64,000 nt of DNA from Mesorhizobium sp. (GTDB lineage Bacteria > Pseudomonadota > Alphaproteobacteria > Rhizobiales > Rhizobiaceae): NCBI RefSeq assembly GCF_017306585.1, contig NZ_JAFKIC010000109.1, positions 30,243-94,242 on the forward strand, given 5' to 3'. Shown piece by piece: positions 1-64,000 of the stretch. Every line of letters begins with the position of its first letter. Positions within the stretch are counted from its first letter, which is position 1. Below the pieces are notes generated by a model, which had not been told where the DNA came from, searched no databases, and saw nothing but the letters and a program-made list of their open reading frames with translations. Made by a program: the position numbers and the translations under genes.

Positions 1-202
1 GATCGCCTTGGTCGTTCGGGGATACCCAAAGGCAAGAGCAACTAAGTCGTCTTACGAAAACGACTATTCGGGGACTTCGGTACCATTTCACCAACGGCGG
101 CGGCCGGTTTGACCAGCCTCCACCGGTGGCGGGCGAAGCATTGCGCGCGTCGCGCGCGATCGCCTCGGCCAGGGTCGCCCGCAACGAGGAGAACGCCAGC
201 CT
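1..202. other. Intergenic leader, no gene seen
   Basis: I see no convincing coding region here. The stretch holds a GC-rich self-complementary run near 139-163 (alternating GCGCG) and an AGGAG ribosome-binding-like sequence near 187-191 ahead of the aminopeptidase start. It presumably carries the promoter of the downstream peptide operon, but I could not pick a -35/-10 pair with confidence. Confidence 0.4.
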
Positions 203-1717
203 ATGCCTCAGTCGCCAGCGCCGGTCTTTGAAACGGCGGACGAGATTTCCGCGGAAGCCTCTGTCGTCGTGATCCTGCAAACTGCCCAGACCGGATTTGG
301 TCCACGGGCGGCGGCGCTCGATGCTCAAATGGGCGGAATTCTGTCGCGTGCCTGCTCCGATCCGGCCGCGTTGGACGAATCCGGCGCCTGCATTGATCTT
401 ATTGCCCCCAAGGCGATGTCGGCCCGGCGCGTGATCATCCTGGCTTTGGGCAAAACCGAAGCCGTGACCGCGCTGTCTCTGGCCCGTGCCGGTGGTTCGC
501 TTGCCGCACATCTGGAAACCAAGGGCGAATGCGCGGCGACGCTTGTCCTGGACCCCATCGCTGGCGTCGACTTGCTGCCTGAGGAAATCCTGGCGCGCGT
601 GGCGCTTGGCATGCGGTTGCGGCGCTATCGCTTCGATATGCGCAACCGGCGCCAGGGCGCGGGGGCCGACCGGACCTTGCGGGTACAACTGATTGGGGCG
701 TCCGGCCCGGACCTCGCCAAGGCCTTGACGCGGACCAATGCCATCGCCGACGGCGTCGAATATGCGCGGACCCTTGTCAACCTGCCGCCGAACCATCTTC
801 ATCCGGACAATTTCCAGGACCATCTGGAGCCGTTGCGCGAAGCCGGCATCGACGTCGAGATCCTTGATGCCGCCCGGATGAAGGAACTCGGCATGAATGC
901 GATCCTGGCCGTGGGCTCGGGGTCGGTGCGCCCGCCGCGCGTCGCGGTGCTGCGATATCGCGGCAAGGGTGCTCCCACGCAGCCGATGGCCTTCGTCGGC
1001 AAGGGCGTCTGTTTTGATTCCGGCGGCCTCTGCATAAAGCGCGGTGAGCAGATGTTCGACATGAAGGCTGATATGGGCGGCGCGGCCGTCGTGGTTGGCC
1101 TGCTTATCGCGCTCGCCCGGCAAAACAGCCCTGTGCACGCCGTCGGCGTCCTCGGCATTGCCGAGAACATGCCCTCAGGCACCGCGCTCAAGCCGCGCGA
1201 CATCATCACGACGGCATCCGGGCAGACCGTCGAGGTGTTCGATACCGACGCGGAGGGCCGCCTGATCCTGGCGGATTGCCTTCACTATGCCGCCTCGCGC
1301 TTCAACCCCTCGGTCATGGTCGACCTGGCCACGCTGACCTATTCGGTGATGCGCGGCCTCGGATCGGTATTCGCCGGCCTTTTCAGCACCGACGATGCCA
1401 TCGCCTCGCGCATGATCGCGGCTGGTGAAACAGTCGGCGAGCGGTTCTGGCAATTGCCGCTCGACCGGGCTTATGACGAAGGCCTGCAATCCCCCTTCGC
1501 CGACATCCGTCACCACGCCAAGGACATGGAAGATGGCGACGCGCCTTACGCCGCGGCTTTCCTGCGCCATTTCACCGAAGATCGTCCCTGGGTGCATCTC
1601 GACATCGCCGGCAAGGAACTCGCCGACAAGGATCGGCCGCTGGGCCGGGAAGGCGCCACCGCATTCGGAGTCCAGATGCTGGAAGAATGGGTCCGGTCCA
1701 GCCGCGCGGCGAACTGA
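203..1717 (+). CDS. pepA: Leucyl aminopeptidase (M17 family)
   Basis: This 504-residue protein is a cytosolic M17 aminopeptidase that removes N-terminal residues from short peptides. The N-terminal third is the variable non-catalytic domain. The C-terminal catalytic domain has the metal-binding [11 protein letters not shown] segment, the [10 protein letters not shown] segment and the family signature DTDAEGRL, where most relatives have NTDAEGRL. Length is typical of the family. It is the first gene of a tight row with a hydrolase and an oligopeptide ABC transporter, which suggests that imported peptides are cut to amino acids. The next gene starts within about 40 bases of its stop. Sure of family; substrate range is not visible. 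Confidence 0.93.
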
Positions 1718-1752
1718 GGCGGCAAATGTCTTCAAGCGAGCAGGGAGCCAGC

Positions 1753-2658
1753 ATGTCATCGCAGATTGCCAGCAGGGAAGGCCGAGCCGCCTTCGGTCGT
1801 TACGAAACCTGGTATCGGGTCTCCGGCGACCTCGAATCCGGCAAGCCTCCGGTGGTGATCCTGCACGGCGGGCCTGGCGCCGCGCACAATTATGTCGATG
1901 CCTACAAGCTTCTGGCCCGCAGAGGGCGCGCGGTCATTCATTATGATCAATTGGGCTGTGGCAATTCCACCTTGCTGCCCGAGAAGGGCGCTGACTTCTG
2001 GACGCCGAGGCTTTTCATCGACGAACTCGAAAACCTCGTCGACCATCTCGGTATCCGCCCAGGCTTCCACGTGCTTGGCCAAAGCTGGGGCGGCATGCTG
2101 GGCGCCGAATATGGGGTGATCCGGCCGAAGGGCCTGAAGTCGCTGACCATCGCCAATTCACCGGCGTCCATGAAGTTGTGGGTCGAAGAGGCCAACCGGC
2201 TGCGCGCGGACCTGCCCGCCGATGTGCAGGAGACGCTGACTCGTCATGAACAGGCGGGTACGACGGACGATCCGGCCTACCAGGAGGCAACGATGCGGTT
2301 CTACGAACGGCATGTCTGCCGGGTCGTGCCTTTCCCGTCTGAAGTGACCGAGACATTCGCCCAGATCGTCCGCAATCCGACCGTCTATCATCTCATGAAC
2401 GGGCCGAACGAGTTCCACGTCATCGGAACGCTGAAGAACTGGAGCATCATCGACCGCCTTCCGGCCATCGATGTTCCGACGCTCATCATCTCCGGACGCC
2501 ATGACGAGGCAACGCCGGCAACCGTCCAGCCTTTCAAGGACGGCATCGAGGGATCGCACTGGGAGATATTCGAGCATTCCAGCCATATGCCGCATGTCGA
2601 GGAGCAGGATCTCTGCATGCGGGTGGTGGGAGACTTCCTGGACCACAACGACAACTGA
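1753..2658 (+). CDS. Proline iminopeptidase-like alpha/beta hydrolase
   Basis: A 301-residue alpha/beta-hydrolase of the proline iminopeptidase/L-amino acid amidase type (peptidase S33). It shows the oxyanion HGGPG motif, the DQLGCGNS segment and the nucleophile elbow GQSWGG; the acid and His are probably in SGRHDEATP and HSSHMPH. I chose the ATG at 1753 because GGGAG precedes it; an in-frame ATG at 1726 would add nine residues. It lies between pepA and the peptide transporter, only 17 bases before the binding protein, so removing N-terminal proline or related residues from imported peptides is the natural reading. The exact substrate is inferred. Confidence 0.85.
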
Positions 2659-2675
2659 GAAAAGGGGAATACGAC

Positions 2676-4337
2676 ATGAAGAAACTGCTTCTGGCCGCGT
2701 CAGCGGCGGCATTGCTGGCCGGCGCATGGCTGGCCCCGGCACAGGCCGAATATCTCAAGGAACACCGAGGCGGTACCATTCGCCTGCTCGCCCGTTCCGC
2801 GGCGGGAACGCTCGATCCGCATATCAACTACACCGACCAGGGCTGGCAGATGTACCAGCCGATCTATGACGGCCTCGTCGCCTTCCGCAAGGCCGAAGGC
2901 ATGGACGGCTTCTCCGTCGTCGCCGACCTGGCCGAAGCGCTGCCGACGCTCAGCAATGACGGCAAGACCCTCACCTTCAAGCTGCGCAAGGGCATCAAAT
3001 TCTCCGACGGCAAGGATCTCGGCGTGAAGGACGTCGTCGCTTCCTTCCAGCGTATCTTCAAGGTCTCCGGACCAACCTCGGGCACCTTCTATGCCGGTAT
3101 CGTCGGCGCCGACAAATGCCTCGCGGACACCAAGAGCTGTACGCTCGACGGCGGTGTTGTCGGCGACGAGGCAACCGGCACGATCACCATCAATCTGACC
3201 AAGCCGGACGCCGAAATCCTCTACAAGCTTGCCTTGCCGCACGCTGTCGTCCTGCCGGCGGACACACCTGCGGAGGACATGGGTTCCAAGCCCATTCCCA
3301 GCACCGGCGCCTACATGATCTCGGCTTTCGACCCCAACAAGGGCATGACGGTCACCCGCAACCCCAACTTCAAGCAGTGGAGCGAGGAAGCCCAGCCGGA
3401 TGGCTATCCGGATGTGGTCCAGTATGATTTCGGCCTCTCCGAAGAGGCTGCGGTGACGGCGATCCAGAACGGCGAAGCGGACTGGATGTTCGATGCGCTG
3501 CCCAGCGACCGGTTGGGCGAGCTCGGCAGCAAGTCCATGGACCAGCTGCACATCTCGCCGCTTTCGGCCTGGTGGTACGCCCCGCTGAACAACCGGCTCG
3601 CGCCCTTCGACAACGAAAAGGCCCGTCAGGCTGTCGCCTACGCGATCGACCGCAACACGCTGGTCAAGCTGTTCGGCGGCAAGGTGCTTGCCTCGCCGGT
3701 CTGCCAGGTTCTGCCGCCGGACTTCCCCGGCCACGAGGACTATTGCCCTTACACCAAGAACCCCGGCGCTAAATGGTCGGCTCCCGATCTCGATAAGGCC
3801 AAACAGCTTGTCGAGGAGTCGGGCACGAAGGGCCAGAAGGTTACGATCATCGTCGAGGACACGGCCATTTCGCGTTCCATTGGCGTCTATCTGCAGAGCG
3901 TGTTGACCAGCATCGGCTATGTCGCCGACGTCAAGCCGATCTCGTCCAACATCCAGTTCACCTACATCCAGAACACCAATAACAAAGTGCAGATGTCGGT
4001 CACCCAGTGGTATAAGGACTATCCCGCGGCCTCGGACTTCCTGAACATCCTGTTCAGCTGCGCCTCCTTCCGTGAGGGTTCGGATGCTTCGATCAACATC
4101 GCCGGCTTCTGCGACAAGGATATCGACGCCAAGATGCAGAAGGCGCTCGACCTCGGCGTGACCGATCAGAAGGCCGCCGACAAGCTGTGGGCGGAAATCG
4201 ACAGGCAGGTAACTGACAAGGCACCGGCGGTCGGCCTGTTCACGCCCAAGCGGCTCGACTTCGTGAGCAAGCGCGTGGGCAACTTCAAGTTCAACCCGCA
4301 GTTCAACTGGATGATCACCCAGTCCTGGGTGCAGTAA
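2676..4337 (+). CDS. Oligopeptide/dipeptide ABC transporter, periplasmic binding protein
   Basis: A 553-residue SBP_bac_5 family lipid-free binding protein. The N-terminus is a classical Sec signal peptide (MKK, hydrophobic stretch, cleavage after about APAQA near residue 24). The body has the family pattern, including LAEALPTLSNDGKTLTFKLR and the SDGKDLGVKDVVAS segment. It captures peptides in the periplasm for the two permeases and two ATPases that follow in the same direction. Transcription probably continues from pepA, since the gap to the previous gene is 17 bases with a GGGG ribosome-binding sequence. Relatives also carry nickel, glutathione or opines, so peptide is inferred from the peptidase neighbours. 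Confidence 0.9.
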   Translation: MKKLLLAASAAALLAGAWLAPAQAEYLKEHRGGTIRLLARSAAGTLDPHINYTDQGWQMYQPIYDGLVAFRKAEGMDGFSVVADLAEALPTLSNDGKTLTFKLRKGIKFSDGKDLGVKDVVASFQRIFKVSGPTSGTFYAGIVGADKCLADTKSCTLDGGVVGDEATGTITINLTKPDAEILYKLALPHAVVLPADTPAEDMGSKPIPSTGAYMISAFDPNKGMTVTRNPNFKQWSEEAQPDGYPDVVQYDFGLSEEAAVTAIQNGEADWMFDALPSDRLGELGSKSMDQLHISPLSAWWYAPLNNRLAPFDNEKARQAVAYAIDRNTLVKLFGGKVLASPVCQVLPPDFPGHEDYCPYTKNPGAKWSAPDLDKAKQLVEESGTKGQKVTIIVEDTAISRSIGVYLQSVLTSIGYVADVKPISSNIQFTYIQNTNNKVQMSVTQWYKDYPAASDFLNILFSCASFREGSDASINIAGFCDKDIDAKMQKALDLGVTDQKAADKLWAEIDRQVTDKAPAVGLFTPKRLDFVSKRVGNFKFNPQFNWMITQSWVQ

Positions 4338-4360
4338 AGAACCGCCGGAGGAACACGTCC

Positions 4361-5380
4361 GTGTCGAATGAAGCTGTAGCCGTCGTGCCGCGCAAGACGC
4401 GCGGCCCGTGGGCCGTCGCGTTGACCAAACTGACAAGGGACAGGGCCGCCATGACGTCCCTGGTCGTGTTCCTCCTCATTGTTCTCGCCTGTTTCAGTGC
4501 GCCCCTTTATGCGAAATGGGCAGGCGTGGACCCGTTCGCCTCCACGCTCGACGCCGTCATCCAGGTCGATGGCGCCGACGTTCCCGTGATGGAGCAGTCG
4601 ACGGAAGGGCTTGGGCTTGGCTACACGCCGATAGGCCCGACCTGGCAACTCGGCAATTACTTCCTTGGAGCGGATAGCCAGGGGCGCGATGTCATGGCCA
4701 GGTTGCTCTATGGCGGTCTGAGCTCGCTGCTGATTTCGGGTGCGGCTACCATCTTCACCCTGATCCTTGGTACCGCGGCGGGATTGATTGCCGGCTATTT
4801 CGGCGGCATCACGGACACGGTGCTGTCGCGGTTCCTCGACGTGCTGTGGGCGTTCCCGATATATCTCTTGGCGATTTCACTCTCCATCGTCACCATCGCG
4901 CAAGGCATCTCGATCGGCCCGATCGAGATCCAATCCGGCAGCCTGTGGCTGCCGGTCATCATCATCGGCATCGTCTACGTGCCTTATGTGGCGCGCCCGA
5001 TACGCGGCCAGGTCCTGTCGCTGCGCCACAGCGAGTTTGTCATGGCCGCGATCAATCTGGGCGTGCCGGGGTCGCGCATCTTGTGGCGTGACATCCTGCC
5101 CAACATCACCACGACCCTCATCGTCTTCGTGCCGCTGATGATGGCGTTGAACATGCTGACGGAATCGGCACTCTCCTTCCTCTCGATCGGCGTGCAGCCG
5201 CCGGCGGCGAGCTGGGGCACCATCATCCAGGACGGACAGGCGCTGCTCTACACGCGGCCGCTGGTGGCTCTGGTGCCGGGCCTGGCGATTGCCGTTTCGG
5301 TGATGGCGCTCAATGTCTTCGGCGACGGGCTGCGTGATGCGCTCGACCCGCGCTCCAAGGTCCGGCTGGGGCGCGACTGA
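4361..5380 (+). CDS. Peptide ABC transporter permease, DppC type
   Basis: This 339-residue inner-membrane permease starts at a GTG with GGAGGAA upstream. It has the extended N-terminal region and the LGADSQGRDVMARLLYG motif typical of DppC/OppC proteins, then the binding-protein-dependent transport domain whose EAA-type loop is visible around AAINLGVPGSRILWRDILP. About six membrane segments can be seen. Its stop overlaps the start of the next permease by one base (TGATG). In most peptide operons the B-type permease comes first; here the C-type precedes the B-type. Confidence 0.9.
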   Translation: MSNEAVAVVPRKTRGPWAVALTKLTRDRAAMTSLVVFLLIVLACFSAPLYAKWAGVDPFASTLDAVIQVDGADVPVMEQSTEGLGLGYTPIGPTWQLGNYFLGADSQGRDVMARLLYGGLSSLLISGAATIFTLILGTAAGLIAGYFGGITDTVLSRFLDVLWAFPIYLLAISLSIVTIAQGISIGPIEIQSGSLWLPVIIIGIVYVPYVARPIRGQVLSLRHSEFVMAAINLGVPGSRILWRDILPNITTTLIVFVPLMMALNMLTESALSFLSIGVQPPAASWGTIIQDGQALLYTRPLVALVPGLAIAVSVMALNVFGDGLRDALDPRSKVRLGRD

Positions 5381-6351
5381 TGATCTACGCCATCCTCCGC
5401 CGTTTCGGTCAGATGCTGTTCGTCATGTTCGGCATTTCGGTCATCGTCTTCCTGATCTTCTTCGCCACCCCGGGCTCCGACCCGGCGGCGCGTATCGCCG
5501 GCCGCAACGCTTCACCCGAAGTGCTGGAGGCGGTGCGTCACTCCTTCGGCTTCGACCGGCCGCTCTACGTGCAGTATGTGACGATGATGGAAAAGATCTT
5601 CGTCACCGGTGATCTGACCTCTTTCGTCAATCGCGGCTGGAAGGTGGTGCCGGCGGTGATGGATTCGATCCCCGTCACGCTCTCGCTGGTGTTCGGCGCT
5701 GCGGTTCTCTGGGTGGTTGTGTCCATCGTCATCGGCATCGTTGCCGCGGCCACCCGCGACAGCTGGCTCGACAAGCTGCTGATGGCGCTGGGGCTGCTCG
5801 GCATTTCCATGCCGGTCTACTGGCTGGGCGAGGTGATGAACCTGATTACCCAGAGCCGCTATCACGACAGCTGGGCATTCTCCTGGGTGCCGCCGCTCGG
5901 CTACAAGAACTTCTCCGACGACCCGAAGGGCTGGTTCCTGACCCTGGTCATTCCGTGGATCACGCTGGCCATCCTCTATATCGGCATCTACGGGCGCGTC
6001 CTGCGCGCGGCCATAATCGAGTCCATGCAGGAGGACTATATCCGAACGGCCCGCGCCAAGGGCCTGTCGGAGACCCGCATCCTGCTGCGCCACGCCTTGC
6101 GCACCTCGCTTATCGCCTTCGTTACCTTGTTCGGCCTCGACTTCGGCGCGCTGGTCGGCGGCTCAGCGCTGCTCACCGAAGTGGTGTTCGGATTGCACGG
6201 CATCGGCAAGCTTACCTACGACGCGCTGCAAAACCTCGATCTGCCGATGATCATGGCAACGGTGATGTATGCTTCCATGTTCGTTGTCGTCGCCAACGCG
6301 GTGGTCGATTTCGTCTATATCCTTCTCGACCCGCGCCTGAGGACATCATGA
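5380..6351 (+). CDS. Peptide ABC transporter permease, DppB type
   Basis: A 323-residue permease that begins with the DppB/OppB hallmark: a short cytoplasmic MIYAILRRFGQ, the first membrane helix, then a periplasmic segment with FGFDRPLYVQY. The EAA loop lies in RTARAKGLSETRILLRHALR. It pairs with the DppC-type protein to form the channel. The start overlaps the previous stop, and its own stop overlaps the ATPase start as ATGA, so translation is probably coupled along the operon. Confidence 0.9.
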   Translation: MIYAILRRFGQMLFVMFGISVIVFLIFFATPGSDPAARIAGRNASPEVLEAVRHSFGFDRPLYVQYVTMMEKIFVTGDLTSFVNRGWKVVPAVMDSIPVTLSLVFGAAVLWVVVSIVIGIVAAATRDSWLDKLLMALGLLGISMPVYWLGEVMNLITQSRYHDSWAFSWVPPLGYKNFSDDPKGWFLTLVIPWITLAILYIGIYGRVLRAAIIESMQEDYIRTARAKGLSETRILLRHALRTSLIAFVTLFGLDFGALVGGSALLTEVVFGLHGIGKLTYDALQNLDLPMIMATVMYASMFVVVANAVVDFVYILLDPRLRTS

Positions 6352-7307
6352 TACTTTCGGTGCGCGACCTCAAAGTATCCTTCCGTACCAATGATGGCCT
6401 GGTTCGAGCCATCGATGGCGTCTCCTTCGATCTCGATGAAAGCGAGATCCTCGGTGTCGTTGGCGAATCCGGATCCGGCAAGACGGTGTCCCTGCTGGCC
6501 GTCATGGGCCTTATCACCGATCCCAACGCCACCATAGAAGGGTCCATCCGCTACAAGGGGCGCGAACTCGTGGGATTGCCGGCGCGCGAGCTGAGACGCC
6601 TGCGCGGCAACGAGATCGCGATGATCTTTCAGGATCCGATGACGGCGCTGACGCCGGTCTACACGATCGGCTGGCAGATCGCCGAACAGATCCGGGCGCA
6701 TCGCCGCGTCAGCAAAGCCAAGGCTATGGAACGGGTCGAGGAACTGCTGGCGGAGGTGAATTTTCCCAACCCGCATGAGGCGATGTCGCGCTATCCGCAC
6801 CAGCTTTCCGGCGGCATGCGCCAGCGGGCCGTCATTGCAATGGCTTTGTCTTGCAATCCGGCCCTGCTGGTGGCGGACGAGCCGACGACGGCGCTCGATG
6901 TCACGGTGCAGGCCGGCATCCTCGACCTCGTGCGCAAGCTGCGTGCGACCCACAAATCGGCGGTCGTGTTCATCACCCACGACATGGGCGTGGTTTCAGA
7001 ACTCGCCGACCGGGTGATGGTCATGTACGCCGGCCGCGTCGTCGAGCGCGGCAGCCGCACCGAGCTGTTTTCCGACCCGCGACACCCCTACACGCGCGCA
7101 CTGCTCGGCTCTATTCCACCCCTGACCGGCGAAAAGCCGCGGCGCCTGCCGGCCATTCCCGGCTCTCCGCCGTCTTTGCTGCGTCTGCCCAAAGGCTGCG
7201 CCTTCGGTCCGCGATGCCCGGTTCGCTACGAGCCTTGCGAAACCGAGAAGCCGGCCCTCGGCGCCGGATCGCATCCCGCCGCATGCTTCCGGGTGGCGCA
7301 GGCATGA
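6348..7307 (+). CDS. Peptide ABC transporter ATPase, DppD type
   Basis: A 319-residue nucleotide-binding subunit. The start is the ATG at 6348, in an ATGA overlap with the permease; the open frame runs further upstream but only as a shadow of that gene. Walker A is GESGSGKT, the signature is LSGGMRQR, Walker B is LLVADEP, and the C-terminal oligopeptide/dipeptide extension has the Cys cluster (GCAFGPRCP and EPCETEKP) seen in DppD/OppD proteins. It energises uptake together with the second ATPase. Confidence 0.93.
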   Translation: MILSVRDLKVSFRTNDGLVRAIDGVSFDLDESEILGVVGESGSGKTVSLLAVMGLITDPNATIEGSIRYKGRELVGLPARELRRLRGNEIAMIFQDPMTALTPVYTIGWQIAEQIRAHRRVSKAKAMERVEELLAEVNFPNPHEAMSRYPHQLSGGMRQRAVIAMALSCNPALLVADEPTTALDVTVQAGILDLVRKLRATHKSAVVFITHDMGVVSELADRVMVMYAGRVVERGSRTELFSDPRHPYTRALLGSIPPLTGEKPRRLPAIPGSPPSLLRLPKGCAFGPRCPVRYEPCETEKPALGAGSHPAACFRVAQA

Positions 7308-8302
7308 GCGAACCAATGACAGATACCGACCGCCCGATCCTCGAGACGCGCGCGCTTGCCAAGCGCTTTTCGATCGGCACCCGTTTTTCCGCCGAAGGCC
7401 GCCGCACCGTGCATGCCGTCGACAACGTGTCGCTGACGGTACGGCATGGCGAGACCGTAGGCCTGGTCGGCGAATCCGGCTGCGGCAAGTCCACGCTGGC
7501 GCGCTGTCTGGTGCGCCTCTACGACATTTCAGACGGCAAGCTTTTCTTCGAAGGCGACGACATCACCTCGAAATCGCTTTCCGAACTCCGGCCGCTGAGG
7601 CGCCGCCTGCAGATGGTTTTCCAGGATCCGTCGGCCTCGCTCAATCCGCGCCGGCGTGCCGGCGATCTGGTGGCCGAGCCGCTGCGTATCCATACGAAAC
7701 TGTCCTCGGCCGAGATCAACAAGCGCGTTGCCGAACTGTTCGACCTCGTCGGACTGTTGCCGGACCATGTCGTGCGCTTTCCGCACGAGTTTTCCGGCGG
7801 CCAGCGCCAGCGTGTCGGCATCGCGCGGGCGATCGCGCTCAATCCCGATCTGGTCGTGCTGGACGAACCGGTGTCAGCGCTCGACGTTTCGGTGCAGGCG
7901 CAGATCGTCAATCTGCTGGCCGACCTGCAGGAGAAGCTGAAGCTTACCTACATCTTCATCGCGCACGATCTGTCTGTGGTTCGGCAGGTTTCGACGCGCA
8001 TCGCGGTGATGTATCTCGGCTCCATCGTCGAGGAGGGGCCGGCCGAAGAGGTCTTTGCCAAACCGGCCCATCCCTACAGCCAGGCTCTCATCTCGGCGGT
8101 TCCTGTCGTCGAGACCACGCCCAGCGGGACACGCAAGCGCATCATCCTCACGGGCGACGTGCCGAGCCCGCTCAAGCCGCCGTCCGGCTGCCGCTTCCAC
8201 CCCCGATGCCCGATCGCGGTGGACCGGTGCCGTACCGAGCGGCCGGAATTGAAGGAATACCGGCCCGGTCGCAGGGTCGCCTGTCATTTTCCGACGCTGT
8301 AG
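7304..8302 (+). CDS. Peptide ABC transporter ATPase, DppF type
   Basis: A 332-residue second ATPase, starting at 7304 in an ATGA overlap with the DppD-type gene. Walker A is GESGCGKST, the signature is FSGGQRQR, Walker B is LVVLDEP, and the C-terminus has the oligopeptide-transporter extension with SGCRFHPRCP. With its partner it forms the cytoplasmic ATPase dimer. It ends the seven-gene operon; after it the strand changes and a remnant region begins. The shift suggests the operon stops near 8310, although no clear rho-independent terminator is visible. Confidence 0.93.
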   Translation: MSEPMTDTDRPILETRALAKRFSIGTRFSAEGRRTVHAVDNVSLTVRHGETVGLVGESGCGKSTLARCLVRLYDISDGKLFFEGDDITSKSLSELRPLRRRLQMVFQDPSASLNPRRRAGDLVAEPLRIHTKLSSAEINKRVAELFDLVGLLPDHVVRFPHEFSGGQRQRVGIARAIALNPDLVVLDEPVSALDVSVQAQIVNLLADLQEKLKLTYIFIAHDLSVVRQVSTRIAVMYLGSIVEEGPAEEVFAKPAHPYSQALISAVPVVETTPSGTRKRIILTGDVPSPLKPPSGCRFHPRCPIAVDRCRTERPELKEYRPGRRVACHFPTL

Positions 8303-8329
8303 CAGCAAAGCAGCCGTGAACGGCACGGC

Positions 8330-8545
8330 TCATTTACGGCGGGCTGTCGGCGTTTCTTCATTCCTGCGCAATGGAACGGTGTCACGATCCAAAGCCGGCG
8401 CGATGAAGCCGTTGACGCCTTCGCTGATCATGAGCGAGACATCGCCGACATCCGTTGCCGCCACCGGGCACCCCATGATCTGAGAATCTTCCGTGACCAG
8501 CTCTTCGCCAGCAGCGTAAAGACAGTGCGCATCGGCGGCAGGGAG
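8330..8545 (-). pseudogene. Remnant of a group 1 glycosyltransferase
   Basis: On the minus strand the reading frame ending at 8330 contains a piece that looks like the donor-binding end of a GT4-type glycosyltransferase: MGCPVAATDVGDV then SEGVNGFIAPALD, about 8360-8475. Upstream of roughly 8510 the same frame is only a shadow of the deacetylase gene, and no N-terminal domain or start codon is present. The piece is too short to be an enzyme, so I read it as a decayed gene. It sits beside a PIG-L deacetylase, which often accompanies glycan-building glycosyltransferases, suggesting an eroded polysaccharide or glycoconjugate locus. Confidence 0.6.
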
Positions 8546-8558
8546 GGCGCCACCATGC

Positions 8559-9407
8559 TCACGCCCACTCCGCGCTCCACAGCGCTTCATGCGCCGGGGC
8601 CGGGATTCGCAGCGCCGGCGTGAACGCCGCGATCGAGGCCGGTAACTGAACGAATTGGCTTGGATAGAGCGCCGCAAGCGCCAGTTTGTCGGCGGCCGAC
8701 CCGATGGGCAACAGCGAACGCCGGGGCTCGATTGGCGCGGCGAGGGCTTGGAAGCGTGCTAACCCGGTTACACGCGCTCGCCAGACTGCCGCGTAGTGCA
8801 GATCCTCGTAGAACGCTACGCGCCAGCGCTCCCGCAAGGCCTCGTAGTGGCGCAGCACGACCTTGAGCACGACGAGATGATCGATATGCCCGCCAATAGC
8901 GGCTGGACAGAAAAGCCACGGCCGCTGATCTTCCGTCCGTTCTTGCGCGGCCGCGAGTATCGCCTCGATGATGAGGCCGTCCAGTCGCCGCGCATCTTCA
9001 TCCGCCCCGCTGGTGTCGAATGGGTCGTGGCCGCGCAGCGGCGCCTCATCGAACCCGCCGAGAGACAGGTGCAGACCAGCCTGTCGCGCGAACGCCTGCT
9101 CTTCTCGCTGGCGCAGGCCGGAAATGGCCTCGATGCGGTCGTCGCCTCGCGCCGCGACCGTCTCGGGCCGTGCCACGTAGGCCGATCTGGAGAACAGCGT
9201 CAGAAGAACACCTTGCCGCCGCCTTCGCGCGAAGGCTCCGAGCGAAAAGCAGATGTCGTCGCAATGCGGCGACAGGTAGAGATCATGTCTAGAAGCTTCG
9301 GCAAGGCCAGGCGGGGTAGGGCGCCAGCGTGAGGCCAAATCCTTCGAGATGAGATTGAGATTGCGCAAAGCCGTCGGGCCGAAGGACGCGATCGCGTTCC
9401 AACTCAT
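8559..9407 (-). CDS. PIG-L family deacetylase
   Basis: A 282-residue protein with the PIG-L/LmbE fold signature. The zinc and catalytic motif reads SPHCDDICFSLG near residue 47, where most relatives have PHPDDE, and the third ligand is probably in GGHIDHLVV. Family members remove acetyl groups from N-acetylglucosamine-containing substrates; this branch with PHxDD is common next to sugar-modifying genes. Start ATG at 9407. The gene stands alone with only a glycosyltransferase remnant downstream, so its substrate cannot be inferred. Confidence 0.75.
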   Translation of the reverse strand: MSWNAIASFGPTALRNLNLISKDLASRWRPTPPGLAEASRHDLYLSPHCDDICFSLGAFARRRRQGVLLTLFSRSAYVARPETVAARGDDRIEAISGLRQREEQAFARQAGLHLSLGGFDEAPLRGHDPFDTSGADEDARRLDGLIIEAILAAAQERTEDQRPWLFCPAAIGGHIDHLVVLKVVLRHYEALRERWRVAFYEDLHYAAVWRARVTGLARFQALAAPIEPRRSLLPIGSAADKLALAALYPSQFVQLPASIAAFTPALRIPAPAHEALWSAEWA

Positions 9408-9691
9408 GCTACTTCAGTCCACCCGGCTGCGGAGAAATTCACTCACGGGCATCCTCATGCAAGCTAAGCCGCTGCGTGGCAAGGTACATTTCTGGGCGGG
9501 TTTGGAGATAAGCAATATCAGTTAGTTGCGGGTGATCGTGTGCAAAAGTCGCACACGAAAGTTCTGCTCGTCTCCTTTTTTCGCTAGCACGACGGAGCCA
9601 CAAACGGTCCGCTGCGAACGCTGTTAGCCGACGATATTGGCCGCTCCCTGGTGGACGGGTGTGGATTAAGCACGTTGGGTGCACCCAACTA

Positions 9692-9726
9692 TTGACAGGC
9701 AGGCACCTTGCCACGCTACATATAGT
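9692..9726 (+). promoter_or_regulatory. Candidate nrdAB promoter
   Basis: A consensus -35 TTGACA lies at 9692-9697. The possible -10 sequences downstream are imperfect: GCTACA with 17-base spacing, or TACATA at 9717-9722 with 19. Transcription from here would begin within a few bases of the cobalamin aptamer, as expected for a riboswitch leader. The 9408-9690 stretch otherwise holds only a small hairpin (GTGTGC at 9538-9543 with GCACAC at 9551-9556) and no gene that I can see. Confidence 0.5.
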
Positions 9727-9728
9727 CA

Positions 9729-9951
9729 ATCGTGGTTCTTTCGAGTCTGTTCGGGCTCGGAAGCTAAGAGGGAAGCCGGTGAGCGATTTCGCAATGCCGG
9801 CGCTGCCCCCGCAACTGTAAGTAGTGAGCTTTTGTCGAGTAACGCCACTGGCGCTCCGTGCGCTGGGAAGGCCGGCAAGAGTGACGACCTGCGAGCCAGG
9901 AGACCTGCCGCGATGAACTTGAACGTCCACGGGCGGGGTGTCCCGGTGGTG
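9729..9951 (+). promoter_or_regulatory. Cobalamin riboswitch upstream of nrdAB
   Basis: All the conserved blocks of the B12 element occur in order: GGGAAGCCGGTG near 9770, the CGCTGCCCCCGCAACTGTAA core at about 9801-9820, GCCACTG at 9846-9852, CTGGGAAGGCCGG near 9863, GAGCCAGGAGACCTGCC near 9893, and a terminal P13-type hairpin (CCACGGG at 9927-9933 with CCCGGTGG at 9942-9949). It precedes a B12-independent ribonucleotide reductase, so cobalamin binding should switch the genes off. No U-run terminator follows, so control is more likely at translation. Its last 32 bases are identical to those of the metE riboswitch. Confidence 0.95.
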
Positions 9952-9984
9952 CGCTTGCTGCGGCTGTCCGTACAGCTGTAGCGA

Positions 9985-12924
9985 ATGCATGCGCCAAGGC
10001 CTCCGTCTCCAACACCATCGGGGATCATGATGCCGGCGCCTTCCACCACCCACACCAACGGGACCGAACGGGTTCCTTTTCCTATCATCGATACAGCAAC
10101 CCAGCCTTCGCAGCCGGGCTATCAGGTTATCCGCCGCAACGGCTCGGTGACGCCTTTCGACGCCACCAAGATCGCGGTTGCGCTGACCAAGGCTTTTCTT
10201 GCGGTCGAGGGTTCGGTGGCGGCCGGCTCGCGGCGGGTACACGACGTGGTCGAGGAATTGACGGCGCAGGTTTTTGCCGCGCTGACGCGCCGGGCCGATA
10301 CCGGGCGCACCTTCCACATCGAGGAGATTCAGGATCAGGTGGAACTGGCGCTGATGCGCAGCGAGCATCACAAGGTGGCGCGCGCCTATGTGCTCTACCG
10401 CGACGAGCGCAGCCGCGAGCGCCAGGCGGAGAAGAACAGCCCCACCGTGCCGGCGCCGGCGGCGCTGCAGGTCAAGGCCGAGGACGGCAGCCTGTCGCCG
10501 CTCGACGAGGCGCGGCTGCGGCGCGTCATCGACGAGGCCTGCGCGGGCCTCGACGCGGTTTCGGCCGAAACGATCCTCACCGAGACCCGGCGCAACCTCT
10601 ATGACGGTATCACGCTGGATGAACTCTCGCTGGCGCCGATCCTGGCGGCGCGCACGCTGGTGGAAACCGAGCCGAACTATGCCTTCGTCAGCGCCCGTCT
10701 GCTGCTCGACCGCCTGCGGCGCGAGGCGCTGAGTTTCGTTTCGGGTCGCCCGGAACAGGCCACGCAAAGCGAGATCGCGACCCGCTACGCCAGCTATTTT
10801 CCGCAGAGCATCGCCACCGGCATCAAGGCCGAGCTCATCGATCCGGAACTCGGACGCTTCGACCTCGCGCGGCTTGGTGCGGCGCTGAAGCCGGAGCGTG
10901 ACCTGCAGTTCCAGTTCCTTGGCCTGCAGACGCTTTACGACCGCTATTTCCTGCACACCAAAGGCAAGCGCTTCGAGCTGCCGCAGGCCTTCTTCATGCG
11001 CGTCGCCATGGGGCTCGCCGGGCGCGAGATCGACCGCGAGGCGCGCGCCATCGAATTCTACGACCTGTTGTCGTCCTTCGACTTCATGGCCTCGACCCCG
11101 ACGCTGTTCAATTCGGGCACGCTCAGGCCGCAACTGTCCTCCTGCTTCCTCACCACGGTGGCCGATGACCTCGACGGCATTTTCAAGGCGGTGAAGGACA
11201 ATGCGCTGCTGGCCAAATATTCTGGCGGGCTGGGCAATGACTGGACGCCGGTGCGCGGACTCGGCGCCCACATCAAGGGCACCAATGGCGAGAGCCAGGG
11301 CATCGTGCCGTTCCTGAAGGTGGCCAACGACACCGCGATCGCCGTCAACCAGGGCGGCAAGCGCAAGGGTGCGGTCTGCGCCTATCTCGAAACCTGGCAT
11401 GTCGACATCGAGGAGTTCCTCGACCTCAGGAAGAACACCGGCGACGACCGCCGCCGCACGCACGACATGAACACCGCCAACTGGGTGCCGGACCTGTTCA
11501 TGAGCCGTGTCGAGGCCGATGGCGAGTGGACGCTGTTCTCACCGGATGAGACATCGGACCTGCACGACCTCTACGGCAAGGCTTTCAAGACCGCGTACGA
11601 AGCCTATGAGGCCAAGGCTGAGACGGGCGCGATCAAGGTGTTCAGGAAGGTCCGCGCGCTCGACCTCTGGCGCAAGATGCTGACCATGCTGTTCGAGACC
11701 GGGCATCCCTGGATCACGTTCAAGGACCCCTGCAACATCCGCTCGCCGCAGGGCCATATCGGCGTGGTGCATTCGTCGAACCTGTGCACGGAAATCACGC
11801 TGAACACCTCGAAGGACGAGGTGGCGGTGTGCAATCTGGGCTCGGTCAACCTTGCCAACCACATCGCGAAGGACGGGCTCGATCTCGCGCATCTGGCGCG
11901 CACGGTCGGCACGGCCATGCGCATGCTCGATAATGTCATCGACATCAATTTCTACACCATCCCGGAAGCGCGCCAGTCCAACCTGCGCCACCGTCCGGTC
12001 GGGCTCGGCCTGATGGGCTTCCAGGACGCGCTGCAGGCGCTGCGCATTCCCTATGCCTCGAAAGAGGCCGTCGCCTTCGCCGACGCCAGCATGGAAGCGA
12101 TCGCCTGGAATGCGATCTCGGCCTCTTGCGATCTCGCCGCCGAGCGCGGACGCTATCCGAGCTTCGAGGGATCGCTGTGGTCGAAGGGTGTGCTGCCGAT
12201 CGACTCGATCCGCCTTGTGTCCGACGCGCGTGGCACGGTCGTCGACATGGACGGCTCGTCGAGCCTCGACTGGGAAAGCCTGCGCAAGCGCGTCAGGAAG
12301 ACGGGCATGCGCAACTCCAACACCATGGCGATCGCGCCGACGGCGACCATCTCCAACATCTGCGGCGTGGCGCAGTCGATCGAGCCGGCCTACCAGAACC
12401 TGTTCGTCAAATCGAACATGTCGGGCGACTTCACGGTGGTGAACGCCTCGCTTGTGCACGACCTCAAGGCGCGCGGCCTGTGGGACGAGGTGATGATCTC
12501 GGACCTGAAATATTTCGACGGCTCGCTCGGCCAGATCGACCGCGTTCCCGACGACCTCAAGGCGCTCTACGCCACCGCCTTCGAGATCGACTCCGCCTGG
12601 CTGATCGAGGCGGCGTCGCGGCGCCAGAAGTGGATCGACCAATCGCAGTCGCTCAACCTCTACATCGCCAATCCCTCGGGCCGGAAGCTCGACGAGCTCT
12701 ATCGGCTGGCCTGGCGCATGGGTCTGAAGACAACCTACTACCTGCGCTCGCGCTCGGCCTCGCATGTCGAGAAATCGACGCTGAAGGGCACGGACGGCAA
12801 GCTCAACGCGGTGTCGTCGGTGGCGGTCCATGCCGCCCCGCCCGCGCCGATCGTCATCAGCGAGGGCGCCGCGTGGGGTAAGGCCTGCGCCATCGACGAT
12901 CCCGAATGCGAGGCGTGCCAGTAG
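9985..12924 (+). CDS. nrdA: Ribonucleoside-diphosphate reductase, alpha (large) subunit, class I
   Basis: A 979-residue class I catalytic subunit that reduces ribonucleoside diphosphates. Two ATP-cone-like regions lie at about residues 45-135 and 165-255. The barrel shows the active-site SSC (SSCFLTTVADD), the NLCTE triad with the second redox Cys in VCNLGSVNL, and the IAPTATISNICG loop. It ends in CEAC, the redox-active tail. The frame opens at ATG 9985; ATG 10027 (GGGG just upstream) is an equally possible start. It is longer than E. coli NrdA and, with two cones, resembles the large subunits that pair with class Ic NrdB. It is followed by nrdB and preceded by a B12 riboswitch. Confidence 0.95.
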   Translation: MHAPRPPSPTPSGIMMPAPSTTHTNGTERVPFPIIDTATQPSQPGYQVIRRNGSVTPFDATKIAVALTKAFLAVEGSVAAGSRRVHDVVEELTAQVFAALTRRADTGRTFHIEEIQDQVELALMRSEHHKVARAYVLYRDERSRERQAEKNSPTVPAPAALQVKAEDGSLSPLDEARLRRVIDEACAGLDAVSAETILTETRRNLYDGITLDELSLAPILAARTLVETEPNYAFVSARLLLDRLRREALSFVSGRPEQATQSEIATRYASYFPQSIATGIKAELIDPELGRFDLARLGAALKPERDLQFQFLGLQTLYDRYFLHTKGKRFELPQAFFMRVAMGLAGREIDREARAIEFYDLLSSFDFMASTPTLFNSGTLRPQLSSCFLTTVADDLDGIFKAVKDNALLAKYSGGLGNDWTPVRGLGAHIKGTNGESQGIVPFLKVANDTAIAVNQGGKRKGAVCAYLETWHVDIEEFLDLRKNTGDDRRRTHDMNTANWVPDLFMSRVEADGEWTLFSPDETSDLHDLYGKAFKTAYEAYEAKAETGAIKVFRKVRALDLWRKMLTMLFETGHPWITFKDPCNIRSPQGHIGVVHSSNLCTEITLNTSKDEVAVCNLGSVNLANHIAKDGLDLAHLARTVGTAMRMLDNVIDINFYTIPEARQSNLRHRPVGLGLMGFQDALQALRIPYASKEAVAFADASMEAIAWNAISASCDLAAERGRYPSFEGSLWSKGVLPIDSIRLVSDARGTVVDMDGSSSLDWESLRKRVRKTGMRNSNTMAIAPTATISNICGVAQSIEPAYQNLFVKSNMSGDFTVVNASLVHDLKARGLWDEVMISDLKYFDGSLGQIDRVPDDLKALYATAFEIDSAWLIEAASRRQKWIDQSQSLNLYIANPSGRKLDELYRLAWRMGLKTTYYLRSRSASHVEKSTLKGTDGKLNAVSSVAVHAAPPAPIVISEGAAWGKACAIDDPECEACQ

Positions 12925-12946
12925 GCGGCGAAAGCCGAGGTGACAG

Positions 12947-12974
12947 CCGATCTCCCCCACGAGGGGGAGATTGG
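12947..12974. repeat. Palindromic element between nrdA and nrdB
   Basis: An almost perfect hairpin: ATCTCCCCC at 12950-12958, loop ACGA, GGGGGAGAT at 12963-12971, with the stem extending to 12947-12974 through one G-T pair. There is no U-run after it. Short C-rich/G-rich palindromes of this type are scattered through Mesorhizobium intergenic regions. In the nrdA-nrdB gap it could stabilise the upstream mRNA or tune the ratio of the two subunits. Confidence 0.7.
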
Positions 12975-13021
12975 CAGCGTCACCGCCGCGCCGTCTCAAT
13001 AACGAACTGAAGGAAGAAAAA

Positions 13022-14155
13022 ATGCTCGACTGGTCAGAACCCAAAGCGCCGCCCGCCGGTGCGCTCGCTCCTCTCCCCGCGGCGGAAAAGGCTCCGCTCG
13101 CCGATGTCACCGGCCTCGGCCTCATCGAACGCGGCGGCGGTCGTGTTCGTGTCGACGACAAGCGCATGATCAACGCGCGTGCCGATGTTAACCAGCTGCT
13201 CCCGCTCAAATATCGCTGGGCTTGGGAAAAGTACCTCAACGGCTGCAACAATCACTGGATGCCGACCGAAGTGTCGATGCAGGCCGACATCGCGCTGTGG
13301 AAGTCGAAGGACGGGCTGACCGATGATGAGCGGCGCATGCTCAAGCGCAATCTCGGCTTCTTTGCCGCCTCGGAATCGCTGGTCGCCAACAACATCGTGC
13401 TCGCCATCTACCGGCATCTCACCAATCCCGAATGCCGGCAGTACCTTTTGCGGCAGGCCTTCGAGGAGGCGATCCACACGCACACTTTCCAGTACATCGT
13501 GGAGAGCCTGTCGCTCGACGAGGGTGAACTGTTCAACATGTACCGCGAGGTGCCGTCGATCACCGACAAGGCGGCCTGGGCGCTGAAGCACACGCAGCAT
13601 CTCGACGATCCGGATTTCCGCACCGGCACGCCGGAAGCCGATCAGGCGTTCCTGCGCGACCTCGTCGCTTTCTACGTCATCTTCGAAGGCATGTGGTTCT
13701 ACACCGGCTTCGCGCAGATCCTGTCGCTGGGACGCCGCAACAAGATGGTGGGGATCGCCGAGCAGTACCAGTACATATTGCGAGACGAATCCATCCACCT
13801 GAATTTCGGTATCGACGTCATCAACCAGATCAAGATCGAGAACCCCCATCTGTGGACATCGGCCTTCCAGGACGAGGTGCGCGGCATGATCTCCCAGGCC
13901 GCGGCGCTCGAGGCGGCCTATGGCCGTGATACGATGCCGCGCGGGTTCCTCGGCCTCAACGCGGCACTGTGCGAAACCTACATGCACTTCATCGCCAACC
14001 GGCGCTGCGCCCAGCTTGGCCTGCAGCCGGTATTCGCCGAGGTGGAGAACCCGTTCTCGTGGATGTCGGAGGCGATGGATCTGAAGAAGGAGAAGAACTT
14101 CTTCGAGACGCGCGTTATCGAATACCAGAACGGCGGCGCGCTGGCCTGGGACTGA
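13022..14155 (+). CDS. nrdB: Ribonucleotide reductase beta subunit, class Ic-like (Glu/Phe cofactor site)
   Basis: A 377-residue ferritin-like radical subunit, starting at ATG 13022 after GGAAG; the frame is open further upstream. Metal-ligand positions read Glu118, Glu149, His152, Glu222, Glu256 and His259. The spacings (31, 3, 73 to the third Glu, 34, 3) match E. coli NrdB, but the first ligand is Glu instead of Asp84. The radical Tyr122 position is Phe156 (HTHTFQY), with Tyr158 two residues on. Glu/Phe is the signature of class Ic subunits such as Chlamydia NrdB, which store oxidising power in a Mn/Fe centre. Tyr251 also falls where Chlamydia has Tyr222. The Mn/Fe assignment is inferred from these residues. 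Confidence 0.93.
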
Positions 14156-14227
14156 CGGCTGCGTCGGCATCGCAACGCACCGGCGGGCGTTTCCGGTTGG
14201 GGCAGGGGGCTATTGCGCCAAGAGTAT

Positions 14228-15256
14228 TCAGTGGACCGGCGCGTGGTCTCCTGCATGGACAGACGCGTAATGGCGCACGACCCAGGACCGGAACAGCGCG
14301 ACAGCCGGATCGACCATGTCGTCCGGATGGACTGTGAGATAATAGCCGAACCCGGTTTGGCTGGTCGTCTGCGGGAAGGGAGTCACAAGGCGGCCGTCGG
14401 TAAGCTCGGCCGCGAACATGGCGGGATCGACCAATGTCACTCCGCCGCCGGCCATGGCATGTTGCACGGCAAGCGCTTCGGTCTCAAAGGCAAGCCCGCG
14501 CACGGCGCCCAGGTCGATGCCGCAATGGCGCGCGTGGATCGACCAGAAGATATCGAAGGGCTCGCCCTCCAGCTTGACGTGCAGCAGTTCGTTCGCGCGC
14601 AGGAAATCGGCAAGGCCGAGGCCTTCCGCCCGAGCCGCGATCTGTGGCGCGCAGGCTGGTGTCTGGTTGATCATCCAGAGCGGATCGCGAATGGCGTCGC
14701 CGACATGAGGCCGGTCGAAAACAACCGCGATATCGACGCTGCGTCCCGCCGGCAGCCCGACCCCATTGCTGCTCGATATGTCGATCGGCACGCCGGGAAA
14801 CGCGCGGCGGAACTCTGCGATCAGCGATAGCCCCGCGACATGCAGGAATGTCGGCGGCATGTGAACCTTGAGGATGCGGCCGCTGGGGCCCGGCTCGCGC
14901 CGCAGCATCTTCAATGTCTCTTCCATGCGGTCGAACGAGGCCGTCACCACCGGCAGCAATGCGGCGCCGGCAGCGGTCAGCGACATGCCCTGCGCGCGTC
15001 GTTCGAGCAGCCGGCAGCCGAGATATTCCTCCAGCCGCCCGACATGCCGGCTCAACGCGCTCTGCGAGATATGGAGTGCGGCGGCCGCACCGGTGAAACT
15101 GAGCCGTCCGCCGACCGCCTCGAAGGCTCGCAGCGCGTTGAGCGGCAACCAGACCCGGCCGCCTCTCTGCTCCACACCTGACTCAGCGACGGCCTCGGCG
15201 CTCGCATCTTCGACGCAGACGAGCGGCGCACCACTGCTCTCACTGTTGCTCATCAT
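14228..15256 (-). CDS. LysR-family transcriptional regulator (GcvA-like)
   Basis: A 342-residue LysR protein. The helix-turn-helix is at about residues 38-95 (LNALRAFEAVGGRLSFTGAA and SQSALSRHVGRLEEYLG), followed by a periplasmic-binding-protein-like effector domain to the C-terminus. The N-terminal 35 residues before the DNA-binding domain are longer than usual, so a downstream start is possible. It is transcribed away from a Rieske oxygenase gene across a 107-base gap, the standard arrangement for a LysR activator and its target. The effector is not visible. Confidence 0.88.
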   Translation of the reverse strand: MMSNSESSGAPLVCVEDASAEAVAESGVEQRGGRVWLPLNALRAFEAVGGRLSFTGAAAALHISQSALSRHVGRLEEYLGCRLLERRAQGMSLTAAGAALLPVVTASFDRMEETLKMLRREPGPSGRILKVHMPPTFLHVAGLSLIAEFRRAFPGVPIDISSSNGVGLPAGRSVDIAVVFDRPHVGDAIRDPLWMINQTPACAPQIAARAEGLGLADFLRANELLHVKLEGEPFDIFWSIHARHCGIDLGAVRGLAFETEALAVQHAMAGGGVTLVDPAMFAAELTDGRLVTPFPQTTSQTGFGYYLTVHPDDMVDPAVALFRSWVVRHYASVHAGDHAPVH

Positions 15257-15288
15257 CGCCTCCGCCGCTTCGCTTCTTGCCTGTATTC

Positions 15289-15300
15289 GATAGGGTTATC
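15289..15300. promoter_or_regulatory. Possible LysR operator
   Basis: GATAGGGTTATC is a short dyad (GATA at 15289-15292, TATC at 15297-15300) in the gap between the divergent LysR gene and the Rieske oxygenase. LysR proteins usually bind imperfect dyads of this kind between their own gene and the target. The evidence is position and symmetry only. Confidence 0.3.
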
Positions 15301-15363
15301 TAAAAACGCAATTTGAACAGTTCCAGACTGAGGTGCAAAGATTGCCCAAAAGGGGAAACCGCC

Positions 15364-16686
15364 ATGCTCGATCTGGAAAGAATCCGCGACCTCGTCAACC
15401 AGCGCCGGTCCGGTCATACGCTGCCGCAGGATCTCTATAATGGTTCGGAGGTGTTCAAGTTCGATATCGAGGCCATCTTCGGTCAGTCCTGGATTCTAGC
15501 GGGCTTCACTTGTGAGATCCCGAGGCCGCGCGGCTATCTGGCCGTCACGATCGGTGGCTCGCCGGTGGTGATCACACGCGACGGTGAGGGCGTCTATCGC
15601 GCCTTCCACAATTCTTGCCGTCACCGCGGCGCGCAGGTTTGCGCGGACGGTGCAGGTGGGCGCGCGCGGCTCACCTGCCCTTATCACCAGTGGGTGTATG
15701 ATCTCGACGGCAGGCTTGTCCATGCCCGCAATATGCCTGAAGATTTCGAGCCCGCCGAACATGGGCTGCGGCCATTGCATGTCGAAAACGTCGCCGGGGC
15801 GCTGTTCGTCTGCCTCTCCGAAACACCACCTTCATTCGCCCGTTTTCGCGCCGATCTCGAACCGCTGCTCGCCCCGCATCGGCTGGAGGGGGCCAAGATC
15901 GCCTTCCAGAACACGCTGGTCGAGCGCGGCAACTGGAAGCTTGTGATGGAAAATGCGCGTGAGTGCTATCATTGCGGCGTCAGCCACCCCGAACTATGCC
16001 TGACCTTCCCCATCGAGAGCAGTATTGATGGACATTTCACGGCGGCCGAGGATGCGCATTATGATGCTTTCGTCGCCCGCGTCGAAGAAGCCGGGCTCGG
16101 CAAGGGCCCTTTCATCGGACCATGGTGGCAGGTCGAGCGTTTTCCTCTGAACAAGGGCCATGCTTCGCTCACGATAGACGGTGCGCTTGCCTGCAGGAAG
16201 CTGATGGTCGAGGGCGCCGGCGACATAGGCTCGCTGCGCTGGGCCATCGAGCCGCACAGTTTCTGCCACTCGACCGCCGATACCACCGTCTATTTCAGCG
16301 CCATGCCGACGGCGTCGGGAGAAACCGTGGTGACCTGTAAATGGCTCGTCCACAAGGACGCGGTGGAGGGCGTCGACTACGACGTCGAGCATCTCACCGC
16401 CTTGTGGAACGTGACCAATCTTCAGGATCGCGACCTCGTGGAAAACAACCAGCGCGGCGTGAATTCGGTCGGCTATATGCCTGGACCCTACAGCCTGCCC
16501 GACGAATCCTATGTCCAGCGTTTCTCCGACTGGTACTGCGACAAGGCCATGGATTACATCGCTTCACGAACAGGCGTGGACGGCCGTCCGATCGAACTGC
16601 GCGGCGTAATTTCCGGCGCTGTCGAGAGCCCGCCGGGCCAAGTGACGCATGCGGATCAAAGCCGGCTTCCGCTCGGGCAGCAATAA
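15364..16686 (+). CDS. Rieske non-heme iron oxygenase, alpha subunit (GbcA/carnitine oxygenase-like)
   Basis: A 440-residue protein; ATG 15364 follows an AAAGGGGAAA ribosome-binding sequence, and the 17 codons upstream are unlikely to be used. The Rieske [2Fe-2S] ligands are Cys85, His87, Cys105 and His108 (CRHRG and CPYHQW). The mononuclear iron site is in NARECYHCGVSHPE with an Asp near DRDLVENNQ. It belongs with the glycine betaine/carnitine/stachydrine-type oxygenases, which demethylate or cleave quaternary ammonium compounds. It is similar to, but clearly distinct from, the protein at 27079-28314. No reductase partner is adjacent. The divergent LysR gene is the likely regulator. Confidence 0.85.
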   Translation: MLDLERIRDLVNQRRSGHTLPQDLYNGSEVFKFDIEAIFGQSWILAGFTCEIPRPRGYLAVTIGGSPVVITRDGEGVYRAFHNSCRHRGAQVCADGAGGRARLTCPYHQWVYDLDGRLVHARNMPEDFEPAEHGLRPLHVENVAGALFVCLSETPPSFARFRADLEPLLAPHRLEGAKIAFQNTLVERGNWKLVMENARECYHCGVSHPELCLTFPIESSIDGHFTAAEDAHYDAFVARVEEAGLGKGPFIGPWWQVERFPLNKGHASLTIDGALACRKLMVEGAGDIGSLRWAIEPHSFCHSTADTTVYFSAMPTASGETVVTCKWLVHKDAVEGVDYDVEHLTALWNVTNLQDRDLVENNQRGVNSVGYMPGPYSLPDESYVQRFSDWYCDKAMDYIASRTGVDGRPIELRGVISGAVESPPGQVTHADQSRLPLGQQ

Positions 16687-16791
16687 CAGAGCTACGCGGC
16701 GCCAGAAGCCTGGATTGTCTGCCAAAAAATCCGTTCTCATGGACACCCGGGCTACGGCTCGATGCGATATCGTAGCGCCGGGCGTCAAAAG

Positions 16792-18213
16792 TCAGCCCGT
16801 CGAATACGGCGCGAACGAGCTTTGGCTGTCGTCGACCATCAATGTCCTCGTCAGCGGCGGGAAGGCTCGTTGCGGGCAGGCCGGGCGCTCGCAGACCTTG
16901 CAGCCGGCTCCGATCAGCGTGCGCGCGGCCGGATCGTCCTGGACGATGCCTTGCGAATAGACGAGACGGCCAGCATGGTGCAGGTCGCAGCCGAGGCCTA
17001 TGGCGAATGTCTTGGCCGGCGCTCGAAAGCCGCCTCGCGAACTCTCCACCATGCGCGCCACCCACAGGTAGGCGCGTCCGTCCGGCATCTCCGCCACCTG
17101 CGTCAAGATCCGGCCGGGGTTGGAGAAGGCATCATAGACGTTCCACAACGGACAGGTGCCGCCGACGCGCGAGAAGTGGAAATCCGTTGCCGATTGCCGC
17201 TTGGATATGTTGCCGGCGCGATCGACGCGGATCAAAAAGAAAGGCACGCCGCGCGCCTCAGGACGCTGCAGGGTGCTCAGCCGGTGGCAGACCGTCTCGA
17301 AACCAACGCCGAACTCGCGGCCGATCAGGTCGATGTCGTAGCGAAGGCGCTCGGCCAGTTGCAGGAACGGCTGATAGGGTAGCGTCAGCGCGCCTGCGAA
17401 GTAATTGGCAAAGCCGATACGCGCCAGCGAGCGCGCCTCCTCGTTCGAGAAAGAACCGCTGGTAACCAGTTCGTCCATCAGGCCACGCTGCTCGAGGAAG
17501 GCGAGTTGCGTTGCCATCTGGAACGCCTGCTGGCTGCGCCGCAGTCCGCGCGACAGCCACAGGGTCCGCGTGATCGGGTCGTATCTGCGCTGCACGGAAG
17601 AACCGATGTCGTCGGCAAGGTTGGCCAGCCGCACGCCGTGTAGTGCTTCCAGCCTGCCTGCCAGGGCTGGCCCCATCCGGCCCAGCGGCATGCCGAGCTC
17701 GCGGGCAACGGCTTCGGCGGCGCGATCCAGCCCATCGACATAATTGCGGCTGTCGTAGAAGAAATCGCGGACCTCCTCGAATGGCGTCGACGGCGCGCTG
17801 GCGAAGCCTCCCTGCCTGTCGTCCCCCAACCGGGCGGCGTAGGCCGCCGCCTGGTCGCTTGCTTGCTTCAGTCGGCGGCCTTGGGAGATGAAGGCGCGGG
17901 CGAGCGCAGGCATGTTGCCGGCAAGCTCTCGCAGGTCGGCCGCCGAGACGGGTTCGCCGATCGCGGGATCCGACAGCGCCTCGCGCAACTCGCCGATCAG
18001 CCGTGCATCGTCATCGTCGGAGAAGAACTGGACATCCGTGCCGAAGACGGCGTTGAGCTTCAGCAGCACCGAGACGGTCAGTGGCCGCTGGTTGTTCTCG
18101 ATCTGGTTTAGGTAGGACAGCGAGATCGACAGGGCGTCGGCCAGAGCCTGCTGTGTCAGCCTGCGCTCCTCGCGCAGCCGCTTCAACCTTACACCCATGA
18201 ATGCCTTCTTCAC
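16792..18213 (-). CDS. Short-chain acyl-CoA-responsive regulator of the methylcitrate genes (RamB/PrpR/ScfR type)
   Basis: A 473-residue regulator with an N-terminal XRE helix-turn-helix (residues about 8-63, with TQQALADALSIS and SYLNQIENN), a central ImmA/IrrE-like region, and the C-terminal DUF2083-type domain whose Cys residues (GLGCDL and CKVCERPACPQR) resemble the Fe-S or acyl-CoA sensing part of PrpR/RamB. The start is a GTG at 18213 after GAGGT; ATG 18198 is an alternative. It is divergent from prpDCB, and the gap holds two operator-like repeats. Family members activate or repress propionate and acetate genes in response to acyl-CoA. Confidence 0.88.
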   Translation of the reverse strand: MKKAFMGVRLKRLREERRLTQQALADALSISLSYLNQIENNQRPLTVSVLLKLNAVFGTDVQFFSDDDDARLIGELREALSDPAIGEPVSAADLRELAGNMPALARAFISQGRRLKQASDQAAAYAARLGDDRQGGFASAPSTPFEEVRDFFYDSRNYVDGLDRAAEAVARELGMPLGRMGPALAGRLEALHGVRLANLADDIGSSVQRRYDPITRTLWLSRGLRRSQQAFQMATQLAFLEQRGLMDELVTSGSFSNEEARSLARIGFANYFAGALTLPYQPFLQLAERLRYDIDLIGREFGVGFETVCHRLSTLQRPEARGVPFFLIRVDRAGNISKRQSATDFHFSRVGGTCPLWNVYDAFSNPGRILTQVAEMPDGRAYLWVARMVESSRGGFRAPAKTFAIGLGCDLHHAGRLVYSQGIVQDDPAARTLIGAGCKVCERPACPQRAFPPLTRTLMVDDSQSSFAPYSTG

Positions 18214-18235
18214 GCGTTACCTCGCTGCCAACCTC

Positions 18236-18288
18236 TTCGCAAACTTTGCAATTTCACAGAATTCCCTTCGCAAACCTCTGCATTTTCA
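18236..18288. promoter_or_regulatory. Tandem operator repeats between the regulator and prpD
   Basis: Two copies of a TTCGCAAAC...TGCA...TTTCA motif occur as direct repeats, at 18236-18256 and 18267-18288, with start-to-start spacing of 31 bases (about three helical turns). The TTTGCAA-like core resembles sites bound by RamB/PrpR-type regulators. They lie between the divergent regulator and prpD and are the likely binding sites. Confidence 0.7.
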
Positions 18289-18398
18289 GTGATTTACGAA
18301 TTTCACTCTAAGTGGATATTGCGGAGTTGAAAAGCCTGCAGGAACAGCACGGCAGGCCTGCTCAACAGAGATCAACCAGCGTTCGAGGACATTGCCAC

Positions 18399-19916
18399 GT
18401 GAAGTCGCATACAGTTCGCACCTATAAATCCGCCGAGGCGCTGGCGCGCGAGGACCAGTTGGCCTGGAAGATCGCCGCGGTCGCCGCCGACGCCGTGCCG
18501 CTGGACGCGGATGTCGTGGAGATGATCGGCAACCGCATCATCGACAATGCGTCGGTGGCCGCCGCCTCGCTGGCGCGCCACCCCGTGGCGAGCGCGCGGG
18601 CGCAGGCTCTCGCTCATCTCTACCAGCCGGGCGCGACCGTGTTCGGCCTGCCGGCGGCAAAGCGGGTATCGCCGGAATGGGCCGCCTGGGCGAACGGCGT
18701 GGCGGTGCGCGAACTCGATTTCCACGATACGTTCCTGGCCGCCGACTATTCCCATCCTGGCGACAATATCCCGCCGATTCTGGCGATAGCCCAGCATTGC
18801 GGCCTGTCGGGCGCGCAACTCGCCATGGGCCTCGCCGCGGGTTACGAAATTCAGGTCGATCTGGTGAAAGGCATCTGCCTGCACGAGCACAAGATCGACC
18901 ATATCGCCCATCTCGGGCCGTCGGCCGCCGCCGGCATCGGCGCGGCGCTGGGTCTGCCGACCGAAGTGATCTATCAGGCCGTGCAGCAGGCTCTGCATGT
19001 CACCACCACCACGCGCCAGTCTCGCAAGGGCGAGATTTCAAGCTGGAAGGCCTATGCGCCCGCTTTCGCCGGCAAGATGGCCGTCGAGGCCGTGGACCGG
19101 GTGCTTCGCGGCGAGGGCGCGCCGTCGCCGGCCTGGGAGGGCGAGGACGGGTTCATCGCCTGGCTGCTCGGCGGGCCGAAAGCCGAATACCGTGTACCGC
19201 TGCCGGCGAAGGGGGAGGCCAAGCGCACCATCCTCGACACCTACACCAAAGAGCACTCGGCCGAATACCAGAGCCAGGCGCTGATCGACCTGGCCCGCCG
19301 CATGGGGCCGCGTATCGGCGATCTCTCAAAGGTGGCGGGCATCCTCATCCATACCAGCCACCACACCCACAATGTGATCGGCACCGGCGCCAACGATCCG
19401 CAGAAGATGGACCCGAAGGCCAGCCGTGAAACGCTCGACCACTCGATCATGTACATCTTCGCCGTCGCGCTGGAGGATGGCGGCTGGCACCATGAGCGCT
19501 CCTACGCACCGGAGCGAGCGAACCGGCCGGCGACAGTGGCGCTATGGCGCAAGATCAGCACCGTCGAGGACCCGGAATGGACGCGGCGCTATCACAGTCA
19601 TGATCCCAGGGAAAAGGCATTCGGCGGCCGCGTCGTCGTCACGCTCGCCGATGGCCGCGTCATCGAAGACGAACTTGCCATCGCCGACGCCCATCCGCTG
19701 GGCGCGAGGCCCTTTGCCCGGCCCGACTACGTCAACAAGTTCCGCACGCTGGCCGACGGGATCGTCACCAGAGCCGAGCAGGACCGTTTCCTGGTGACGG
19801 TCGAGCACCTCCTGGACCTCAAGCCGGAGGAACTGACGGGGCTGAACTTCGCCGTCGAGGCCGACAGGCTGGGGCCGGCGGCGGCCACCGGAATTTTCGA
19901 TTGGAAGCCGCTCTAA
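18399..19916 (+). CDS. prpD: 2-methylcitrate dehydratase (MmgE/PrpD family)
   Basis: A 505-residue PrpD that dehydrates 2-methylcitrate in the propionate-degrading methylcitrate cycle. I chose the GTG at 18399, with GAGGAC upstream; the open frame extends to 18312, but that part does not look coding and lies near the operator. The MmgE/PrpD pattern is clear, including [39 protein letters not shown] and [19 protein letters not shown]. It is the first gene of prpD-prpC-prpB-queH and is controlled from the divergent regulator. It needs no B12, unlike the methylmalonyl-CoA route. Confidence 0.95.
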
Positions 19917-19940
19917 CTCATTGTTTCAGGGGAGGACGAC

Positions 19941-21107
19941 ATGACCACACCCGCGCCCAAGAAGTCGGTCGCGCTGTCCGGCGTCATCGCCGGCAACACG
20001 GCGCTTTGCACAGTGGGGCGAACCGGCAACGACCTGCACTATCGGGGCTATGACATTCTCGACATCGCCGAGACCTGCGAGTTCGAGGAGATCGCGCATC
20101 TCCTCGTGCATGGCACGCTGCCGACCCTGGTCGAACTCGCGGCCTACAAGGCCAGGCTCCGGGCGCTGCGCGGACTGCCGCAGGTGGTGAAGCGGACGCT
20201 GGAACTGCTGCCGGCCAGCACGCATCCGATGGACGTGATGCGCTCGGGCGTTTCGGCGCTGGGCTGCGCGCTGCCCGAGGCGTCCGACCACAACCATCCG
20301 GGAGCCCGCGACATCGCGGACCGGCTGTTGGCATCCTTGGGTTCGATGCTGCTCTACTGGCACCATTTCGCTCACAACGGCCGGCGCGTGGAGGTCGAGA
20401 CCGACGACGAGACGATAGGCGGGCATTTCCTTCACCTGCTGCATGGCTCGGCGCCCAGGCCCTCGCATGTCAAGGCGATGCATGTCTCGCTCATCCTCTA
20501 TGCGGAGCACGAGTTCAACGCCTCGACCTTCACCGCGCGCTCGATTGCCGGAACCGGCTCCGATTTCTATTCGGCGATCACCGGCGCGATCGGCGCGCTG
20601 CGTGGCCCAAAGCACGGCGGCGCCAACGAGGTGTCCTACGAAATCCAGAAGCGCTACGCCCATCCGGACGAGGCGGAGGCCGATATCAGGCGCCGCGTCG
20701 AGGCCCGGGAAGTGGTCATCGGCTTCGGCCATCCCGTCTATACGCTCGCCGATCCGCGCAACAGGGTGATCAAGACCGTGGCAAGGCAACTTTCGGTGGA
20801 CGCGGGCTCGACCAGGATGTTCGACATCGCCGAGCGCATCGAGACGACCATGGCCGACGCCAAGAAGATGTTCGCCAACCTCGACTGGTTCAGCGCCGTC
20901 TCCTACCATATGATGGGCGTTCCGACGGCGATGTTCACGCCGCTGTTCGTCATCTCGCGCATGTCCGGCTGGGCGGCGCATATCATCGAGCAGCGGCAGG
21001 ACAACAAGATCATCCGTCCATCCGCCAACTATACCGGGCCGGACAATGTGGAGTTCGTGCCGATCGAACGCCGCGGGCGCGCCAATGCCGGCCAGAAGGC
21101 GGCCTGA
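19941..21107 (+). CDS. prpC: 2-methylcitrate synthase
   Basis: A 388-residue citrate-synthase-family enzyme that condenses propionyl-CoA with oxaloacetate. It shows GNTALCTVG and YRGYDI at the N-terminus, the [11 protein letters not shown] active-site segment, [16 protein letters not shown] and the late-domain catalytic pattern, and its length is typical of PrpC rather than of the larger hexameric citrate synthases. A GGGGAGGA ribosome-binding sequence precedes it, 25 bases after prpD. Confidence 0.94.
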
Positions 21108-21116
21108 GGAAAAGAC

Positions 21117-22037
21117 ATGCCCTATCTCGTAGCTTCCGACCTTCCCGAACAGCCTGCCGGCGAGCGCTTCCGGATGCTGGTCGAGCGTGGCGGGATCCTG
21201 CCGCTGCCCGGCGCGCATAATGGCATGGCCGGCCTGCAGGCGAAGGCGGCGGGCTTCGAGGCGCTCTACCTTTCGGGCGCGGCGATGACCGCGTCGATGG
21301 GACTGCCCGACCTCGGCATCATCACGGTCGACGAGGTGGCGTTCTTCATCCGCCAGATCTCGCGCGCAAGCGGGCTGCCGCTGCTCGTCGACGGCGACAC
21401 CGGCTACGGCGAGGCGCTCAACGTCATGCACATGGTGCGCAGCTTCGAGGATGCCGGCGCGGGCGCGGTGCACATAGAGGACCAGCTGCTGCCCAAGAAA
21501 TGCGGCCATCTCAACGACAAGAAGTTGGCCGACGCCCACGACATGGCGGCCAAGGTCGCCGCCGCCGCCAGGGCGCGGCGCCATCTCTACCTGATCGCGC
21601 GCACCGATGCGGCGGCCAGCGAAGGGCTCGACGGCGCGGTGGCGCGTGCTCGGCTCTACATCGAAGCCGGCGCCGACGCGATCTTCCCCGAGGCGCTCAA
21701 TACGGCGGAGATGTTCCGGACCTTCGCCGCGCGCATGCCCGGCGTGCCGCTGCTGGCCAACATGACCGAGTTCGGCCGCACGCCGTTCTTCACCGCGTCG
21801 GAGTTCCAGGAGATGGGCTACCGCATGGTGATCTGGCCGGTTTCGTCGCTGCGCGTCGCCAACAAGGCGCAGGAGAGACTCTATACGGCGATCGCCCGCG
21901 ACGGCGGCGCCCACCGCATGGTCGAGGCGATGCAGACCCGCGCTGAACTCTATGCGACGATCGGCCTGCACGACTATGAGGCACTCGACCAGTCCATCGT
22001 GCAGACCATCATCCCGGAAGGCATGCCGCAGCGTTGA
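21117..22037 (+). CDS. prpB: 2-methylisocitrate lyase
   Basis: A 306-residue isocitrate-lyase-superfamily enzyme that splits 2-methylisocitrate into pyruvate and succinate. The diagnostic KKCGH motif is in [15 protein letters not shown], with Mg-binding residues around [12 protein letters not shown] and VHIEDQ. It starts nine bases after prpC and completes the cycle module, except for the aconitase-like step, which is encoded elsewhere. Confidence 0.95.
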
Positions 22038-22059
22038 AAAAGCTGCCGAAGACCGTTTC

Positions 22060-22722
22060 ATGACCGATTTCGAGCGGCCGATCCTCACCCCGCCGGATGG
22101 CCACCGCAAGGTGCTGCTGCATTCGTGTTGCGCGCCTTGTTCGGGTGAGGTCATGGAGGCGATGCTGGCGTCCGGCATCGACTACACGATCTTCTTCTAC
22201 AACCCCAACATCCATCCCGAGCGTGAGTACCTGCTGCGCAAGGACGAGAATATCCGCTTCGCCGAAACGCACGGCGTCGGCTTTGTCGATGCCGATTACG
22301 ACAAGGACAACTGGTTCGCACGCGCCAAGGGCATGGAATGGGAGCCGGAGAGGGGCATCCGATGCACAATGTGCTTCGACATGCGGTTCGAGCGCACCGC
22401 GCTGCATGCGCATGAGCACGGCTTTCCGGTGATGACCAGTTCGCTGGGTATCTCGCGCTGGAAGAACATGCAGCAGATCAACGATTGCGGCCACCGTGCG
22501 GCCGCGCCCTACCAAGGGCTTGCCTATTGGGATTTCAACTGGCGCAAGGGCGGCGGCTCGGCGCGCATGATCGAGATCAGCAAGCGCGAGGAGTTCTACC
22601 AACAGGAATATTGCGGCTGCGTCTATTCGCTGCGCGACACCAACCTGCACCGGCGCCAGCAGGGGCGGGAGCCTATTGAACTCGGCAAGATGTTCTACAG
22701 CCGCGCCGAAGAGAAATCCTGA
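22060..22722 (+). CDS. queH: Epoxyqueuosine reductase QueH (B12-independent)
   Basis: A 220-residue QueH (DUF208) protein that makes the last step of queuosine tRNA modification. The conserved Cys pairs are all present: [10 protein letters not shown] near residue 23, CTMCFDMR near residue 105 and YCGCVYS near residue 185, expected to bind an Fe-S cluster and second iron. I start it at ATG 22060, 23 bases after prpB; the frame is open back into prpB as a shadow. QueH replaces the cobalamin-requiring QueG, so its position at the end of the B12-independent methylcitrate operon fits the theme of the region. Confidence 0.93.
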
Positions 22723-22825
22723 CCGACGACCCGACCGCGCCGCTCCCGTTAAATCTGTCGACGCTGCGGCGGTCGCGGTTCGCGAGCGTCAGGCTGATCG
22801 ATTGTCTTGCGGAAATCGTATGTTG

Positions 22826-22871
22826 ACATAAAGATGTCCTTATGTGATGGCTTATGGGAAGTCGCCATAAG
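22826..22871 (+). promoter_or_regulatory. SahR-like operator and second inverted repeat upstream of metH
   Basis: ACATAAAGATGTCCTTATGT at 22826-22845 is a 20-base near-palindrome. A related 20-mer lies upstream of metE (34305-34324), and from memory this is the form of alphaproteobacterial SahR (S-adenosylhomocysteine-responsive ArsR) sites. A TTGACA overlaps its left edge (22823-22828). A second dyad, CTTATGG (22851-22857) with CCATAAG (22865-22871), ends nine bases before the metH start, overlapping its AAGGA ribosome-binding sequence. I see no cobalamin riboswitch here, as expected for a gene that uses B12. Confidence 0.6.
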
Positions 22872-22879
22872 GACAAAAG

Positions 22880-26689
<3,810 letters not shown>

Positions 26690-26700
26690 GTACACCGCTC

Positions 26701-26765
26701 TGTCGTCTTTTGCTTCGGGCGGCGTCGCTTTCCTGTGAACCACGGGCGGGCTTCGATGGTTAGAT
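26701..26765 (+). promoter_or_regulatory. gbcA promoter with tandem direct repeats
   Basis: TGTCGTCTTT at 26701-26710 is followed by CGTCGCTTTC at 26723-26732, so the GTCG cores are 22 bases apart. A -10-like TTAGAT lies at 26760-26765, and no good -35 is present. The same elements, with the same spacing, precede the bmt riboswitch at 28364-28428. Direct repeats two helical turns apart beside a weak -35 are typical of activator-dependent promoters. Confidence 0.6.
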
Positions 26766-26769
26766 AATC

Positions 26770-26990
26770 GGGCTTAAGGTGCCCGGCCGCGCGGCGGCGG
26801 GGATAATTGGGAAGCCGGTTCGATGCCGGCGCTGCCCCCGCAACGGTAGCGGAGTTCTGTCTCGGCGAATGCCACTGGGCGACAAGCCCGGGAAGGCGCC
26901 GGGACTTGTCCGGAAGGACGGCTCCGAAGCCCGGAAACCAGCCTCGAGCCTGTTGAACTCGACTGATCGCGGTGGGCGGTCAAGGAGGCG
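26770..26990 (+). promoter_or_regulatory. Cobalamin riboswitch upstream of gbcA
   Basis: The B12 element blocks are in order: AAGGTGCCC at 26776, GGGAAGCCGGTT then ATGCCGGCGCTGCCCCCGCA from 26809, GCCACTGGG near 26870, GCCCGGGAAGGCGCC, GAAGCCCGGAAACCAGCC near 26926, and a terminal stem GATCGC (26965-26970) with GCGGTC (26976-26981). Its last 30 bases are identical to those of the bmt riboswitch. No U-run terminator follows. The gene start is about 90 bases further on, with hairpins between, so the way expression is blocked is not obvious. Confidence 0.95.
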
Positions 26991-27078
26991 GAAGTGCTCG
27001 GGCATGGGTCTATCGACCAAGCACCCGTGCCTTCAACCCTCTCCGCCACCGCGCAGTCCTTGAGCGCGAGGACGGAAC

Positions 27079-28314
27079 GTGGACGTACGCACCGACATGC
27101 TGAGCCGGCTTGGGAACCGCAGCCCCGGCTTCACCCTGGAGCAGCCTTTTTACATCGACCCCGAATACTTCAAGGTTGACATGGAGCTGATCTGGTATCG
27201 CGACTGGCTGTTCGTCGGCCATGACTGCGAGATCGCCAAACCCGGCAGCTTCTTCACCGTCCAGGTTGGCGACTATCCCATCGTGATCGTGCGCGACCAG
27301 AAGGGCGACATCAATGCGTTCCACAATTCCTGTCGCCATCGCGGCAGCCGTGTCTGCACGGCCGACAAGGGGCAGGCGGCAAAGCTCGTCTGTCCTTACC
27401 ACCAATGGACCTACGAACTGGACGGCAAGCTGCTGTTCGCCAGACAGATGGCCGACGGCTTCGACAAGAGCCAGTTCGGGCTGAAGCCGGTCGCCTGCGA
27501 AAGCGTCGGCGGCTACATCTTCATCTGCCTGGCGAAGGAGCCTTCGGATTTCGCGCCGACGCGGGCGGCCCTGGGACCTTATCTCACGCCGCATCGGCTG
27601 AGCGAGGCCAAGGTCGCCTTCGAGAGCACGATCATCGAGAAAGGCAACTGGAAGCTGGTCTGGGAAAACAACCGCGAGTGCTATCACTGCGCGGCCAATC
27701 ACCCGGAACTGTGCAAGACCTTGTCCGAGGCGCCGGGCCTCGTCGGCATCGATGGCGATCCTGAAATGATCGAGCATTGGGACGCATGCGAAGCCGTAGG
27801 CCTGCCGAGCAGGTTCCACATCGATCCGGCCGGCCAGTATCGCGCCACGCGCGCGCCGCTGCTGCGCGATGCGCTGAGCTACACCTTGACCGGAAGGCGC
27901 GCGGTCAGGAAAAACCTCTCCGACAGCGTGCCGCTCGAGCGGATCGGCTCGTTGATGCTGTTCCACTATCCCAACACATGGAACCATGTTCTCGTCGACC
28001 AGGCGGTCTCTTTCCGGGTCATCCCGATCAGCGCCACCGAGACCGCGGTGACGACCAAGTGGCTGGTGCACAAGGATGCGGTCGAGGGCGTCGACTACGA
28101 CCTCGAGGAACTCATCCATGTCTGGCAGGAAACCAACGACCAGGACCGCCGCATCGTCGAGGAAAATGCTTTCGGCATCCACTCGCCAGCCTATGAGCCC
28201 GGTCCCTATTCGGCGGTGCATGAAGAGGGGCCGATGCAGTTCGTCGACTGGTATGCGCGGTTCATCGGGCCAAGGCTGGAGGACCGCAATTTGGGCCTGC
28301 GCAACGTCGCCTGA
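27079..28314 (+). CDS. gbcA: Glycine betaine demethylase, Rieske oxygenase subunit (GbcA-like)
   Basis: A 411-residue Rieske oxygenase, starting at GTG 27079 with GAGGACGG upstream; ATG 27097 is an alternative. Rieske ligands are Cys85, His87, Cys105 and His108 (CRHRG and CPYHQW), and the iron site is in ENNRECYHCAANHPE. The GbcA family removes one methyl of glycine betaine as formaldehyde, leaving dimethylglycine; a GbcB-type reductase is needed and is not nearby. It is controlled by its own promoter and B12 riboswitch. The next unit contains betaine-homocysteine methyltransferase and formaldehyde dehydrogenase, which supports betaine as substrate, though stachydrine or carnitine cannot be excluded. 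Confidence 0.83.
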   Translation: MDVRTDMLSRLGNRSPGFTLEQPFYIDPEYFKVDMELIWYRDWLFVGHDCEIAKPGSFFTVQVGDYPIVIVRDQKGDINAFHNSCRHRGSRVCTADKGQAAKLVCPYHQWTYELDGKLLFARQMADGFDKSQFGLKPVACESVGGYIFICLAKEPSDFAPTRAALGPYLTPHRLSEAKVAFESTIIEKGNWKLVWENNRECYHCAANHPELCKTLSEAPGLVGIDGDPEMIEHWDACEAVGLPSRFHIDPAGQYRATRAPLLRDALSYTLTGRRAVRKNLSDSVPLERIGSLMLFHYPNTWNHVLVDQAVSFRVIPISATETAVTTKWLVHKDAVEGVDYDLEELIHVWQETNDQDRRIVEENAFGIHSPAYEPGPYSAVHEEGPMQFVDWYARFIGPRLEDRNLGLRNVA

Positions 28315-28363
28315 CGGCTCGGCCTGATCCAGCGGCAGAGGTTTGCTGGACCAACGGGCCAAT

Positions 28364-28428
28364 TGTCGTCTTTGCGTTTGGCCAATGTCGTTTTCGTATG
28401 GACGGCAGCCGGACCCCGGTGATTAGAT
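28364..28428 (+). promoter_or_regulatory. bmt promoter with tandem direct repeats
   Basis: TGTCGTCTTT at 28364-28373 and TGTCGTTTTC at 28386-28395 repeat with cores 22 bases apart, then TTAGAT at 28423-28428. From the second repeat to the start of the aptamer is 52 bases, and from TTAGAT to the aptamer is 16, both identical to the gbcA promoter. The -35 region has no consensus. One activator probably drives both units. Confidence 0.6.
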
Positions 28429-28432
28429 CGCC

Positions 28433-28655
28433 ATGTTCAAGGTGCCCTTCGGCTGTCCGGCCGGAGGGATAATTGGGAAGCCGGTGAGAATCCGGCGCTG
28501 CCCCCGCAACGGTAGCGAAGCTTACGTTTCGACTTATGCCACTGGGTCCGAAAGCCCGGGAAGGTGTCGAAACGGGTCCGCAAGGACGGCTTCGGAGCCC
28601 GGAAACCAGCCTCGAACGAATTGGAACTCGACTGATCGCGGTGGGCGGTCAAGAG
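28433..28655 (+). promoter_or_regulatory. Cobalamin riboswitch upstream of bmt-fdhA
   Basis: It has AAGGTGCCC at 28439, GGGAAGCCGGTG at 28475, the CGCTGCCCCCGCAACGGTAG core, GCCACTGGG near 28538, GAGCCCGGAAACCAGCC near 28596 and the terminal stem GATCGC (28634-28639) with GCGGTC (28645-28650). It is the sister of the gbcA riboswitch, sharing an identical 30-base 3' block. A tetraloop hairpin, TCGGCC-GAAA-GGCCGA, follows at 28667-28682 without a U-run. Cobalamin should reduce expression of the downstream genes. Confidence 0.95.
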
Positions 28656-28739
28656 GCAGATGCGGATCGGCCGAAAGGCCGACAGGTCCGTGGCTTTCCT
28701 CCATCACCACCAGGTTCAGTCCTTGGCAGAAGGACGAAC

Positions 28740-29039
28740 ATGGATTCGTACAATGAAGTATCCGGGCTCGCCCCCGGCAGGCCGGGCGCCCAGCACGAGC
28801 CACGCAAGCGCGATCCGGCGACGATGGCCGCCGTTTCACCCTTGCCTCCACCGGAAGAGGTTTTCGCCGATTGGCTGCTGTCGGTGCCGCATGACGCCGA
28901 TCTGGCGCACGCGGCGAGATGCCAGATCGATCTCATCGACCGACGCCTTTCGCTGCATCCCGACGTGCAGGTGTTGCGCACGCTGCTTGCCGCCGTTGCC
29001 GGCACCAGCGTCCGGGCCGCACCCGTAACCAACCTCTGA
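28740..29039 (+). CDS. Small protein of unknown function between riboswitch and bmt
   Basis: A 99-residue protein starting at ATG 28740, with GAAGGA seven bases upstream. The first 30 residues are polar and Pro/Arg-rich; the rest (EEVFADWLLSVPHDADL and ARCQIDLIDRRL) looks like two or three amphipathic helices. There is no signal peptide or membrane segment. I do not recognise the family. It is the first gene under the B12 riboswitch and ends 29 bases before bmt, so it may couple riboswitch control to bmt translation or act with Bmt or formaldehyde dehydrogenase. A competing frame at 28660-29028 has a good ribosome-binding site but an implausible Arg/Cys/Pro-rich composition. Confidence 0.6.
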   Translation: MDSYNEVSGLAPGRPGAQHEPRKRDPATMAAVSPLPPPEEVFADWLLSVPHDADLAHAARCQIDLIDRRLSLHPDVQVLRTLLAAVAGTSVRAAPVTNL

Positions 29040-29068
29040 AGTCCCGCATTCTGAAAAAGGAATATCCA

Positions 29069-30130
29069 ATGTCTGCCAAATCACCCATCCCGGCAAAGCG
29101 CGGCCTGCTCGAACGCCTCGACACCGACGCCGTCATCTGCGCCGAGGGCTATCTGTTCGAACTCGAACGCCGTGGCTATCTCCAGGCCGGGCCGTTCGTG
29201 CCCGAGGTCGTCATCGAGCATCCCGAAGCCGTGACGCGCCTGCACGAGGACTTCGTCCATGCCGGCTCGGAAGTCGTCGAGGCTTTCACCTATTACGCGC
29301 ACCGCCAGAAGCTGAAAGTGATCGGCCGCGAGGACATCCTCGAGAAGATCAATCGCCAGGCGCTGCGCATCGCCAAGGATGTGGCGGACCGCGTTGGCGA
29401 CCTGATGGCCGGCAACATCTGCAACACCAATGCCTATGAAGCCACGGACAAGAAGACCCATGATGCCGTGCGCGCCATGTTCGAGGAACAGATCGGCTGG
29501 GCAGTGGAGGAGGGCGCCGACTTCCTGATCGCCGAGACCATCGACTGGTATGGCGAGGCCGAGATCGCTCTCGACGTGATGAAGAAGACCGGTCTGCCGA
29601 CCGTGGTCACGCTTTCGGTCCACCGCGAGGAGAAGATGTTCGATGGCGTCTCCGTCGTCGATGCCTGCAAGCGGCTGGAGGCCGCCGGCGCCGATGTGGT
29701 CGGGTTGAACTGCCAGCGCGGACCGAAGACGCTAATGCCGGTGGTGCGCAAGGTGCGCGATGCCGTGTCCTGCCATGTCGCCTCGCTGCCGGTGCCCTAC
29801 CGCACGACCGAAGCGGAGCCTACCTTCCAGTCTCTGACCGACCGCGCCTGCTCCTGCATTCCCGGCAACCGGCCTTTCCCGACCGCGCTCGATCCGTTCA
29901 CCTGCAATCGCTACGAATGCGCCGAATATGCCCGCGAAGCCTACGATATGGGCGTGCGCTACATCGGGCTCTGCTGCGGAGCGGCACCCCATCATATCCG
30001 CGCGGTCGCCGAGGCACTGGGCCGCACCGTTCCGGGAAGCCGTTATTCGCCCGACATGTCGAAGCACGCTTTCTTCGGCAGTGATGCGGCGATCCCGGAC
30101 GCATACAAGGGCCGCCGCGTCGATATCTGA
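29069..30130 (+). CDS. bmt: Betaine-homocysteine S-methyltransferase
   Basis: A 353-residue homocysteine methyltransferase close to eukaryotic BHMT and rhizobial Bmt. The zinc ligands are Cys215 (GLNCQRGP) and the Cys302-Cys303 pair (LCCGAAPHHIRA). The N-terminus (LLERLDTDAVICAEGYLFELERRGYL) is BHMT-like rather than MetH- or MmuM-like. It moves a methyl from glycine betaine to homocysteine, giving methionine and dimethylglycine without folate or B12. The start at ATG 29069 follows AAAAAGGAA. It is co-transcribed after the small protein and behind a B12 riboswitch, so it should rise when MetH lacks its cofactor. Confidence 0.93.
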   Translation: MSAKSPIPAKRGLLERLDTDAVICAEGYLFELERRGYLQAGPFVPEVVIEHPEAVTRLHEDFVHAGSEVVEAFTYYAHRQKLKVIGREDILEKINRQALRIAKDVADRVGDLMAGNICNTNAYEATDKKTHDAVRAMFEEQIGWAVEEGADFLIAETIDWYGEAEIALDVMKKTGLPTVVTLSVHREEKMFDGVSVVDACKRLEAAGADVVGLNCQRGPKTLMPVVRKVRDAVSCHVASLPVPYRTTEAEPTFQSLTDRACSCIPGNRPFPTALDPFTCNRYECAEYAREAYDMGVRYIGLCCGAAPHHIRAVAEALGRTVPGSRYSPDMSKHAFFGSDAAIPDAYKGRRVDI

Positions 30131-30219
30131 ATGCGCTTCGTGCCCGGCCGATCGCGATGGAGACGGGAGTAGCGTCGCATCGGCTGGCATCACGGGAAAC
30201 AGTTGCACCTGAACAAGCA

Positions 30220-30241
30220 GCCCGGCGGCGGACCGCCGGGC
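30220..30241 (+). other. Stem-loop between bmt and fdhA
   Basis: A perfect nine-base-pair hairpin: CCCGGCGG at 30221-30228, loop CGGA, CCGCCGGG at 30233-30240, with an outer G-C pair. There is no U-run, so it is not a standard terminator. It more likely protects the bmt message or sets the level of fdhA, whose GGGAGGAAG ribosome-binding sequence follows 17 bases later. Confidence 0.6.
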
Positions 30242-30269
30242 GGGAAGTCAACAGCAAGGGAGGAAGTCC

Positions 30270-31460
30270 ATGAGCAGGAACAGAGGCGTGGTCTATGTCG
30301 GACCGGGCAAGGTGGAGGTGCGCGACATTCCGGATCCGGTTTTCGCGGCGCCGGACGGGCGCAAGATCGAGCATGCCGTGATCCTGAAAGTGATCTCCAC
30401 CAATATCTGCGGCTCCGACCAGCACATGGTGCGCGGCCGCACCACGGCCGAACCCGGCCTGGTGCTCGGCCATGAGATCACCGGCGAAATCATCGAGAAA
30501 GGCAGCGATGTCGAGATGCTCGAGGTCGGCGACATCGTGTCGGTGCCCTTCAACGTCGCTTGCGGCCGCTGCCGCTGCTGCAAGGCGCAGGACACCGGCG
30601 TGTGCCTCACCGTCAACCCGGCGCGTGCCGGCGGCGCCTATGGTTATGTCGACATGGGAGGCTGGATCGGCGGTCAGGCCCGCTACGTGACGGTTCCCTA
30701 TGCCGATTTCAACCTGCTCAGGTTCCGCGACCGTGACCGGGCGATGGAGAAGATCCGCGACCTCACCATGCTTTCAGACATCCTGCCGACCGGCTTCCAT
30801 GGCGCGGTGAAGGCCGGCGTTGGGGTGGGGTCCACCGTTTATGTCGCGGGCGCTGGCCCGGTCGGTCTTGCCGCCGCCGCCTCTGCGCGCATTCTTGGCG
30901 CTGCGGTGGTCATGATCGGCGACTTCAACAAGGAGCGTCTGGCGCATGCGGGCAAGGTCGGCTTCGAGCCGATCGATCTTTCCGCCAGTGACCGTCTAGG
31001 CGACATGATCGCCGAGGTGACGGGTAGCAACGAAGTCGACTGCGCAATCGACGCGGTCGGCTTCGAGGCGCGCGGCCATAGCGGCGGCGAACAGCCGGCC
31101 GTTGTGCTCAACCAGATGATGGAGATCACCCGTCCGGCGGGCTCGATCGGCATTCCCGGCCTCTATGTGACGGAGGATCCCGGCGCGGTCGACAATGCCG
31201 CCAAGCACGGCAATCTGTCGGTGCGTTTCGGCCTCGGCTGGGCGAAGGCACAGTCGTTCCATACCGGGCAGACTCCCGTCGTGAAATACCATCGCCAGCT
31301 GATGCAGGCGATCCTGCACGACCGCTTGCCGATAGCCGACATCGTCAACGCCAAGGTGATCAGCCTGGAAGAGGCGGTGCAGGGCTATGAGAGTTTCGAC
31401 CAGGGCGCCGCACGCAAATTCGTGCTCGACCCACACGGCGACATCCTGAACGCTGCCTGA
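30270..31460 (+). CDS. fdhA: Formaldehyde dehydrogenase, glutathione-independent
   Basis: A 396-residue zinc-dependent medium-chain dehydrogenase of the glutathione-independent FDH type, which oxidises formaldehyde with NAD. The catalytic zinc Cys is Cys47 in NICGSDQHM, with GHEITGEI following; the structural zinc set is in ACGRCRCCKAQDTGVC; the NAD fold has GAGPVGLAAA. The long GGWIGGQARYVTVPYADFNLL segment and length near 400 match this subgroup. It probably belongs to the bmt transcript, 140 bases downstream. Its role is likely to clear formaldehyde released by GbcA and the later dimethylglycine and sarcosine demethylations. Confidence 0.93.
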   Translation: MSRNRGVVYVGPGKVEVRDIPDPVFAAPDGRKIEHAVILKVISTNICGSDQHMVRGRTTAEPGLVLGHEITGEIIEKGSDVEMLEVGDIVSVPFNVACGRCRCCKAQDTGVCLTVNPARAGGAYGYVDMGGWIGGQARYVTVPYADFNLLRFRDRDRAMEKIRDLTMLSDILPTGFHGAVKAGVGVGSTVYVAGAGPVGLAAAASARILGAAVVMIGDFNKERLAHAGKVGFEPIDLSASDRLGDMIAEVTGSNEVDCAIDAVGFEARGHSGGEQPAVVLNQMMEITRPAGSIGIPGLYVTEDPGAVDNAAKHGNLSVRFGLGWAKAQSFHTGQTPVVKYHRQLMQAILHDRLPIADIVNAKVISLEEAVQGYESFDQGAARKFVLDPHGDILNAA

Positions 31461-31474
31461 CGGCCCGCGTCCTG

Positions 31475-31575
31475 GAGCGGTTCAGCGTTTGATAGAATCG
31501 CTGACCCGCTCTAACTATCTGTTTTTACGCAATTCCGGACGCAAAACCGCTTCGCACTTTTGCTGGAATTGCTTT
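31475..31575. repeat. RIME-type mosaic intergenic repeat
   Basis: Two palindromes are joined: GAGCGG-TT-CAGCG (31475-31487) pairs with CGCTG-AC-CCGCTC (31499-31511), and GCAATTCC (31529-31536) pairs with GGAATTGC (31565-31572), enclosing GCAAAACCGCTTCGCACTTT. This structure matches what I know of Rhizobium-specific intergenic mosaic elements. It lies between convergent fdhA and metE and may end transcription from both sides. Confidence 0.8.
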
Positions 31576-31623
31576 GGCCGAGGTAACGGTGCCGCCAACT
31601 ATCTGCTGGCGGCACCTGACCGA

Positions 31624-33957
31624 TTAGGCAACTGTGCGCAATTGCCTCGCCGCTTCCACCATATTGACCAGCGCCGGCCGAACCTCTTCCCAACCACGTG
31701 TCTTGAGGCCGCAATCGGGATTGATCCACAGTTGCGTGTCGCTGAGGCGCTCACGGGCCAGCGTCATCAGATCGATCATCTCGCCGACTGCCGGGACACG
31801 AGGTGAGTGGATGTCATAGACGCCGGGACCGATCTCATTCAGATACTTGTGGGTCCGGAAGGCGTCGAGAAGCTCCATCTTCGATCGTGATGTTTCGATC
31901 GAGATGACATCCGCGTCCATGGCGCTGATCGCATCGAGGATGTCGTTGAATTCCGAATAGCACATATGGGTATGGATCTGCGTGCCGTCACCGACGCCGG
32001 AGGAGGCGAGGCGGAAGCAGTCGACAGCCCAGTCGAGATAGGTCTTCCAGTCGGATTTGCGCAGTGGCAGGCCTTCACGCAAGGCTGCTTCATCGATCTG
32101 GATCATGGCGGCCTCCGCCGCTTCGAGGTCGATAACCTCGTCGCGAATGGCGAGCGCGATCTGGCGGCAGGTCTCGTTGCGCGGGATGTCGTCGCGCACG
32201 AATGACCAGTTCAGGATGGTCACTGGCCCGGTCAGCATGCCTTTCATGGGCTTTTGCGTCAGCGATTGCGCGTATTGCCACCATGCGACCGTCATCGGCC
32301 GCGGCCGCGAGACGTCGCCGAATATGATTGGCGGTCGGACGTAGCGAGATCCATAGCTCTGCACCCAGGCATGCCTGGTGAATGCGAAGCCCGAGAGCTG
32401 CTCGCCGAAATACTGCACCATGTCGTTGCGTTCGAATTCGCCATGCACCAGCACGTCGAGGCCGATTTCCTCCTGCCAGCGGACGGCCGCGGCGGTCTCC
32501 CTCTCCAGGAAGGACTGATAGTCGATATAGCTCAATTCGCCCTTGGCGTGGTCGGCGCGCGCCTTGCGCACCTGCGCGGTCTGCGGAAACGAACCGATCG
32601 TCGTGGTGGGAAAACTCGGCAGGCCGAGCTTCCGCGCCTGGAGCTCTTGGCGCGTGGCGAAGTCGCTATGCCGGTGCCGCATGGTCTCGGTGACGCCCAG
32701 CAGGCGCCCCTCGACCAATGGATCGTGAACCTTGAGCGACGATGCGCGCGATTGAACGGCTGCGGCCGATGCCTGCAACTCCTTTGAAACCACATCCTTG
32801 CCAGCGCCAAGCGCATCCGCAAGCAGCGTGAGTTCGTCCATCTTCTGGATCGAAAAGGAGAGCCAGGATCTGAGGTCAGGGTCCAGGCCGGTTTCCAGTT
32901 CCACGTCGATCGGAACATGGAGGAGCGAACAGGACGGCGCAATCTCGATCCGGTCGAGCGGCCAGCCAGCCACGATCGGTCTGATGTGGTCGAGAATGGC
33001 CGGCAGGTCCGCCCGCCAGACATTGCGACCGTCGATCAATCCGAGCGACAGGATCTGGTCTTTACGGGAGAGGCGGGAAACCGGCTCAAGCTGTTCCGGT
33101 GCCCTTACCAGGTCGACGTGTAACCCGGCCACCGGCAAGGCAAGGGCTGTTTCCAGATTGTCGCCCAGGCCGCCGAAATAGGTGGCCAGCATGATGTTGA
33201 TATCCGGCACCGTCGTGGAGAACCGCTGATACGCAAGTTCGAGGCCGATACGCTCGGCCGGGTCGAGGTCGAGGGCGAGACAGGGCTCATCGATCTGCAC
33301 CCACCTGGCGCCGGCTTGCGACAGTTGCTGAAGGAGTTGAACGTAAACCGTTATCAGCCTCGGCAGCAAGGATATCGGGTTGAAACCGCCACCACGCGAT
33401 TTGGCCAGCTTGAGAAAGGTTACCGGCCCAAGAATGACTGGACGCGTGCGGATACCGAGAGCCGCCGCCTCACGAAACTCGCCGAGCGGCTTGGTCGAAC
33501 AGAGTTCAAACGTCTGGTCGGCCGACAATTCGGGGACCATGTAGTGATAGTTGGTGTCGAACCACTTCGTCATCTCGAGCGCTGCGACACCGTTGGCATG
33601 AGGGCCATGATTGCAGGCAGCGGAGTCATGATCGCCCTGATTGCCTCGGGCCATCGCGAAATAGACATCGAGCGGAACCTCGCCGCCGGTCCAGCCATAT
33701 TCTTTCGGGATCGCGCCGACCATGACGGCCGTGTCGAGGACATGATCGTAAAGCGAAAAATCGTTTGACGGGATTTTCGTGATGCCGCGATCCCGCTGCT
33801 CGATCCAATTTGCGGCGCGGAGTTTCTTGGCCGCTTCGAGCAGGTCGGCGGCCGAGGTTTTCCCGGACCAATAGCTCTCCAGCGCAGCCTTGAGCTCGCG
33901 GCGACGGCCGATGCGAGGAACGCCAAGAGTGGCGACCGGAACTGTAGGAATAGACAT
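31624..33957 (-). CDS. metE: Methionine synthase, cobalamin-independent
   Basis: A 777-residue MetE. It has the N-terminal half-barrel, then the catalytic half with ESFVRDDI-type segments: VLVHGEFERNDMVQYF, THMCYSEF (zinc His and Cys) and INPDCGLKTRGW (zinc Cys). It transfers methyl directly from 5-methyltetrahydrofolate polyglutamate to homocysteine. I start it at ATG 33957 (MSIPTV); ATG 33969 is also in frame, and the longer open frame runs back through the riboswitch. It is controlled by a cobalamin riboswitch and a SahR-like site, so it should replace MetH when B12 is short. Confidence 0.96.
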   Translation of the reverse strand: MSIPTVPVATLGVPRIGRRRELKAALESYWSGKTSAADLLEAAKKLRAANWIEQRDRGITKIPSNDFSLYDHVLDTAVMVGAIPKEYGWTGGEVPLDVYFAMARGNQGDHDSAACNHGPHANGVAALEMTKWFDTNYHYMVPELSADQTFELCSTKPLGEFREAAALGIRTRPVILGPVTFLKLAKSRGGGFNPISLLPRLITVYVQLLQQLSQAGARWVQIDEPCLALDLDPAERIGLELAYQRFSTTVPDINIMLATYFGGLGDNLETALALPVAGLHVDLVRAPEQLEPVSRLSRKDQILSLGLIDGRNVWRADLPAILDHIRPIVAGWPLDRIEIAPSCSLLHVPIDVELETGLDPDLRSWLSFSIQKMDELTLLADALGAGKDVVSKELQASAAAVQSRASSLKVHDPLVEGRLLGVTETMRHRHSDFATRQELQARKLGLPSFPTTTIGSFPQTAQVRKARADHAKGELSYIDYQSFLERETAAAVRWQEEIGLDVLVHGEFERNDMVQYFGEQLSGFAFTRHAWVQSYGSRYVRPPIIFGDVSRPRPMTVAWWQYAQSLTQKPMKGMLTGPVTILNWSFVRDDIPRNETCRQIALAIRDEVIDLEAAEAAMIQIDEAALREGLPLRKSDWKTYLDWAVDCFRLASSGVGDGTQIHTHMCYSEFNDILDAISAMDADVISIETSRSKMELLDAFRTHKYLNEIGPGVYDIHSPRVPAVGEMIDLMTLARERLSDTQLWINPDCGLKTRGWEEVRPALVNMVEAARQLRTVA

Positions 33958-33959
33958 GG

Positions 33960-33984
33960 CATACCCCATTTGGTTGGGGGCATG
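33960..33984 (-). promoter_or_regulatory. Hairpin over the metE ribosome-binding region
   Basis: On the minus strand CATGCCCC pairs with GGGGTATG around a nine-base loop (33960-33967 with 33977-33984). The GGGG is the only ribosome-binding-like sequence near the ATG at 33957. It could therefore be the translational output of the upstream riboswitch, although I cannot see an antisense segment in the aptamer that would toggle it. Confidence 0.45.
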
Positions 33985-34036
33985 GGTCAAGCGGATGCGT
34001 GCAAGGGAAGGCGGCCGAAGCTGCCATCTGCATGCT

Positions 34037-34260
34037 ACCACCGGGACACCCCGCCCGTGGACGTTCAATTCGTCGGGGCAGGTCTCCTGGCTCGCGGGTC
34101 GTCGCCCCTGTCCGTCTTCCCAGGCCGAACGCCTCAGTGACTTGTTGGACAGCGGCTCGCCGCTCACAGTTGCGGGGGCAGCTCCGGTATCGCTGTGGCC
34201 AAGGCCATGCTCACCGGATTCCCTCTTAGCTCCAGTCGCTCTAATACGATTGGAGAACCA
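34037..34260 (-). promoter_or_regulatory. Cobalamin riboswitch upstream of metE
   Basis: Read on the minus strand, the leader has TGGTTCT, AGAGGGAATCCGGTGAG, GGAGCTGCCCCCGCAACTGT, a CACTG box, CTGGGAAGACGG, GAGCCAGGAGACCTGCC and the P13-type hairpin CCACGGG with CCCGGTGG. The block at 34037-34068 is identical over 32 bases to the end of the nrdAB riboswitch (9919-9950). The metE start lies about 80 bases downstream. Cobalamin is expected to switch metE off, as is well established for metE in many bacteria. Confidence 0.96.
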
Positions 34261-34270
34261 CGACGGGCGC

Positions 34271-34324
34271 ATATTCGGCCAGCGCAGCATCGATGTCAAG
34301 AAAGATATAAAGAGATGCTTATGT
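34271..34324 (-). promoter_or_regulatory. metE promoter with SahR-like operator
   Basis: On the minus strand TTGACA (34294-34299) and GAATAT (34271-34276) are 17 bases apart, a good sigma-70-type promoter that would start transcription just before the riboswitch. Immediately upstream on the plus strand ATATAAAGAGATGCTTATGT (34305-34324) is a near-palindrome similar to the metH site (22826-22845). This gives metE both a transcriptional and an RNA-level switch. Confidence 0.65.
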
Positions 34325-34620
34325 CGTTATAGACATGGCGAAAGAGGACGGCCGTCATGCCGCCGATGGCTTGCCTACGATAAGTTCCCCGAAGGTTTTC
34401 AAACGCGCTATACGGGACTCGGCCGGCGTCTCCCCGCGATCGGCTTGGGGCTCCGTTTCGGTCGCCCAACGCGGTTTGTCGTCATAGCGCAGGAAGGTCT
34501 CGCTGACCTTTGCGATGGATTTGGACAGGTCAGGACCCGAACGAGAGCTGAAAAAGGTCGTATTCTGGCGTAAATTCGTGTGAACTTGGTAGGCTCCAAG
34601 ATTTTGCTGTTAGACGAAAA
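34325..34620. other. Intergenic region between metE promoter and dusA
   Basis: About 300 bases hold no gene I can support. A 50-codon frame on the plus strand (34335-34487, starting MAKEDGRHAADG) has no ribosome-binding sequence and no recognisable features. The AT-richer end (about 34540-34620) is the probable dusA promoter region. Confidence 0.4.
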
Positions 34621-35616
34621 ATGTTGAAAAATCAAGACCATAGAGTAGCCGTCGCCCCCATGATGGACTGGACGGACCGCCATTGCCGGTTCTTCCATCG
34701 CCAGCTGACGACGCGCGCGCTGCTCTACACCGAAATGGTGGTGGCTGACGCAATCATTCATGGCGCGCGCGAGAAGCTCCTCGCTTTCGACGGGGTCGAG
34801 CATCCGGTCGCGCTGCAGCTCGGGGGCTCCGATCCGGCAAAGCTCGCCGAGGCGGCCCGCATCGGCGAGGCCTTCGGCTATGACGAAATTAACCTCAACG
34901 TGGGCTGTCCGTCCGATCGCGTCCAGTCGGGCATGTTCGGCGCCTGCCTGATGAAAGTGCCCGACCTCGTCGCCGACTGCGTGGCGGCGATGAAGGCGGC
35001 GGTCAATATCCCGGTTACCGTCAAATGCCGGATCGGTGTCGACGAACAGGATCCGGAACCAGCGCTCGATGCGTTGGCCGACGGCGTTTTCGATGCCGGC
35101 GCCGATGCCTTGTGGGTGCATGCGCGCAAGGCATGGCTGGAAGGGCTGAGCCCCAAGGAAAACCGCGACATCCCGCCGCTGGACTATGATAGGGTCTATC
35201 GGCTGAAGGGCAGAAAGCAAAATAAATTCATTGGTATAAATGGTGGCGTTCAGTCGCTTGAAGAGGTGCGGGCGCATCTTGGCCATGTCGACGGCGCCAT
35301 GCTTGGCCGCGCCGCCTACCACACACCGGGCATTCTCGCCGGCGTCGACGCTGCTTTCTACGGCGCGACGCCCGGGACATTTGACTTCGCATCGCTGATC
35401 GATGCGATGGCGCGATACGCGGCGCGCCACATCGAACAGGGCGGCCGGCTTGGTCATGTCACCCGTCATATGGTCGGGCTGTTCCATGGGTTGCCCGGCG
35501 CACGTCGTTACCGCCAGATACTCTCCACCGACGCGACTCGGCCTGGCGCAGGTCCGGACGTGCTGAAGACGGCGTTCGCGGCCGTCGAGCTTGATCGGGC
35601 GGCGGAAGCGGCCTGA
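34621..35616 (+). CDS. dusA: tRNA-dihydrouridine synthase A
   Basis: A 331-residue FMN enzyme that reduces uridines in the D-loop of tRNA with NADPH. The N-terminal APMMDWTDRHCRFFHR motif, INLNVGCPSDRVQSGMFGACLM with the catalytic Cys, VKCRIGVDEQDP and WVHARKAWLEGLSPKENRD are all DusA-specific. Its length is typical. It stands alone between metE and the convergent protease gene. Confidence 0.95.
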   Translation: MLKNQDHRVAVAPMMDWTDRHCRFFHRQLTTRALLYTEMVVADAIIHGAREKLLAFDGVEHPVALQLGGSDPAKLAEAARIGEAFGYDEINLNVGCPSDRVQSGMFGACLMKVPDLVADCVAAMKAAVNIPVTVKCRIGVDEQDPEPALDALADGVFDAGADALWVHARKAWLEGLSPKENRDIPPLDYDRVYRLKGRKQNKFIGINGGVQSLEEVRAHLGHVDGAMLGRAAYHTPGILAGVDAAFYGATPGTFDFASLIDAMARYAARHIEQGGRLGHVTRHMVGLFHGLPGARRYRQILSTDATRPGAGPDVLKTAFAAVELDRAAEAA

Positions 35617-35624
35617 CTCAAATC

Positions 35625-36329
35625 TCAGTCCCTGAGGATCATCCGGTCGCCGCGCACATCGAAGCCCGACAGCGAGCCGATGAAGTTCATGCCGAGCAGG
35701 CTTTGGCTGAGCATGCCGGGTGCGGCCACCATCACCGACATGTCCTTGCGCACGATGCCGCCGATCGCCACCTGGTCGGTCCTGACGGCCGCGGCACGCG
35801 CCATGCCGTTGGCGGTCGAAACCGGGATCGTGTAGTTGAGCGCCGCCGGATTGAACCCCGCGGCCTGTGCGTCTTCCGATGTCAGCACCGTGCTGGTGGC
35901 GCCGGTGTCGACGACGGCCCTGACCGGATTGCCGTTGACCAGGATGCGTGCCTCGAAATGACCATTGTCCGCCTTGTCGAGCGTGACGGTTGCATGGCCG
36001 TTCTCGACACCGAGTGCCAGTGGGCTGCCGGGAACCAGGCCGGCGGTCACACGGCTGGCGACGTCCTGCAACTCATAGCGGTACTGGTAGCCGGCAATCA
36101 GCGCCAGCACGATGGCCGCCCAGGCGCCGAGGTTGCGGACCGTGGTTCCCAACGGCGTCGATCGGAGCAGGCCGGCGCCGACAAGGGCGCCGAAGGCACC
36201 GAACCATATCAAGCGGCTGAAATCGTAATTCTCAATGCCGAGCGTGCTGCCGGCGGAATCGTTGAGCATGAGCAGAGCTGCCCCCACGCCGATCACCGCC
36301 ATCAGTACCCAGAACAGCCGGTTGCTCAT
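35625..36329 (-). CDS. Retropepsin-like aspartic protease, membrane-anchored (TIGR02281 type)
   Basis: A 234-residue protein with two or three membrane segments in the first 100 residues (WVLMAVIGVGAALLML and AIVLALIAGYQY), followed by a single-domain aspartic protease with the catalytic triad AVVDTGATSTVLT near residue 140 and a hydrophobic-Gly ILG-like flap (LLGMNFIG). Proteins of this kind are common in alphaproteobacteria; substrates are unknown to me. The start at ATG 36329 is chosen over an upstream extension rich in Arg and Ala. It lies ten bases downstream of the DUF1289 gene, so the two probably form an operon. Confidence 0.82.
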   Translation of the reverse strand: MSNRLFWVLMAVIGVGAALLMLNDSAGSTLGIENYDFSRLIWFGAFGALVGAGLLRSTPLGTTVRNLGAWAAIVLALIAGYQYRYELQDVASRVTAGLVPGSPLALGVENGHATVTLDKADNGHFEARILVNGNPVRAVVDTGATSTVLTSEDAQAAGFNPAALNYTIPVSTANGMARAAAVRTDQVAIGGIVRKDMSVMVAAPGMLSQSLLGMNFIGSLSGFDVRGDRMILRD

Positions 36330-36339
36330 ACGTGCCTCG

Positions 36340-36570
36340 CTAGAGTGCGTCGCGTTCGCGCGCCATGCGGGTGCGGCGCGTTTCGCGGCGCGGCCGGCGC
36401 TCGACGGTCTCAAGCCGGGCTGGCAGCTCGGCCATAACGCTGCGGCGCGTCTCCGGTGTCATCCCCATCCAGGCGCCGATTTCCTCACGCGTGCGACCGC
36501 AACCGAAGCAGAAGCCGGTTTTCATGTCGATGGAACAGACCAGGATGCAGGGGGATTCGATGGCCGTCAT
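36340..36570 (-). CDS. DUF1289 family small Cys-rich protein
   Basis: A 76-residue protein with the DUF1289 pattern: PCILVCSIDMKTGFCFGCGR, then TREEIGAWMGMTPETRR. The four Cys could bind an Fe-S cluster or zinc. Start ATG 36570. It precedes the aspartic protease gene and is divergent from cobT. Function of the family is not established to my knowledge. Confidence 0.85.
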   Translation of the reverse strand: MTAIESPCILVCSIDMKTGFCFGCGRTREEIGAWMGMTPETRRSVMAELPARLETVERRPRRETRRTRMARERDAL

Positions 36571-36769
36571 CACTTTCTCTCGAGGGACCCGGTCGGGAAT
36601 CCGCTCTTCCACCTCCACATGGTGCAACGCTAAGGCCAATGCAAGCCCTCGCGATCGCGCCTCCCGCGGTCGGCCTCGCGGCAATCGAGGAGGACGGTCA
36701 GGGGAGGTTGTGCCGATCACACAAGGCGGGTATGCCGCTCACCAGTTCCAGGAATGATTTGCCCGCGAC

Positions 36770-37768
36770 ATGACCAGTGCCCTGCCTTTCGACGATTTTC
36801 GTAACCTGCTGGACAAGCTTCCGGCAGCCGACGCCACGGCCGAGGCACGGGTGCGCACGCTGTTTGCCAAGGCCGACAAGCCGCGAGGCTCACTTGGCCG
36901 TATCGAGGATGTCGCTGCCTGGCTCGCTGCCTGGACCGGCCGGGCTCCGCCCGCCGTGACAAAGCCCCTGATGGCGGTCTTTGCCGGCAATCACGGTGTT
37001 GTCAGGCATGGCATTTCACCCCGCCCGGTGGCGGCGACGGCCAATGAAGTCGAGCTTTGCGCGGCCGGTGGCGCCGCGATCAACCAGATCTGCATCGCCA
37101 ACGATCTTGGGCTGAAAGTCTTCGACCTCGCACTGCATATCCCGACCGCCGACATCACCGAGGATGCCGCCCTCGATGAACGCGGCTGTGCGGCAACCAT
37201 GGCCTTCGGCATGGAGGCGATTGCCGGCGGCACGGACCTGCTTTGTCTCGGCGACCTCGGGGTTGGCAATTCGACTGTCGCTGCTGCCTTGCTCGCCGCG
37301 CTGTTCGGGGGCGCGGGCGCCGACTGGGTCGGGCCTGGCTCGGGCGCCGATGCGGCGATGCAAGCCCGCAAGGCCGATGTGGTCGATGCCGCGCTGGCTT
37401 TTCATCGCGGCCACCTCGGCGATCCGCTCGAAGTGCTGCGGCGCGTCGGCGGGCGCGAATTCGCGGCGATCGCGGGCGCGATCCTCGCGGCGCGCATGCA
37501 GAAGATTCCTGTGCTGCTCGACGGCCTTGCGGCAACGGCTGCCGCAGCGGTTTTGCATGCCGTGAATCCTGCTGCGACCGATCATTGCCTGCTTGCCAGC
37601 CTGTCGCCGGAGCCCGCGCATGGCCGGGCGGCCGAGCACCTCGGGCTGCGCCCGCTGCTCGATCTCAGCATAAGCCACGGCGAAGGAGCAGGGGCCGCTC
37701 TTGCCGCGGGCCTGGTCAAGGCAGCGGCACTTACCAGCTCGGGCATGGCCGCGGCGGTGCGTGGCTAG
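36770..37768 (+). CDS. cobT: Nicotinate-nucleotide-dimethylbenzimidazole phosphoribosyltransferase
   Basis: A 332-residue CobT (called CobU in Pseudomonas denitrificans naming) that makes alpha-ribazole phosphate for the lower ligand of B12. It shows KPRGSLGRIEDVAAWLA at the N-terminus, AGNHGVVRHGISPRP, CLGDLGVGNSTVAAAL, and the late HGEGAGAALA segment where the catalytic Glu is expected. It shows that the organism makes or salvages cobalamin, so the riboswitches nearby respond to its own supply. The usual partner cobS is not adjacent here, and I see no riboswitch in front of it. Confidence 0.94.
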   Translation: MTSALPFDDFRNLLDKLPAADATAEARVRTLFAKADKPRGSLGRIEDVAAWLAAWTGRAPPAVTKPLMAVFAGNHGVVRHGISPRPVAATANEVELCAAGGAAINQICIANDLGLKVFDLALHIPTADITEDAALDERGCAATMAFGMEAIAGGTDLLCLGDLGVGNSTVAAALLAALFGGAGADWVGPGSGADAAMQARKADVVDAALAFHRGHLGDPLEVLRRVGGREFAAIAGAILAARMQKIPVLLDGLAATAAAAVLHAVNPAATDHCLLASLSPEPAHGRAAEHLGLRPLLDLSISHGEGAGAALAAGLVKAAALTSSGMAAAVRG

Positions 37769-37789
37769 AGCCCAGCAAGAGTTGCGGTT

Positions 37790-38317
37790 TCAACGCAGGC
37801 GATTTGGTATCCGGTAGACCACGGCCGTGTATTTTGCATTGGAGCGGCTGCCGACAACCGAGCCTCCAAGGCTTTCGGCAACTTTTCGGCTGGCGATATT
37901 CATTTCCGCGACCGGATATTCAAAACACTCCGGGTCGAGGTGTTCGATCGCCCATTCGGCAACAGCGGCCACAGCCTCTCCGCCGATGCCTCTTCCCTGA
38001 GAATCTTCCCTGATCCAGATGCCGAGCTCCGGGCATTGGGTCTTCGCCGCGTGAAGGCCGACAAGCCCGAGACAGCGATGATCCGCCAACGAACGCACGA
38101 CGAAATGCAGATCCGACCCATCGACGATCGGCGCCAACCAGGATCGCCATACCTTCGCAAATTCCGCAGCCGATCGAGGCGCCTCCCACTGCATGAAACG
38201 GGTTATCGCCGGGGTGATGGCCGTAAAGACCTCTTCGGCATCGGCAGCCGTAAACAGCTTCAGGCGAAGCCGCTCCGACCGTATTTCAACGAGGCTGGCG
38301 TCCCAATCCGTCGTCAT
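37790..38317 (-). CDS. GNAT family N-acetyltransferase
   Basis: A 175-residue acetyltransferase of the RimJ/RimL-like GNAT subgroup. It begins with SERLRLKLFTAADAEEVF, has ELGIWIREDSQGRGIGGEA as the acetyl-CoA-binding P-loop (near residue 105), and ends with NIASRKVAESLG. I chose ATG 38317; an in-frame ATG at 38344 would add nine residues. The substrate is unknown; relatives acetylate protein N-termini or small amines. Confidence 0.85.
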   Translation of the reverse strand: MTTDWDASLVEIRSERLRLKLFTAADAEEVFTAITPAITRFMQWEAPRSAAEFAKVWRSWLAPIVDGSDLHFVVRSLADHRCLGLVGLHAAKTQCPELGIWIREDSQGRGIGGEAVAAVAEWAIEHLDPECFEYPVAEMNIASRKVAESLGGSVVGSRSNAKYTAVVYRIPNRLR

Positions 38318-38354
38318 CGCGTTTCCGTTGTGGGTTGCGCGCACGCCGAAGGCG

Positions 38355-39875
38355 CTACCGCCGCCTGGCCGCGACGGCGGCGGTGGGCAGCGCCGGCAGT
38401 TCTTCCATCACCCGGCTCAGCGGGAAGATGGCGATCGCCTCCGTACCCTCGCGAAGCTTGGAGTGAAGCTCGAACTCGCCGCCATGCATGGCGAGCAATC
38501 CCTGCACGATCGGCAGGCCAAGGCCGGTGCCCTGTTCGGCGCTCTTGATCGCGATCGAGCCCTGGCCGAAGGCCGAAAGCACGACCGGGATTTCGTCCTC
38601 GGGAATGCCGGGACCATTGTCCCTGATCGAAATATACTGGCCGCCGCCGGCGGTCCAGCCGACGCGGACACGGATTTCCCCGCCGGTGGCGGTGAACTTT
38701 ATGGCATTGGACAGAAGGTTGAGCGTGATCTGGCGTACCGCGCGCTCGTCGGCGAACAGTCGCGGCAGGGTCTGCTCGAAATCCTGGACGACACGTATGT
38801 CCTTGTTGCGCGCCTTCAGCTCCATCATGTGGCAGCAGTCTTCGACGATGTTGAGCAGCATCACCGGCTCCTCATTGAGCTGGTAGCGGCCGGCTTCGAT
38901 GCGCGAAAGGTCGAGGATTTCATTGATCAGGTCGAGCAGGTGCTGGCCGGAATCATGCACGTCATGGGCGTAGTCGCGATAGGTCGGGTTGCTCATCGGT
39001 CCGAGCACCTCATTCGCCATCACCTCGGAAAAGCCGAGGATGGCGTTGAGCGGCGTGCGCAATTCGTGGCTCATCGAGGCGAGAAAGCGCGACTTCGCCA
39101 GATTGGCGTCCTCGGCGCGGCGCCGAGCCTCGTCCGACATCGACTTGGCCGTCTCCAGTTCGGCGATCAGGGCGTCCTTTTCGGAGCGGAACGACAACAG
39201 CATCAGCGAGGAACTGTTCAGGTGCCGGGCGACGTAGGCGAAGAAGGGCAGGGACAGGACGAGCAGTGCGGCCATGATCCCCTCGACCGGCATCCACAGC
39301 CTGTAGCCGGCATAGGCATAGAGCGCCACCGGAACGGCAAAGGTCGCAAGCAGCGCGCCGCGCAGCGACGAGGCCATGACCGCGGTGCCCGCCATGGCAA
39401 ACAGCAGCACCACCGCCTTGATCACCTGGAACTGCTCGACAGCGCAGGCGTCGCAGCCCAGCAGGACGAACCAGGCCCAGCCGAGGCCACAGAGGAAGTG
39501 ACCGACGAGGAATTCCCTTCGCGCCTGCAGGGGGTTGAGCCCGGACGCTTCGGTGCGTTCGATCCTGCGCGCCATGAAGGCGACGATCGTATAGCAGGTG
39601 AGTGTGAACAGCGCCCACAATCCGATCTCGTTGCCGACGCCGACAAGCCGGCCCGCCGCCGCGATCGCCAGCACAAGCAGCGGAATGACCACCGCGCCGC
39701 CCGTCATCGCCCGGGCGTGGAGCTTCAAAAGTTCGCGGTCGAAATCGGGATTGCCTGCCTGCTGCGAAAGACGGTCGCGCGTCTTGCGGACCGCGCGCGC
39801 GACATCGCTGTTGCGATGCCGTTTCATGCGGTCCACAATGAACTTGTCCGCTGTGTTCGAGCGTTGCAAGGGCAT
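38355..39875 (-). CDS. Membrane-bound sensor histidine kinase
   Basis: A 506-residue kinase with five or six membrane helices in residues 55-215, then a coiled linker, the HisKA H-box ASMSHELRTPLNAILGFSE (His270), N-box NLLSNAIKF, G1 DNGPGIPEDE and G2 GTGLGLPIV. No PAS or receiver domain is seen, and no response regulator is adjacent. The H-box resembles PleC/PdhS-type alphaproteobacterial kinases, which act on DivK-like regulators, but that is only similarity. ATG 39875 is used; an upstream TTG at 39887 is possible. Confidence 0.88.
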   Translation of the reverse strand: MPLQRSNTADKFIVDRMKRHRNSDVARAVRKTRDRLSQQAGNPDFDRELLKLHARAMTGGAVVIPLLVLAIAAAGRLVGVGNEIGLWALFTLTCYTIVAFMARRIERTEASGLNPLQARREFLVGHFLCGLGWAWFVLLGCDACAVEQFQVIKAVVLLFAMAGTAVMASSLRGALLATFAVPVALYAYAGYRLWMPVEGIMAALLVLSLPFFAYVARHLNSSSLMLLSFRSEKDALIAELETAKSMSDEARRRAEDANLAKSRFLASMSHELRTPLNAILGFSEVMANEVLGPMSNPTYRDYAHDVHDSGQHLLDLINEILDLSRIEAGRYQLNEEPVMLLNIVEDCCHMMELKARNKDIRVVQDFEQTLPRLFADERAVRQITLNLLSNAIKFTATGGEIRVRVGWTAGGGQYISIRDNGPGIPEDEIPVVLSAFGQGSIAIKSAEQGTGLGLPIVQGLLAMHGGEFELHSKLREGTEAIAIFPLSRVMEELPALPTAAVAARRR

Positions 39876-39950
39876 CAAAAACTTCAATTTATGCGTGCAG
39901 CGGTTTCAAGTGTTAAGCTACGTTCGAATGATTAACCAACCGTTTGCCAT

Positions 39951-40574
39951 ATGAGCTTTTACCGGTCGCCAAACTCGCGCCGGCGGTATGCGGCGCCGCG
40001 CCCGAGAAGCCTGTGGCACAGATTGGCGGATTATGGACTGGCGGCCATTATTCTGGGGCTGCTGATCCTGCTGGCGGCCCGCCTCGACCGGGTGGAAACG
40101 CGCAGCACACAAGGTGCGGCAATCATCAATGACGGCGATTCGATCACGCTCGGCACGGAGCGTATCCGCATGCGCGGCATCGATGCGCCGGAGTACACCC
40201 AGACCTGCCGCAGGAACGGCGCCGATTATCCCTGCGGCACGCTGGCGCGACAGTCGCTGGTACGGCTGATCGCGGGGCGGCCAGTCACCTGCAGCGGCTG
40301 GCAGAAGGATCGCTACGGCCGGTTGCTCGGCGACTGCAAGGCCGGCGACACCAACCTTAACCGCGCCCAGGTCGAAGCGGGCTGGGCGGTGGCCTACGGC
40401 GATTTCGAGCGCGAGGAGGCCGCAGCTCGCGCCGCGAAGGCTGGCATCTGGGCGGGTACGTTCGACATGCCAAAGGACTGGCGAGCCAGCCATCACGGCC
40501 AGGTCGTCGAGCGAAAGCACGGCACGCTGGCGTCGATCGGCGACGCGGTGCGCGAAATTTTTCGTTTCTGGTAA
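39951..40574 (+). CDS. Thermonuclease-like (SNase) protein, membrane-anchored
   Basis: A 207-residue protein with one membrane helix (residues about 27-45, YGLAAIILGLLILLAARL) followed by a staphylococcal-nuclease-like domain: NDGDSITLGTERIRMRGIDAPE, then KDRYGRLLGDC, NRAQVEAGWAVAYGDF. The Asp, Arg and Glu residues of SNase catalysis seem mostly conserved. It probably acts in the periplasm. It is divergent from the histidine kinase gene across a 75-base gap. Confidence 0.85.
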   Translation: MSFYRSPNSRRRYAAPRPRSLWHRLADYGLAAIILGLLILLAARLDRVETRSTQGAAIINDGDSITLGTERIRMRGIDAPEYTQTCRRNGADYPCGTLARQSLVRLIAGRPVTCSGWQKDRYGRLLGDCKAGDTNLNRAQVEAGWAVAYGDFEREEAAARAAKAGIWAGTFDMPKDWRASHHGQVVERKHGTLASIGDAVREIFRFW

Positions 40575-40607
40575 GGCGTATCGGCTTCGATGACAAAGGA
40601 GGATCAA

Positions 40608-41219
40608 ATGAAGCTCTTCGATGGCGGGCGGGCGCCTAATCCGCGCCGGGTTCGTGTTTTCCTCGCCGAGAAGGGAATCACGGTCCCGATGGTGCCCATC
40701 GATATGGGGGCGCTGGAGCATAGGAACCGGGTGGTCAGCGAGCGCAACCCCTTGCAACGCCTGCCGGTGCTGGAACTCGACGACGGTACCATCCTGACGG
40801 AATCCGTCGCCATCTGCCGCTATTTCGAGGAGTTGCATCCGGAGCCCGCGCTGTTCGGCCGGGGCGCGCTCGGCAAGGCCAGGGTCGAGATGTGGCAGAG
40901 GCGGATGGAGTTCAACCTGCTTAGTTGCGTCGCCCAGGCCTTTCGGCACATCCATCCGGCGATGAAGGAGTGGGAGATTCCGCAGATTCCCGAATGGGGC
41001 GAGGCCAACAAGCCGAAGGCTGTCGAGTTCCTGAAGCTCCTCGATGGCGAACTGGCGAACCACGAATTCGTCGCCGGTGATGCCTATTCGATTGCCGATA
41101 TCACCGGTCTGGTGGCTGTCGATTTCATGAAGCCTGCACGCATCAAGGTGCCGGAGAAATGCACCAATGTGTTACGCTGGCATGAGGCGATTTCCAGCCG
41201 GCCGAGTGCCGCCGCTTGA
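40608..41219 (+). CDS. Glutathione S-transferase
   Basis: A 203-residue GST with the N-terminal thioredoxin fold (MKLFDGGRAPNPRRVRVFLAEKG, then NPLQRLPVLELDDGTILTESVAICRY with the glutathione-binding ES) and an all-helical C-terminal domain (AGDAYSIADITGLVAVDF). ATG 40608 is preceded by AAGGAGG, whereas the upstream ATG 40590 would contain that ribosome-binding sequence within its coding region. The substrate is unknown. The stop overlaps the TTG start of the next gene. Confidence 0.9.
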   Translation: MKLFDGGRAPNPRRVRVFLAEKGITVPMVPIDMGALEHRNRVVSERNPLQRLPVLELDDGTILTESVAICRYFEELHPEPALFGRGALGKARVEMWQRRMEFNLLSCVAQAFRHIHPAMKEWEIPQIPEWGEANKPKAVEFLKLLDGELANHEFVAGDAYSIADITGLVAVDFMKPARIKVPEKCTNVLRWHEAISSRPSAAA

Positions 41220-41833
41220 GTGCTGACCTGGACAGCCTGGCGGCGAAAATCAGCAGTTGCCGCGTCTGCGTCGAACATCCGATCGGGCGGCCCTTGCCGC
41301 ACGAGCCGCGACCGGTGCTGCGGCCGTCGTCGAGCGCGCGCATTCTCATCGCCGGCCAGGCGCCCGGAACCAAGGTGCATCTGTCTGGCATGCCGTTCAC
41401 GGATGCTTCCGGCGACCGTTTGCGCGACTGGCTTGATGTGACCAAGGACGAGTTCTACGACACCGAAAAGTTCGCCATCGTGCCAATGGGTTTCTGCTTT
41501 CCCGGCCAGGATGCCAAGGGCGGCGACCTCCCGCCCAGGCGCGAATGTGCTGCGACTTGGCTCGCACCCTTGATGGCCCTGATGCCGGCAATCGACATGG
41601 TGCTGACAATCGGCATCTACGCGCAGAGCTGGCACATGGGCGCCGCGCGCCGCTCTTCCCTGACGGAAACGGTGATGGACTGGCGTGCGATATGGGAGAA
41701 TTCCGCCGGCCGCAAAGTGCTGCCGCTGCCGCATCCCTCCTGGCGCAACACGGGGTGGCTGAAGCGCAATCCGTGGTTTGAAATGGATTTGCTGCCTTTC
41801 CTGCGATCGGAAATCCGCTATCGCATTGGTTAG
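41216..41833 (+). CDS. Uracil-DNA glycosylase superfamily protein
   Basis: A 205-residue protein of the UDG superfamily (family 4/5-like). The start is a TTG that overlaps the previous stop (TTGA). It has SCRVCVEHPIGRPLPHEPRP, the motif I-like AGQAPGTKVHLSGMPFTDASGDRLRDWL, MGFCFPG and a late LPLPHPSWRNTGWL that is the motif II equivalent (HPS). The usual four Fe-S Cys of family 4 enzymes are not all present, so activity on uracil is uncertain. Co-translation with the GST gene looks likely. Confidence 0.82.
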   Translation: MSADLDSLAAKISSCRVCVEHPIGRPLPHEPRPVLRPSSSARILIAGQAPGTKVHLSGMPFTDASGDRLRDWLDVTKDEFYDTEKFAIVPMGFCFPGQDAKGGDLPPRRECAATWLAPLMALMPAIDMVLTIGIYAQSWHMGAARRSSLTETVMDWRAIWENSAGRKVLPLPHPSWRNTGWLKRNPWFEMDLLPFLRSEIRYRIG

Positions 41834-41941
41834 TCATTCAGCAAGAAATCACTCGCATTTGCGACGATCGGCAGAATTTCTTTCTTGTTAAAGCCGGAAA
41901 TAAGAGGGAATATGGGGAAACTATTCCCTCAGGAGCTTCCG

Positions 41942-42433
41942 ATGGACCGCCTTGACCGAAAAATTCTTCGCCTCCTGCAGGAGGACGCGACGCTCGCGGT
42001 CGCCGATGTCGCCAAGAAAGTCGGCCTGTCCACCACGCCGTGCTGGCGCCGCATCCAGAAGCTCGAGGAGGAGGGCGTCATCAAGCGGCGCGTCGCCATC
42101 CTCGACCATGAAAAGGTCAATGTGCGTGTCACCGTTTTCGTGTCGATCCGCACCAATTCGCACAGCCATGAATGGCTTCGGCGGTTTTCCGAGGTCATCC
42201 AGGAGTTTCCCGAGGTGGTCGAATTCTACCGCATGAGCGGCGACGTCGATTATCTCCTGCGCGTCGTGGTGCCCGACATTGCCGCGTACGACGCTTTCTA
42301 CAAGCGGCTGATCGCCAAGATCGAGATTCGCGACGTGTCGTCTTCCTTCGCCATGGAGCAGATCAAGTACACGACCGAAATCCCCCTCGACTACATGGTG
42401 CTGGACAAGGAATCGGGCGCCAACGCGGCCTGA
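41942..42433 (+). CDS. Lrp/AsnC family transcriptional regulator
   Basis: A 163-residue Lrp-type regulator. The helix-turn-helix is MDRLDRKILRLLQEDA through KKVGLSTTPCWRRIQKLEEEGVI (residues 1-50), followed by the RAM ligand-binding domain with VVEFYRMSGDVDYLLRVVVPDI. ATG 41942 has AGGAG upstream; the frame extends 19 codons further but without coding character. Typical effectors are amino acids. No target gene is obvious from the neighbourhood. Confidence 0.92.
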   Translation: MDRLDRKILRLLQEDATLAVADVAKKVGLSTTPCWRRIQKLEEEGVIKRRVAILDHEKVNVRVTVFVSIRTNSHSHEWLRRFSEVIQEFPEVVEFYRMSGDVDYLLRVVVPDIAAYDAFYKRLIAKIEIRDVSSSFAMEQIKYTTEIPLDYMVLDKESGANAA

Positions 42434-42444
42434 GACAGAGCTCG

Positions 42445-43011
42445 TTAGTTCTTCTTTTTGTTGAGGAAACTCCAGGGCGAGTTCACCGGCAAGGTGATGG
42501 TATCAGGCACTGTGTCGACGCTCGCCACCTCCGCCTTGCGCACGCTGTAGCCGGACTGGATGACGCTGACGCCATCGAGGATGAACAGCTGACTTTTCTC
42601 CATGTCCGGTTTCAGGGAGCCAGTGACGGCGACAGGTTCGTAGGCTTCCGACATTTTGTAGGGATGGGCTGGCGTTACCAGAACGATCTGGTTGGGCGGC
42701 GGCGTTGGCATATGGCTGCACGCACCGGTCCAAGGCACCAGCAGGAATTGATAGACGAGATCCCCGTCGCGATCCACAGGCAGTGCATAGCCGGCTAATT
42801 GAACGGTTTTATCCTCGAGATTGACCGACAGTGTCTCGCCGTGATCCGGCAGTTTCGCGGCGATCATGGGCAGGCCGGCGTCTTCGGCGATCGCCTGGGT
42901 TGCCGGGCGCAGATCCTTCCAGAAGATGTGCATGGTTTCGGCGGAGGCACCGGCCGCGGGCGCCGAGAGTAGGGCCGCGAGCGCCAGGATCGATTTGAGA
43001 TGGATGCTCAT
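42445..43011 (-). CDS. DUF3299 family secreted protein
   Basis: A 188-residue exported protein with a signal peptide (MSIHLKSILALAALLSAPAAGASA). The body has the DUF3299 hallmarks: GYALPVDRDGDLVYQFLLVPWTGACSHMPTPPPNQIVLV. These proteins look like small periplasmic lipoprotein-type factors in metal-related or cell-envelope loci, but I know of no established function. The start at ATG 43011 is chosen so the signal peptide is at the N-terminus. Confidence 0.8.
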   Translation of the reverse strand: MSIHLKSILALAALLSAPAAGASAETMHIFWKDLRPATQAIAEDAGLPMIAAKLPDHGETLSVNLEDKTVQLAGYALPVDRDGDLVYQFLLVPWTGACSHMPTPPPNQIVLVTPAHPYKMSEAYEPVAVTGSLKPDMEKSQLFILDGVSVIQSGYSVRKAEVASVDTVPDTITLPVNSPWSFLNKKKN

Positions 43012-43121
43012 GCCGCTTCCTTTGCCCGGGAGTAAAGACGCCGGGGCCGATGACGTCAATGCTCGGGCCGGATCACATGTCGGCGAGAGCCCGCCATGGC
43101 CGTTGCCGGGAAACTGCCTTG

Positions 43122-43826
43122 TCAGTTTCCTTTGGCTGCGATCCGCGCAATCGTCTTGGCATCCGACAATTCCTTGACAGCGTCCTTGCCGATCCAGCGT
43201 TCCGTCCTGTTCGCGGAGCTTGCCAGTTTCTGCGCCAGGCCGAGGGCAGGGGCATGCAAACCGGCCGACCGCTTGCCGATCTGCCGCAACGCCCAGTTGA
43301 CCGCCTTCCTGACGAAATTGCGTTCATCGCCCGCATGCGCCTCGATCAAGGGCAGATACGACAGGAAGGTCGCGTCCGGCTCCTTCTTCAGATGCACGGC
43401 AGCCCATGCCAGCATGGCGAACGCCGTACGGCGGACGAATTCGCGGTCATCTGGCGCGAACTCCTTGATCAATTCGTGCCAGAACGGCGTATCGACGAAC
43501 AGGTCCGAGACAGTATCGACGATCTCCCAGCTATCGAAATCGCCAGCCCAGCGACGGCATTCGTCGATTGCGATCTTCTTCGGCTCACCCGTGAACGCAG
43601 CCATCAGTCGCGCTTCGCGAATGCCGCTGTCCCAAAGCGCCAACGACCGCTCGTGGTTGCGTTTCACCTTGCGCGCCAGGGGACGCAAGTCCGTATTGCC
43701 GACACCGAGCGCCGTCGCCGTATTGATGCCGAACCGCGTCATGCCCAAGCGGTTCTCCTCGGTGCCGATCGCGCGCAGATGGTCGACAATATCCTGCGCG
43801 GTCCAGCCTGGGGCGGGCAGGGACAT
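43122..43826 (-). CDS. DNA alkylation repair protein (AlkD-like HEAT-repeat)
   Basis: A 234-residue all-helical protein of the DNA alkylation repair family. It has the pattern RFGINTATALGVGNTDLRPLARKV near residue 31, LWDSGIREARLMAAF and SWEIVDTVSDLFVDTPF, then FVRRTAFAMLAWAAVHL and NFVRKAVNWALRQIGKR. AlkD enzymes remove 3- and 7-methylpurines by base stacking without flipping. It ends just upstream of a dehydrogenase gene on the same strand, with a six-base gap. Confidence 0.88.
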   Translation of the reverse strand: MSLPAPGWTAQDIVDHLRAIGTEENRLGMTRFGINTATALGVGNTDLRPLARKVKRNHERSLALWDSGIREARLMAAFTGEPKKIAIDECRRWAGDFDSWEIVDTVSDLFVDTPFWHELIKEFAPDDREFVRRTAFAMLAWAAVHLKKEPDATFLSYLPLIEAHAGDERNFVRKAVNWALRQIGKRSAGLHAPALGLAQKLASSANRTERWIGKDAVKELSDAKTIARIAAKGN

Positions 43827-43832
43827 CGCCGC

Positions 43833-44702
43833 CTACTTCTCCAGCCGCGCCAGCAGCGAGGATGTGTCCCAGCGCTTGCCGCCCATGGCCTGCACGTCCT
43901 TGTAGAACTGGTCGACAAGCGCGGTCACCGGCAGGCTGGCGCCATTGCGGTTTGCTTCCGCGAGGCAGATGCCGAGATCCTTGCGCATCCAGTCGACGGC
44001 AAAGCCGAAATCATATTTGCCGGCGTTCATCGTCTTGTGCCGGTTTTCCATCTGCCAGGAGCCGGCCGCGCCCTTGGAAATCACCTCAATGACCTTCTCG
44101 ATGTCGAGCCCGGCCTTCTTGCCGAAATGGATGCCTTCCGAAAGGCCCTGCACAAGTCCGGCGATGCAGATCTGGTTGATCATCTTGGTCAACTGGCCGG
44201 CGCCCGCAGGCCCCATCAGCCCGACCATGCGGGCATAGGCGTCGATGACCGGCCTGGCCTTGTCGAAAGCAGCCTGCTCGCCGCCGACCATGACGGTCAG
44301 CACGCCGTTCTCGGCCCCGGCCTGGCCGCCGGAAACCGGTGCGTCGAGAAAGGAAAATCCGCCAGACTGGGCGGCTTGAGCCAGTTCACGCGCGACCTCG
44401 GCCGAAGCCGTGGTGTTGTCAATGAAGATGGAGCCCTTCTTCATCGCCTGGAAGGCGCCTTCCGGGCCTGTCGTGACCGAACGCAGATCGTCGTCATTGC
44501 CGACGCAGGAAAAGACGAAATCCTTGCCCTCGGCGGCTTGCGCCGGCGTCGCGGCGGAACTGCCGCCATGTTGGGCAACCCACTGTTCGGCTTTCGCGCG
44601 GGTGCGGTTGTAGACGGTGACGTCGTGGCCGCCCTTGTTCTTCAGGTGCGCGGCCATGGGATAACCCATGACGCCAAGACCGAGAAATGCCACCGATGCC
44701 AT
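43833..44702 (-). CDS. 3-hydroxyisobutyrate dehydrogenase-family NAD(P)-dependent oxidoreductase
   Basis: A 289-residue beta-hydroxyacid dehydrogenase. The Rossmann glycines are in VAFLGLGVMGYPMAAHL, the substrate-binding DAPVSGGQAGAENG is intact, and the catalytic Lys region is GQLTKMINQICIAG. Relatives act on 3-hydroxyisobutyrate, tartronate semialdehyde or succinic semialdehyde. ATG 44702 is the start because the Rossmann fold begins there; the open frame continues 53 codons upstream as non-coding. The neighbours do not identify the substrate. Confidence 0.88.
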   Translation of the reverse strand: MASVAFLGLGVMGYPMAAHLKNKGGHDVTVYNRTRAKAEQWVAQHGGSSAATPAQAAEGKDFVFSCVGNDDDLRSVTTGPEGAFQAMKKGSIFIDNTTASAEVARELAQAAQSGGFSFLDAPVSGGQAGAENGVLTVMVGGEQAAFDKARPVIDAYARMVGLMGPAGAGQLTKMINQICIAGLVQGLSEGIHFGKKAGLDIEKVIEVISKGAAGSWQMENRHKTMNAGKYDFGFAVDWMRKDLGICLAEANRNGASLPVTALVDQFYKDVQAMGGKRWDTSSLLARLEK

Positions 44703-44811
44703 TGTCCATCCTTCCGGGAAACAGGATTTGAGTTGGCGAAGCTCTAGGCCCTGTGGCGGATACGTCAAGGTACGCACCGCCCGATCGGCTGGCACAGACC
44801 GGCCCGGCAAC

Positions 44812-45636
44812 TCAGCGGTGCAGATGTACTGTGATCCGGCGCTCGATCCATTCGACGCCATGGCGCAGAATCTCGACCATCACCAGATAGACGATGGCGA
44901 CCCAGACATAGGCCTGGAAATCGAAGGACTTGGCATAGGCGAGCTTTGCGTTCCCCATCAGGTCGTAGACGGTGATGATGGCCACGATCGCCGAGGCCTT
45001 GATCATCAGCACCAGTTCATTGCCGTAGGGCCGCAGCGCCACGATGATCGCCTGTGGCAGGACCACCTTGCGCAGTGTCTGCAATTTGTGCAGGCCGAGC
45101 GAAGCCGCTCCCTCCCACTGGCCCCTCGGCACACTCTCGATGGCGCCGCGCAGGATCTCGGCCTGATAGGCGGCCGTGTTGAGCGCGAAGGCAAACACGC
45201 CGCAGTTGAAGGCCTCACGGAAGAACCACCACAGACCCACCGATTCGAGCTGCACCCGGAACGAACCCAACCCGTAGTAGATCAGATAGACCTGGACCAG
45301 CAGCGGCGTGCCGCGGAAGAAATAGACGTAGCAGTAGGCGAGCCCGGACAAAAACCGGTTCCTGGACATACGGCAATAGGTAACGGGCAATGAAAGGATG
45401 GCCCCAAGAATCATCGAAATGACCACCAGCGCCAGCGTGGTTCCCAATCCCTGCAGATAGGCTGGCGCGTATCTGGCGAAGAACTCTCCGTTCCAGGCGC
45501 CGATCAGATAGGCGATGATACCGAAGCCGAAGGCGATCCAGAAACCAACGAGCAGATAGCCGATGATACGCGCGCGTGGCCAGCCGCGCGCCTGTGGCGG
45601 AGGCCGGTCGACATCGATGGCTTGGCTGACGCTCAT
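44812..45636 (-). CDS. Polar amino acid ABC transporter permease
   Basis: A 274-residue His/Glu/Gln/Arg-type permease. A long N-terminal segment with one membrane helix precedes the permease core; the EAA loop is SLGLHKLQTLRKVVLPQAI. The start is ATG 45636 in an ATGA overlap with the other permease. The three-gene transporter runs binding protein, permease, permease on the minus strand. Confidence 0.9.
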   Translation of the reverse strand: MSVSQAIDVDRPPPQARGWPRARIIGYLLVGFWIAFGFGIIAYLIGAWNGEFFARYAPAYLQGLGTTLALVVISMILGAILSLPVTYCRMSRNRFLSGLAYCYVYFFRGTPLLVQVYLIYYGLGSFRVQLESVGLWWFFREAFNCGVFAFALNTAAYQAEILRGAIESVPRGQWEGAASLGLHKLQTLRKVVLPQAIIVALRPYGNELVLMIKASAIVAIITVYDLMGNAKLAYAKSFDFQAYVWVAIVYLVMVEILRHGVEWIERRITVHLHR

Positions 45637-46349
45637 CGTGCCTCCCTCCGTCCCAGCGAACGCAGGATAAATCCGGTGGCGATCGACGAGAGGATGGCCA
45701 GGGCAAGAAAGACCAGCGCCGCGAAACTGTAGAAGAGAAAGGCATGCTTGGTGACGCGTGCCGCAACGCCGGCATTGCGCAAGGTCTCGGCAAGATTGAC
45801 GACGGAGACCAGGGCCGTATCCTTGAGCAGGCTCAGCCAGCAATTCTCGAGGCCTGGAAAGGCGATGCGCAGCAGCTGCGGCAGGATAACCTTGCGCATT
45901 GTCTGCCATTTCGACAACCCAATGGCGTAGCCGCCCTCATACTGGCCCTTGGGAATGGCGCGAAAGGCGGAAAGGAAAACCTCGCTGCTGTAGGACGAGA
46001 AGATCAGCGACAGCACGATCATGCCGGCAATGAAGCTGTCGACATCGATCGTCGCCTCCGGCTTGAACAGCCGGATCACATATTGCAGCAGGATGGGCAT
46101 GCCGAAGAAGAACAGGAAAAGTGTCACCAGTTCCGGCAGGCCGCGAAAGACAGTGGTGTAGATGTTGGCCGCAAGCCGCAGCGATGGTTCTTCGGACTGC
46201 TTGGCCCAGGCAACGAAAAAGCCGATGGTCAGGCCGATCGGCAGCGTCGCCAGAGCGAGCGCGATGGTGACCAGGGCGCCATAGGCAATATCGTCACTCC
46301 AGCCATCGGGTCCCCAACTGAGCAGTGTCCATATGCTTTGGGCTGGCAT
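45633..46349 (-). CDS. Polar amino acid ABC transporter permease
   Basis: A 238-residue permease of the HisQ/OccQ type. It shows VFRGLPELVTLFLFFFG and the EAA loop AIGLSKWQTMRKVILPQLL, with about five membrane helices. It forms a heterodimer with the product of the overlapping downstream gene. The pair resembles octopine/nopaline- and arginine-type systems, which are common in rhizobia. Confidence 0.9.
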   Translation of the reverse strand: MPAQSIWTLLSWGPDGWSDDIAYGALVTIALALATLPIGLTIGFFVAWAKQSEEPSLRLAANIYTTVFRGLPELVTLFLFFFGMPILLQYVIRLFKPEATIDVDSFIAGMIVLSLIFSSYSSEVFLSAFRAIPKGQYEGGYAIGLSKWQTMRKVILPQLLRIAFPGLENCWLSLLKDTALVSVVNLAETLRNAGVAARVTKHAFLFYSFAALVFLALAILSSIATGFILRSLGRREAR

Positions 46350-46426
46350 TGACGGGTCTTGTCTCCACGATGGTCAGAGATAAGCGAAGGGCGGCGGGGT
46401 GTCCCCCGCCGCCCTCGGCATAATGA

Positions 46427-47212
46427 TCAGGACTCGCTGCCGTAGACGTCGAACTTGAAGTACTTATCGTTGATTTCCTTGTACTTTCCATTCTTCCGAA
46501 TGGCGTCGATGGCGGCATTGAGCTTGTTGACCAGGTCGGTCTCGCCCTTGCGTACGGCAATGCCGGCGCCCGGTCCGAAGATTTCGACCGGTTGCGGCTT
46601 CGGCTGACCGAGGATCTTGCAGCAGGCGCCATCAGGCGAATCCAGCCACTGCTGCAGGACCACGATATCGTCCTCGATGGCGTCGAGACGGCCGTTGGCG
46701 AGATCGGCCTGTTCCTCGGGGCTGCTCGGATAACCCTTGACCGTGCTGTCGGTGTAGGTCTTCGAGGCATAGTTGAAGTGGGTGGTCGTCGTGGCGACGC
46801 CGATCGTCTTGCCGGCGAGATCTTCCTTGGTCACGCCCTTGAGCGTGGAATCCTTCGGCACGGCGATCGCCGACGGCGTGTTGTAGTACTTGTTCGAGAA
46901 GTCGACCTTCTCCTTGCGCTCGGGCGTGATCGACATCGAGGCGACGATGGCGTCGAACTTGCCGGCCTGCAGCGCCGGGATGATGCCGTCCCAATCCTGC
47001 GCGACGAAGGTGCACTTGACCTTCATCTCATCACAAAGCGCCTTGGCGATGTCGATGTCGAAGCCGACGAGCTGGCCGTCGGAGGTCAGATTGTTGAAGG
47101 GCGGGTAGGCGCCCTCGGTGCCGATCCTCAGGGTCTTTTCCTGGGCTTGGGCTACGCCGAGCGTCAGCAGCGCGGCCGATGCGGCGAGCGCGATACGCAG
47201 TGCAATACGCAT
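46427..47212 (-). CDS. Polar amino acid ABC transporter, periplasmic binding protein
   Basis: A 261-residue SBP_bac_3 protein with a clear signal peptide (MRIALRIALAASAALLTLGVAQA). The family signature is LRIGTEGAYPPFNNLTSDGQ and GFDIDIAKALCDEMKVKC, with SMSITPERKEKVDFSNKYY further on. Lysine/arginine/ornithine-type ligands are likely. ATG 47212 is the start that places the signal peptide first. Two permease genes follow; no ATPase gene is present in the cluster. Confidence 0.9.
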   Translation of the reverse strand: MRIALRIALAASAALLTLGVAQAQEKTLRIGTEGAYPPFNNLTSDGQLVGFDIDIAKALCDEMKVKCTFVAQDWDGIIPALQAGKFDAIVASMSITPERKEKVDFSNKYYNTPSAIAVPKDSTLKGVTKEDLAGKTIGVATTTTHFNYASKTYTDSTVKGYPSSPEEQADLANGRLDAIEDDIVVLQQWLDSPDGACCKILGQPKPQPVEIFGPGAGIAVRKGETDLVNKLNAAIDAIRKNGKYKEINDKYFKFDVYGSES

Positions 47213-47371
47213 GATAGTCCTCTCTTTATGGTCCCGGCCGTCGTTCCGAAACGGCTCTGTGGGGCGGTGCTTTTGACCGCCCGCTGGGCGCGATACTCCC
47301 ACTCTTTCCAAGAAAAAAGCAACTGCAAAACCGCGAAAATCGGTAATGACGTTCTGCCGTTACGTTACATC

Positions 47372-47881
47372 TCAAGCAACGAGGCCGGTCGTGCGCTCGA
47401 TGAAGTCGACTATCGATTTCGCGTCGTCGAGATCGAACACCGGCAGGCTCCCGTCCGCGACGGCGAAATCGGCGGCGACGGCAACAATATTGGGATCATT
47501 TGCCGAAAGCGGCGTCTGGTCCTTGGCGTCCATCCGCCGGGTTTCGATCTTGCGATGCGATTCGCGCTTGTAGCCTTCCACCAGCACGATGTCGCAAGGT
47601 GCCAGCCGTGACAGGATGGCATCCAGCGGCGGCTCGTCCTCGCCGCGCAACTCGTGCATCAGCGCCCAGCGATTGCCGGACACGATCGCGACCTCGGTGG
47701 CGCCCGCTTGACGATGACGAAAGGAGTCCGCGCCCGGCTTGTCGATGTCGAAATCATGATGGGCATGCTTGATCGTCGAGACCTTCCGGCCGCGGCGCAC
47801 AAGCTCCGCGACCAACTTCTCGGTCAGTGTTGTCTTGCCGGAGTTCTTCCAGCCGGTGATGCCGAAGACGGGTCTGCTCAT
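47372..47881 (-). CDS. mobB: Molybdopterin-guanine dinucleotide biosynthesis adaptor protein MobB
   Basis: A 169-residue GTP-binding protein. The P-loop is GWKNSGKTTLTEKLV near residue 8, with KHAHHDFDIDKPGADSFRHRQAGA, the MobB-specific block. MobB assists MobA in adding GMP to molybdopterin. Its start overlaps the stop of mobA as ATGA. Confidence 0.94.
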   Translation of the reverse strand: MSRPVFGITGWKNSGKTTLTEKLVAELVRRGRKVSTIKHAHHDFDIDKPGADSFRHRQAGATEVAIVSGNRWALMHELRGEDEPPLDAILSRLAPCDIVLVEGYKRESHRKIETRRMDAKDQTPLSANDPNIVAVAADFAVADGSLPVFDLDDAKSIVDFIERTTGLVA

Positions 47882-48510
47882 GGGCTCATGCTCTGCAACA
47901 GGCGTTCCGCTTGGGCAAGGTCGTCAGGCAAATTGATGTTGAAGAATGGATCGATCTGACTTTCCCCGGCTTGCCGGAGCGGAAATTCCACCTCGACGTG
48001 ACCGTGACGCTCGATGAAGGCGGAGACGCGCCTGTTGTCCTCATCGACCAGGAAACGCCGCAAAGCCTCGCGGCATCCGACCGGCCACAGCGCGAAGGTG
48101 GGGTGCTGCCGCCCGGCCGAGCAGGGGACGGCGATCGCACCGGGCTGCTTATCCGCTGCCGCGGTCAGGCGGCAGACAAGCTCCGGCGGCAGGAAAGGCG
48201 TATCGCCGGCGGCCGTGACGATTGCCTTGCATGACGTGTAGGCGGCGGCCCATTCGAGGCCGGTCAGGACGCCGGCAAGCGGTCCGGCAAAACCTTCGAC
48301 AATGTCGGCGAGAACGGGCAGTCCGAAAGCGGAAAACCGTGACGGGTCACCATTGGCGTTCAGCGCCAGGGTTTCGGTCTGCGGAGCCAAACGCGACAGG
48401 ACCTGGTCGAGCACGCAACCATTGCCGAGCGGCAGCAGGCTCTTGTCGCCGCCGCCCATTCGCCTCGACTGGCCGCCGGCCAGAATGACGCCTGCTATGC
48501 CTGACTTCAT
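47878..48510 (-). CDS. mobA: Molybdenum cofactor guanylyltransferase
   Basis: A 210-residue nucleotidyltransferase that transfers GMP from GTP to molybdopterin. The N-terminal GVILAGGQSRRMGGGDKSLLPL is the NTP-binding loop, and AAGDTPFLP carries the metal-binding Asp. ATG 48510 is the start. It is translationally coupled to mobB. moaA lies about 2 kb away on the same strand but is separated by three unrelated genes. Confidence 0.94.
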   Translation of the reverse strand: MKSGIAGVILAGGQSRRMGGGDKSLLPLGNGCVLDQVLSRLAPQTETLALNANGDPSRFSAFGLPVLADIVEGFAGPLAGVLTGLEWAAAYTSCKAIVTAAGDTPFLPPELVCRLTAAADKQPGAIAVPCSAGRQHPTFALWPVGCREALRRFLVDEDNRRVSAFIERHGHVEVEFPLRQAGESQIDPFFNINLPDDLAQAERLLQSMSP

Positions 48511-48565
48511 GTGGCGGAGCCTGTACGCATACGGGCGAAAATCGCAAGCCGCTTCAAGAGGGCGG

Positions 48566-49486
48566 CTAAATGCCGTCCGGCGCCATTGCCGGGCCGGTGC
48601 TCTCGGCGACGATCCTGCGCCGGCCGACAATCCGCTCGCGATAAAGCGCATAAAGGCCCGAGCCGACGACGATGGTGGCGCCGGCGATCATCGGCATATC
48701 CGGGAAGTCGCCGAAGACGATGAGGCCAAGCAGGATGGACCAGAGGAGCGCCGTATAACGGAACGGCGCGATGAAGGAGATTTCGCCCGAGCGCATCGCC
48801 ATGATGATGAACTGGTAGCCGATGAGAACCAGCACCGCCGCCAGCGCCAGTAGCGCCGTGCTTTGGCCTGTCATGGGCGTCCAGCCGCCCATCGGCGACA
48901 ACAGCACCGCGCCGACGATGGTCATGGCAAATGCGGTGGCGGTCGAGACCAGCATGGTCGGTATGGTTTGAGGGATGCGCTTGGTGGCGAGATCGCGCAC
49001 GGTGCAGCATGCGACGCTGGCCAGGGCCCAGATAGAATAGCTGCTGAACCCGTCGAAGCCAGGCCGCACAATGACCAGCACGCCGACAAAGCCGGTGGCG
49101 ATCGCCAGCCAACGACGCCAGCCCACCGTTTCGCCGAAAAACAGCGCGGCGCCCATCGTCACCGCCAGCGGCAGCGCCTGGAGAACGGCAGACACACTGC
49201 CGATCGGCAGATGGGCAAGCGCCACCAGGAACGACACCGTGCCGCCGGCTTCGCCAAGCACACGCAGCGCCACCAGCGGCTGCAGCATCCGGCCTAGTTC
49301 CGAAAGCGCACCACGCTGCCAGGCGAGCACGCCGACAAAGAGCGACGCAAATGCCCCCCTGATCAGCATGACCTGCGCCATGTTCATTGAATGCGACGAG
49401 TATTTGGTGATGGCGTCGTTGAGCGTGAAGCCAACCATCGCCACCATCATGAACAACGCGCCGCGAAGATTAGGTGAAAGGGGCAC
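48566..49486 (-). CDS. DMT superfamily (EamA) transporter
   Basis: A 306-residue inner-membrane protein with ten predicted helices in two EamA repeats (GALFMMVAMVGFTLNDAITK at the start of the first and the second beginning near SYSIWALASVACC). Family members export amino acids or other small metabolites; the substrate cannot be read from sequence. I use the GTG at 49486 (VPLSPNLRG); a TTG at 49549 would add 21 residues. Confidence 0.85.
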   Translation of the reverse strand: MPLSPNLRGALFMMVAMVGFTLNDAITKYSSHSMNMAQVMLIRGAFASLFVGVLAWQRGALSELGRMLQPLVALRVLGEAGGTVSFLVALAHLPIGSVSAVLQALPLAVTMGAALFFGETVGWRRWLAIATGFVGVLVIVRPGFDGFSSYSIWALASVACCTVRDLATKRIPQTIPTMLVSTATAFAMTIVGAVLLSPMGGWTPMTGQSTALLALAAVLVLIGYQFIIMAMRSGEISFIAPFRYTALLWSILLGLIVFGDFPDMPMIAGATIVVGSGLYALYRERIVGRRRIVAESTGPAMAPDGI

Positions 49487-49664
49487 AATGTCTACCGGTT
49501 GCCTAGGCAAGCAAGCCTGTAACAGTCCGCTGCGAAACAGCAATGGCAAACAGCTGTGCCAGCACCAAGTAGTATCATCCCCGGCGTGAATTCAGTCTTG
49601 CATCAGGTACGCCCGTTTCGGAAGGCGACCACGCCTCCCGAAAGCCAACCGGCCGCAAGGATGG

Positions 49665-50024
49665 CTATTTCTTCGGCGTCAGCACCTCGGTGCCGTTACC
49701 GTCCTTGCCGGCGATGGTCCACAGGCCATGCAGCGAGCCATCCTCATCGACCTTGTAGACGACGAGGCCGATATCCTTGCCCATGACGTAGCCGGCGGAA
49801 AAGGCGTCGTCATTGCGCATGCAGATGCCGTCGGAGGATGAACCGCCGGTCTCCCAATGGATCGTGCAGGTGGTTTCGCTGGTCAGCGTGATCGTCGCCT
49901 CGCCGCCATATTTCGAGCCATCGAAATTGGTGCCGGCGACGGTATAGGTGCCGCCGATCGACTGAGCCGCCGCGGGCAGAGCCGTGAAGCCGAGCAACGC
50001 AAGACAAAGAATGAGTTTGCGCAT
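49665..50024 (-). CDS. Small secreted protein of unknown function
   Basis: A 119-residue exported protein with a signal peptide (MRKLILCLALLGFTALPAAAQS). The mature part is a likely small beta barrel: GGTYTVAGTNFDGSKYGGEATITL, with Cys in TTCTIHWETGG and GICMRNDD that may form a disulfide. Similar unnamed proteins occur widely in Hyphomicrobiales. Start ATG 50024. Confidence 0.75.
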   Translation of the reverse strand: MRKLILCLALLGFTALPAAAQSIGGTYTVAGTNFDGSKYGGEATITLTSETTCTIHWETGGSSSDGICMRNDDAFSAGYVMGKDIGLVVYKVDEDGSLHGLWTIAGKDGNGTEVLTPKK

Positions 50025-50163
50025 GACGTGTTCCCCCAATGAGCGAAGAGCCGCTTTGGGGGCCGAGGCTAGGCCGGAACAAGGCGGTCGTAAATCGGGC
50101 AGCGGTTCGCGAACCAGACTTTTTCTGGGATGTGGCGCGAAACACTCACTGCCCCCAAAATGC

Positions 50164-50637
50164 TCACCGTGCCTTGAGGCTGCCGGCAATGGCGCTGACG
50201 AGCGGATCGTATTTCGATTTCAGAGCGGGCGGGTAATCGATCCAGACCGTGCGGATAACGCCATCCCGGCCGAACAGCCGCCGCTCGTAAAAGATCTTTC
50301 CATCCTTCAAACCCGACAGCACCGCCCAGTCTTTGCCGGTCTTGCTGTAAGTGACCTCATAGCCGGGCTCCTTGCTTGTCTTCTCTTCGGCGACAAAGCC
50401 TTTCGGAGTGTCGTTGTCGACGTTGAAGATGCCCGAACATGTCAGGCTGGCGCCGTCCGCGCTCAGCCACACCTGTCCGTCACCGTTCTCGGGCTCGGGC
50501 TGACGATCGTTGAAGATTTCATCGGGAAAGGTGCAGACGGTGCCGAAGCGTTCGTTCACATAGGTAAAAGGTGCGGCCATCGCCGGGACAGCCGTTAGCG
50601 CAGCCAAAAACACCAGGGTTACCTGACGACGCTTCAT
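50164..50637 (-). CDS. Secreted protein of unknown function
   Basis: A 157-residue protein with a signal peptide (MKRRQVTLVFLAALTAVPAMAA). The mature part begins PFTYVNERFGTVCTFPDEIF and contains two Cys that may pair. I do not recognise a named family, though the length and layout are those of periplasmic proteins common in Rhizobiales. ATG 50637 is chosen; four upstream codons (50649) are possible. Confidence 0.75.
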   Translation of the reverse strand: MKRRQVTLVFLAALTAVPAMAAPFTYVNERFGTVCTFPDEIFNDRQPEPENGDGQVWLSADGASLTCSGIFNVDNDTPKGFVAEEKTSKEPGYEVTYSKTGKDWAVLSGLKDGKIFYERRLFGRDGVIRTVWIDYPPALKSKYDPLVSAIAGSLKAR

Positions 50638-50685
50638 TCGTGCCTCCATGTCCGGAAGCCATCCTGCACCACAATGGCGCAGAAA

Positions 50686-51681
50686 TCAGCCGCCCGTGAC
50701 GCTCATATGCCTGGAAACGGAGGGTCGGCTGGTGCGGCGGTCGATAACGAAATCATGCCCCTTCGGCTTGCGGCCGATGGCCTCGTCGATCGCGTTGGCG
50801 AGAAGGTCATTGCCCTCGGACGCGCGCAACGGCGCGCGCAGGTCGGCTGCATCCTCCTGGCCCAGGCACATGTAGAGTGTGCCCGTGCAGGTCAGCCTGA
50901 CCCGGTTGCAGCTTTCGCAGAAATTATGCGTCATCGGCGTGATGAAGCCGAGTTTCCCGCCGGTCTCGGCGACATGGACATAACGGGCCGGCCCACCGGT
51001 CTTGAAGGGGATATCGCTCAGCGTGAACTGTCGCTCCAGCGAAGCCCGCAGCAGCGACAGCGGCAAATACTGGTCGGTGCGGTCGGCGTCGATCTCACCC
51101 ATCGGCATGGTCTCGATGACGGTGAGGTCCATGCCGCGGCCATGCGCCCAGCGCATCATGTCGGGGATTTCGGCGTCGTTGAAATCGCGCAGTGCCACCG
51201 CGTTGAGCTTGACCTTCAGCCCGGCCGCCTGAGCAGCGTCTATGCCCGCCATCACCTTGTCGAGATGGCCCCAGCGCGTGATCTGGTGAAACTTGTCGGC
51301 ATTGAGCGTGTCGAGCGAGACATTGATGCGCCTGACGCCGCAATCGACGAGCTCGGCGGCGAAACGCGACAGCTGCGAACCATTGGTGGTGAGCGTCAGT
51401 TCCTCCAGCGCGCCGCTGTCGAGGTGGCGCGACAGCTGGCGCACCAGATGCATGATGTTCTTGCGCACCAGGGGCTCACCGCCGGTGAGACGCAACCTTC
51501 TGACGCCCTTTTCGATGAAGACGGTGCAGAGCCGGTCCAGTTCCTCCAGCGACAACAGATCCTTCTTGGGCAGGAAGGTCATGTCCTCGGCCATGCAATA
51601 GGTGCAACGGAAATCGCAGCGGTCGGTGACCGACACGCGCAGGTAATTGATCGTGCGACCGAAGGGGTCGATCATGTCCAT
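50686..51681 (-). CDS. moaA: GTP 3',8-cyclase MoaA
   Basis: A 331-residue radical-SAM enzyme for the first step of molybdenum cofactor synthesis. The SAM cluster is CDFRCTYC (residues 19-26), and the second cluster is in [19 protein letters not shown]. The C-terminal Gly-Gly needed for the catalytic step is present (SVTGG end). Standard length. Neighbours are a small secreted protein and, divergently, a DUF971 gene. Confidence 0.96.
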
Positions 51682-51791
51682 GCTTCAAGCGCTTCCCGTG
51701 GCCGTGAGCGGCTTCGTTATATACTGCTATGTGATACGAAGCGGGCGGCCATTCAAGATACCGCTTCTCGATCTTTGGTAACATCCCGGAG

Positions 51792-51808
51792 CCGACACCA
51801 AGTGTCGG
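51792..51808. repeat. Short hairpin between moaA and DUF971 gene
   Basis: CCGACAC (51792-51798), loop CAA, GTGTCGG (51802-51808) is a perfect seven-base-pair hairpin in the 200-base gap between divergent genes. It has no U-run. I looked for a molybdenum cofactor riboswitch pattern and did not find one; the hairpin could be a protein-binding dyad or a leader element. Confidence 0.4.
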
Positions 51809-51879
51809 TCGTCCCATCGGGCCTTTTCCCATCCGGCGAAGCGGCGTAGGGAGAGGAAAACGATACGGGATCAGATCAT

Positions 51880-52233
51880 ATGACCGCGCCAAAGGAACTC
51901 AGGGTCTCCAGGGACCGCAAGCTGCTGTCGGTCACCTTTCCCAATCACCAGCCATTCGAATTGCCGGCGGAGCTGTTGCGCGTTGCCTCGCCATCGGCCG
52001 AGGTGCAGGGCCATTCGCCCGATCAGCGAGTGACGGTTCCGGGCAAGCGAAACGTGGCCATCCTCAAGATCGAGCCGGTCGGCAACTATGCCGTGCGCAT
52101 CACCTTCGATGATTTCCATGACACGGGTATCTTCACCTGGAATTACCTGCACACGCTCGGCCATGAGAAGGATCAGCGCTGGAACGCCTACCTGGCGGAA
52201 CTTGCGGAAAAAGGCCTGAGCCGCGACCGTTGA
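51880..52233 (+). CDS. DUF971 domain protein (gamma-butyrobetaine hydroxylase-like N-terminal domain)
   Basis: A 117-residue single-domain DUF971 protein. The pattern LLSVTFPNHQPFELPAELLR, then YAVRITFDDFHDTGIFTWNYLH, matches the N-terminal domain of gamma-butyrobetaine hydroxylases, which in bacteria is found alone and near Fe-S and cofactor genes. No Cys ligand set is visible in this copy. ATG 51880, with GGAGAGG about 25 bases before. Divergent from moaA. Confidence 0.83.
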   Translation: MTAPKELRVSRDRKLLSVTFPNHQPFELPAELLRVASPSAEVQGHSPDQRVTVPGKRNVAILKIEPVGNYAVRITFDDFHDTGIFTWNYLHTLGHEKDQRWNAYLAELAEKGLSRDR

Positions 52234-52326
52234 TTTCAGTGTCTGAAGACTCGTCTCAACCGAAGACCTGTCGTCTAATCGTCACGGACATGGCGTAGCG
52301 CCGGCAAAGGTTCGGAGGACGCAAGG

Positions 52327-52938
52327 ATGTCGGTCATCACCTCGGTCGAGCAGTTGGAGGCCCTTTACGGCCTGCCTGGCGAAGCCTCGCTGGTCAAGGA
52401 ACTCGACCATGTCATCCCTGAATACGCAGCCTTCATCGAAGCCTCGCCTTTCGTTGCTCTCGCCACAAGCGGACCGGAGGGGTTGGATTGTTCGCCGCGC
52501 GGCGATCTCGCCGGCTTCGTGCGCATCGTCGATCCGAAAACGCTGATGATGCCGGACCGGCGCGGCAACAACCGTGCTGATTCGCTGAGAAACATCATCC
52601 GGGATCCGCGCGTCGGGCTGCTGTTCCTGGTGCCAGGCTCCGGCACGACGCTGCGCATCAACGGCCGGGCTCACCTGACCACCGACGCCTCGCTTTGCGC
52701 GTCGTTCACCGTCGACGGCAAGCCGGCCCGTTCGGTGACCATCATCGATGTCGATTCGGTCTACTTCCAGTGCGCCCGCGCCATCGTGCGGTCGGAACTC
52801 TGGAATCCGGCCAGGCATGTCGACCCGAAATCGCTGCCGACGCCCGGAAAGATCCTCGAAATCACCAGCCGCAGGAACATCGACGGCGAAACCTACGACA
52901 AGGAATGGCCGGAGCGGGCAAAGAAGTCGATGTGGTGA
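52327..52938 (+). CDS. Pyridoxamine 5'-phosphate oxidase-family FMN-binding protein
   Basis: A 203-residue split-barrel flavoprotein of the MSMEG_1061-like PPOX subgroup. It has FVALATSGPEGLDCSPRGDLAGFVRIVD, PDRRGNNRADSLRNIIRDPRVGLLF and the Cys-Ala-Arg late segment VYFQCARAIVRSELW. This group binds FMN or F420; the real substrate is not known. Standing alone, 17 bases from a convergent MarR gene. Confidence 0.85.
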   Translation: MSVITSVEQLEALYGLPGEASLVKELDHVIPEYAAFIEASPFVALATSGPEGLDCSPRGDLAGFVRIVDPKTLMMPDRRGNNRADSLRNIIRDPRVGLLFLVPGSGTTLRINGRAHLTTDASLCASFTVDGKPARSVTIIDVDSVYFQCARAIVRSELWNPARHVDPKSLPTPGKILEITSRRNIDGETYDKEWPERAKKSMW

Positions 52939-52954
52939 CAGGCCGAAGGGCGGA

Positions 52955-53407
52955 TTACGCTTCCTTCAGCACCTCGTAGATCTTGCGCATCTGCTCGCCG
53001 ATCATGTCGCACTGTTCCGGCGTCGACTGGCTCATCGCTTTCTCGATCAGCGCCATATGCACTTTCAGCGCCTGCATCAGCAGCGCTTCGCCGGCTTCGG
53101 TCAGGGCAAGCCGCAGGATGCGTTTGTCCTTCTCATCGGCTTCCCGGCGAACAAGGCCGCGTGTTTCGAGTTGCGGCAGCAGCATTGTGATGTTGGAGCG
53201 GCCGACGAGCAGCTTGCGGGCAAGATCGTGCTGCGACATGCCGGGATGGCGATAGAGGTTCATCAGCACGTCGAGCTGTGCCGGCTTGAGGTCAAGCGGC
53301 GCAAGCTTCACCGCCAGCGTGCGCTCCAGCACATGGCAGGCGCGCGCCACCGCGACCCAGTTGCGAAAACGCGGGTTGTCCCAGGGTAGCTCTTGTTTAT
53401 TGTTCAT
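52955..53407 (-). CDS. MarR-family transcriptional regulator
   Basis: A 150-residue winged-helix regulator. The core is LKPAQLDVLMNLYRHPGMSQHDLARKLLVGRSNITMLLPQLETRGLV, followed by the wing READEKDKRILRLALTEAG. ATG 53407 overlaps the first of two GTTCA-N4-TGAAC dyads, so it probably represses itself and the divergent hydrolase gene. Confidence 0.92.
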   Translation of the reverse strand: MNNKQELPWDNPRFRNWVAVARACHVLERTLAVKLAPLDLKPAQLDVLMNLYRHPGMSQHDLARKLLVGRSNITMLLPQLETRGLVRREADEKDKRILRLALTEAGEALLMQALKVHMALIEKAMSQSTPEQCDMIGEQMRKIYEVLKEA

Positions 53408-53435
53408 CTTTGAACTATTATGTTCATGCTTGAAC
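53402..53435. promoter_or_regulatory. Tandem MarR operator dyads
   Basis: GTTCATCTTTGAAC (53402-53415) and GTTCATGCTTGAAC (53422-53435) are two 14-base dyads of form GTTCA-N4-TGAAC whose centres are 20 bases apart, so they face the same side of the helix. The first covers the MarR start codon; the second lies 20 bases before the hydrolase start. Confidence 0.7.
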
Positions 53436-53454
53436 GTATGGATGGATTCTCACT

Positions 53455-54366
53455 ATGGCATCATTCGGGCTGAAGGTCATCCGAGGCGTGTTTGGTGCGG
53501 CCGAACATATCGCGCCACGCATCACCGGGCGCGCAGCGTTCGAATTGTTCTGCCGCACGCCCGGCGCCAGCACGCTGACCGATGGCGAGCGGCGCGCCAT
53601 CGCCCGCGCGACGGATTTCATGGCTGAAGCGCGCCACCATCGGCTGAAGACCAAGACCGGCTGCGTGATGGTGCATGAATTCCGGCCGGAGCCGGGCAGG
53701 GCGCCCGCTGGCACCGTGCTTGTCGTTCACGGCTGGCGTTCGCGCACCGAATATATGCGTGCCTTGATCGAAGGCTATCGCGCGGCCGGCTACCGTGTCG
53801 CCTCACTCGACCTGCCGGGCCATGGCCATTCACAGGGCCGGCATCTCAACATGGTCAATGCCGTCGACGCGGTGCGGGTTGCCGGCGAATGGTTCGGCCC
53901 GTTTGTCGCCGCGGTCGGGCATTCCTTCGGCGGCGCCGTTGCCGCCAACGCCATCGCCGGCTCCGTCAAGAACGTCCCGCCGCTGGCGGCTGCAAGCCTT
54001 GTGCTGATCGCGGCCCCGAGTTCCTTGCCAGCGATCTTTGCCGACTTCAGCCGCATGCTCAATGTCGGCCCCCGCTCGCAGATCGCCATGGCGGATCGTG
54101 TCGAACACCTTTCCGGCCGGCCGTTGCACGAATTCACCGGCGACCGGCAGCTCGCCCAGGCGCCCGTGCCGACCCTGGTCATCCATGCGCCTGACGATCG
54201 CGAGGTGCCGGCCGAACACGCAAAGCGCTACGCCGGTGCCGGCGGCCATGTGCGGCTTCACTGGGCGGATGGTCTCGGCCATCGCCGCATTCTTGCCGAC
54301 AAGGGTGTGGTGGAACGCGCCGTTGCGTTCGTCGCTGAACGTCGCGAGCCGTCAGTGCTGCATTGA
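53455..54366 (+). CDS. Alpha/beta hydrolase
   Basis: A 303-residue serine hydrolase. The nucleophile elbow is VGHSFGGAV near residue 157, the oxyanion strand is GTVLVVHGWRSRTEYM, and the acid and His are in HAPDDREVP and DGLGHRRIL. The N-terminal 60 residues before the fold are unlike most relatives. It is divergent from a MarR gene with two operator-like dyads between. Substrate unknown; MarR control suggests a small aromatic or lipid-like inducer. Confidence 0.87.
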   Translation: MASFGLKVIRGVFGAAEHIAPRITGRAAFELFCRTPGASTLTDGERRAIARATDFMAEARHHRLKTKTGCVMVHEFRPEPGRAPAGTVLVVHGWRSRTEYMRALIEGYRAAGYRVASLDLPGHGHSQGRHLNMVNAVDAVRVAGEWFGPFVAAVGHSFGGAVAANAIAGSVKNVPPLAAASLVLIAAPSSLPAIFADFSRMLNVGPRSQIAMADRVEHLSGRPLHEFTGDRQLAQAPVPTLVIHAPDDREVPAEHAKRYAGAGGHVRLHWADGLGHRRILADKGVVERAVAFVAERREPSVLH

Positions 54367-54383
54367 GCCGAGGTACTCGTTTC

Positions 54384-54432
54384 ATGCATGTCGTTGTCCC
54401 AAAACCGCTACGCACTTTTGGGCGACATGCAT
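54384..54432. repeat. Palindromic mosaic repeat
   Basis: ATGCATGTCG (54384-54393) pairs perfectly with CGACATGCAT (54423-54432), and within it CCCAAAA pairs with TTTTGGG. The centre, AAAACCGCTACGCACTTTTG, is almost the same as the core of the element at 31475-31575. It sits between convergent genes and may stop transcription in both directions. Confidence 0.8.
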
Positions 54433-54436
54433 TGGG

Positions 54437-54832
54437 CTATTTCTTCTTGTCGCCAGGCTCGACCGGCAGTCCAGCCGCCTTCCAGGCGGTATAGCCGCCA
54501 AGAATGTGCTTGACGGGCGACAGGCCCATATCCTGTGCCGTCTTGGTGGCCAGCGCCGAACGCCAGCCGCCGGCGCAGAAGAAGACGAAGCTTTTTCCCG
54601 AGGCAAAGAACGGCTTGTGGTAGGGGCTTTCGGGATCGATCCAGAATTCCAGCATGCCGCGCGTGACATGTTGGGCGCCGGGAATCCTGCCGTCGCGTTC
54701 AATCTCACGGGGGTCGCGCAGGTCGACGAAGATAGTGCCTTCGTCCTCGAGCAGTCCTGCCGCTTCCTCCGGCGAAACCACTTCGATCTCGGCATTCGCC
54801 TCGTCCAGCAGCTCGCGATACCCCTTTTTCAC
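54437..54832 (-). CDS. Rhodanese-like domain protein
   Basis: A 131-residue single rhodanese domain. The active-site loop is CAGGWRS (catalytic Cys near residue 91) preceded by VFF; FVDLRDPREIERDGRIPGA carries the substrate-binding Asp and Arg. It starts with GTG at 54832. The likely role is sulfur transfer in the cytosol. Its neighbours give no further hint. Confidence 0.9.
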   Translation of the reverse strand: MKKGYRELLDEANAEIEVVSPEEAAGLLEDEGTIFVDLRDPREIERDGRIPGAQHVTRGMLEFWIDPESPYHKPFFASGKSFVFFCAGGWRSALATKTAQDMGLSPVKHILGGYTAWKAAGLPVEPGDKKK

Positions 54833-54897
54833 AGGCTAGTCCTCCCCGCCGCGCATTGGCTGGCTGTCTGAATTTCCACCACAATGGCCAGCGTTTG

Positions 54898-55512
54898 TCA
54901 CGCCTTCTCGACGCCCGCGAGCGTGTGCCAGGCTGCCATTGCTCCCGCGACCGTCGCCATCAGCGCGGTGCACGAGGCACCGTCGCGCGCCTGGATCGAC
55001 ATGCCGTGCTGTACCGTGGCGAAGAAGGTCGCGGCGGCGCGGGAATCGAAGTCGATTGGCAATTCGCCTTCTGCGACACCTCGCTCGAGGCGTTTCTGCA
55101 GGGCGGAATGGTTTTCAGCGCGGCGGCGGCGCAGATCGGCGCAGATGAGACCGCTGGTGGAATCCTGATGCAGCGCGCCAAGCGTGATCAGGCAACCCTG
55201 CGGCCGGTCGGCCTGCGAATAGGCCTTCGCGGTGCGGGTCAGAAACAGCTCGATCGCCTCACGCGCCGTCGGCGCCTCCTCGAGAGCCAGCCAGATATCT
55301 GGCCCCTCGACGCGCGAATAGAAGTCGGTGGCTTCGAGGAACAGGGCCTCCTTGCTGCCATAGGCGGCGTAAAGGCTGGGCGAATTGATCCCCATGGCCG
55401 TCGCCAGGTCACTGATGGACGCCCCCTCGTACCCCTTGACCCAAAACACGTCCATCGCGCGCCGCAGCGCCGCGGTTCGGTCGAAAGTCCGAGGGCGGCC
55501 TCTTTCCGACAT
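54898..55512 (-). CDS. TetR/AcrR-family transcriptional regulator
   Basis: A 204-residue regulator. The helix-turn-helix is GRPRTFDRTAALRRAMDVFWVKGYEGASISDLATAMGI-type (residues 5-60, ending in NSPSLYAAYGSKEALF), with a helical ligand-binding domain. It is divergent from an SDR gene and the gap holds palindromic repeats, so it most likely controls both. GASCTAL and CLITLGALH carry Cys that could sense reactive compounds, as in some TetR proteins, but this is a guess. Confidence 0.9.
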   Translation of the reverse strand: MSERGRPRTFDRTAALRRAMDVFWVKGYEGASISDLATAMGINSPSLYAAYGSKEALFLEATDFYSRVEGPDIWLALEEAPTAREAIELFLTRTAKAYSQADRPQGCLITLGALHQDSTSGLICADLRRRRAENHSALQKRLERGVAEGELPIDFDSRAAATFFATVQHGMSIQARDGASCTALMATVAGAMAAWHTLAGVEKA

Positions 55513-55530
55513 GGCGTCCTTTTCTGTGTT

Positions 55531-55602
55531 GATCGATACATAAATGAGTTGACGCGGTTGGGCAAGCCTGCCAGGTATTTATGTGTCGATCATTACATAA
55601 AT
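55531..55602. promoter_or_regulatory. TetR operator repeats
   Basis: ATTTATGT (55577-55584) and ACATAAAT (55595-55602) form a perfect dyad. GATCGATACATAAAT at 55531-55545 is nearly the reverse complement of ATTTATGTGTCGATC at 55577-55591 (one mismatch). So three half-sites with TACATAAAT-type sequence lie between the divergent TetR and SDR genes, the last overlapping the region just before the SDR ribosome-binding site. Confidence 0.7.
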
Positions 55603-55612
55603 GGAGAAGCCA

Positions 55613-56359
55613 ATGTCTTCCAAGAATTTGAACGGCAAGGCCGCGCTGGTCACGGGCGGCAGCCGCGGCATCGGAGCGGCGATTGCGCGAAGGCTCGCGG
55701 CCGATGGCGCCAATGTCGCGCTGACCTACGTTCATGGCGAGGAGCAGGCGCGGTCGGTCGTCGCCGAGATAGAGGCCAGGGGTGGCCACGCCATCGCGCT
55801 CAAGGCCGATAACCGCGACGCGGTGGCCATGGAAAAGGCTGTCGACGATACGGCGGCGGCCTTCGGCAGGCTGGATATCCTGGTCAACAGCGCCGGCATC
55901 TGGCGTGCGGCCCCCATCGACACGCTGTCGCTTGCCGATTTCGACGAGACAATGTCGGTCAATCTGCGGGCTCCGTTCATCGCCTCGAAAGCCGCGGCAC
56001 GGCATATGGGCGAGGGCGGCAGGATCATCTCGATCGGCAGCAATCTGGCCGAGCGGGTCACCGATACCAGTCTGGGCGCCTACTCCACCAGCAAGGCGGC
56101 GCTGGTCGGCCTGACCAAGGCGCTGGCGCGCGACCTCGGTGCGCGCGGTATCACTGCTAACATCGTTCACCCCGGTTCCACCGACACCGACATGAACCCC
56201 GCCGATGGCCCGCATGCCGAACATCAGCGCCGGAAGATGGCGACGCCGCGCTTCGGCAAGGCTGACGACATCGCCGGCATGGTCGCGTGGCTTGCCGGTC
56301 CGGAAGGGCGTTTCGTGACTGGTGCCGCGCTGACCATCGATGGCGGCGCCAACGCCTGA
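55613..56359 (+). CDS. Short-chain dehydrogenase/reductase
   Basis: A 248-residue classical SDR. The cofactor loop is ALVTGGSRGIGAAIARRLA, NSAGIW is the NNAG equivalent, and the catalytic Ser, Tyr and Lys are in SIGSNLAE and GAYSTSKAAL. ATG 55613 follows GGAGAAG; ATG 55601 would add four residues. It is the likely target of the divergent TetR protein. Substrate unknown; similar genes reduce 3-oxoacyl or quinone-like compounds. Confidence 0.92.
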   Translation: MSSKNLNGKAALVTGGSRGIGAAIARRLAADGANVALTYVHGEEQARSVVAEIEARGGHAIALKADNRDAVAMEKAVDDTAAAFGRLDILVNSAGIWRAAPIDTLSLADFDETMSVNLRAPFIASKAAARHMGEGGRIISIGSNLAERVTDTSLGAYSTSKAALVGLTKALARDLGARGITANIVHPGSTDTDMNPADGPHAEHQRRKMATPRFGKADDIAGMVAWLAGPEGRFVTGAALTIDGGANA

Positions 56360-56571
56360 CATCCCTCAAGTGCTCCGGGCTGGAGCGGAGTCACCGTTCG
56401 CTCCGGCCGTAACGATGTTGTGAAACCGTTCTGCAACAGGCTTTCGGAAATTTATGAAAGCTTAACGAAATCGGTATGAATCGGTATAGTCGCGCCTTAC
56501 ATCCGCCATGCGGTGAGCGGGACGGTTTAGCGTGCGGAACGGGAGCCGGTTGCGGCCGGAGCGGGTGATTC

Positions 56572-58452
56572 ATGAAATTCCTCCGAAACAAAGCAACCGC
56601 GATGCCGGTGATGGCGATCACGGCAACCCTCGCCCTAGGCGCGCCCCAGGCAGGCGCGCAGGGGCTCTTCGACATGCTGTTCGGCGGCGGCATCAAGCAT
56701 CAGCCGCAAGGCGAGTTTCCGCCCCCGCCAAAGCATAAGCCAAAGGCGCCGGCCGGCGGCGGTGGCGGCGTAAAGATCAGCAGCCCTTCCTATTACACTT
56801 ACAAGGCCGACAAGTTGGTGCGTGTCGACTTCTCGGCGCTTTCGGCAGCGCCCCAGCCCGCAACACCGCAGGACGCCGCATTCGTTCCGTCCGCTACCGG
56901 GGCGGCTTTCCACGATGCCATCGCGGGCCTGAGCGATTACGAACTCTACGCTGAACCCGATATCGCCAAGGCGTTGATCGCCTATTATTCGGCCAATCCG
57001 GACTTCATCTGGGTCAGCGGCACCGGTCTTAACAATCGCGCGCAGGATGCCGTGCGGGTGCTGGGCGAGGCCGCGAGTTACGGCCTGACGCCCGCCGATT
57101 ACACGGTCGACGTGCCGGCGGCGAGTTCCTCCTCCGCGGACGACGCGGCCAAGCTGAAAGAGCTCGTCCGCTTCGAGATGGCGCTGTCGGCGCGTGTGCT
57201 GCGCTACACCCGTGACGCCCAGAGCGGCCGTGTCGATCCCAACCGGATGACCGGTTACTATGATTTTCCGGCGAAGCCCCTGGACATGGCCGGCGTGCTC
57301 AAGACGCTGGCGCATACGCAGGAGGTTCGCACCTACCTCGAATCGCGCCATCCCCAGAACGCGGAATACCAGGCGCTGCGCGTCGAACTGGAATCGCTGC
57401 AGGCAAGTGCTGAAAACGAGATCGTCGTCGACCCCAAGCTGCTGCTGAAGCCGGGGCAGACCAGCCCCGAATTGCCGAAGCTGCTTTCGCTCATCGCACG
57501 CAACCTCGACGACGATATGGGCGGCACCTATGGCGAGATGCTGTCGCGGCTGGTGACCAGCGAGGTCTACGTTCCCGAACTCGTTCCGCTGATCAAGGCG
57601 GTCCAGCAGAAGGAAGGCATGAAGGGCGACGGCGTCATCGGTCCGCGCACGGTGGCCTTGCTGGCGGGAACGTCGAAGGCCGACAGGCTGCTGAAGGTGG
57701 AGGTTGCGCTGGAGGAACTGCGCTGGCTGCCTTCCGATCTCGGCAGCCCCCGCGTCTTCATCAACCAGCCGGCCTTCACAGCGAGCTACATCGACAATGG
57801 CCAGGAGCAGTTGAAGACGCGCGCCGTCATTGGCCGCGTCACCAACCAGACGGCATTCTTCTACGACCAGATCAAGCAGGTCGACTTCCATCCCTACTGG
57901 GGCGTGCCGCAGTCGATCATCGTCAATGAGATGCTGCCCAGATTGCGCAGCGATCCCGGCTATCTCGACCGTGCCGGCTACGAGGTGACGGATTCGCGCG
58001 GCAAGCGCATTCCCTCGTCGGCGGTCAATTGGGGCGCCTACGGCGCCAACATCCCCTACAATGTGCGCCAGCAGCCGAGCGAGGCCAATGCGCTGGGTGA
58101 GCTGAAGATACTGTTCCCCAACAAGCATGCGATCTACATGCACGACACGCCGCAGAAATCCTTCTTCAAGCAGGATATGCGCGCGCTGAGCCACGGCTGC
58201 GTGCGCCTGCAGGATCCGCGCGGCATGGCGGCCGCGGTGCTCGGCACGTCGGTCGACTATGTCGCCGAAAAGCTCAAGCACGGACACTCGACCGAGGATG
58301 TGACACGCAAGATTCCGGTCTATGTCGCCTACTTCACCGCCTGGCCCGACATGTCCGGCAAGGTCGAGTATTTCAACGACGTCTATGACCGCGACAGCCG
58401 GCTGAAGCAGGCGCTCGATGCCACCGAGGCGGTGCGCTCACCGTCGAGCTGA
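56572..58452 (+). CDS. L,D-transpeptidase (YcbB/LdtD type)
   Basis: A 626-residue cell-wall enzyme that forms or edits 3-3 crosslinks in peptidoglycan. A signal peptide spans the first 29 residues (ending QAGAQ). A Pro/Gly-rich stretch precedes a peptidoglycan-binding region (residues about 300-375) and the YkuD catalytic domain with HDTPQKSFF and the SHGCVR loop (Cys543). Length and domain order match LdtD-like proteins. It sits alone after a stretch of about 200 bases holding its promoter. Confidence 0.93.
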   Translation: MKFLRNKATAMPVMAITATLALGAPQAGAQGLFDMLFGGGIKHQPQGEFPPPPKHKPKAPAGGGGGVKISSPSYYTYKADKLVRVDFSALSAAPQPATPQDAAFVPSATGAAFHDAIAGLSDYELYAEPDIAKALIAYYSANPDFIWVSGTGLNNRAQDAVRVLGEAASYGLTPADYTVDVPAASSSSADDAAKLKELVRFEMALSARVLRYTRDAQSGRVDPNRMTGYYDFPAKPLDMAGVLKTLAHTQEVRTYLESRHPQNAEYQALRVELESLQASAENEIVVDPKLLLKPGQTSPELPKLLSLIARNLDDDMGGTYGEMLSRLVTSEVYVPELVPLIKAVQQKEGMKGDGVIGPRTVALLAGTSKADRLLKVEVALEELRWLPSDLGSPRVFINQPAFTASYIDNGQEQLKTRAVIGRVTNQTAFFYDQIKQVDFHPYWGVPQSIIVNEMLPRLRSDPGYLDRAGYEVTDSRGKRIPSSAVNWGAYGANIPYNVRQQPSEANALGELKILFPNKHAIYMHDTPQKSFFKQDMRALSHGCVRLQDPRGMAAAVLGTSVDYVAEKLKHGHSTEDVTRKIPVYVAYFTAWPDMSGKVEYFNDVYDRDSRLKQALDATEAVRSPSS

Positions 58453-58455
58453 TCC

Positions 58456-58932
58456 TCAACGCTCCGAGATCGGACGCCGGAAGCCGGCGTCCCTTCCGGC
58501 GATCAGCCAGTAGACAAACCCCGCAACCACGCCGGCGCCGGCAATGATGCCGATATCGGCCCAGCGCTCCGGGTCCATGTCCCCAGGCGCGCTCGGCCAA
58601 AGCAGGAAGAAACCGCCGGCGGCAGCGGCGGCGCCGAAAAACATGTGCAGCAGAAAATTCCGCAGCGCGAAGAGCTCGGCAATCAGCGCGAAGATCAGCG
58701 TCTGCAGCGCGGTCACCACGACCGTCAGGAAATAGACGAACATGCCGAGCGGCGGCACCAGCAACACCGCGATCGGCGTGACACCCATGGCGTCGAAATA
58801 CTCCGGTGCGCCGGGCAGGGAACTGAGCGCGGCATAGATCGCCACCACCGCGATCAGGCCGACCAGCACGGCGACGAGATAGCCGGCAAGCATCATCAGG
58901 ATGCGCTTCAAAACATGCTTCGCCGTCGCCAT
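58456..58932 (-). CDS. Integral membrane protein of unknown function
   Basis: A 158-residue protein with four or five hydrophobic helices (residues about 10-32, 45-65, 70-100 and 115-145). No enzyme motif is visible. ATG 58932 follows a GGGGG-rich ribosome-binding-like stretch; the TTG at 58959 is less likely. It is convergent with the L,D-transpeptidase gene, four bases apart. I do not recognise the family. Confidence 0.7.
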   Translation of the reverse strand: MATAKHVLKRILMMLAGYLVAVLVGLIAVVAIYAALSSLPGAPEYFDAMGVTPIAVLLVPPLGMFVYFLTVVVTALQTLIFALIAELFALRNFLLHMFFGAAAAAGGFFLLWPSAPGDMDPERWADIGIIAGAGVVAGFVYWLIAGRDAGFRRPISER

Positions 58933-59027
58933 GCCCATCCCCCAATGCGGCGCAGTCAACCCCGCCAGTCAGCCATCAAAGACGGTGCGACGCAAGAGGA
59001 GGCGTGGCCAGCGCCGCTTTCGTGAGC

Positions 59028-59768
59028 TCAGGCGCCACCGCACATGTGCTGCGAGTCCGGCAGGGTCCAACTTCCTTTGGCGACCAGGTCGATGGAATAA
59101 TAGACGCGGCCGCGATCATCGTCCTTTGGGCAATCCCTGGGAATCGAGATCAGGCACATCACCACCGGTTCGCCAACCTTCGAAGCGACCAGTCCGGGCT
59201 CGCGGTCGTAGGACACAGCCCCGCCGCCATTGGTGAAGGTGGCGGCGCTGCCCGCATCCGGCGTGGCTGTTTCCAGCGGATCGTCGCCAAGCCGGGCGGT
59301 CAAAGTCTTGATATGCGTGGATGCGCATTGGCCGATCGCCGAGGGCAGGGGATCATCCCTGTTGCCAGGATTGCGAGCGGCTGCGTCCAGCGCCTTCTTG
59401 CCGATCAGCGCGATGTTGTAGTCCTCTACCCATGACGGCGCAGTGCCATAGGTCTGCAAGGCGTTGTTGAGCGCGCTGACGATGCAGGCCGTATCGCTGT
59501 TGCAGGCGTTGCGATCGGCGATCAGCCCGCGCGCGATCTTGTGCTTGTCGCCGCCGAAGGCCGGCTCGAACCCCTTGTAGGCCTTGGCGACCAACAGATC
59601 GATAGCCGACAATTGCGGGTCGGCGCAGATCGCCTTCTCCGCCGGCAGGCTTGCCTTGGCGCAGTCGAAGGACGGCCCATTGGCCAGCGCAGGGGAAACG
59701 GCAAGAAAGCCGCCGGTCAGAAGGACGGCGAGGGCGAGCAAGACATTTGTTCGAACGGAAAATCGCAT
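59028..59768 (-). CDS. Secreted protein with LprI-like N-terminal domain
   Basis: A 246-residue exported protein with a signal peptide (first 29 residues, ending SPALA). FDCAKASLPAEKAICADPQLSAIDLLVAKAY is the LprI/DUF1311 type of Cys-containing helix pair, and five more Cys follow (ACNSDTACI, QCAS, CLIS, DCPK). Function is unknown; some LprI proteins inhibit lysozyme. ATG 59768 is the start that begins the signal peptide. Confidence 0.75.
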   Translation of the reverse strand: MRFSVRTNVLLALAVLLTGGFLAVSPALANGPSFDCAKASLPAEKAICADPQLSAIDLLVAKAYKGFEPAFGGDKHKIARGLIADRNACNSDTACIVSALNNALQTYGTAPSWVEDYNIALIGKKALDAAARNPGNRDDPLPSAIGQCASTHIKTLTARLGDDPLETATPDAGSAATFTNGGGAVSYDREPGLVASKVGEPVVMCLISIPRDCPKDDDRGRVYYSIDLVAKGSWTLPDSQHMCGGA

Positions 59769-59917
59769 GCATGCCCCCAAGCCAACAGGATTGCCCAAAG
59801 CGCGGCCCGCGCCGACGGACATATCATGCTCGAAGAATGGACATTTTTAGGCGAGCCCGTTTGTCAGGCAAGCCGAAAGGGCCTCCTGCGAGAACCGCAA
59901 GCGCGGCGTTGCGATCT

Positions 59918-60175
59918 TTATTTCGTTTCGCCCGTTACGGGATCGTAGGTGACTTCGACCTTCGCCTTGTCCGAGGTGTAATAGGTGACGGTATAGGCGC
60001 CGTTGTCCCAGTCGACTTCCTTCACATAACGGAAGCCGTCGCGCTGCTCGACCTTGGCGATGATCTCCGACAGTTTCTTGGCATTGGGCGGCGGCAGCGG
60101 CGCATCATCGGCCGCAAGAACCGGGCCGGCCGCCAGCAACGATGCCGCGCACGCGACGAGAACCAATCTGGACAT
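59918..60175 (-). CDS. PepSY domain-containing secreted protein
   Basis: An 85-residue exported protein: signal peptide to residue 22 (ending VLAA), then a single PepSY-like domain with LSEIIAKVEQRDGFRYVKEVDWDNGAYTVTYY and VTYDPVTGETK. PepSY proteins are small periplasmic modules, sometimes protease inhibitors. ATG 60175 is chosen for the signal peptide. No operon partner. Confidence 0.8.
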   Translation of the reverse strand: MSRLVLVACAASLLAAGPVLAADDAPLPPPNAKKLSEIIAKVEQRDGFRYVKEVDWDNGAYTVTYYTSDKAKVEVTYDPVTGETK

Positions 60176-60327
60176 GGATTTTCCCTCATACTTGAACGCT
60201 GGGAAACGCTCGAACCTGGCTGTTTGTTCCCGCCACGAGGCCAGCCGGATGCCCCCAAAAAGGGCCATGCGTTCCAATTCCGGATGCGCTAATATATTGG
60301 CGGGGATTGTGGGGACCAGTACCGGAA

Positions 60328-61620
60328 ATGAGACGTCTTCTGTTCGTCGGCGGCAGCCCCGAGCCGGGCGGCTTGCAGATTCACACCGCCGATGTGATGC
60401 AGGCTATTGCCGCACTCGGACATTGCGTGGCGATGGTCAGTCCGGAAAGAGACCATTTCGCGAAAATCACTCCCCGTGACAAAATACCATTCAGCAGGAT
60501 CAGGCATCTCTCGGTCGGCCGGTTCCACAAACGGCCCCTCCTGAATGCTCCGATGAGAGCTTTCGCGTTGGCATCCGCGCTGATCCGGCACAAAGGCTAC
60601 GATGTCGTTTTCTGTCGGGGCAGGTTTGCCGAAACCCCCGGCATGGACATGCTTCTGGCACGGGCCTTTGGCAGGACGGTCTATACGATTGAACACTCGC
60701 CATCGGCGGCGGAATGGCCATTCCTGATGTCGAAGCGCCGGTATGGGCGCGTCATGGGCCGATGCCTGCGCCGGGTCATCACCGTCTCCGCCGAGATCGC
60801 GGAAATCGCGGCGCGCGAGTTTCAGATATCCGCCGACAAGCTGTGCATCTGCCGCAACTGGGTCGACCCGGGATTTCACCCTGTCTCCGAGGACCGCAGA
60901 CGCCTGGCTCGCCAGCGGCTGGGTCTGCCGCAGGATTCGACGGTCATCGGATATCTCGGCCGCTTGAGCGCGGACAAGCGCGTCGATGTTCTCATCGAGG
61001 CCTTTCGGCAACATCTCGCTCGGCAAGAGCAATCCAGTTCCGTGCTCATGATTGCCGGAGAGGGCTCGTCCAGGGCCGCTCTGCAGGAACAGGCGCGGCT
61101 GGCCGGGATAGATCATCAGGTCCGGTTTGTCGGCTGGCAGACAGATCCACGCGATGTTCTTGAGTTGCTCGATCTGTTTGTCCTCCCGAGCCTGGTGGAG
61201 GGATTTCCACTCGCACTCATGGAAGCCATGTCGAGCGGGCTGGCCTGCCTGGCTCATCCGATGTCGAGCACCGGCGAATTGATCGAAAGCGGTCGGAACG
61301 GCATTCTTGTCGACATGTCGGGCCCGGAACTGCTGGCCGACGAATTGACCAAGCTTCAGGATGCCGGCCGGAGCCATTGGATGGCGATGGGCCAAGCCGC
61401 GGCCGGCACGATCGGCCAGTGTTTCTCCCGCGACATCAGGCTGCACGCGGTGCTGGGCGCCCTCGACATCGCCCTGGACGTCGCGGATGTGCCGCCGCCG
61501 TATAATCGTGCAATGGAGTATCAGGCTGGAAAGGCCAAACCGCGTGGCAAGCCGCTGTCTTCATCCACCGAGGGGATGGTGGGCGATGCAGGGATTGAAC
61601 CTGCGACCCCACCCGTGTGA
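60328..61620 (+). CDS. Glycosyltransferase family 4 protein with tail antisense to a tRNA
   Basis: A 430-residue GT4-type enzyme from ATG 60328 (an upstream TTG at 60307 is possible). The N-terminal GGLQIHT loop and the C-terminal GYLGRLSADKRVDVLIEAF and SLVEGFPLALMEAMSSGL (the EX7E motif) are intact. It should transfer sugars from nucleotide donors in surface polysaccharide assembly; the acceptor is unknown. The final 15 residues are encoded across the complement of tRNA-Val and end in GIEPATPPV, a common artefact of reading tRNA antisense. The original stop may have been lost, or the protein really has this extended tail. Confidence 0.85.
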   Translation: MRRLLFVGGSPEPGGLQIHTADVMQAIAALGHCVAMVSPERDHFAKITPRDKIPFSRIRHLSVGRFHKRPLLNAPMRAFALASALIRHKGYDVVFCRGRFAETPGMDMLLARAFGRTVYTIEHSPSAAEWPFLMSKRRYGRVMGRCLRRVITVSAEIAEIAAREFQISADKLCICRNWVDPGFHPVSEDRRRLARQRLGLPQDSTVIGYLGRLSADKRVDVLIEAFRQHLARQEQSSSVLMIAGEGSSRAALQEQARLAGIDHQVRFVGWQTDPRDVLELLDLFVLPSLVEGFPLALMEAMSSGLACLAHPMSSTGELIESGRNGILVDMSGPELLADELTKLQDAGRSHWMAMGQAAAGTIGQCFSRDIRLHAVLGALDIALDVADVPPPYNRAMEYQAGKAKPRGKPLSSSTEGMVGDAGIEPATPPV

Positions 61621-61651
61621 AGGGTGTGCTCTCCCGCTGAGCTAATCGCCC
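61577..61651 (-). tRNA. tRNA-Val (anticodon CAC)
   Basis: On the minus strand all cloverleaf parts are present: acceptor GGGCGAU with AUCGCCC, D-arm GCUC...GAGC, anticodon stem CACCC with GGGUG around loop UUCACAC (anticodon CAC), T-arm GCAGG-UUCAAUC-CCUGC, and an encoded CCA. Length is 75 bases with CCA. The 3' half overlaps the antisense end of the glycosyltransferase gene. Confidence 0.97.
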
Positions 61652-61788
61652 GCTCGTTGCCCGAAGGCCAAGCGAGCCGCGATATAAGGGAGGCGTGCCG
61701 GTTAAGTCAAGGCGCTGTTTGGCGTTCTTATGACGATCGGATTGCCATCATTTCGGGCCGCTTCGGACAGTCTGCCAGGCACTGTCGT

Positions 61789-62472
61789 TCAATGCCCGGC
61801 AGCCGCAATCAGCCTTTGCGCCAGATCCGGCGTCAGTTCATCGAAATGCGAGATCACGACCGACGGCTCGAATTCGCGCACATGACGGTCTGTGTAACCG
61901 AAATCGACCGCCACGACAGGTATGCCGGCGGCCTTGGCGGTGTCGATGTCGGTTTGCGAATCGCCGACCATCAGCGCACGGTGCGGATCGCCGCCGGCCC
62001 GCCTGATCGTTTCGATCAAATGGCGCGGATCGGGCTTGCGGAAGGCGAACGTGTCCTGTCCGGCGATGGCCGCGAAATGCCTCGTCAGGCCGAGCGCCTC
62101 GATCAGCGCCAGCGAATTGGCTTCATATTTGTTGGTGCAGATGGCCAGGAGATAGCCGGCCTTTTCGAAGCGATCTATCGCCTCGATAACACCGGGGTAG
62201 GGGCGTGATTTGCCCGGAATATTGTCGGTGTAGTGATCAAGGAACAGCTGCAGCAGCCGGTCGTGTTCGGCGACATCCAGCGAGCGTTGCTGGGCGGCGT
62301 GCGCCCGCTCGATCATGACGCGGCCGCCATGGCCGACGAAGCGCTTGAAGCCGGCTTCGTCGACAGCCGCGAGTTCGCTGGCGGCAAGGCTGTGATTGAG
62401 GCTGTCGAGCAAATCGGGCGCCGTGTCGATCAGCGTTCCATCAAGGTCGAACACGATGATTGGGCGGGTCAT
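61789..62472 (-). CDS. gph: Phosphoglycolate phosphatase
   Basis: A 227-residue HAD-family phosphatase. Motif I is VFDLDGTLIDT, motif II is CTNK, motif III Lys is in FRKPDP and motif IV is MVGDSQTDIDTA. The length and cap match Gph, which removes the 2-phosphoglycolate formed by DNA repair or RuBisCO oxygenation. Some relatives act on other phosphates. ATG 62472 is used over an upstream in-frame start. It is divergent from rpiA. Confidence 0.9.
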   Translation of the reverse strand: MTRPIIVFDLDGTLIDTAPDLLDSLNHSLAASELAAVDEAGFKRFVGHGGRVMIERAHAAQQRSLDVAEHDRLLQLFLDHYTDNIPGKSRPYPGVIEAIDRFEKAGYLLAICTNKYEANSLALIEALGLTRHFAAIAGQDTFAFRKPDPRHLIETIRRAGGDPHRALMVGDSQTDIDTAKAAGIPVVAVDFGYTDRHVREFEPSVVISHFDELTPDLAQRLIAAAGH

Positions 62473-62662
62473 GATCCATCCTGTGGAGAATTGTACGCTA
62501 GTCACGCGATAGCGGCTGCGGCTCGTCTAGGCAAGCGCGCCCGGGCGGCCGGGCAAGGGCCTTGACCCCGGTGAAAGGCTTCGACCACGGTCAAAAGCTT
62601 TGACCCGGCCGGCAAAAATGCTAGGAGCCCAAACCACAAGGTCTCCGGGGCGGTACACCAGC

Positions 62663-63394
62663 ATGGATGCAAGGCAGTTGAAGGTCGAGGCCGCGCGCGC
62701 CGCCCTTGCTCATGTCACCGATGGCATGCGGCTCGGCATCGGCACCGGCACCACCGCCGAGGAGTTCGTGCGGCTGCTGGCCGACAAGGTCGCGACCGGC
62801 ATGACCATAACAGGCGTGCCGACCTCGGAACGCACCGCCTCGCTCTGCCGCGAACTTGGCGTGCCGCTGTCGACATTGGAAGAAACCCCGGAGCTCGATC
62901 TCACCGTCGACGGCGCCGACGAGGTCGATCCGGAACTGACCTTGATCAAGGGCGGCGGTGGCGCGCTGCTGCGCGAGAAGATCGTGGCGGCGGCCTCGCA
63001 GCGCATGATCGTCATCGCCGACCGCTCCAAAATGGTCGAGACGCTCGGCCGCTTTCCACTTCCCATCGAAGTCAACCAGTTCGGCCTGCGTGCAACCGAG
63101 ATCGCCGTCGCCGTGGCGGCGGCAAAACTCGGCCTAGCCGGCCCGGTGACATTGAGGATGACGGGAGGCCAGCCTTTTGTTACAGACGGCGGCCATTTTA
63201 TCCTCGATGCATCTTTTGGCCGCATTCCGGATACAAGAGCGCTTTCGAATGCTCTCCACGCAATTCCAGGCGTGGTTGAGCATGGTCTTTTCATCGGGCT
63301 GGCGTCAGTGGCCATCATCGCCGGCGGCGACGGTATCCAGACCGTCCATGCCGCCCGAAAACCAGGGAGTTCTACCGACCATGATGTTGCATAA
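62663..63394 (+). CDS. rpiA: Ribose-5-phosphate isomerase A
   Basis: A 243-residue RpiA from ATG 62663, interconverting ribose 5-phosphate and ribulose 5-phosphate. Visible features are [23 protein letters not shown] and [16 protein letters not shown] (catalytic Asp, Glu and Lys) and [10 protein letters not shown]. The long C-terminal end ([13 protein letters not shown]) overlaps the next start by 14 bases, suggesting coupled translation. Confidence 0.95.
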
Positions 63395-64000
63395 CCGGGT
63401 TCGCAGCCTTTGCGCCGTTCTGGCCGCTTCGGCTGTTTTCGCCTTCTCCTCACCGGCGTTTTCGCAGGACGTAACGGAATCGCATCTGAAGGCTGCCCGG
63501 GCGGCGGTCGCGGCGATCCACGCGACCGACCCGTTCGACAACATCCTGCCACAAGCGGCGGCCGCGCTTGAATCGCAGCTCATCCAGAAGAATCCCGACA
63601 TGCAGGAACTGATCGGCAAGACGATCAGCGAGAAGGCTCTTGGGTTGGCCTCGCGCCGTGCCGATCTCGAAAAGGAAGCCGCTCTCGCCTATGCGAAAGT
63701 ATTTTCCGAGAAGGAGCTCAATGACATCGCCGCCTTCTACAGTTCCGATGCCGGCAAGAAGCTGCTCGACAACGGCCCGACCGTGACCCGTGAATTGGTC
63801 AAGGCCGCCGATATCTGGCAGAACGGTGTTGGACGCGATCTCGCCCAGCAGGTTGGCGAGACACTGGCCGCGGCTGCCAAGGCATCAGCCCCCGCCACGC
63901 CGGCGCCCGCCGATGGGGCGGCCCCGGCCGACAATGCGGCTCCTGCCGATGGTGCCGCGCCGGCCGACGGGTCGGCTCCCGCCGACAATTCGGCGAACTG
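63381..64000 (+). CDS. DUF2059 domain-containing secreted protein, 3' end at window edge
   Basis: The frame opening at ATG 63381 (or 63384) overlaps the end of rpiA and continues to the last base, so it is cut at the edge; the last two bases are TG, compatible with a stop just outside. It has a signal peptide (about 29 residues, ending SPAFSQ), then a DUF2059 helical region with [24 protein letters not shown], and an Ala/Pro/Asp-rich tail of repeated PADG/PADN units. DUF2059 proteins are periplasmic and uncharacterised. Confidence 0.85.

What the first reader, a model, noticed from the sequence alone, without database searches (positions are those of the whole stretch)
9729..34260. Four cobalamin riboswitches in 25 kb, all in front of B12-sparing genes
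Seen in sequence: complete B12 aptamer blocks at 9729-9951 (nrdAB), 26770-26990 (gbcA), 28433-28655 (small protein, bmt, fdhA) and 34037-34260 minus (metE). Established: riboswitches on metE and nrdAB turn on B12-independent isoenzymes when cobalamin is low. Inference: the same logic extends here to betaine-based methionine synthesis. The region also gathers prpDCB and queH, whose products replace B12-dependent pathways, without visible riboswitches. The clustering suggests a chromosomal neighbourhood shaped around B12 shortage.
Basis: partly seen in the sequence, partly recalled or inferred. Interest (0 to 1): 0.8.

Follow-up and report, generated by a model that had tools for sequence, protein, structure and literature searches.

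The report
Mobile island of B12-independent backup genes
A soil bacterium carries, in one 26-kb stretch that a close relative lacks at that spot, spare enzymes that work without vitamin B12, several of them behind RNA switches expected to shut them off when B12 is plentiful, including a glycine-betaine branch for which no earlier description was found.

Summary
In detail: all four cobalamin riboswitches score 110-131 bits against a threshold of 31.5; they are 4 of 11 in the genome. They precede nrdAB, a gbcA-like Rieske demethylase, a small ORF-bmt-fdhA group, and metE.

The neighbourhood is an insertion of about 26 kb between opp and dusA; one congener has 0.8 kb there. It carries B12-independent counterparts of B12-dependent enzymes the genome also encodes: NrdJ, MetH, an MtgBC-like set, methylmalonyl-CoA mutase, QueG. 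The cassette recurs in scattered Alphaproteobacteria. Erythrobacter Bmt is 90% identical to the window's while rpoB is 72%: horizontal transfer.

Bmt resembles animal BHMT, not the S. meliloti Bmt lately reassigned to a B12-dependent enzyme.

A 21-nt platform motif, searched blind in 397 genomes, gave 13 matches; 11 (3 in this genome) lie between a cobalamin aptamer and gbcA (10) or small ORF-bmt (1).

Riboswitches on nrdAB and metE are established. I found no report of gbcA or bmt as targets, nor of a mobile set; key older papers were not held. Ligand response is untested.

The parts
8303..34377 (.). inserted segment (about 26 kb) between oppDF and dusA
   Evidence: blastn of congener G009 aligns to 1-8302 and again from 34646, 832 bp apart in G009; G008 aligns to 8302 and from 34641; a third congener (G005) aligns from 34378
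9716..9926 (+). cobalamin riboswitch aptamer, type I platform, nrdAB
   Evidence: RF00174 131.4 bits
10027..12924 (+). nrdA, class Ia ribonucleotide reductase alpha (longest ORF starts at 9985; start at 10027 inferred from the GGGG hairpin just upstream)
   Evidence: PRK07207 1713 bits, cut-off 965
12971..14155 (+). nrdB
   Evidence: PRK07209 673 bits, cut-off 309
14228..15256 (-). LysR-type regulator
   Evidence: NCBIfam LysR-family hits, none over cut-off
15313..16686 (+). second gbcA-like Rieske oxygenase, no riboswitch
   Evidence: GbcA model 422 bits, cut-off 670
16792..18213 (-). RamB-like regulator divergent from prpD
   Evidence: NF038139 595 bits, cut-off 700
18312..19916 (+). prpD, 2-methylcitrate dehydratase
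   Evidence: NF042438 902 bits, cut-off 950
19941..21107 (+). prpC, citrate/2-methylcitrate synthase family
   Evidence: PF00285
21117..22037 (+). prpB, 2-methylisocitrate lyase family
   Evidence: PF13714, PF00463
21952..22722 (+). queH (5' end of the ORF overlaps prpB; true start probably downstream)
   Evidence: PF02677 216 bits
22880..26689 (+). metH, B12-dependent methionine synthase
   Evidence: PRK09490 2149 bits, cut-off 1497
26760..26960 (+). cobalamin riboswitch aptamer, type II platform, gbcA
   Evidence: RF00174 115.4 bits
26961..27078 (+). expression platform with 21-nt motif and AGTCCT/AGGAC hairpin before the GTG start
27079..28314 (+). gbcA-like Rieske quaternary-ammonium N-demethylase
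   Evidence: PF00355, PF00848; NF058607 503 bits, cut-off 670
28423..28628 (+). cobalamin riboswitch aptamer, type II platform, small ORF-bmt-fdhA
   Evidence: RF00174 110.0 bits
28740..29039 (+). small conserved protein of unknown function (99 aa)
   Evidence: no family; orthologues in 5 relatives with excess third-position differences; alignment A2
29069..30130 (+). bmt, betaine-homocysteine methyltransferase of the animal type
   Evidence: PDB BHMT E 4e-62, PF02574
30270..31460 (+). fdhA, glutathione-independent formaldehyde dehydrogenase
   Evidence: TIGR02819 706 bits, cut-off 637
31624..33957 (-). metE, B12-independent methionine synthase
   Evidence: PRK05222 1124 bits, cut-off 541
34060..34277 (-). 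cobalamin riboswitch aptamer, type I platform, metE
   Evidence: RF00174 126.2 bits

Best explanation
This is a horizontally acquired B12-independence island. It supplies B12-free isoenzymes for steps that the host otherwise runs with B12: NrdAB for NrdJ, MetE and Bmt for MetH, GbcA for a corrinoid-dependent betaine demethylase (MtgBC-like), PrpDCB for methylmalonyl-CoA mutase, QueH for QueG. Four transcripts carry their own cobalamin riboswitch. Shown: the riboswitches, the genes, the B12-dependent counterparts, the insertion relative to a congener, and spread between orders. Inferred: the riboswitches act as OFF switches on translation. With B12 bound, the P13 hairpin is locked by the L5-L13 kissing loop and the Shine-Dalgarno stays in a hairpin; without B12, P13 sequence pairs with the anti-Shine-Dalgarno strand and frees it. 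Low B12 would then turn on betaine-to-homocysteine methyl transfer (Bmt), oxidative betaine demethylation (GbcA) with disposal of its formaldehyde (FdhA), MetE and NrdAB together. PrpDCB and QueH lack riboswitches and are probably regulated otherwise (RamB-like regulator) or constitutive.
For: Riboswitches. Counterparts in the same genome: MetH (25), NrdJ 571.6 bits with neighbours, over cut-off, methylmalonyl-CoA mutase, QueG 453 bits, cut-off 200, MttB-family protein, MtgC-like corrinoid protein, DUF1638 and a pterin-binding methyltransferase on one contig. Insertion. Rarity: bmt in 3 of 146 congeners, nrdA in 9 of 146, own genome included. Cassette elsewhere: 7 of the 8 loci with Bmt at least 79% identical carry RF00174 before bmt or the gbcA-bmt group; in Afifella riboswitch-nrdAB-riboswitch-gbcAB-bmt-ramB-prpDCB-queH are contiguous. 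Transfer: Erythrobacter bmt 89.5%, nrdB 86%, nrdA 83% against rpoB 72%; its Bmt nests among Mesorhizobium sequences, support 90/82 inside a 99/97 clade. Platform: blind 21-nt motif, 13 matches in 397 genomes, 11 with aptamer core upstream and gbcA or small ORF-bmt downstream, reversed-pattern control 0. Type I folding: Shine-Dalgarno unpaired 0-0.05 with P13 blocked in 13 of 13, 0.01-0.85 with P13 free, above the shuffled-P13 mean in 11 of 13 and reached by at most 8 of 100 shuffles in 10 of 13.
Against: No expression or binding data. Type II platforms (gbcA, bmt): the Shine-Dalgarno is predicted occluded with or without P13 in 10 of 10 folded, and P13 shuffles do as well; the proposed anti-sequester helix lies 4-8 kcal/mol above the minimum in 9 of 10 comparable sequences and equals it in one. 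GbcA and its partner reductases in relatives score below curated cut-offs, and no gbcB follows gbcA in the window. GC of the island (63.4%) equals the flanks (63.1, 62.8), there is no integrase among its identified genes and no terminal repeat, so the transfer route into this genome is unknown. Three of six congener dusA regions read lack opp beside dusA, and two others hold 2.8 and 5.5 kb at the site, so it is a variable site rather than one clean insertion.
Confidence: 0.78

Rival explanations
1. It is just the ordinary cobalamin regulon: B12 riboswitches repress isoenzymes of B12-dependent enzymes, and the genes lie together by operon-like drift, without any island.
For: Sun et al. 2013 (PMC3766115, passages) already list 'isozymes of B12-dependent enzymes' as a regulon category.
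Against: Absent at the site in congener G009, rare in the genus, and shared with distant orders at identity above rpoB.
Confidence: 0.15
2. Bmt is not a true betaine methyltransferase but the homocysteine module (MtgE) of a B12-dependent split methionine synthase, as argued for S. meliloti Bmt in PMC12478193; then the riboswitch would not be B12-sparing.
For: S-methyl_trans domain shared; an MtgC-like protein exists in the genome; two of the pocket positions recalled from BHMT literature differ (W44 to F, Y160 to T).
Against: Best solved-structure matches are animal BHMT; only 28% identical to S. meliloti bmt; far below the cut-off of the PRK07534 family (104 against 338); keeps the Y77 and E159 positions and three Zn cysteines, where S. 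meliloti Bmt has G at Y77 and a gap at W44.
Confidence: 0.08
3. The riboswitch-controlled Rieske enzyme acts on another quaternary amine (for example stachydrine), and its B12 link is not replacement of a corrinoid betaine demethylase.
For: Scores 516 bits on Rieske structures 3vca/4qup (recalled to include Stc2) and 503 on GbcA, below cut-off; the stc2 product of S. meliloti is a relative at 55%; a Gemmobacter enzyme that groups with Stc2 also has a riboswitch.
Against: In a 16-row tree Stc2 and Gemmobacter form a starred pair apart (99/96) and the window enzyme falls with GbcA-like proteins next to fdhA or gbcB (93/96, not starred); in five relatives gbcA and bmt share one riboswitch.
Confidence: 0.2

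Closest known systems
Cobalamin riboswitch regulon on metE and nrdAB (Rfam RF00174; isozyme category of Sun et al. 2013)
   Same: Aptamer class and logic: B12-independent isoenzymes behind cobalamin riboswitches.
   Different: Adds gbcA and bmt as targets with their own conserved platform motif, and packs them with prpDCB and queH into one transferable segment.
Animal and SAR11-type BHMT
   Same: Sequence similarity to BHMT structures, three Zn cysteines, Y77 and E159 positions kept.
   Different: Bacterial, behind a B12 riboswitch; W44 is F and Y160 is T. No named SAR11 protein was compared.
GbcAB glycine betaine monooxygenase (Pseudomonas, Chromohalobacter)
   Same: Rieske oxygenase (and, in relatives, reductase) of the same models.
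   Different: Scores below equivalog cut-offs; controlled by a cobalamin riboswitch; no gbcB adjacent in the window.
MesD/MesX methionine synthase (PMC7857596, passages)
   Same: Another B12-independent methionine module; a riboswitch-mesX-mesD unit sits near riboswitch-nrdAB in congener G031.
   Different: Not in the window; shows that the methionine module of such sets varies.

Membership tests
Cobalamin riboswitch (RF00174) | covariance-model score over gathering threshold, full length | tested here: met
   4 of 4 in the window, 110-131 bits against 31.5
Cobalamin riboswitch (RF00174) | L5-L13 kissing and ligand-dependent switching | not testable with these tools
   L13-like loops complementary to the GCCCCC loop are seen in sequence; no binding assay
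Cobalamin riboswitch (RF00174) | mutually exclusive sequester and anti-sequester folds | tested here: inconclusive
   type I mostly supported against shuffles, type II not
Betaine-homocysteine methyltransferase (animal type) | Zn-binding cysteines C217, C299, C300 (numbering and roles recalled) | tested here: met
Betaine-homocysteine methyltransferase (animal type) | betaine pocket residues W44, Y77, E159, Y160 (recalled) | tested here: inconclusive
   F, Y, E, T
NCBIfam PRK07534 betaine-homocysteine methyltransferase | curated cut-off 338 | tested here: not met
   103.6 bits
GbcA glycine betaine monooxygenase | NF058607 cut-off 670 | tested here: not met
   502.8 bits
GbcA glycine betaine monooxygenase | Rieske and ring-hydroxylating catalytic domains | tested here: met
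   PF00355, PF00848 over cut-off
GbcA glycine betaine monooxygenase | adjacent GbcB reductase | tested here: not met
   next element is the second riboswitch; GbcB-like gene follows gbcA in L019, L020, L021, L023 and L121, at 353-394 bits, cut-off 500
Genomic island | insertion relative to relatives | tested here: met
   congener G009 has 832 bp in place of about 26 kb
Genomic island | gene phylogeny at odds with species | tested here: met
   Erythrobacter Bmt nested in Mesorhizobium, rpoB 72%
Genomic island | integrase, terminal repeats or deviant GC | tested here: not met
   no shared word over 9 nt at the ends, GC equal, no integrase among identified genes; in Erythrobacter an integrase and an IS-type ALIL element lie beside the set

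The most novel reading that the evidence does not exclude
Alphaproteobacteria exchange a modular B12-independence island that replaces most B12-dependent steps of central metabolism at once. Its gbcA and bmt modules carry a dedicated variant of cobalamin-riboswitch expression platform, so that glycine betaine demethylation itself is switched between a corrinoid enzyme (MtgBCD) and an oxygenase (GbcAB) by B12, also in Sinorhizobium meliloti.
Probability: 0.5. Interest if true: 0.75.

Novelty: new variant of a known kind. Interest (0 to 1): 0.62.

Why it matters
If true, freedom from B12 can be gained in one transfer event rather than gene by gene, which bears on how B12 dependence evolves in communities. 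It adds betaine demethylation and betaine-driven methionine synthesis to the cobalamin regulon. It also bears on the open question of how S. meliloti uses betaine (Bmt, MtgBCD, or an unnoticed riboswitch-controlled GbcAB), and is testable in that laboratory organism.

Tried and rejected
Type II anti-sequester helix: the strict conservation of CCACC and CAGUCC suggested it, but unconstrained folding and shuffles did not favour it. In one search the window gbcA segment ran on past its GTG start, so its value (12.7 kcal/mol) is not comparable. In one search, 2 of 25 listed leaders (nrdA_L023, gbcA_L021) did not match my pattern and were dropped; L020 and L017, whose leaders differ, were not folded.

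First rpoB comparison used an antisense frame and gave wrong values; corrected.

My regular-expression riboswitch scan missed a real hit (L022, found by Rfam, 7 kb from bmt on the other strand), so absence in distant Bmt loci rests on Rfam for 30 of the 72 loci with Bmt below 79% (0 of 30) and on the scan alone for the other 42. L022, a metagenome bin labelled Anaerolineae, was the one exception among the 8 closest.

Plasmid search for Bmt: 96 records, none at 60% identity or more, so I saw no plasmid carrying the set. Terminal repeats: none. Structure prediction of the small ORF: tool switched off. Literature: searches showed no report of a cobalamin riboswitch on gbcA or bmt, but Rodionov 2003, Vitreshak 2003, Nahvi 2003 and Barra 2006 are not held.
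Full report
CHECK. Rfam finds RF00174 four times in the window at 110-131 bits (gathering score 31.5) and nowhere else in it. The whole genome (7.09 Mb, 385 contigs) has 11. The other seven precede a btuB-like receptor (L001), cobW (L002), an ABC ATPase (L005), cbtA (L006, and L011 at only 32.9 bits), a nitroreductase-family, BluB-like gene (L009) and a second gbcA-like gene (L010). Four of 11 within 24.6 kb occurred in 17 of 400000 random placements.

GENES. nrdA, nrdB, metE and fdhA are above curated cut-offs, metH too. gbcA (503 of 670) and prpD (902 of 950) fall below theirs. queH, prpC and prpB are Pfam assignments. The genome also encodes the B12-dependent alternatives: MetH, NrdJ, methylmalonyl-CoA mutase, QueG, and one contig with an MttB-family methyltransferase, an MtgC-like corrinoid protein (209 bits, cut-off 370), DUF1638, an MTHFR-family and a pterin-binding protein. 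CobN is present, split over two contigs, so B12 is probably made.

BMT. The nearest solved structures are animal BHMT (E 4e-62). PMC12478193 (passages) argues that S. meliloti Bmt lacks betaine-binding residues and is MtgE, part of a B12-dependent enzyme, and that only the SAR11 type is a true BHMT. The window Bmt keeps three Zn cysteines and the Y77 and E159 positions, with F for W44 and T for Y160; S. meliloti Bmt has G at Y77 and a gap at W44 (residue roles are recalled). Two unnamed 1.4-Mb alphaproteobacterial genomes encode relatives at 53-54%; I suspect SAR11 from size alone. So B12-independence of this Bmt is likely, not proven.

ISLAND. Congener G009 aligns to the window up to 8302, the end of the opp operon, and again from 34646 at dusA, with 832 bp between. 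G008 and G066 have 5.5 and 2.8 kb there; G005, G046 and G002 have other genes beside dusA. Bmt occurs in 3 of 146 and nrdA in 9 of 146 genomes of the genus, own genome included. The genus is inferred to be Mesorhizobium because one congener (G066) has a contig of the same length as a Mesorhizobium sp. 65-26 contig.

RECURRENCE. Of 80 genome loci encoding Bmt, 8 are at least 79% identical; 7 of these 8 have RF00174 before bmt or before a gbcA-bmt group, the exception being L022. Of the 72 others, Rfam was run on 30 and found none. Rfam gave 12 RF00174 hits in seven cassette loci and 11 in six of seven congener loci. In Afifella the order is riboswitch-nrdAB-riboswitch-gbcA-gbcB-bmt-ramB-prpDCB-queH. 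Erythrobacter tepidarius, an isolate of another order, has ramB-riboswitch-nrdAB-riboswitch-gbcAB-small ORF-bmt beside a phage-type integrase. Its bmt, nrdB and nrdA are 89.5, 86 and 83% identical to the window's, rpoB 72%, and its Bmt pairs with a Mesorhizobium Bmt (90/82) inside a six-row clade at 99/97. For Afifella, identities do not exceed rpoB clearly (bmt 82, rpoB 81), so age and route there are open.

MODULARITY. G031 has riboswitch-nrdAB and, nearby, riboswitch-mesX-mesD, the oxygen-dependent B12-free methionine synthase of PMC7857596 (passages). G030 has riboswitch-metE and riboswitch-nrdAB with gbcAB. Phyllobacterium has riboswitch-bmt-fdhA.

PLATFORMS. nrdA, metE and mesX leaders share one layout (type I), gbcA and small ORF-bmt leaders another (type II). 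Searching 397 genomes of the order for the 21-nt type II motif gave 13 matches in 11 genomes, 0 for the reversed control. By pattern, 11 have an aptamer core upstream; downstream are gbcA in 10 and small ORF-bmt in 1; three of the 11 are in this genome. The other 2, both with a mismatch, have neither. S. meliloti pSymB gbcAB also has RF00174 (100 bits), with a diverged platform; A. tumefaciens, Paracoccus and Rhizobium CB3090 homologues have none at threshold.

MECHANISM. For type I, blocking P13 buries the Shine-Dalgarno in 13 of 13, leaving P13 free exposes it partly in 11 of 13 (0.14-0.85; two stay at 0.01), and 10 of 13 beat at least 92 of 100 P13 shuffles. This fits an OFF switch on translation. 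For type II the same test fails in 10 of 10; only conservation supports it. OFF polarity is taken from established cobalamin riboswitches.

KNOWN OR NEW. Riboswitch control of B12 isoenzymes is an accepted category (PMC3766115, passages). I did not find gbcA or bmt as targets, or a transferable set, in ten searches of an open-access library (listed under tried and rejected); the classic 2003 papers were not available.

Noticed in passing
L177 3684-3886 (S. meliloti strain Ak57 pSymB): Cobalamin riboswitch (100 bits) before a gbcAB pair, 64.5% identical to the window gbcA.
   Followed up: partly
L122 13186-15600 (G031): Cobalamin riboswitch directly before mesX and mesD, near riboswitch-nrdAB.
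   Followed up: partly
window 28740-29039 and relatives: Conserved small protein with motif SPLPPPEEVFxDWLxSVP between gbcB or the riboswitch and bmt; no family match.
   Followed up: partly
L119 15833-16066: Weak riboswitch (42 bits) overlapping a short metE-like fragment: looks like a decayed riboswitch-metE.
   Followed up: no
L112 6794-6880: RF01482-type match on the minus strand upstream of a CbtA-like ORF in G046, the ORF named from its sequence only.
   Followed up: no
L019 11846-14301: ALIL pseudoknot (IS-type element) and phage-type integrase beside the Erythrobacter set.
   Followed up: partly
L182 3693-3884 (Gemmobacter plasmid): Cobalamin riboswitch before a Rieske enzyme that groups with Stc2.
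   Followed up: no
L187 and L123: metH directly upstream of riboswitch-gbcA also in congeners G028 and G093, as in the window.
   Followed up: no
L107 (G028): nrdA frame with one in-frame TAA.
   Followed up: no
window 8562-9407: ORF with a weak PIG-L deacetylase match below cut-off at the left end of the inserted segment.
   Followed up: no
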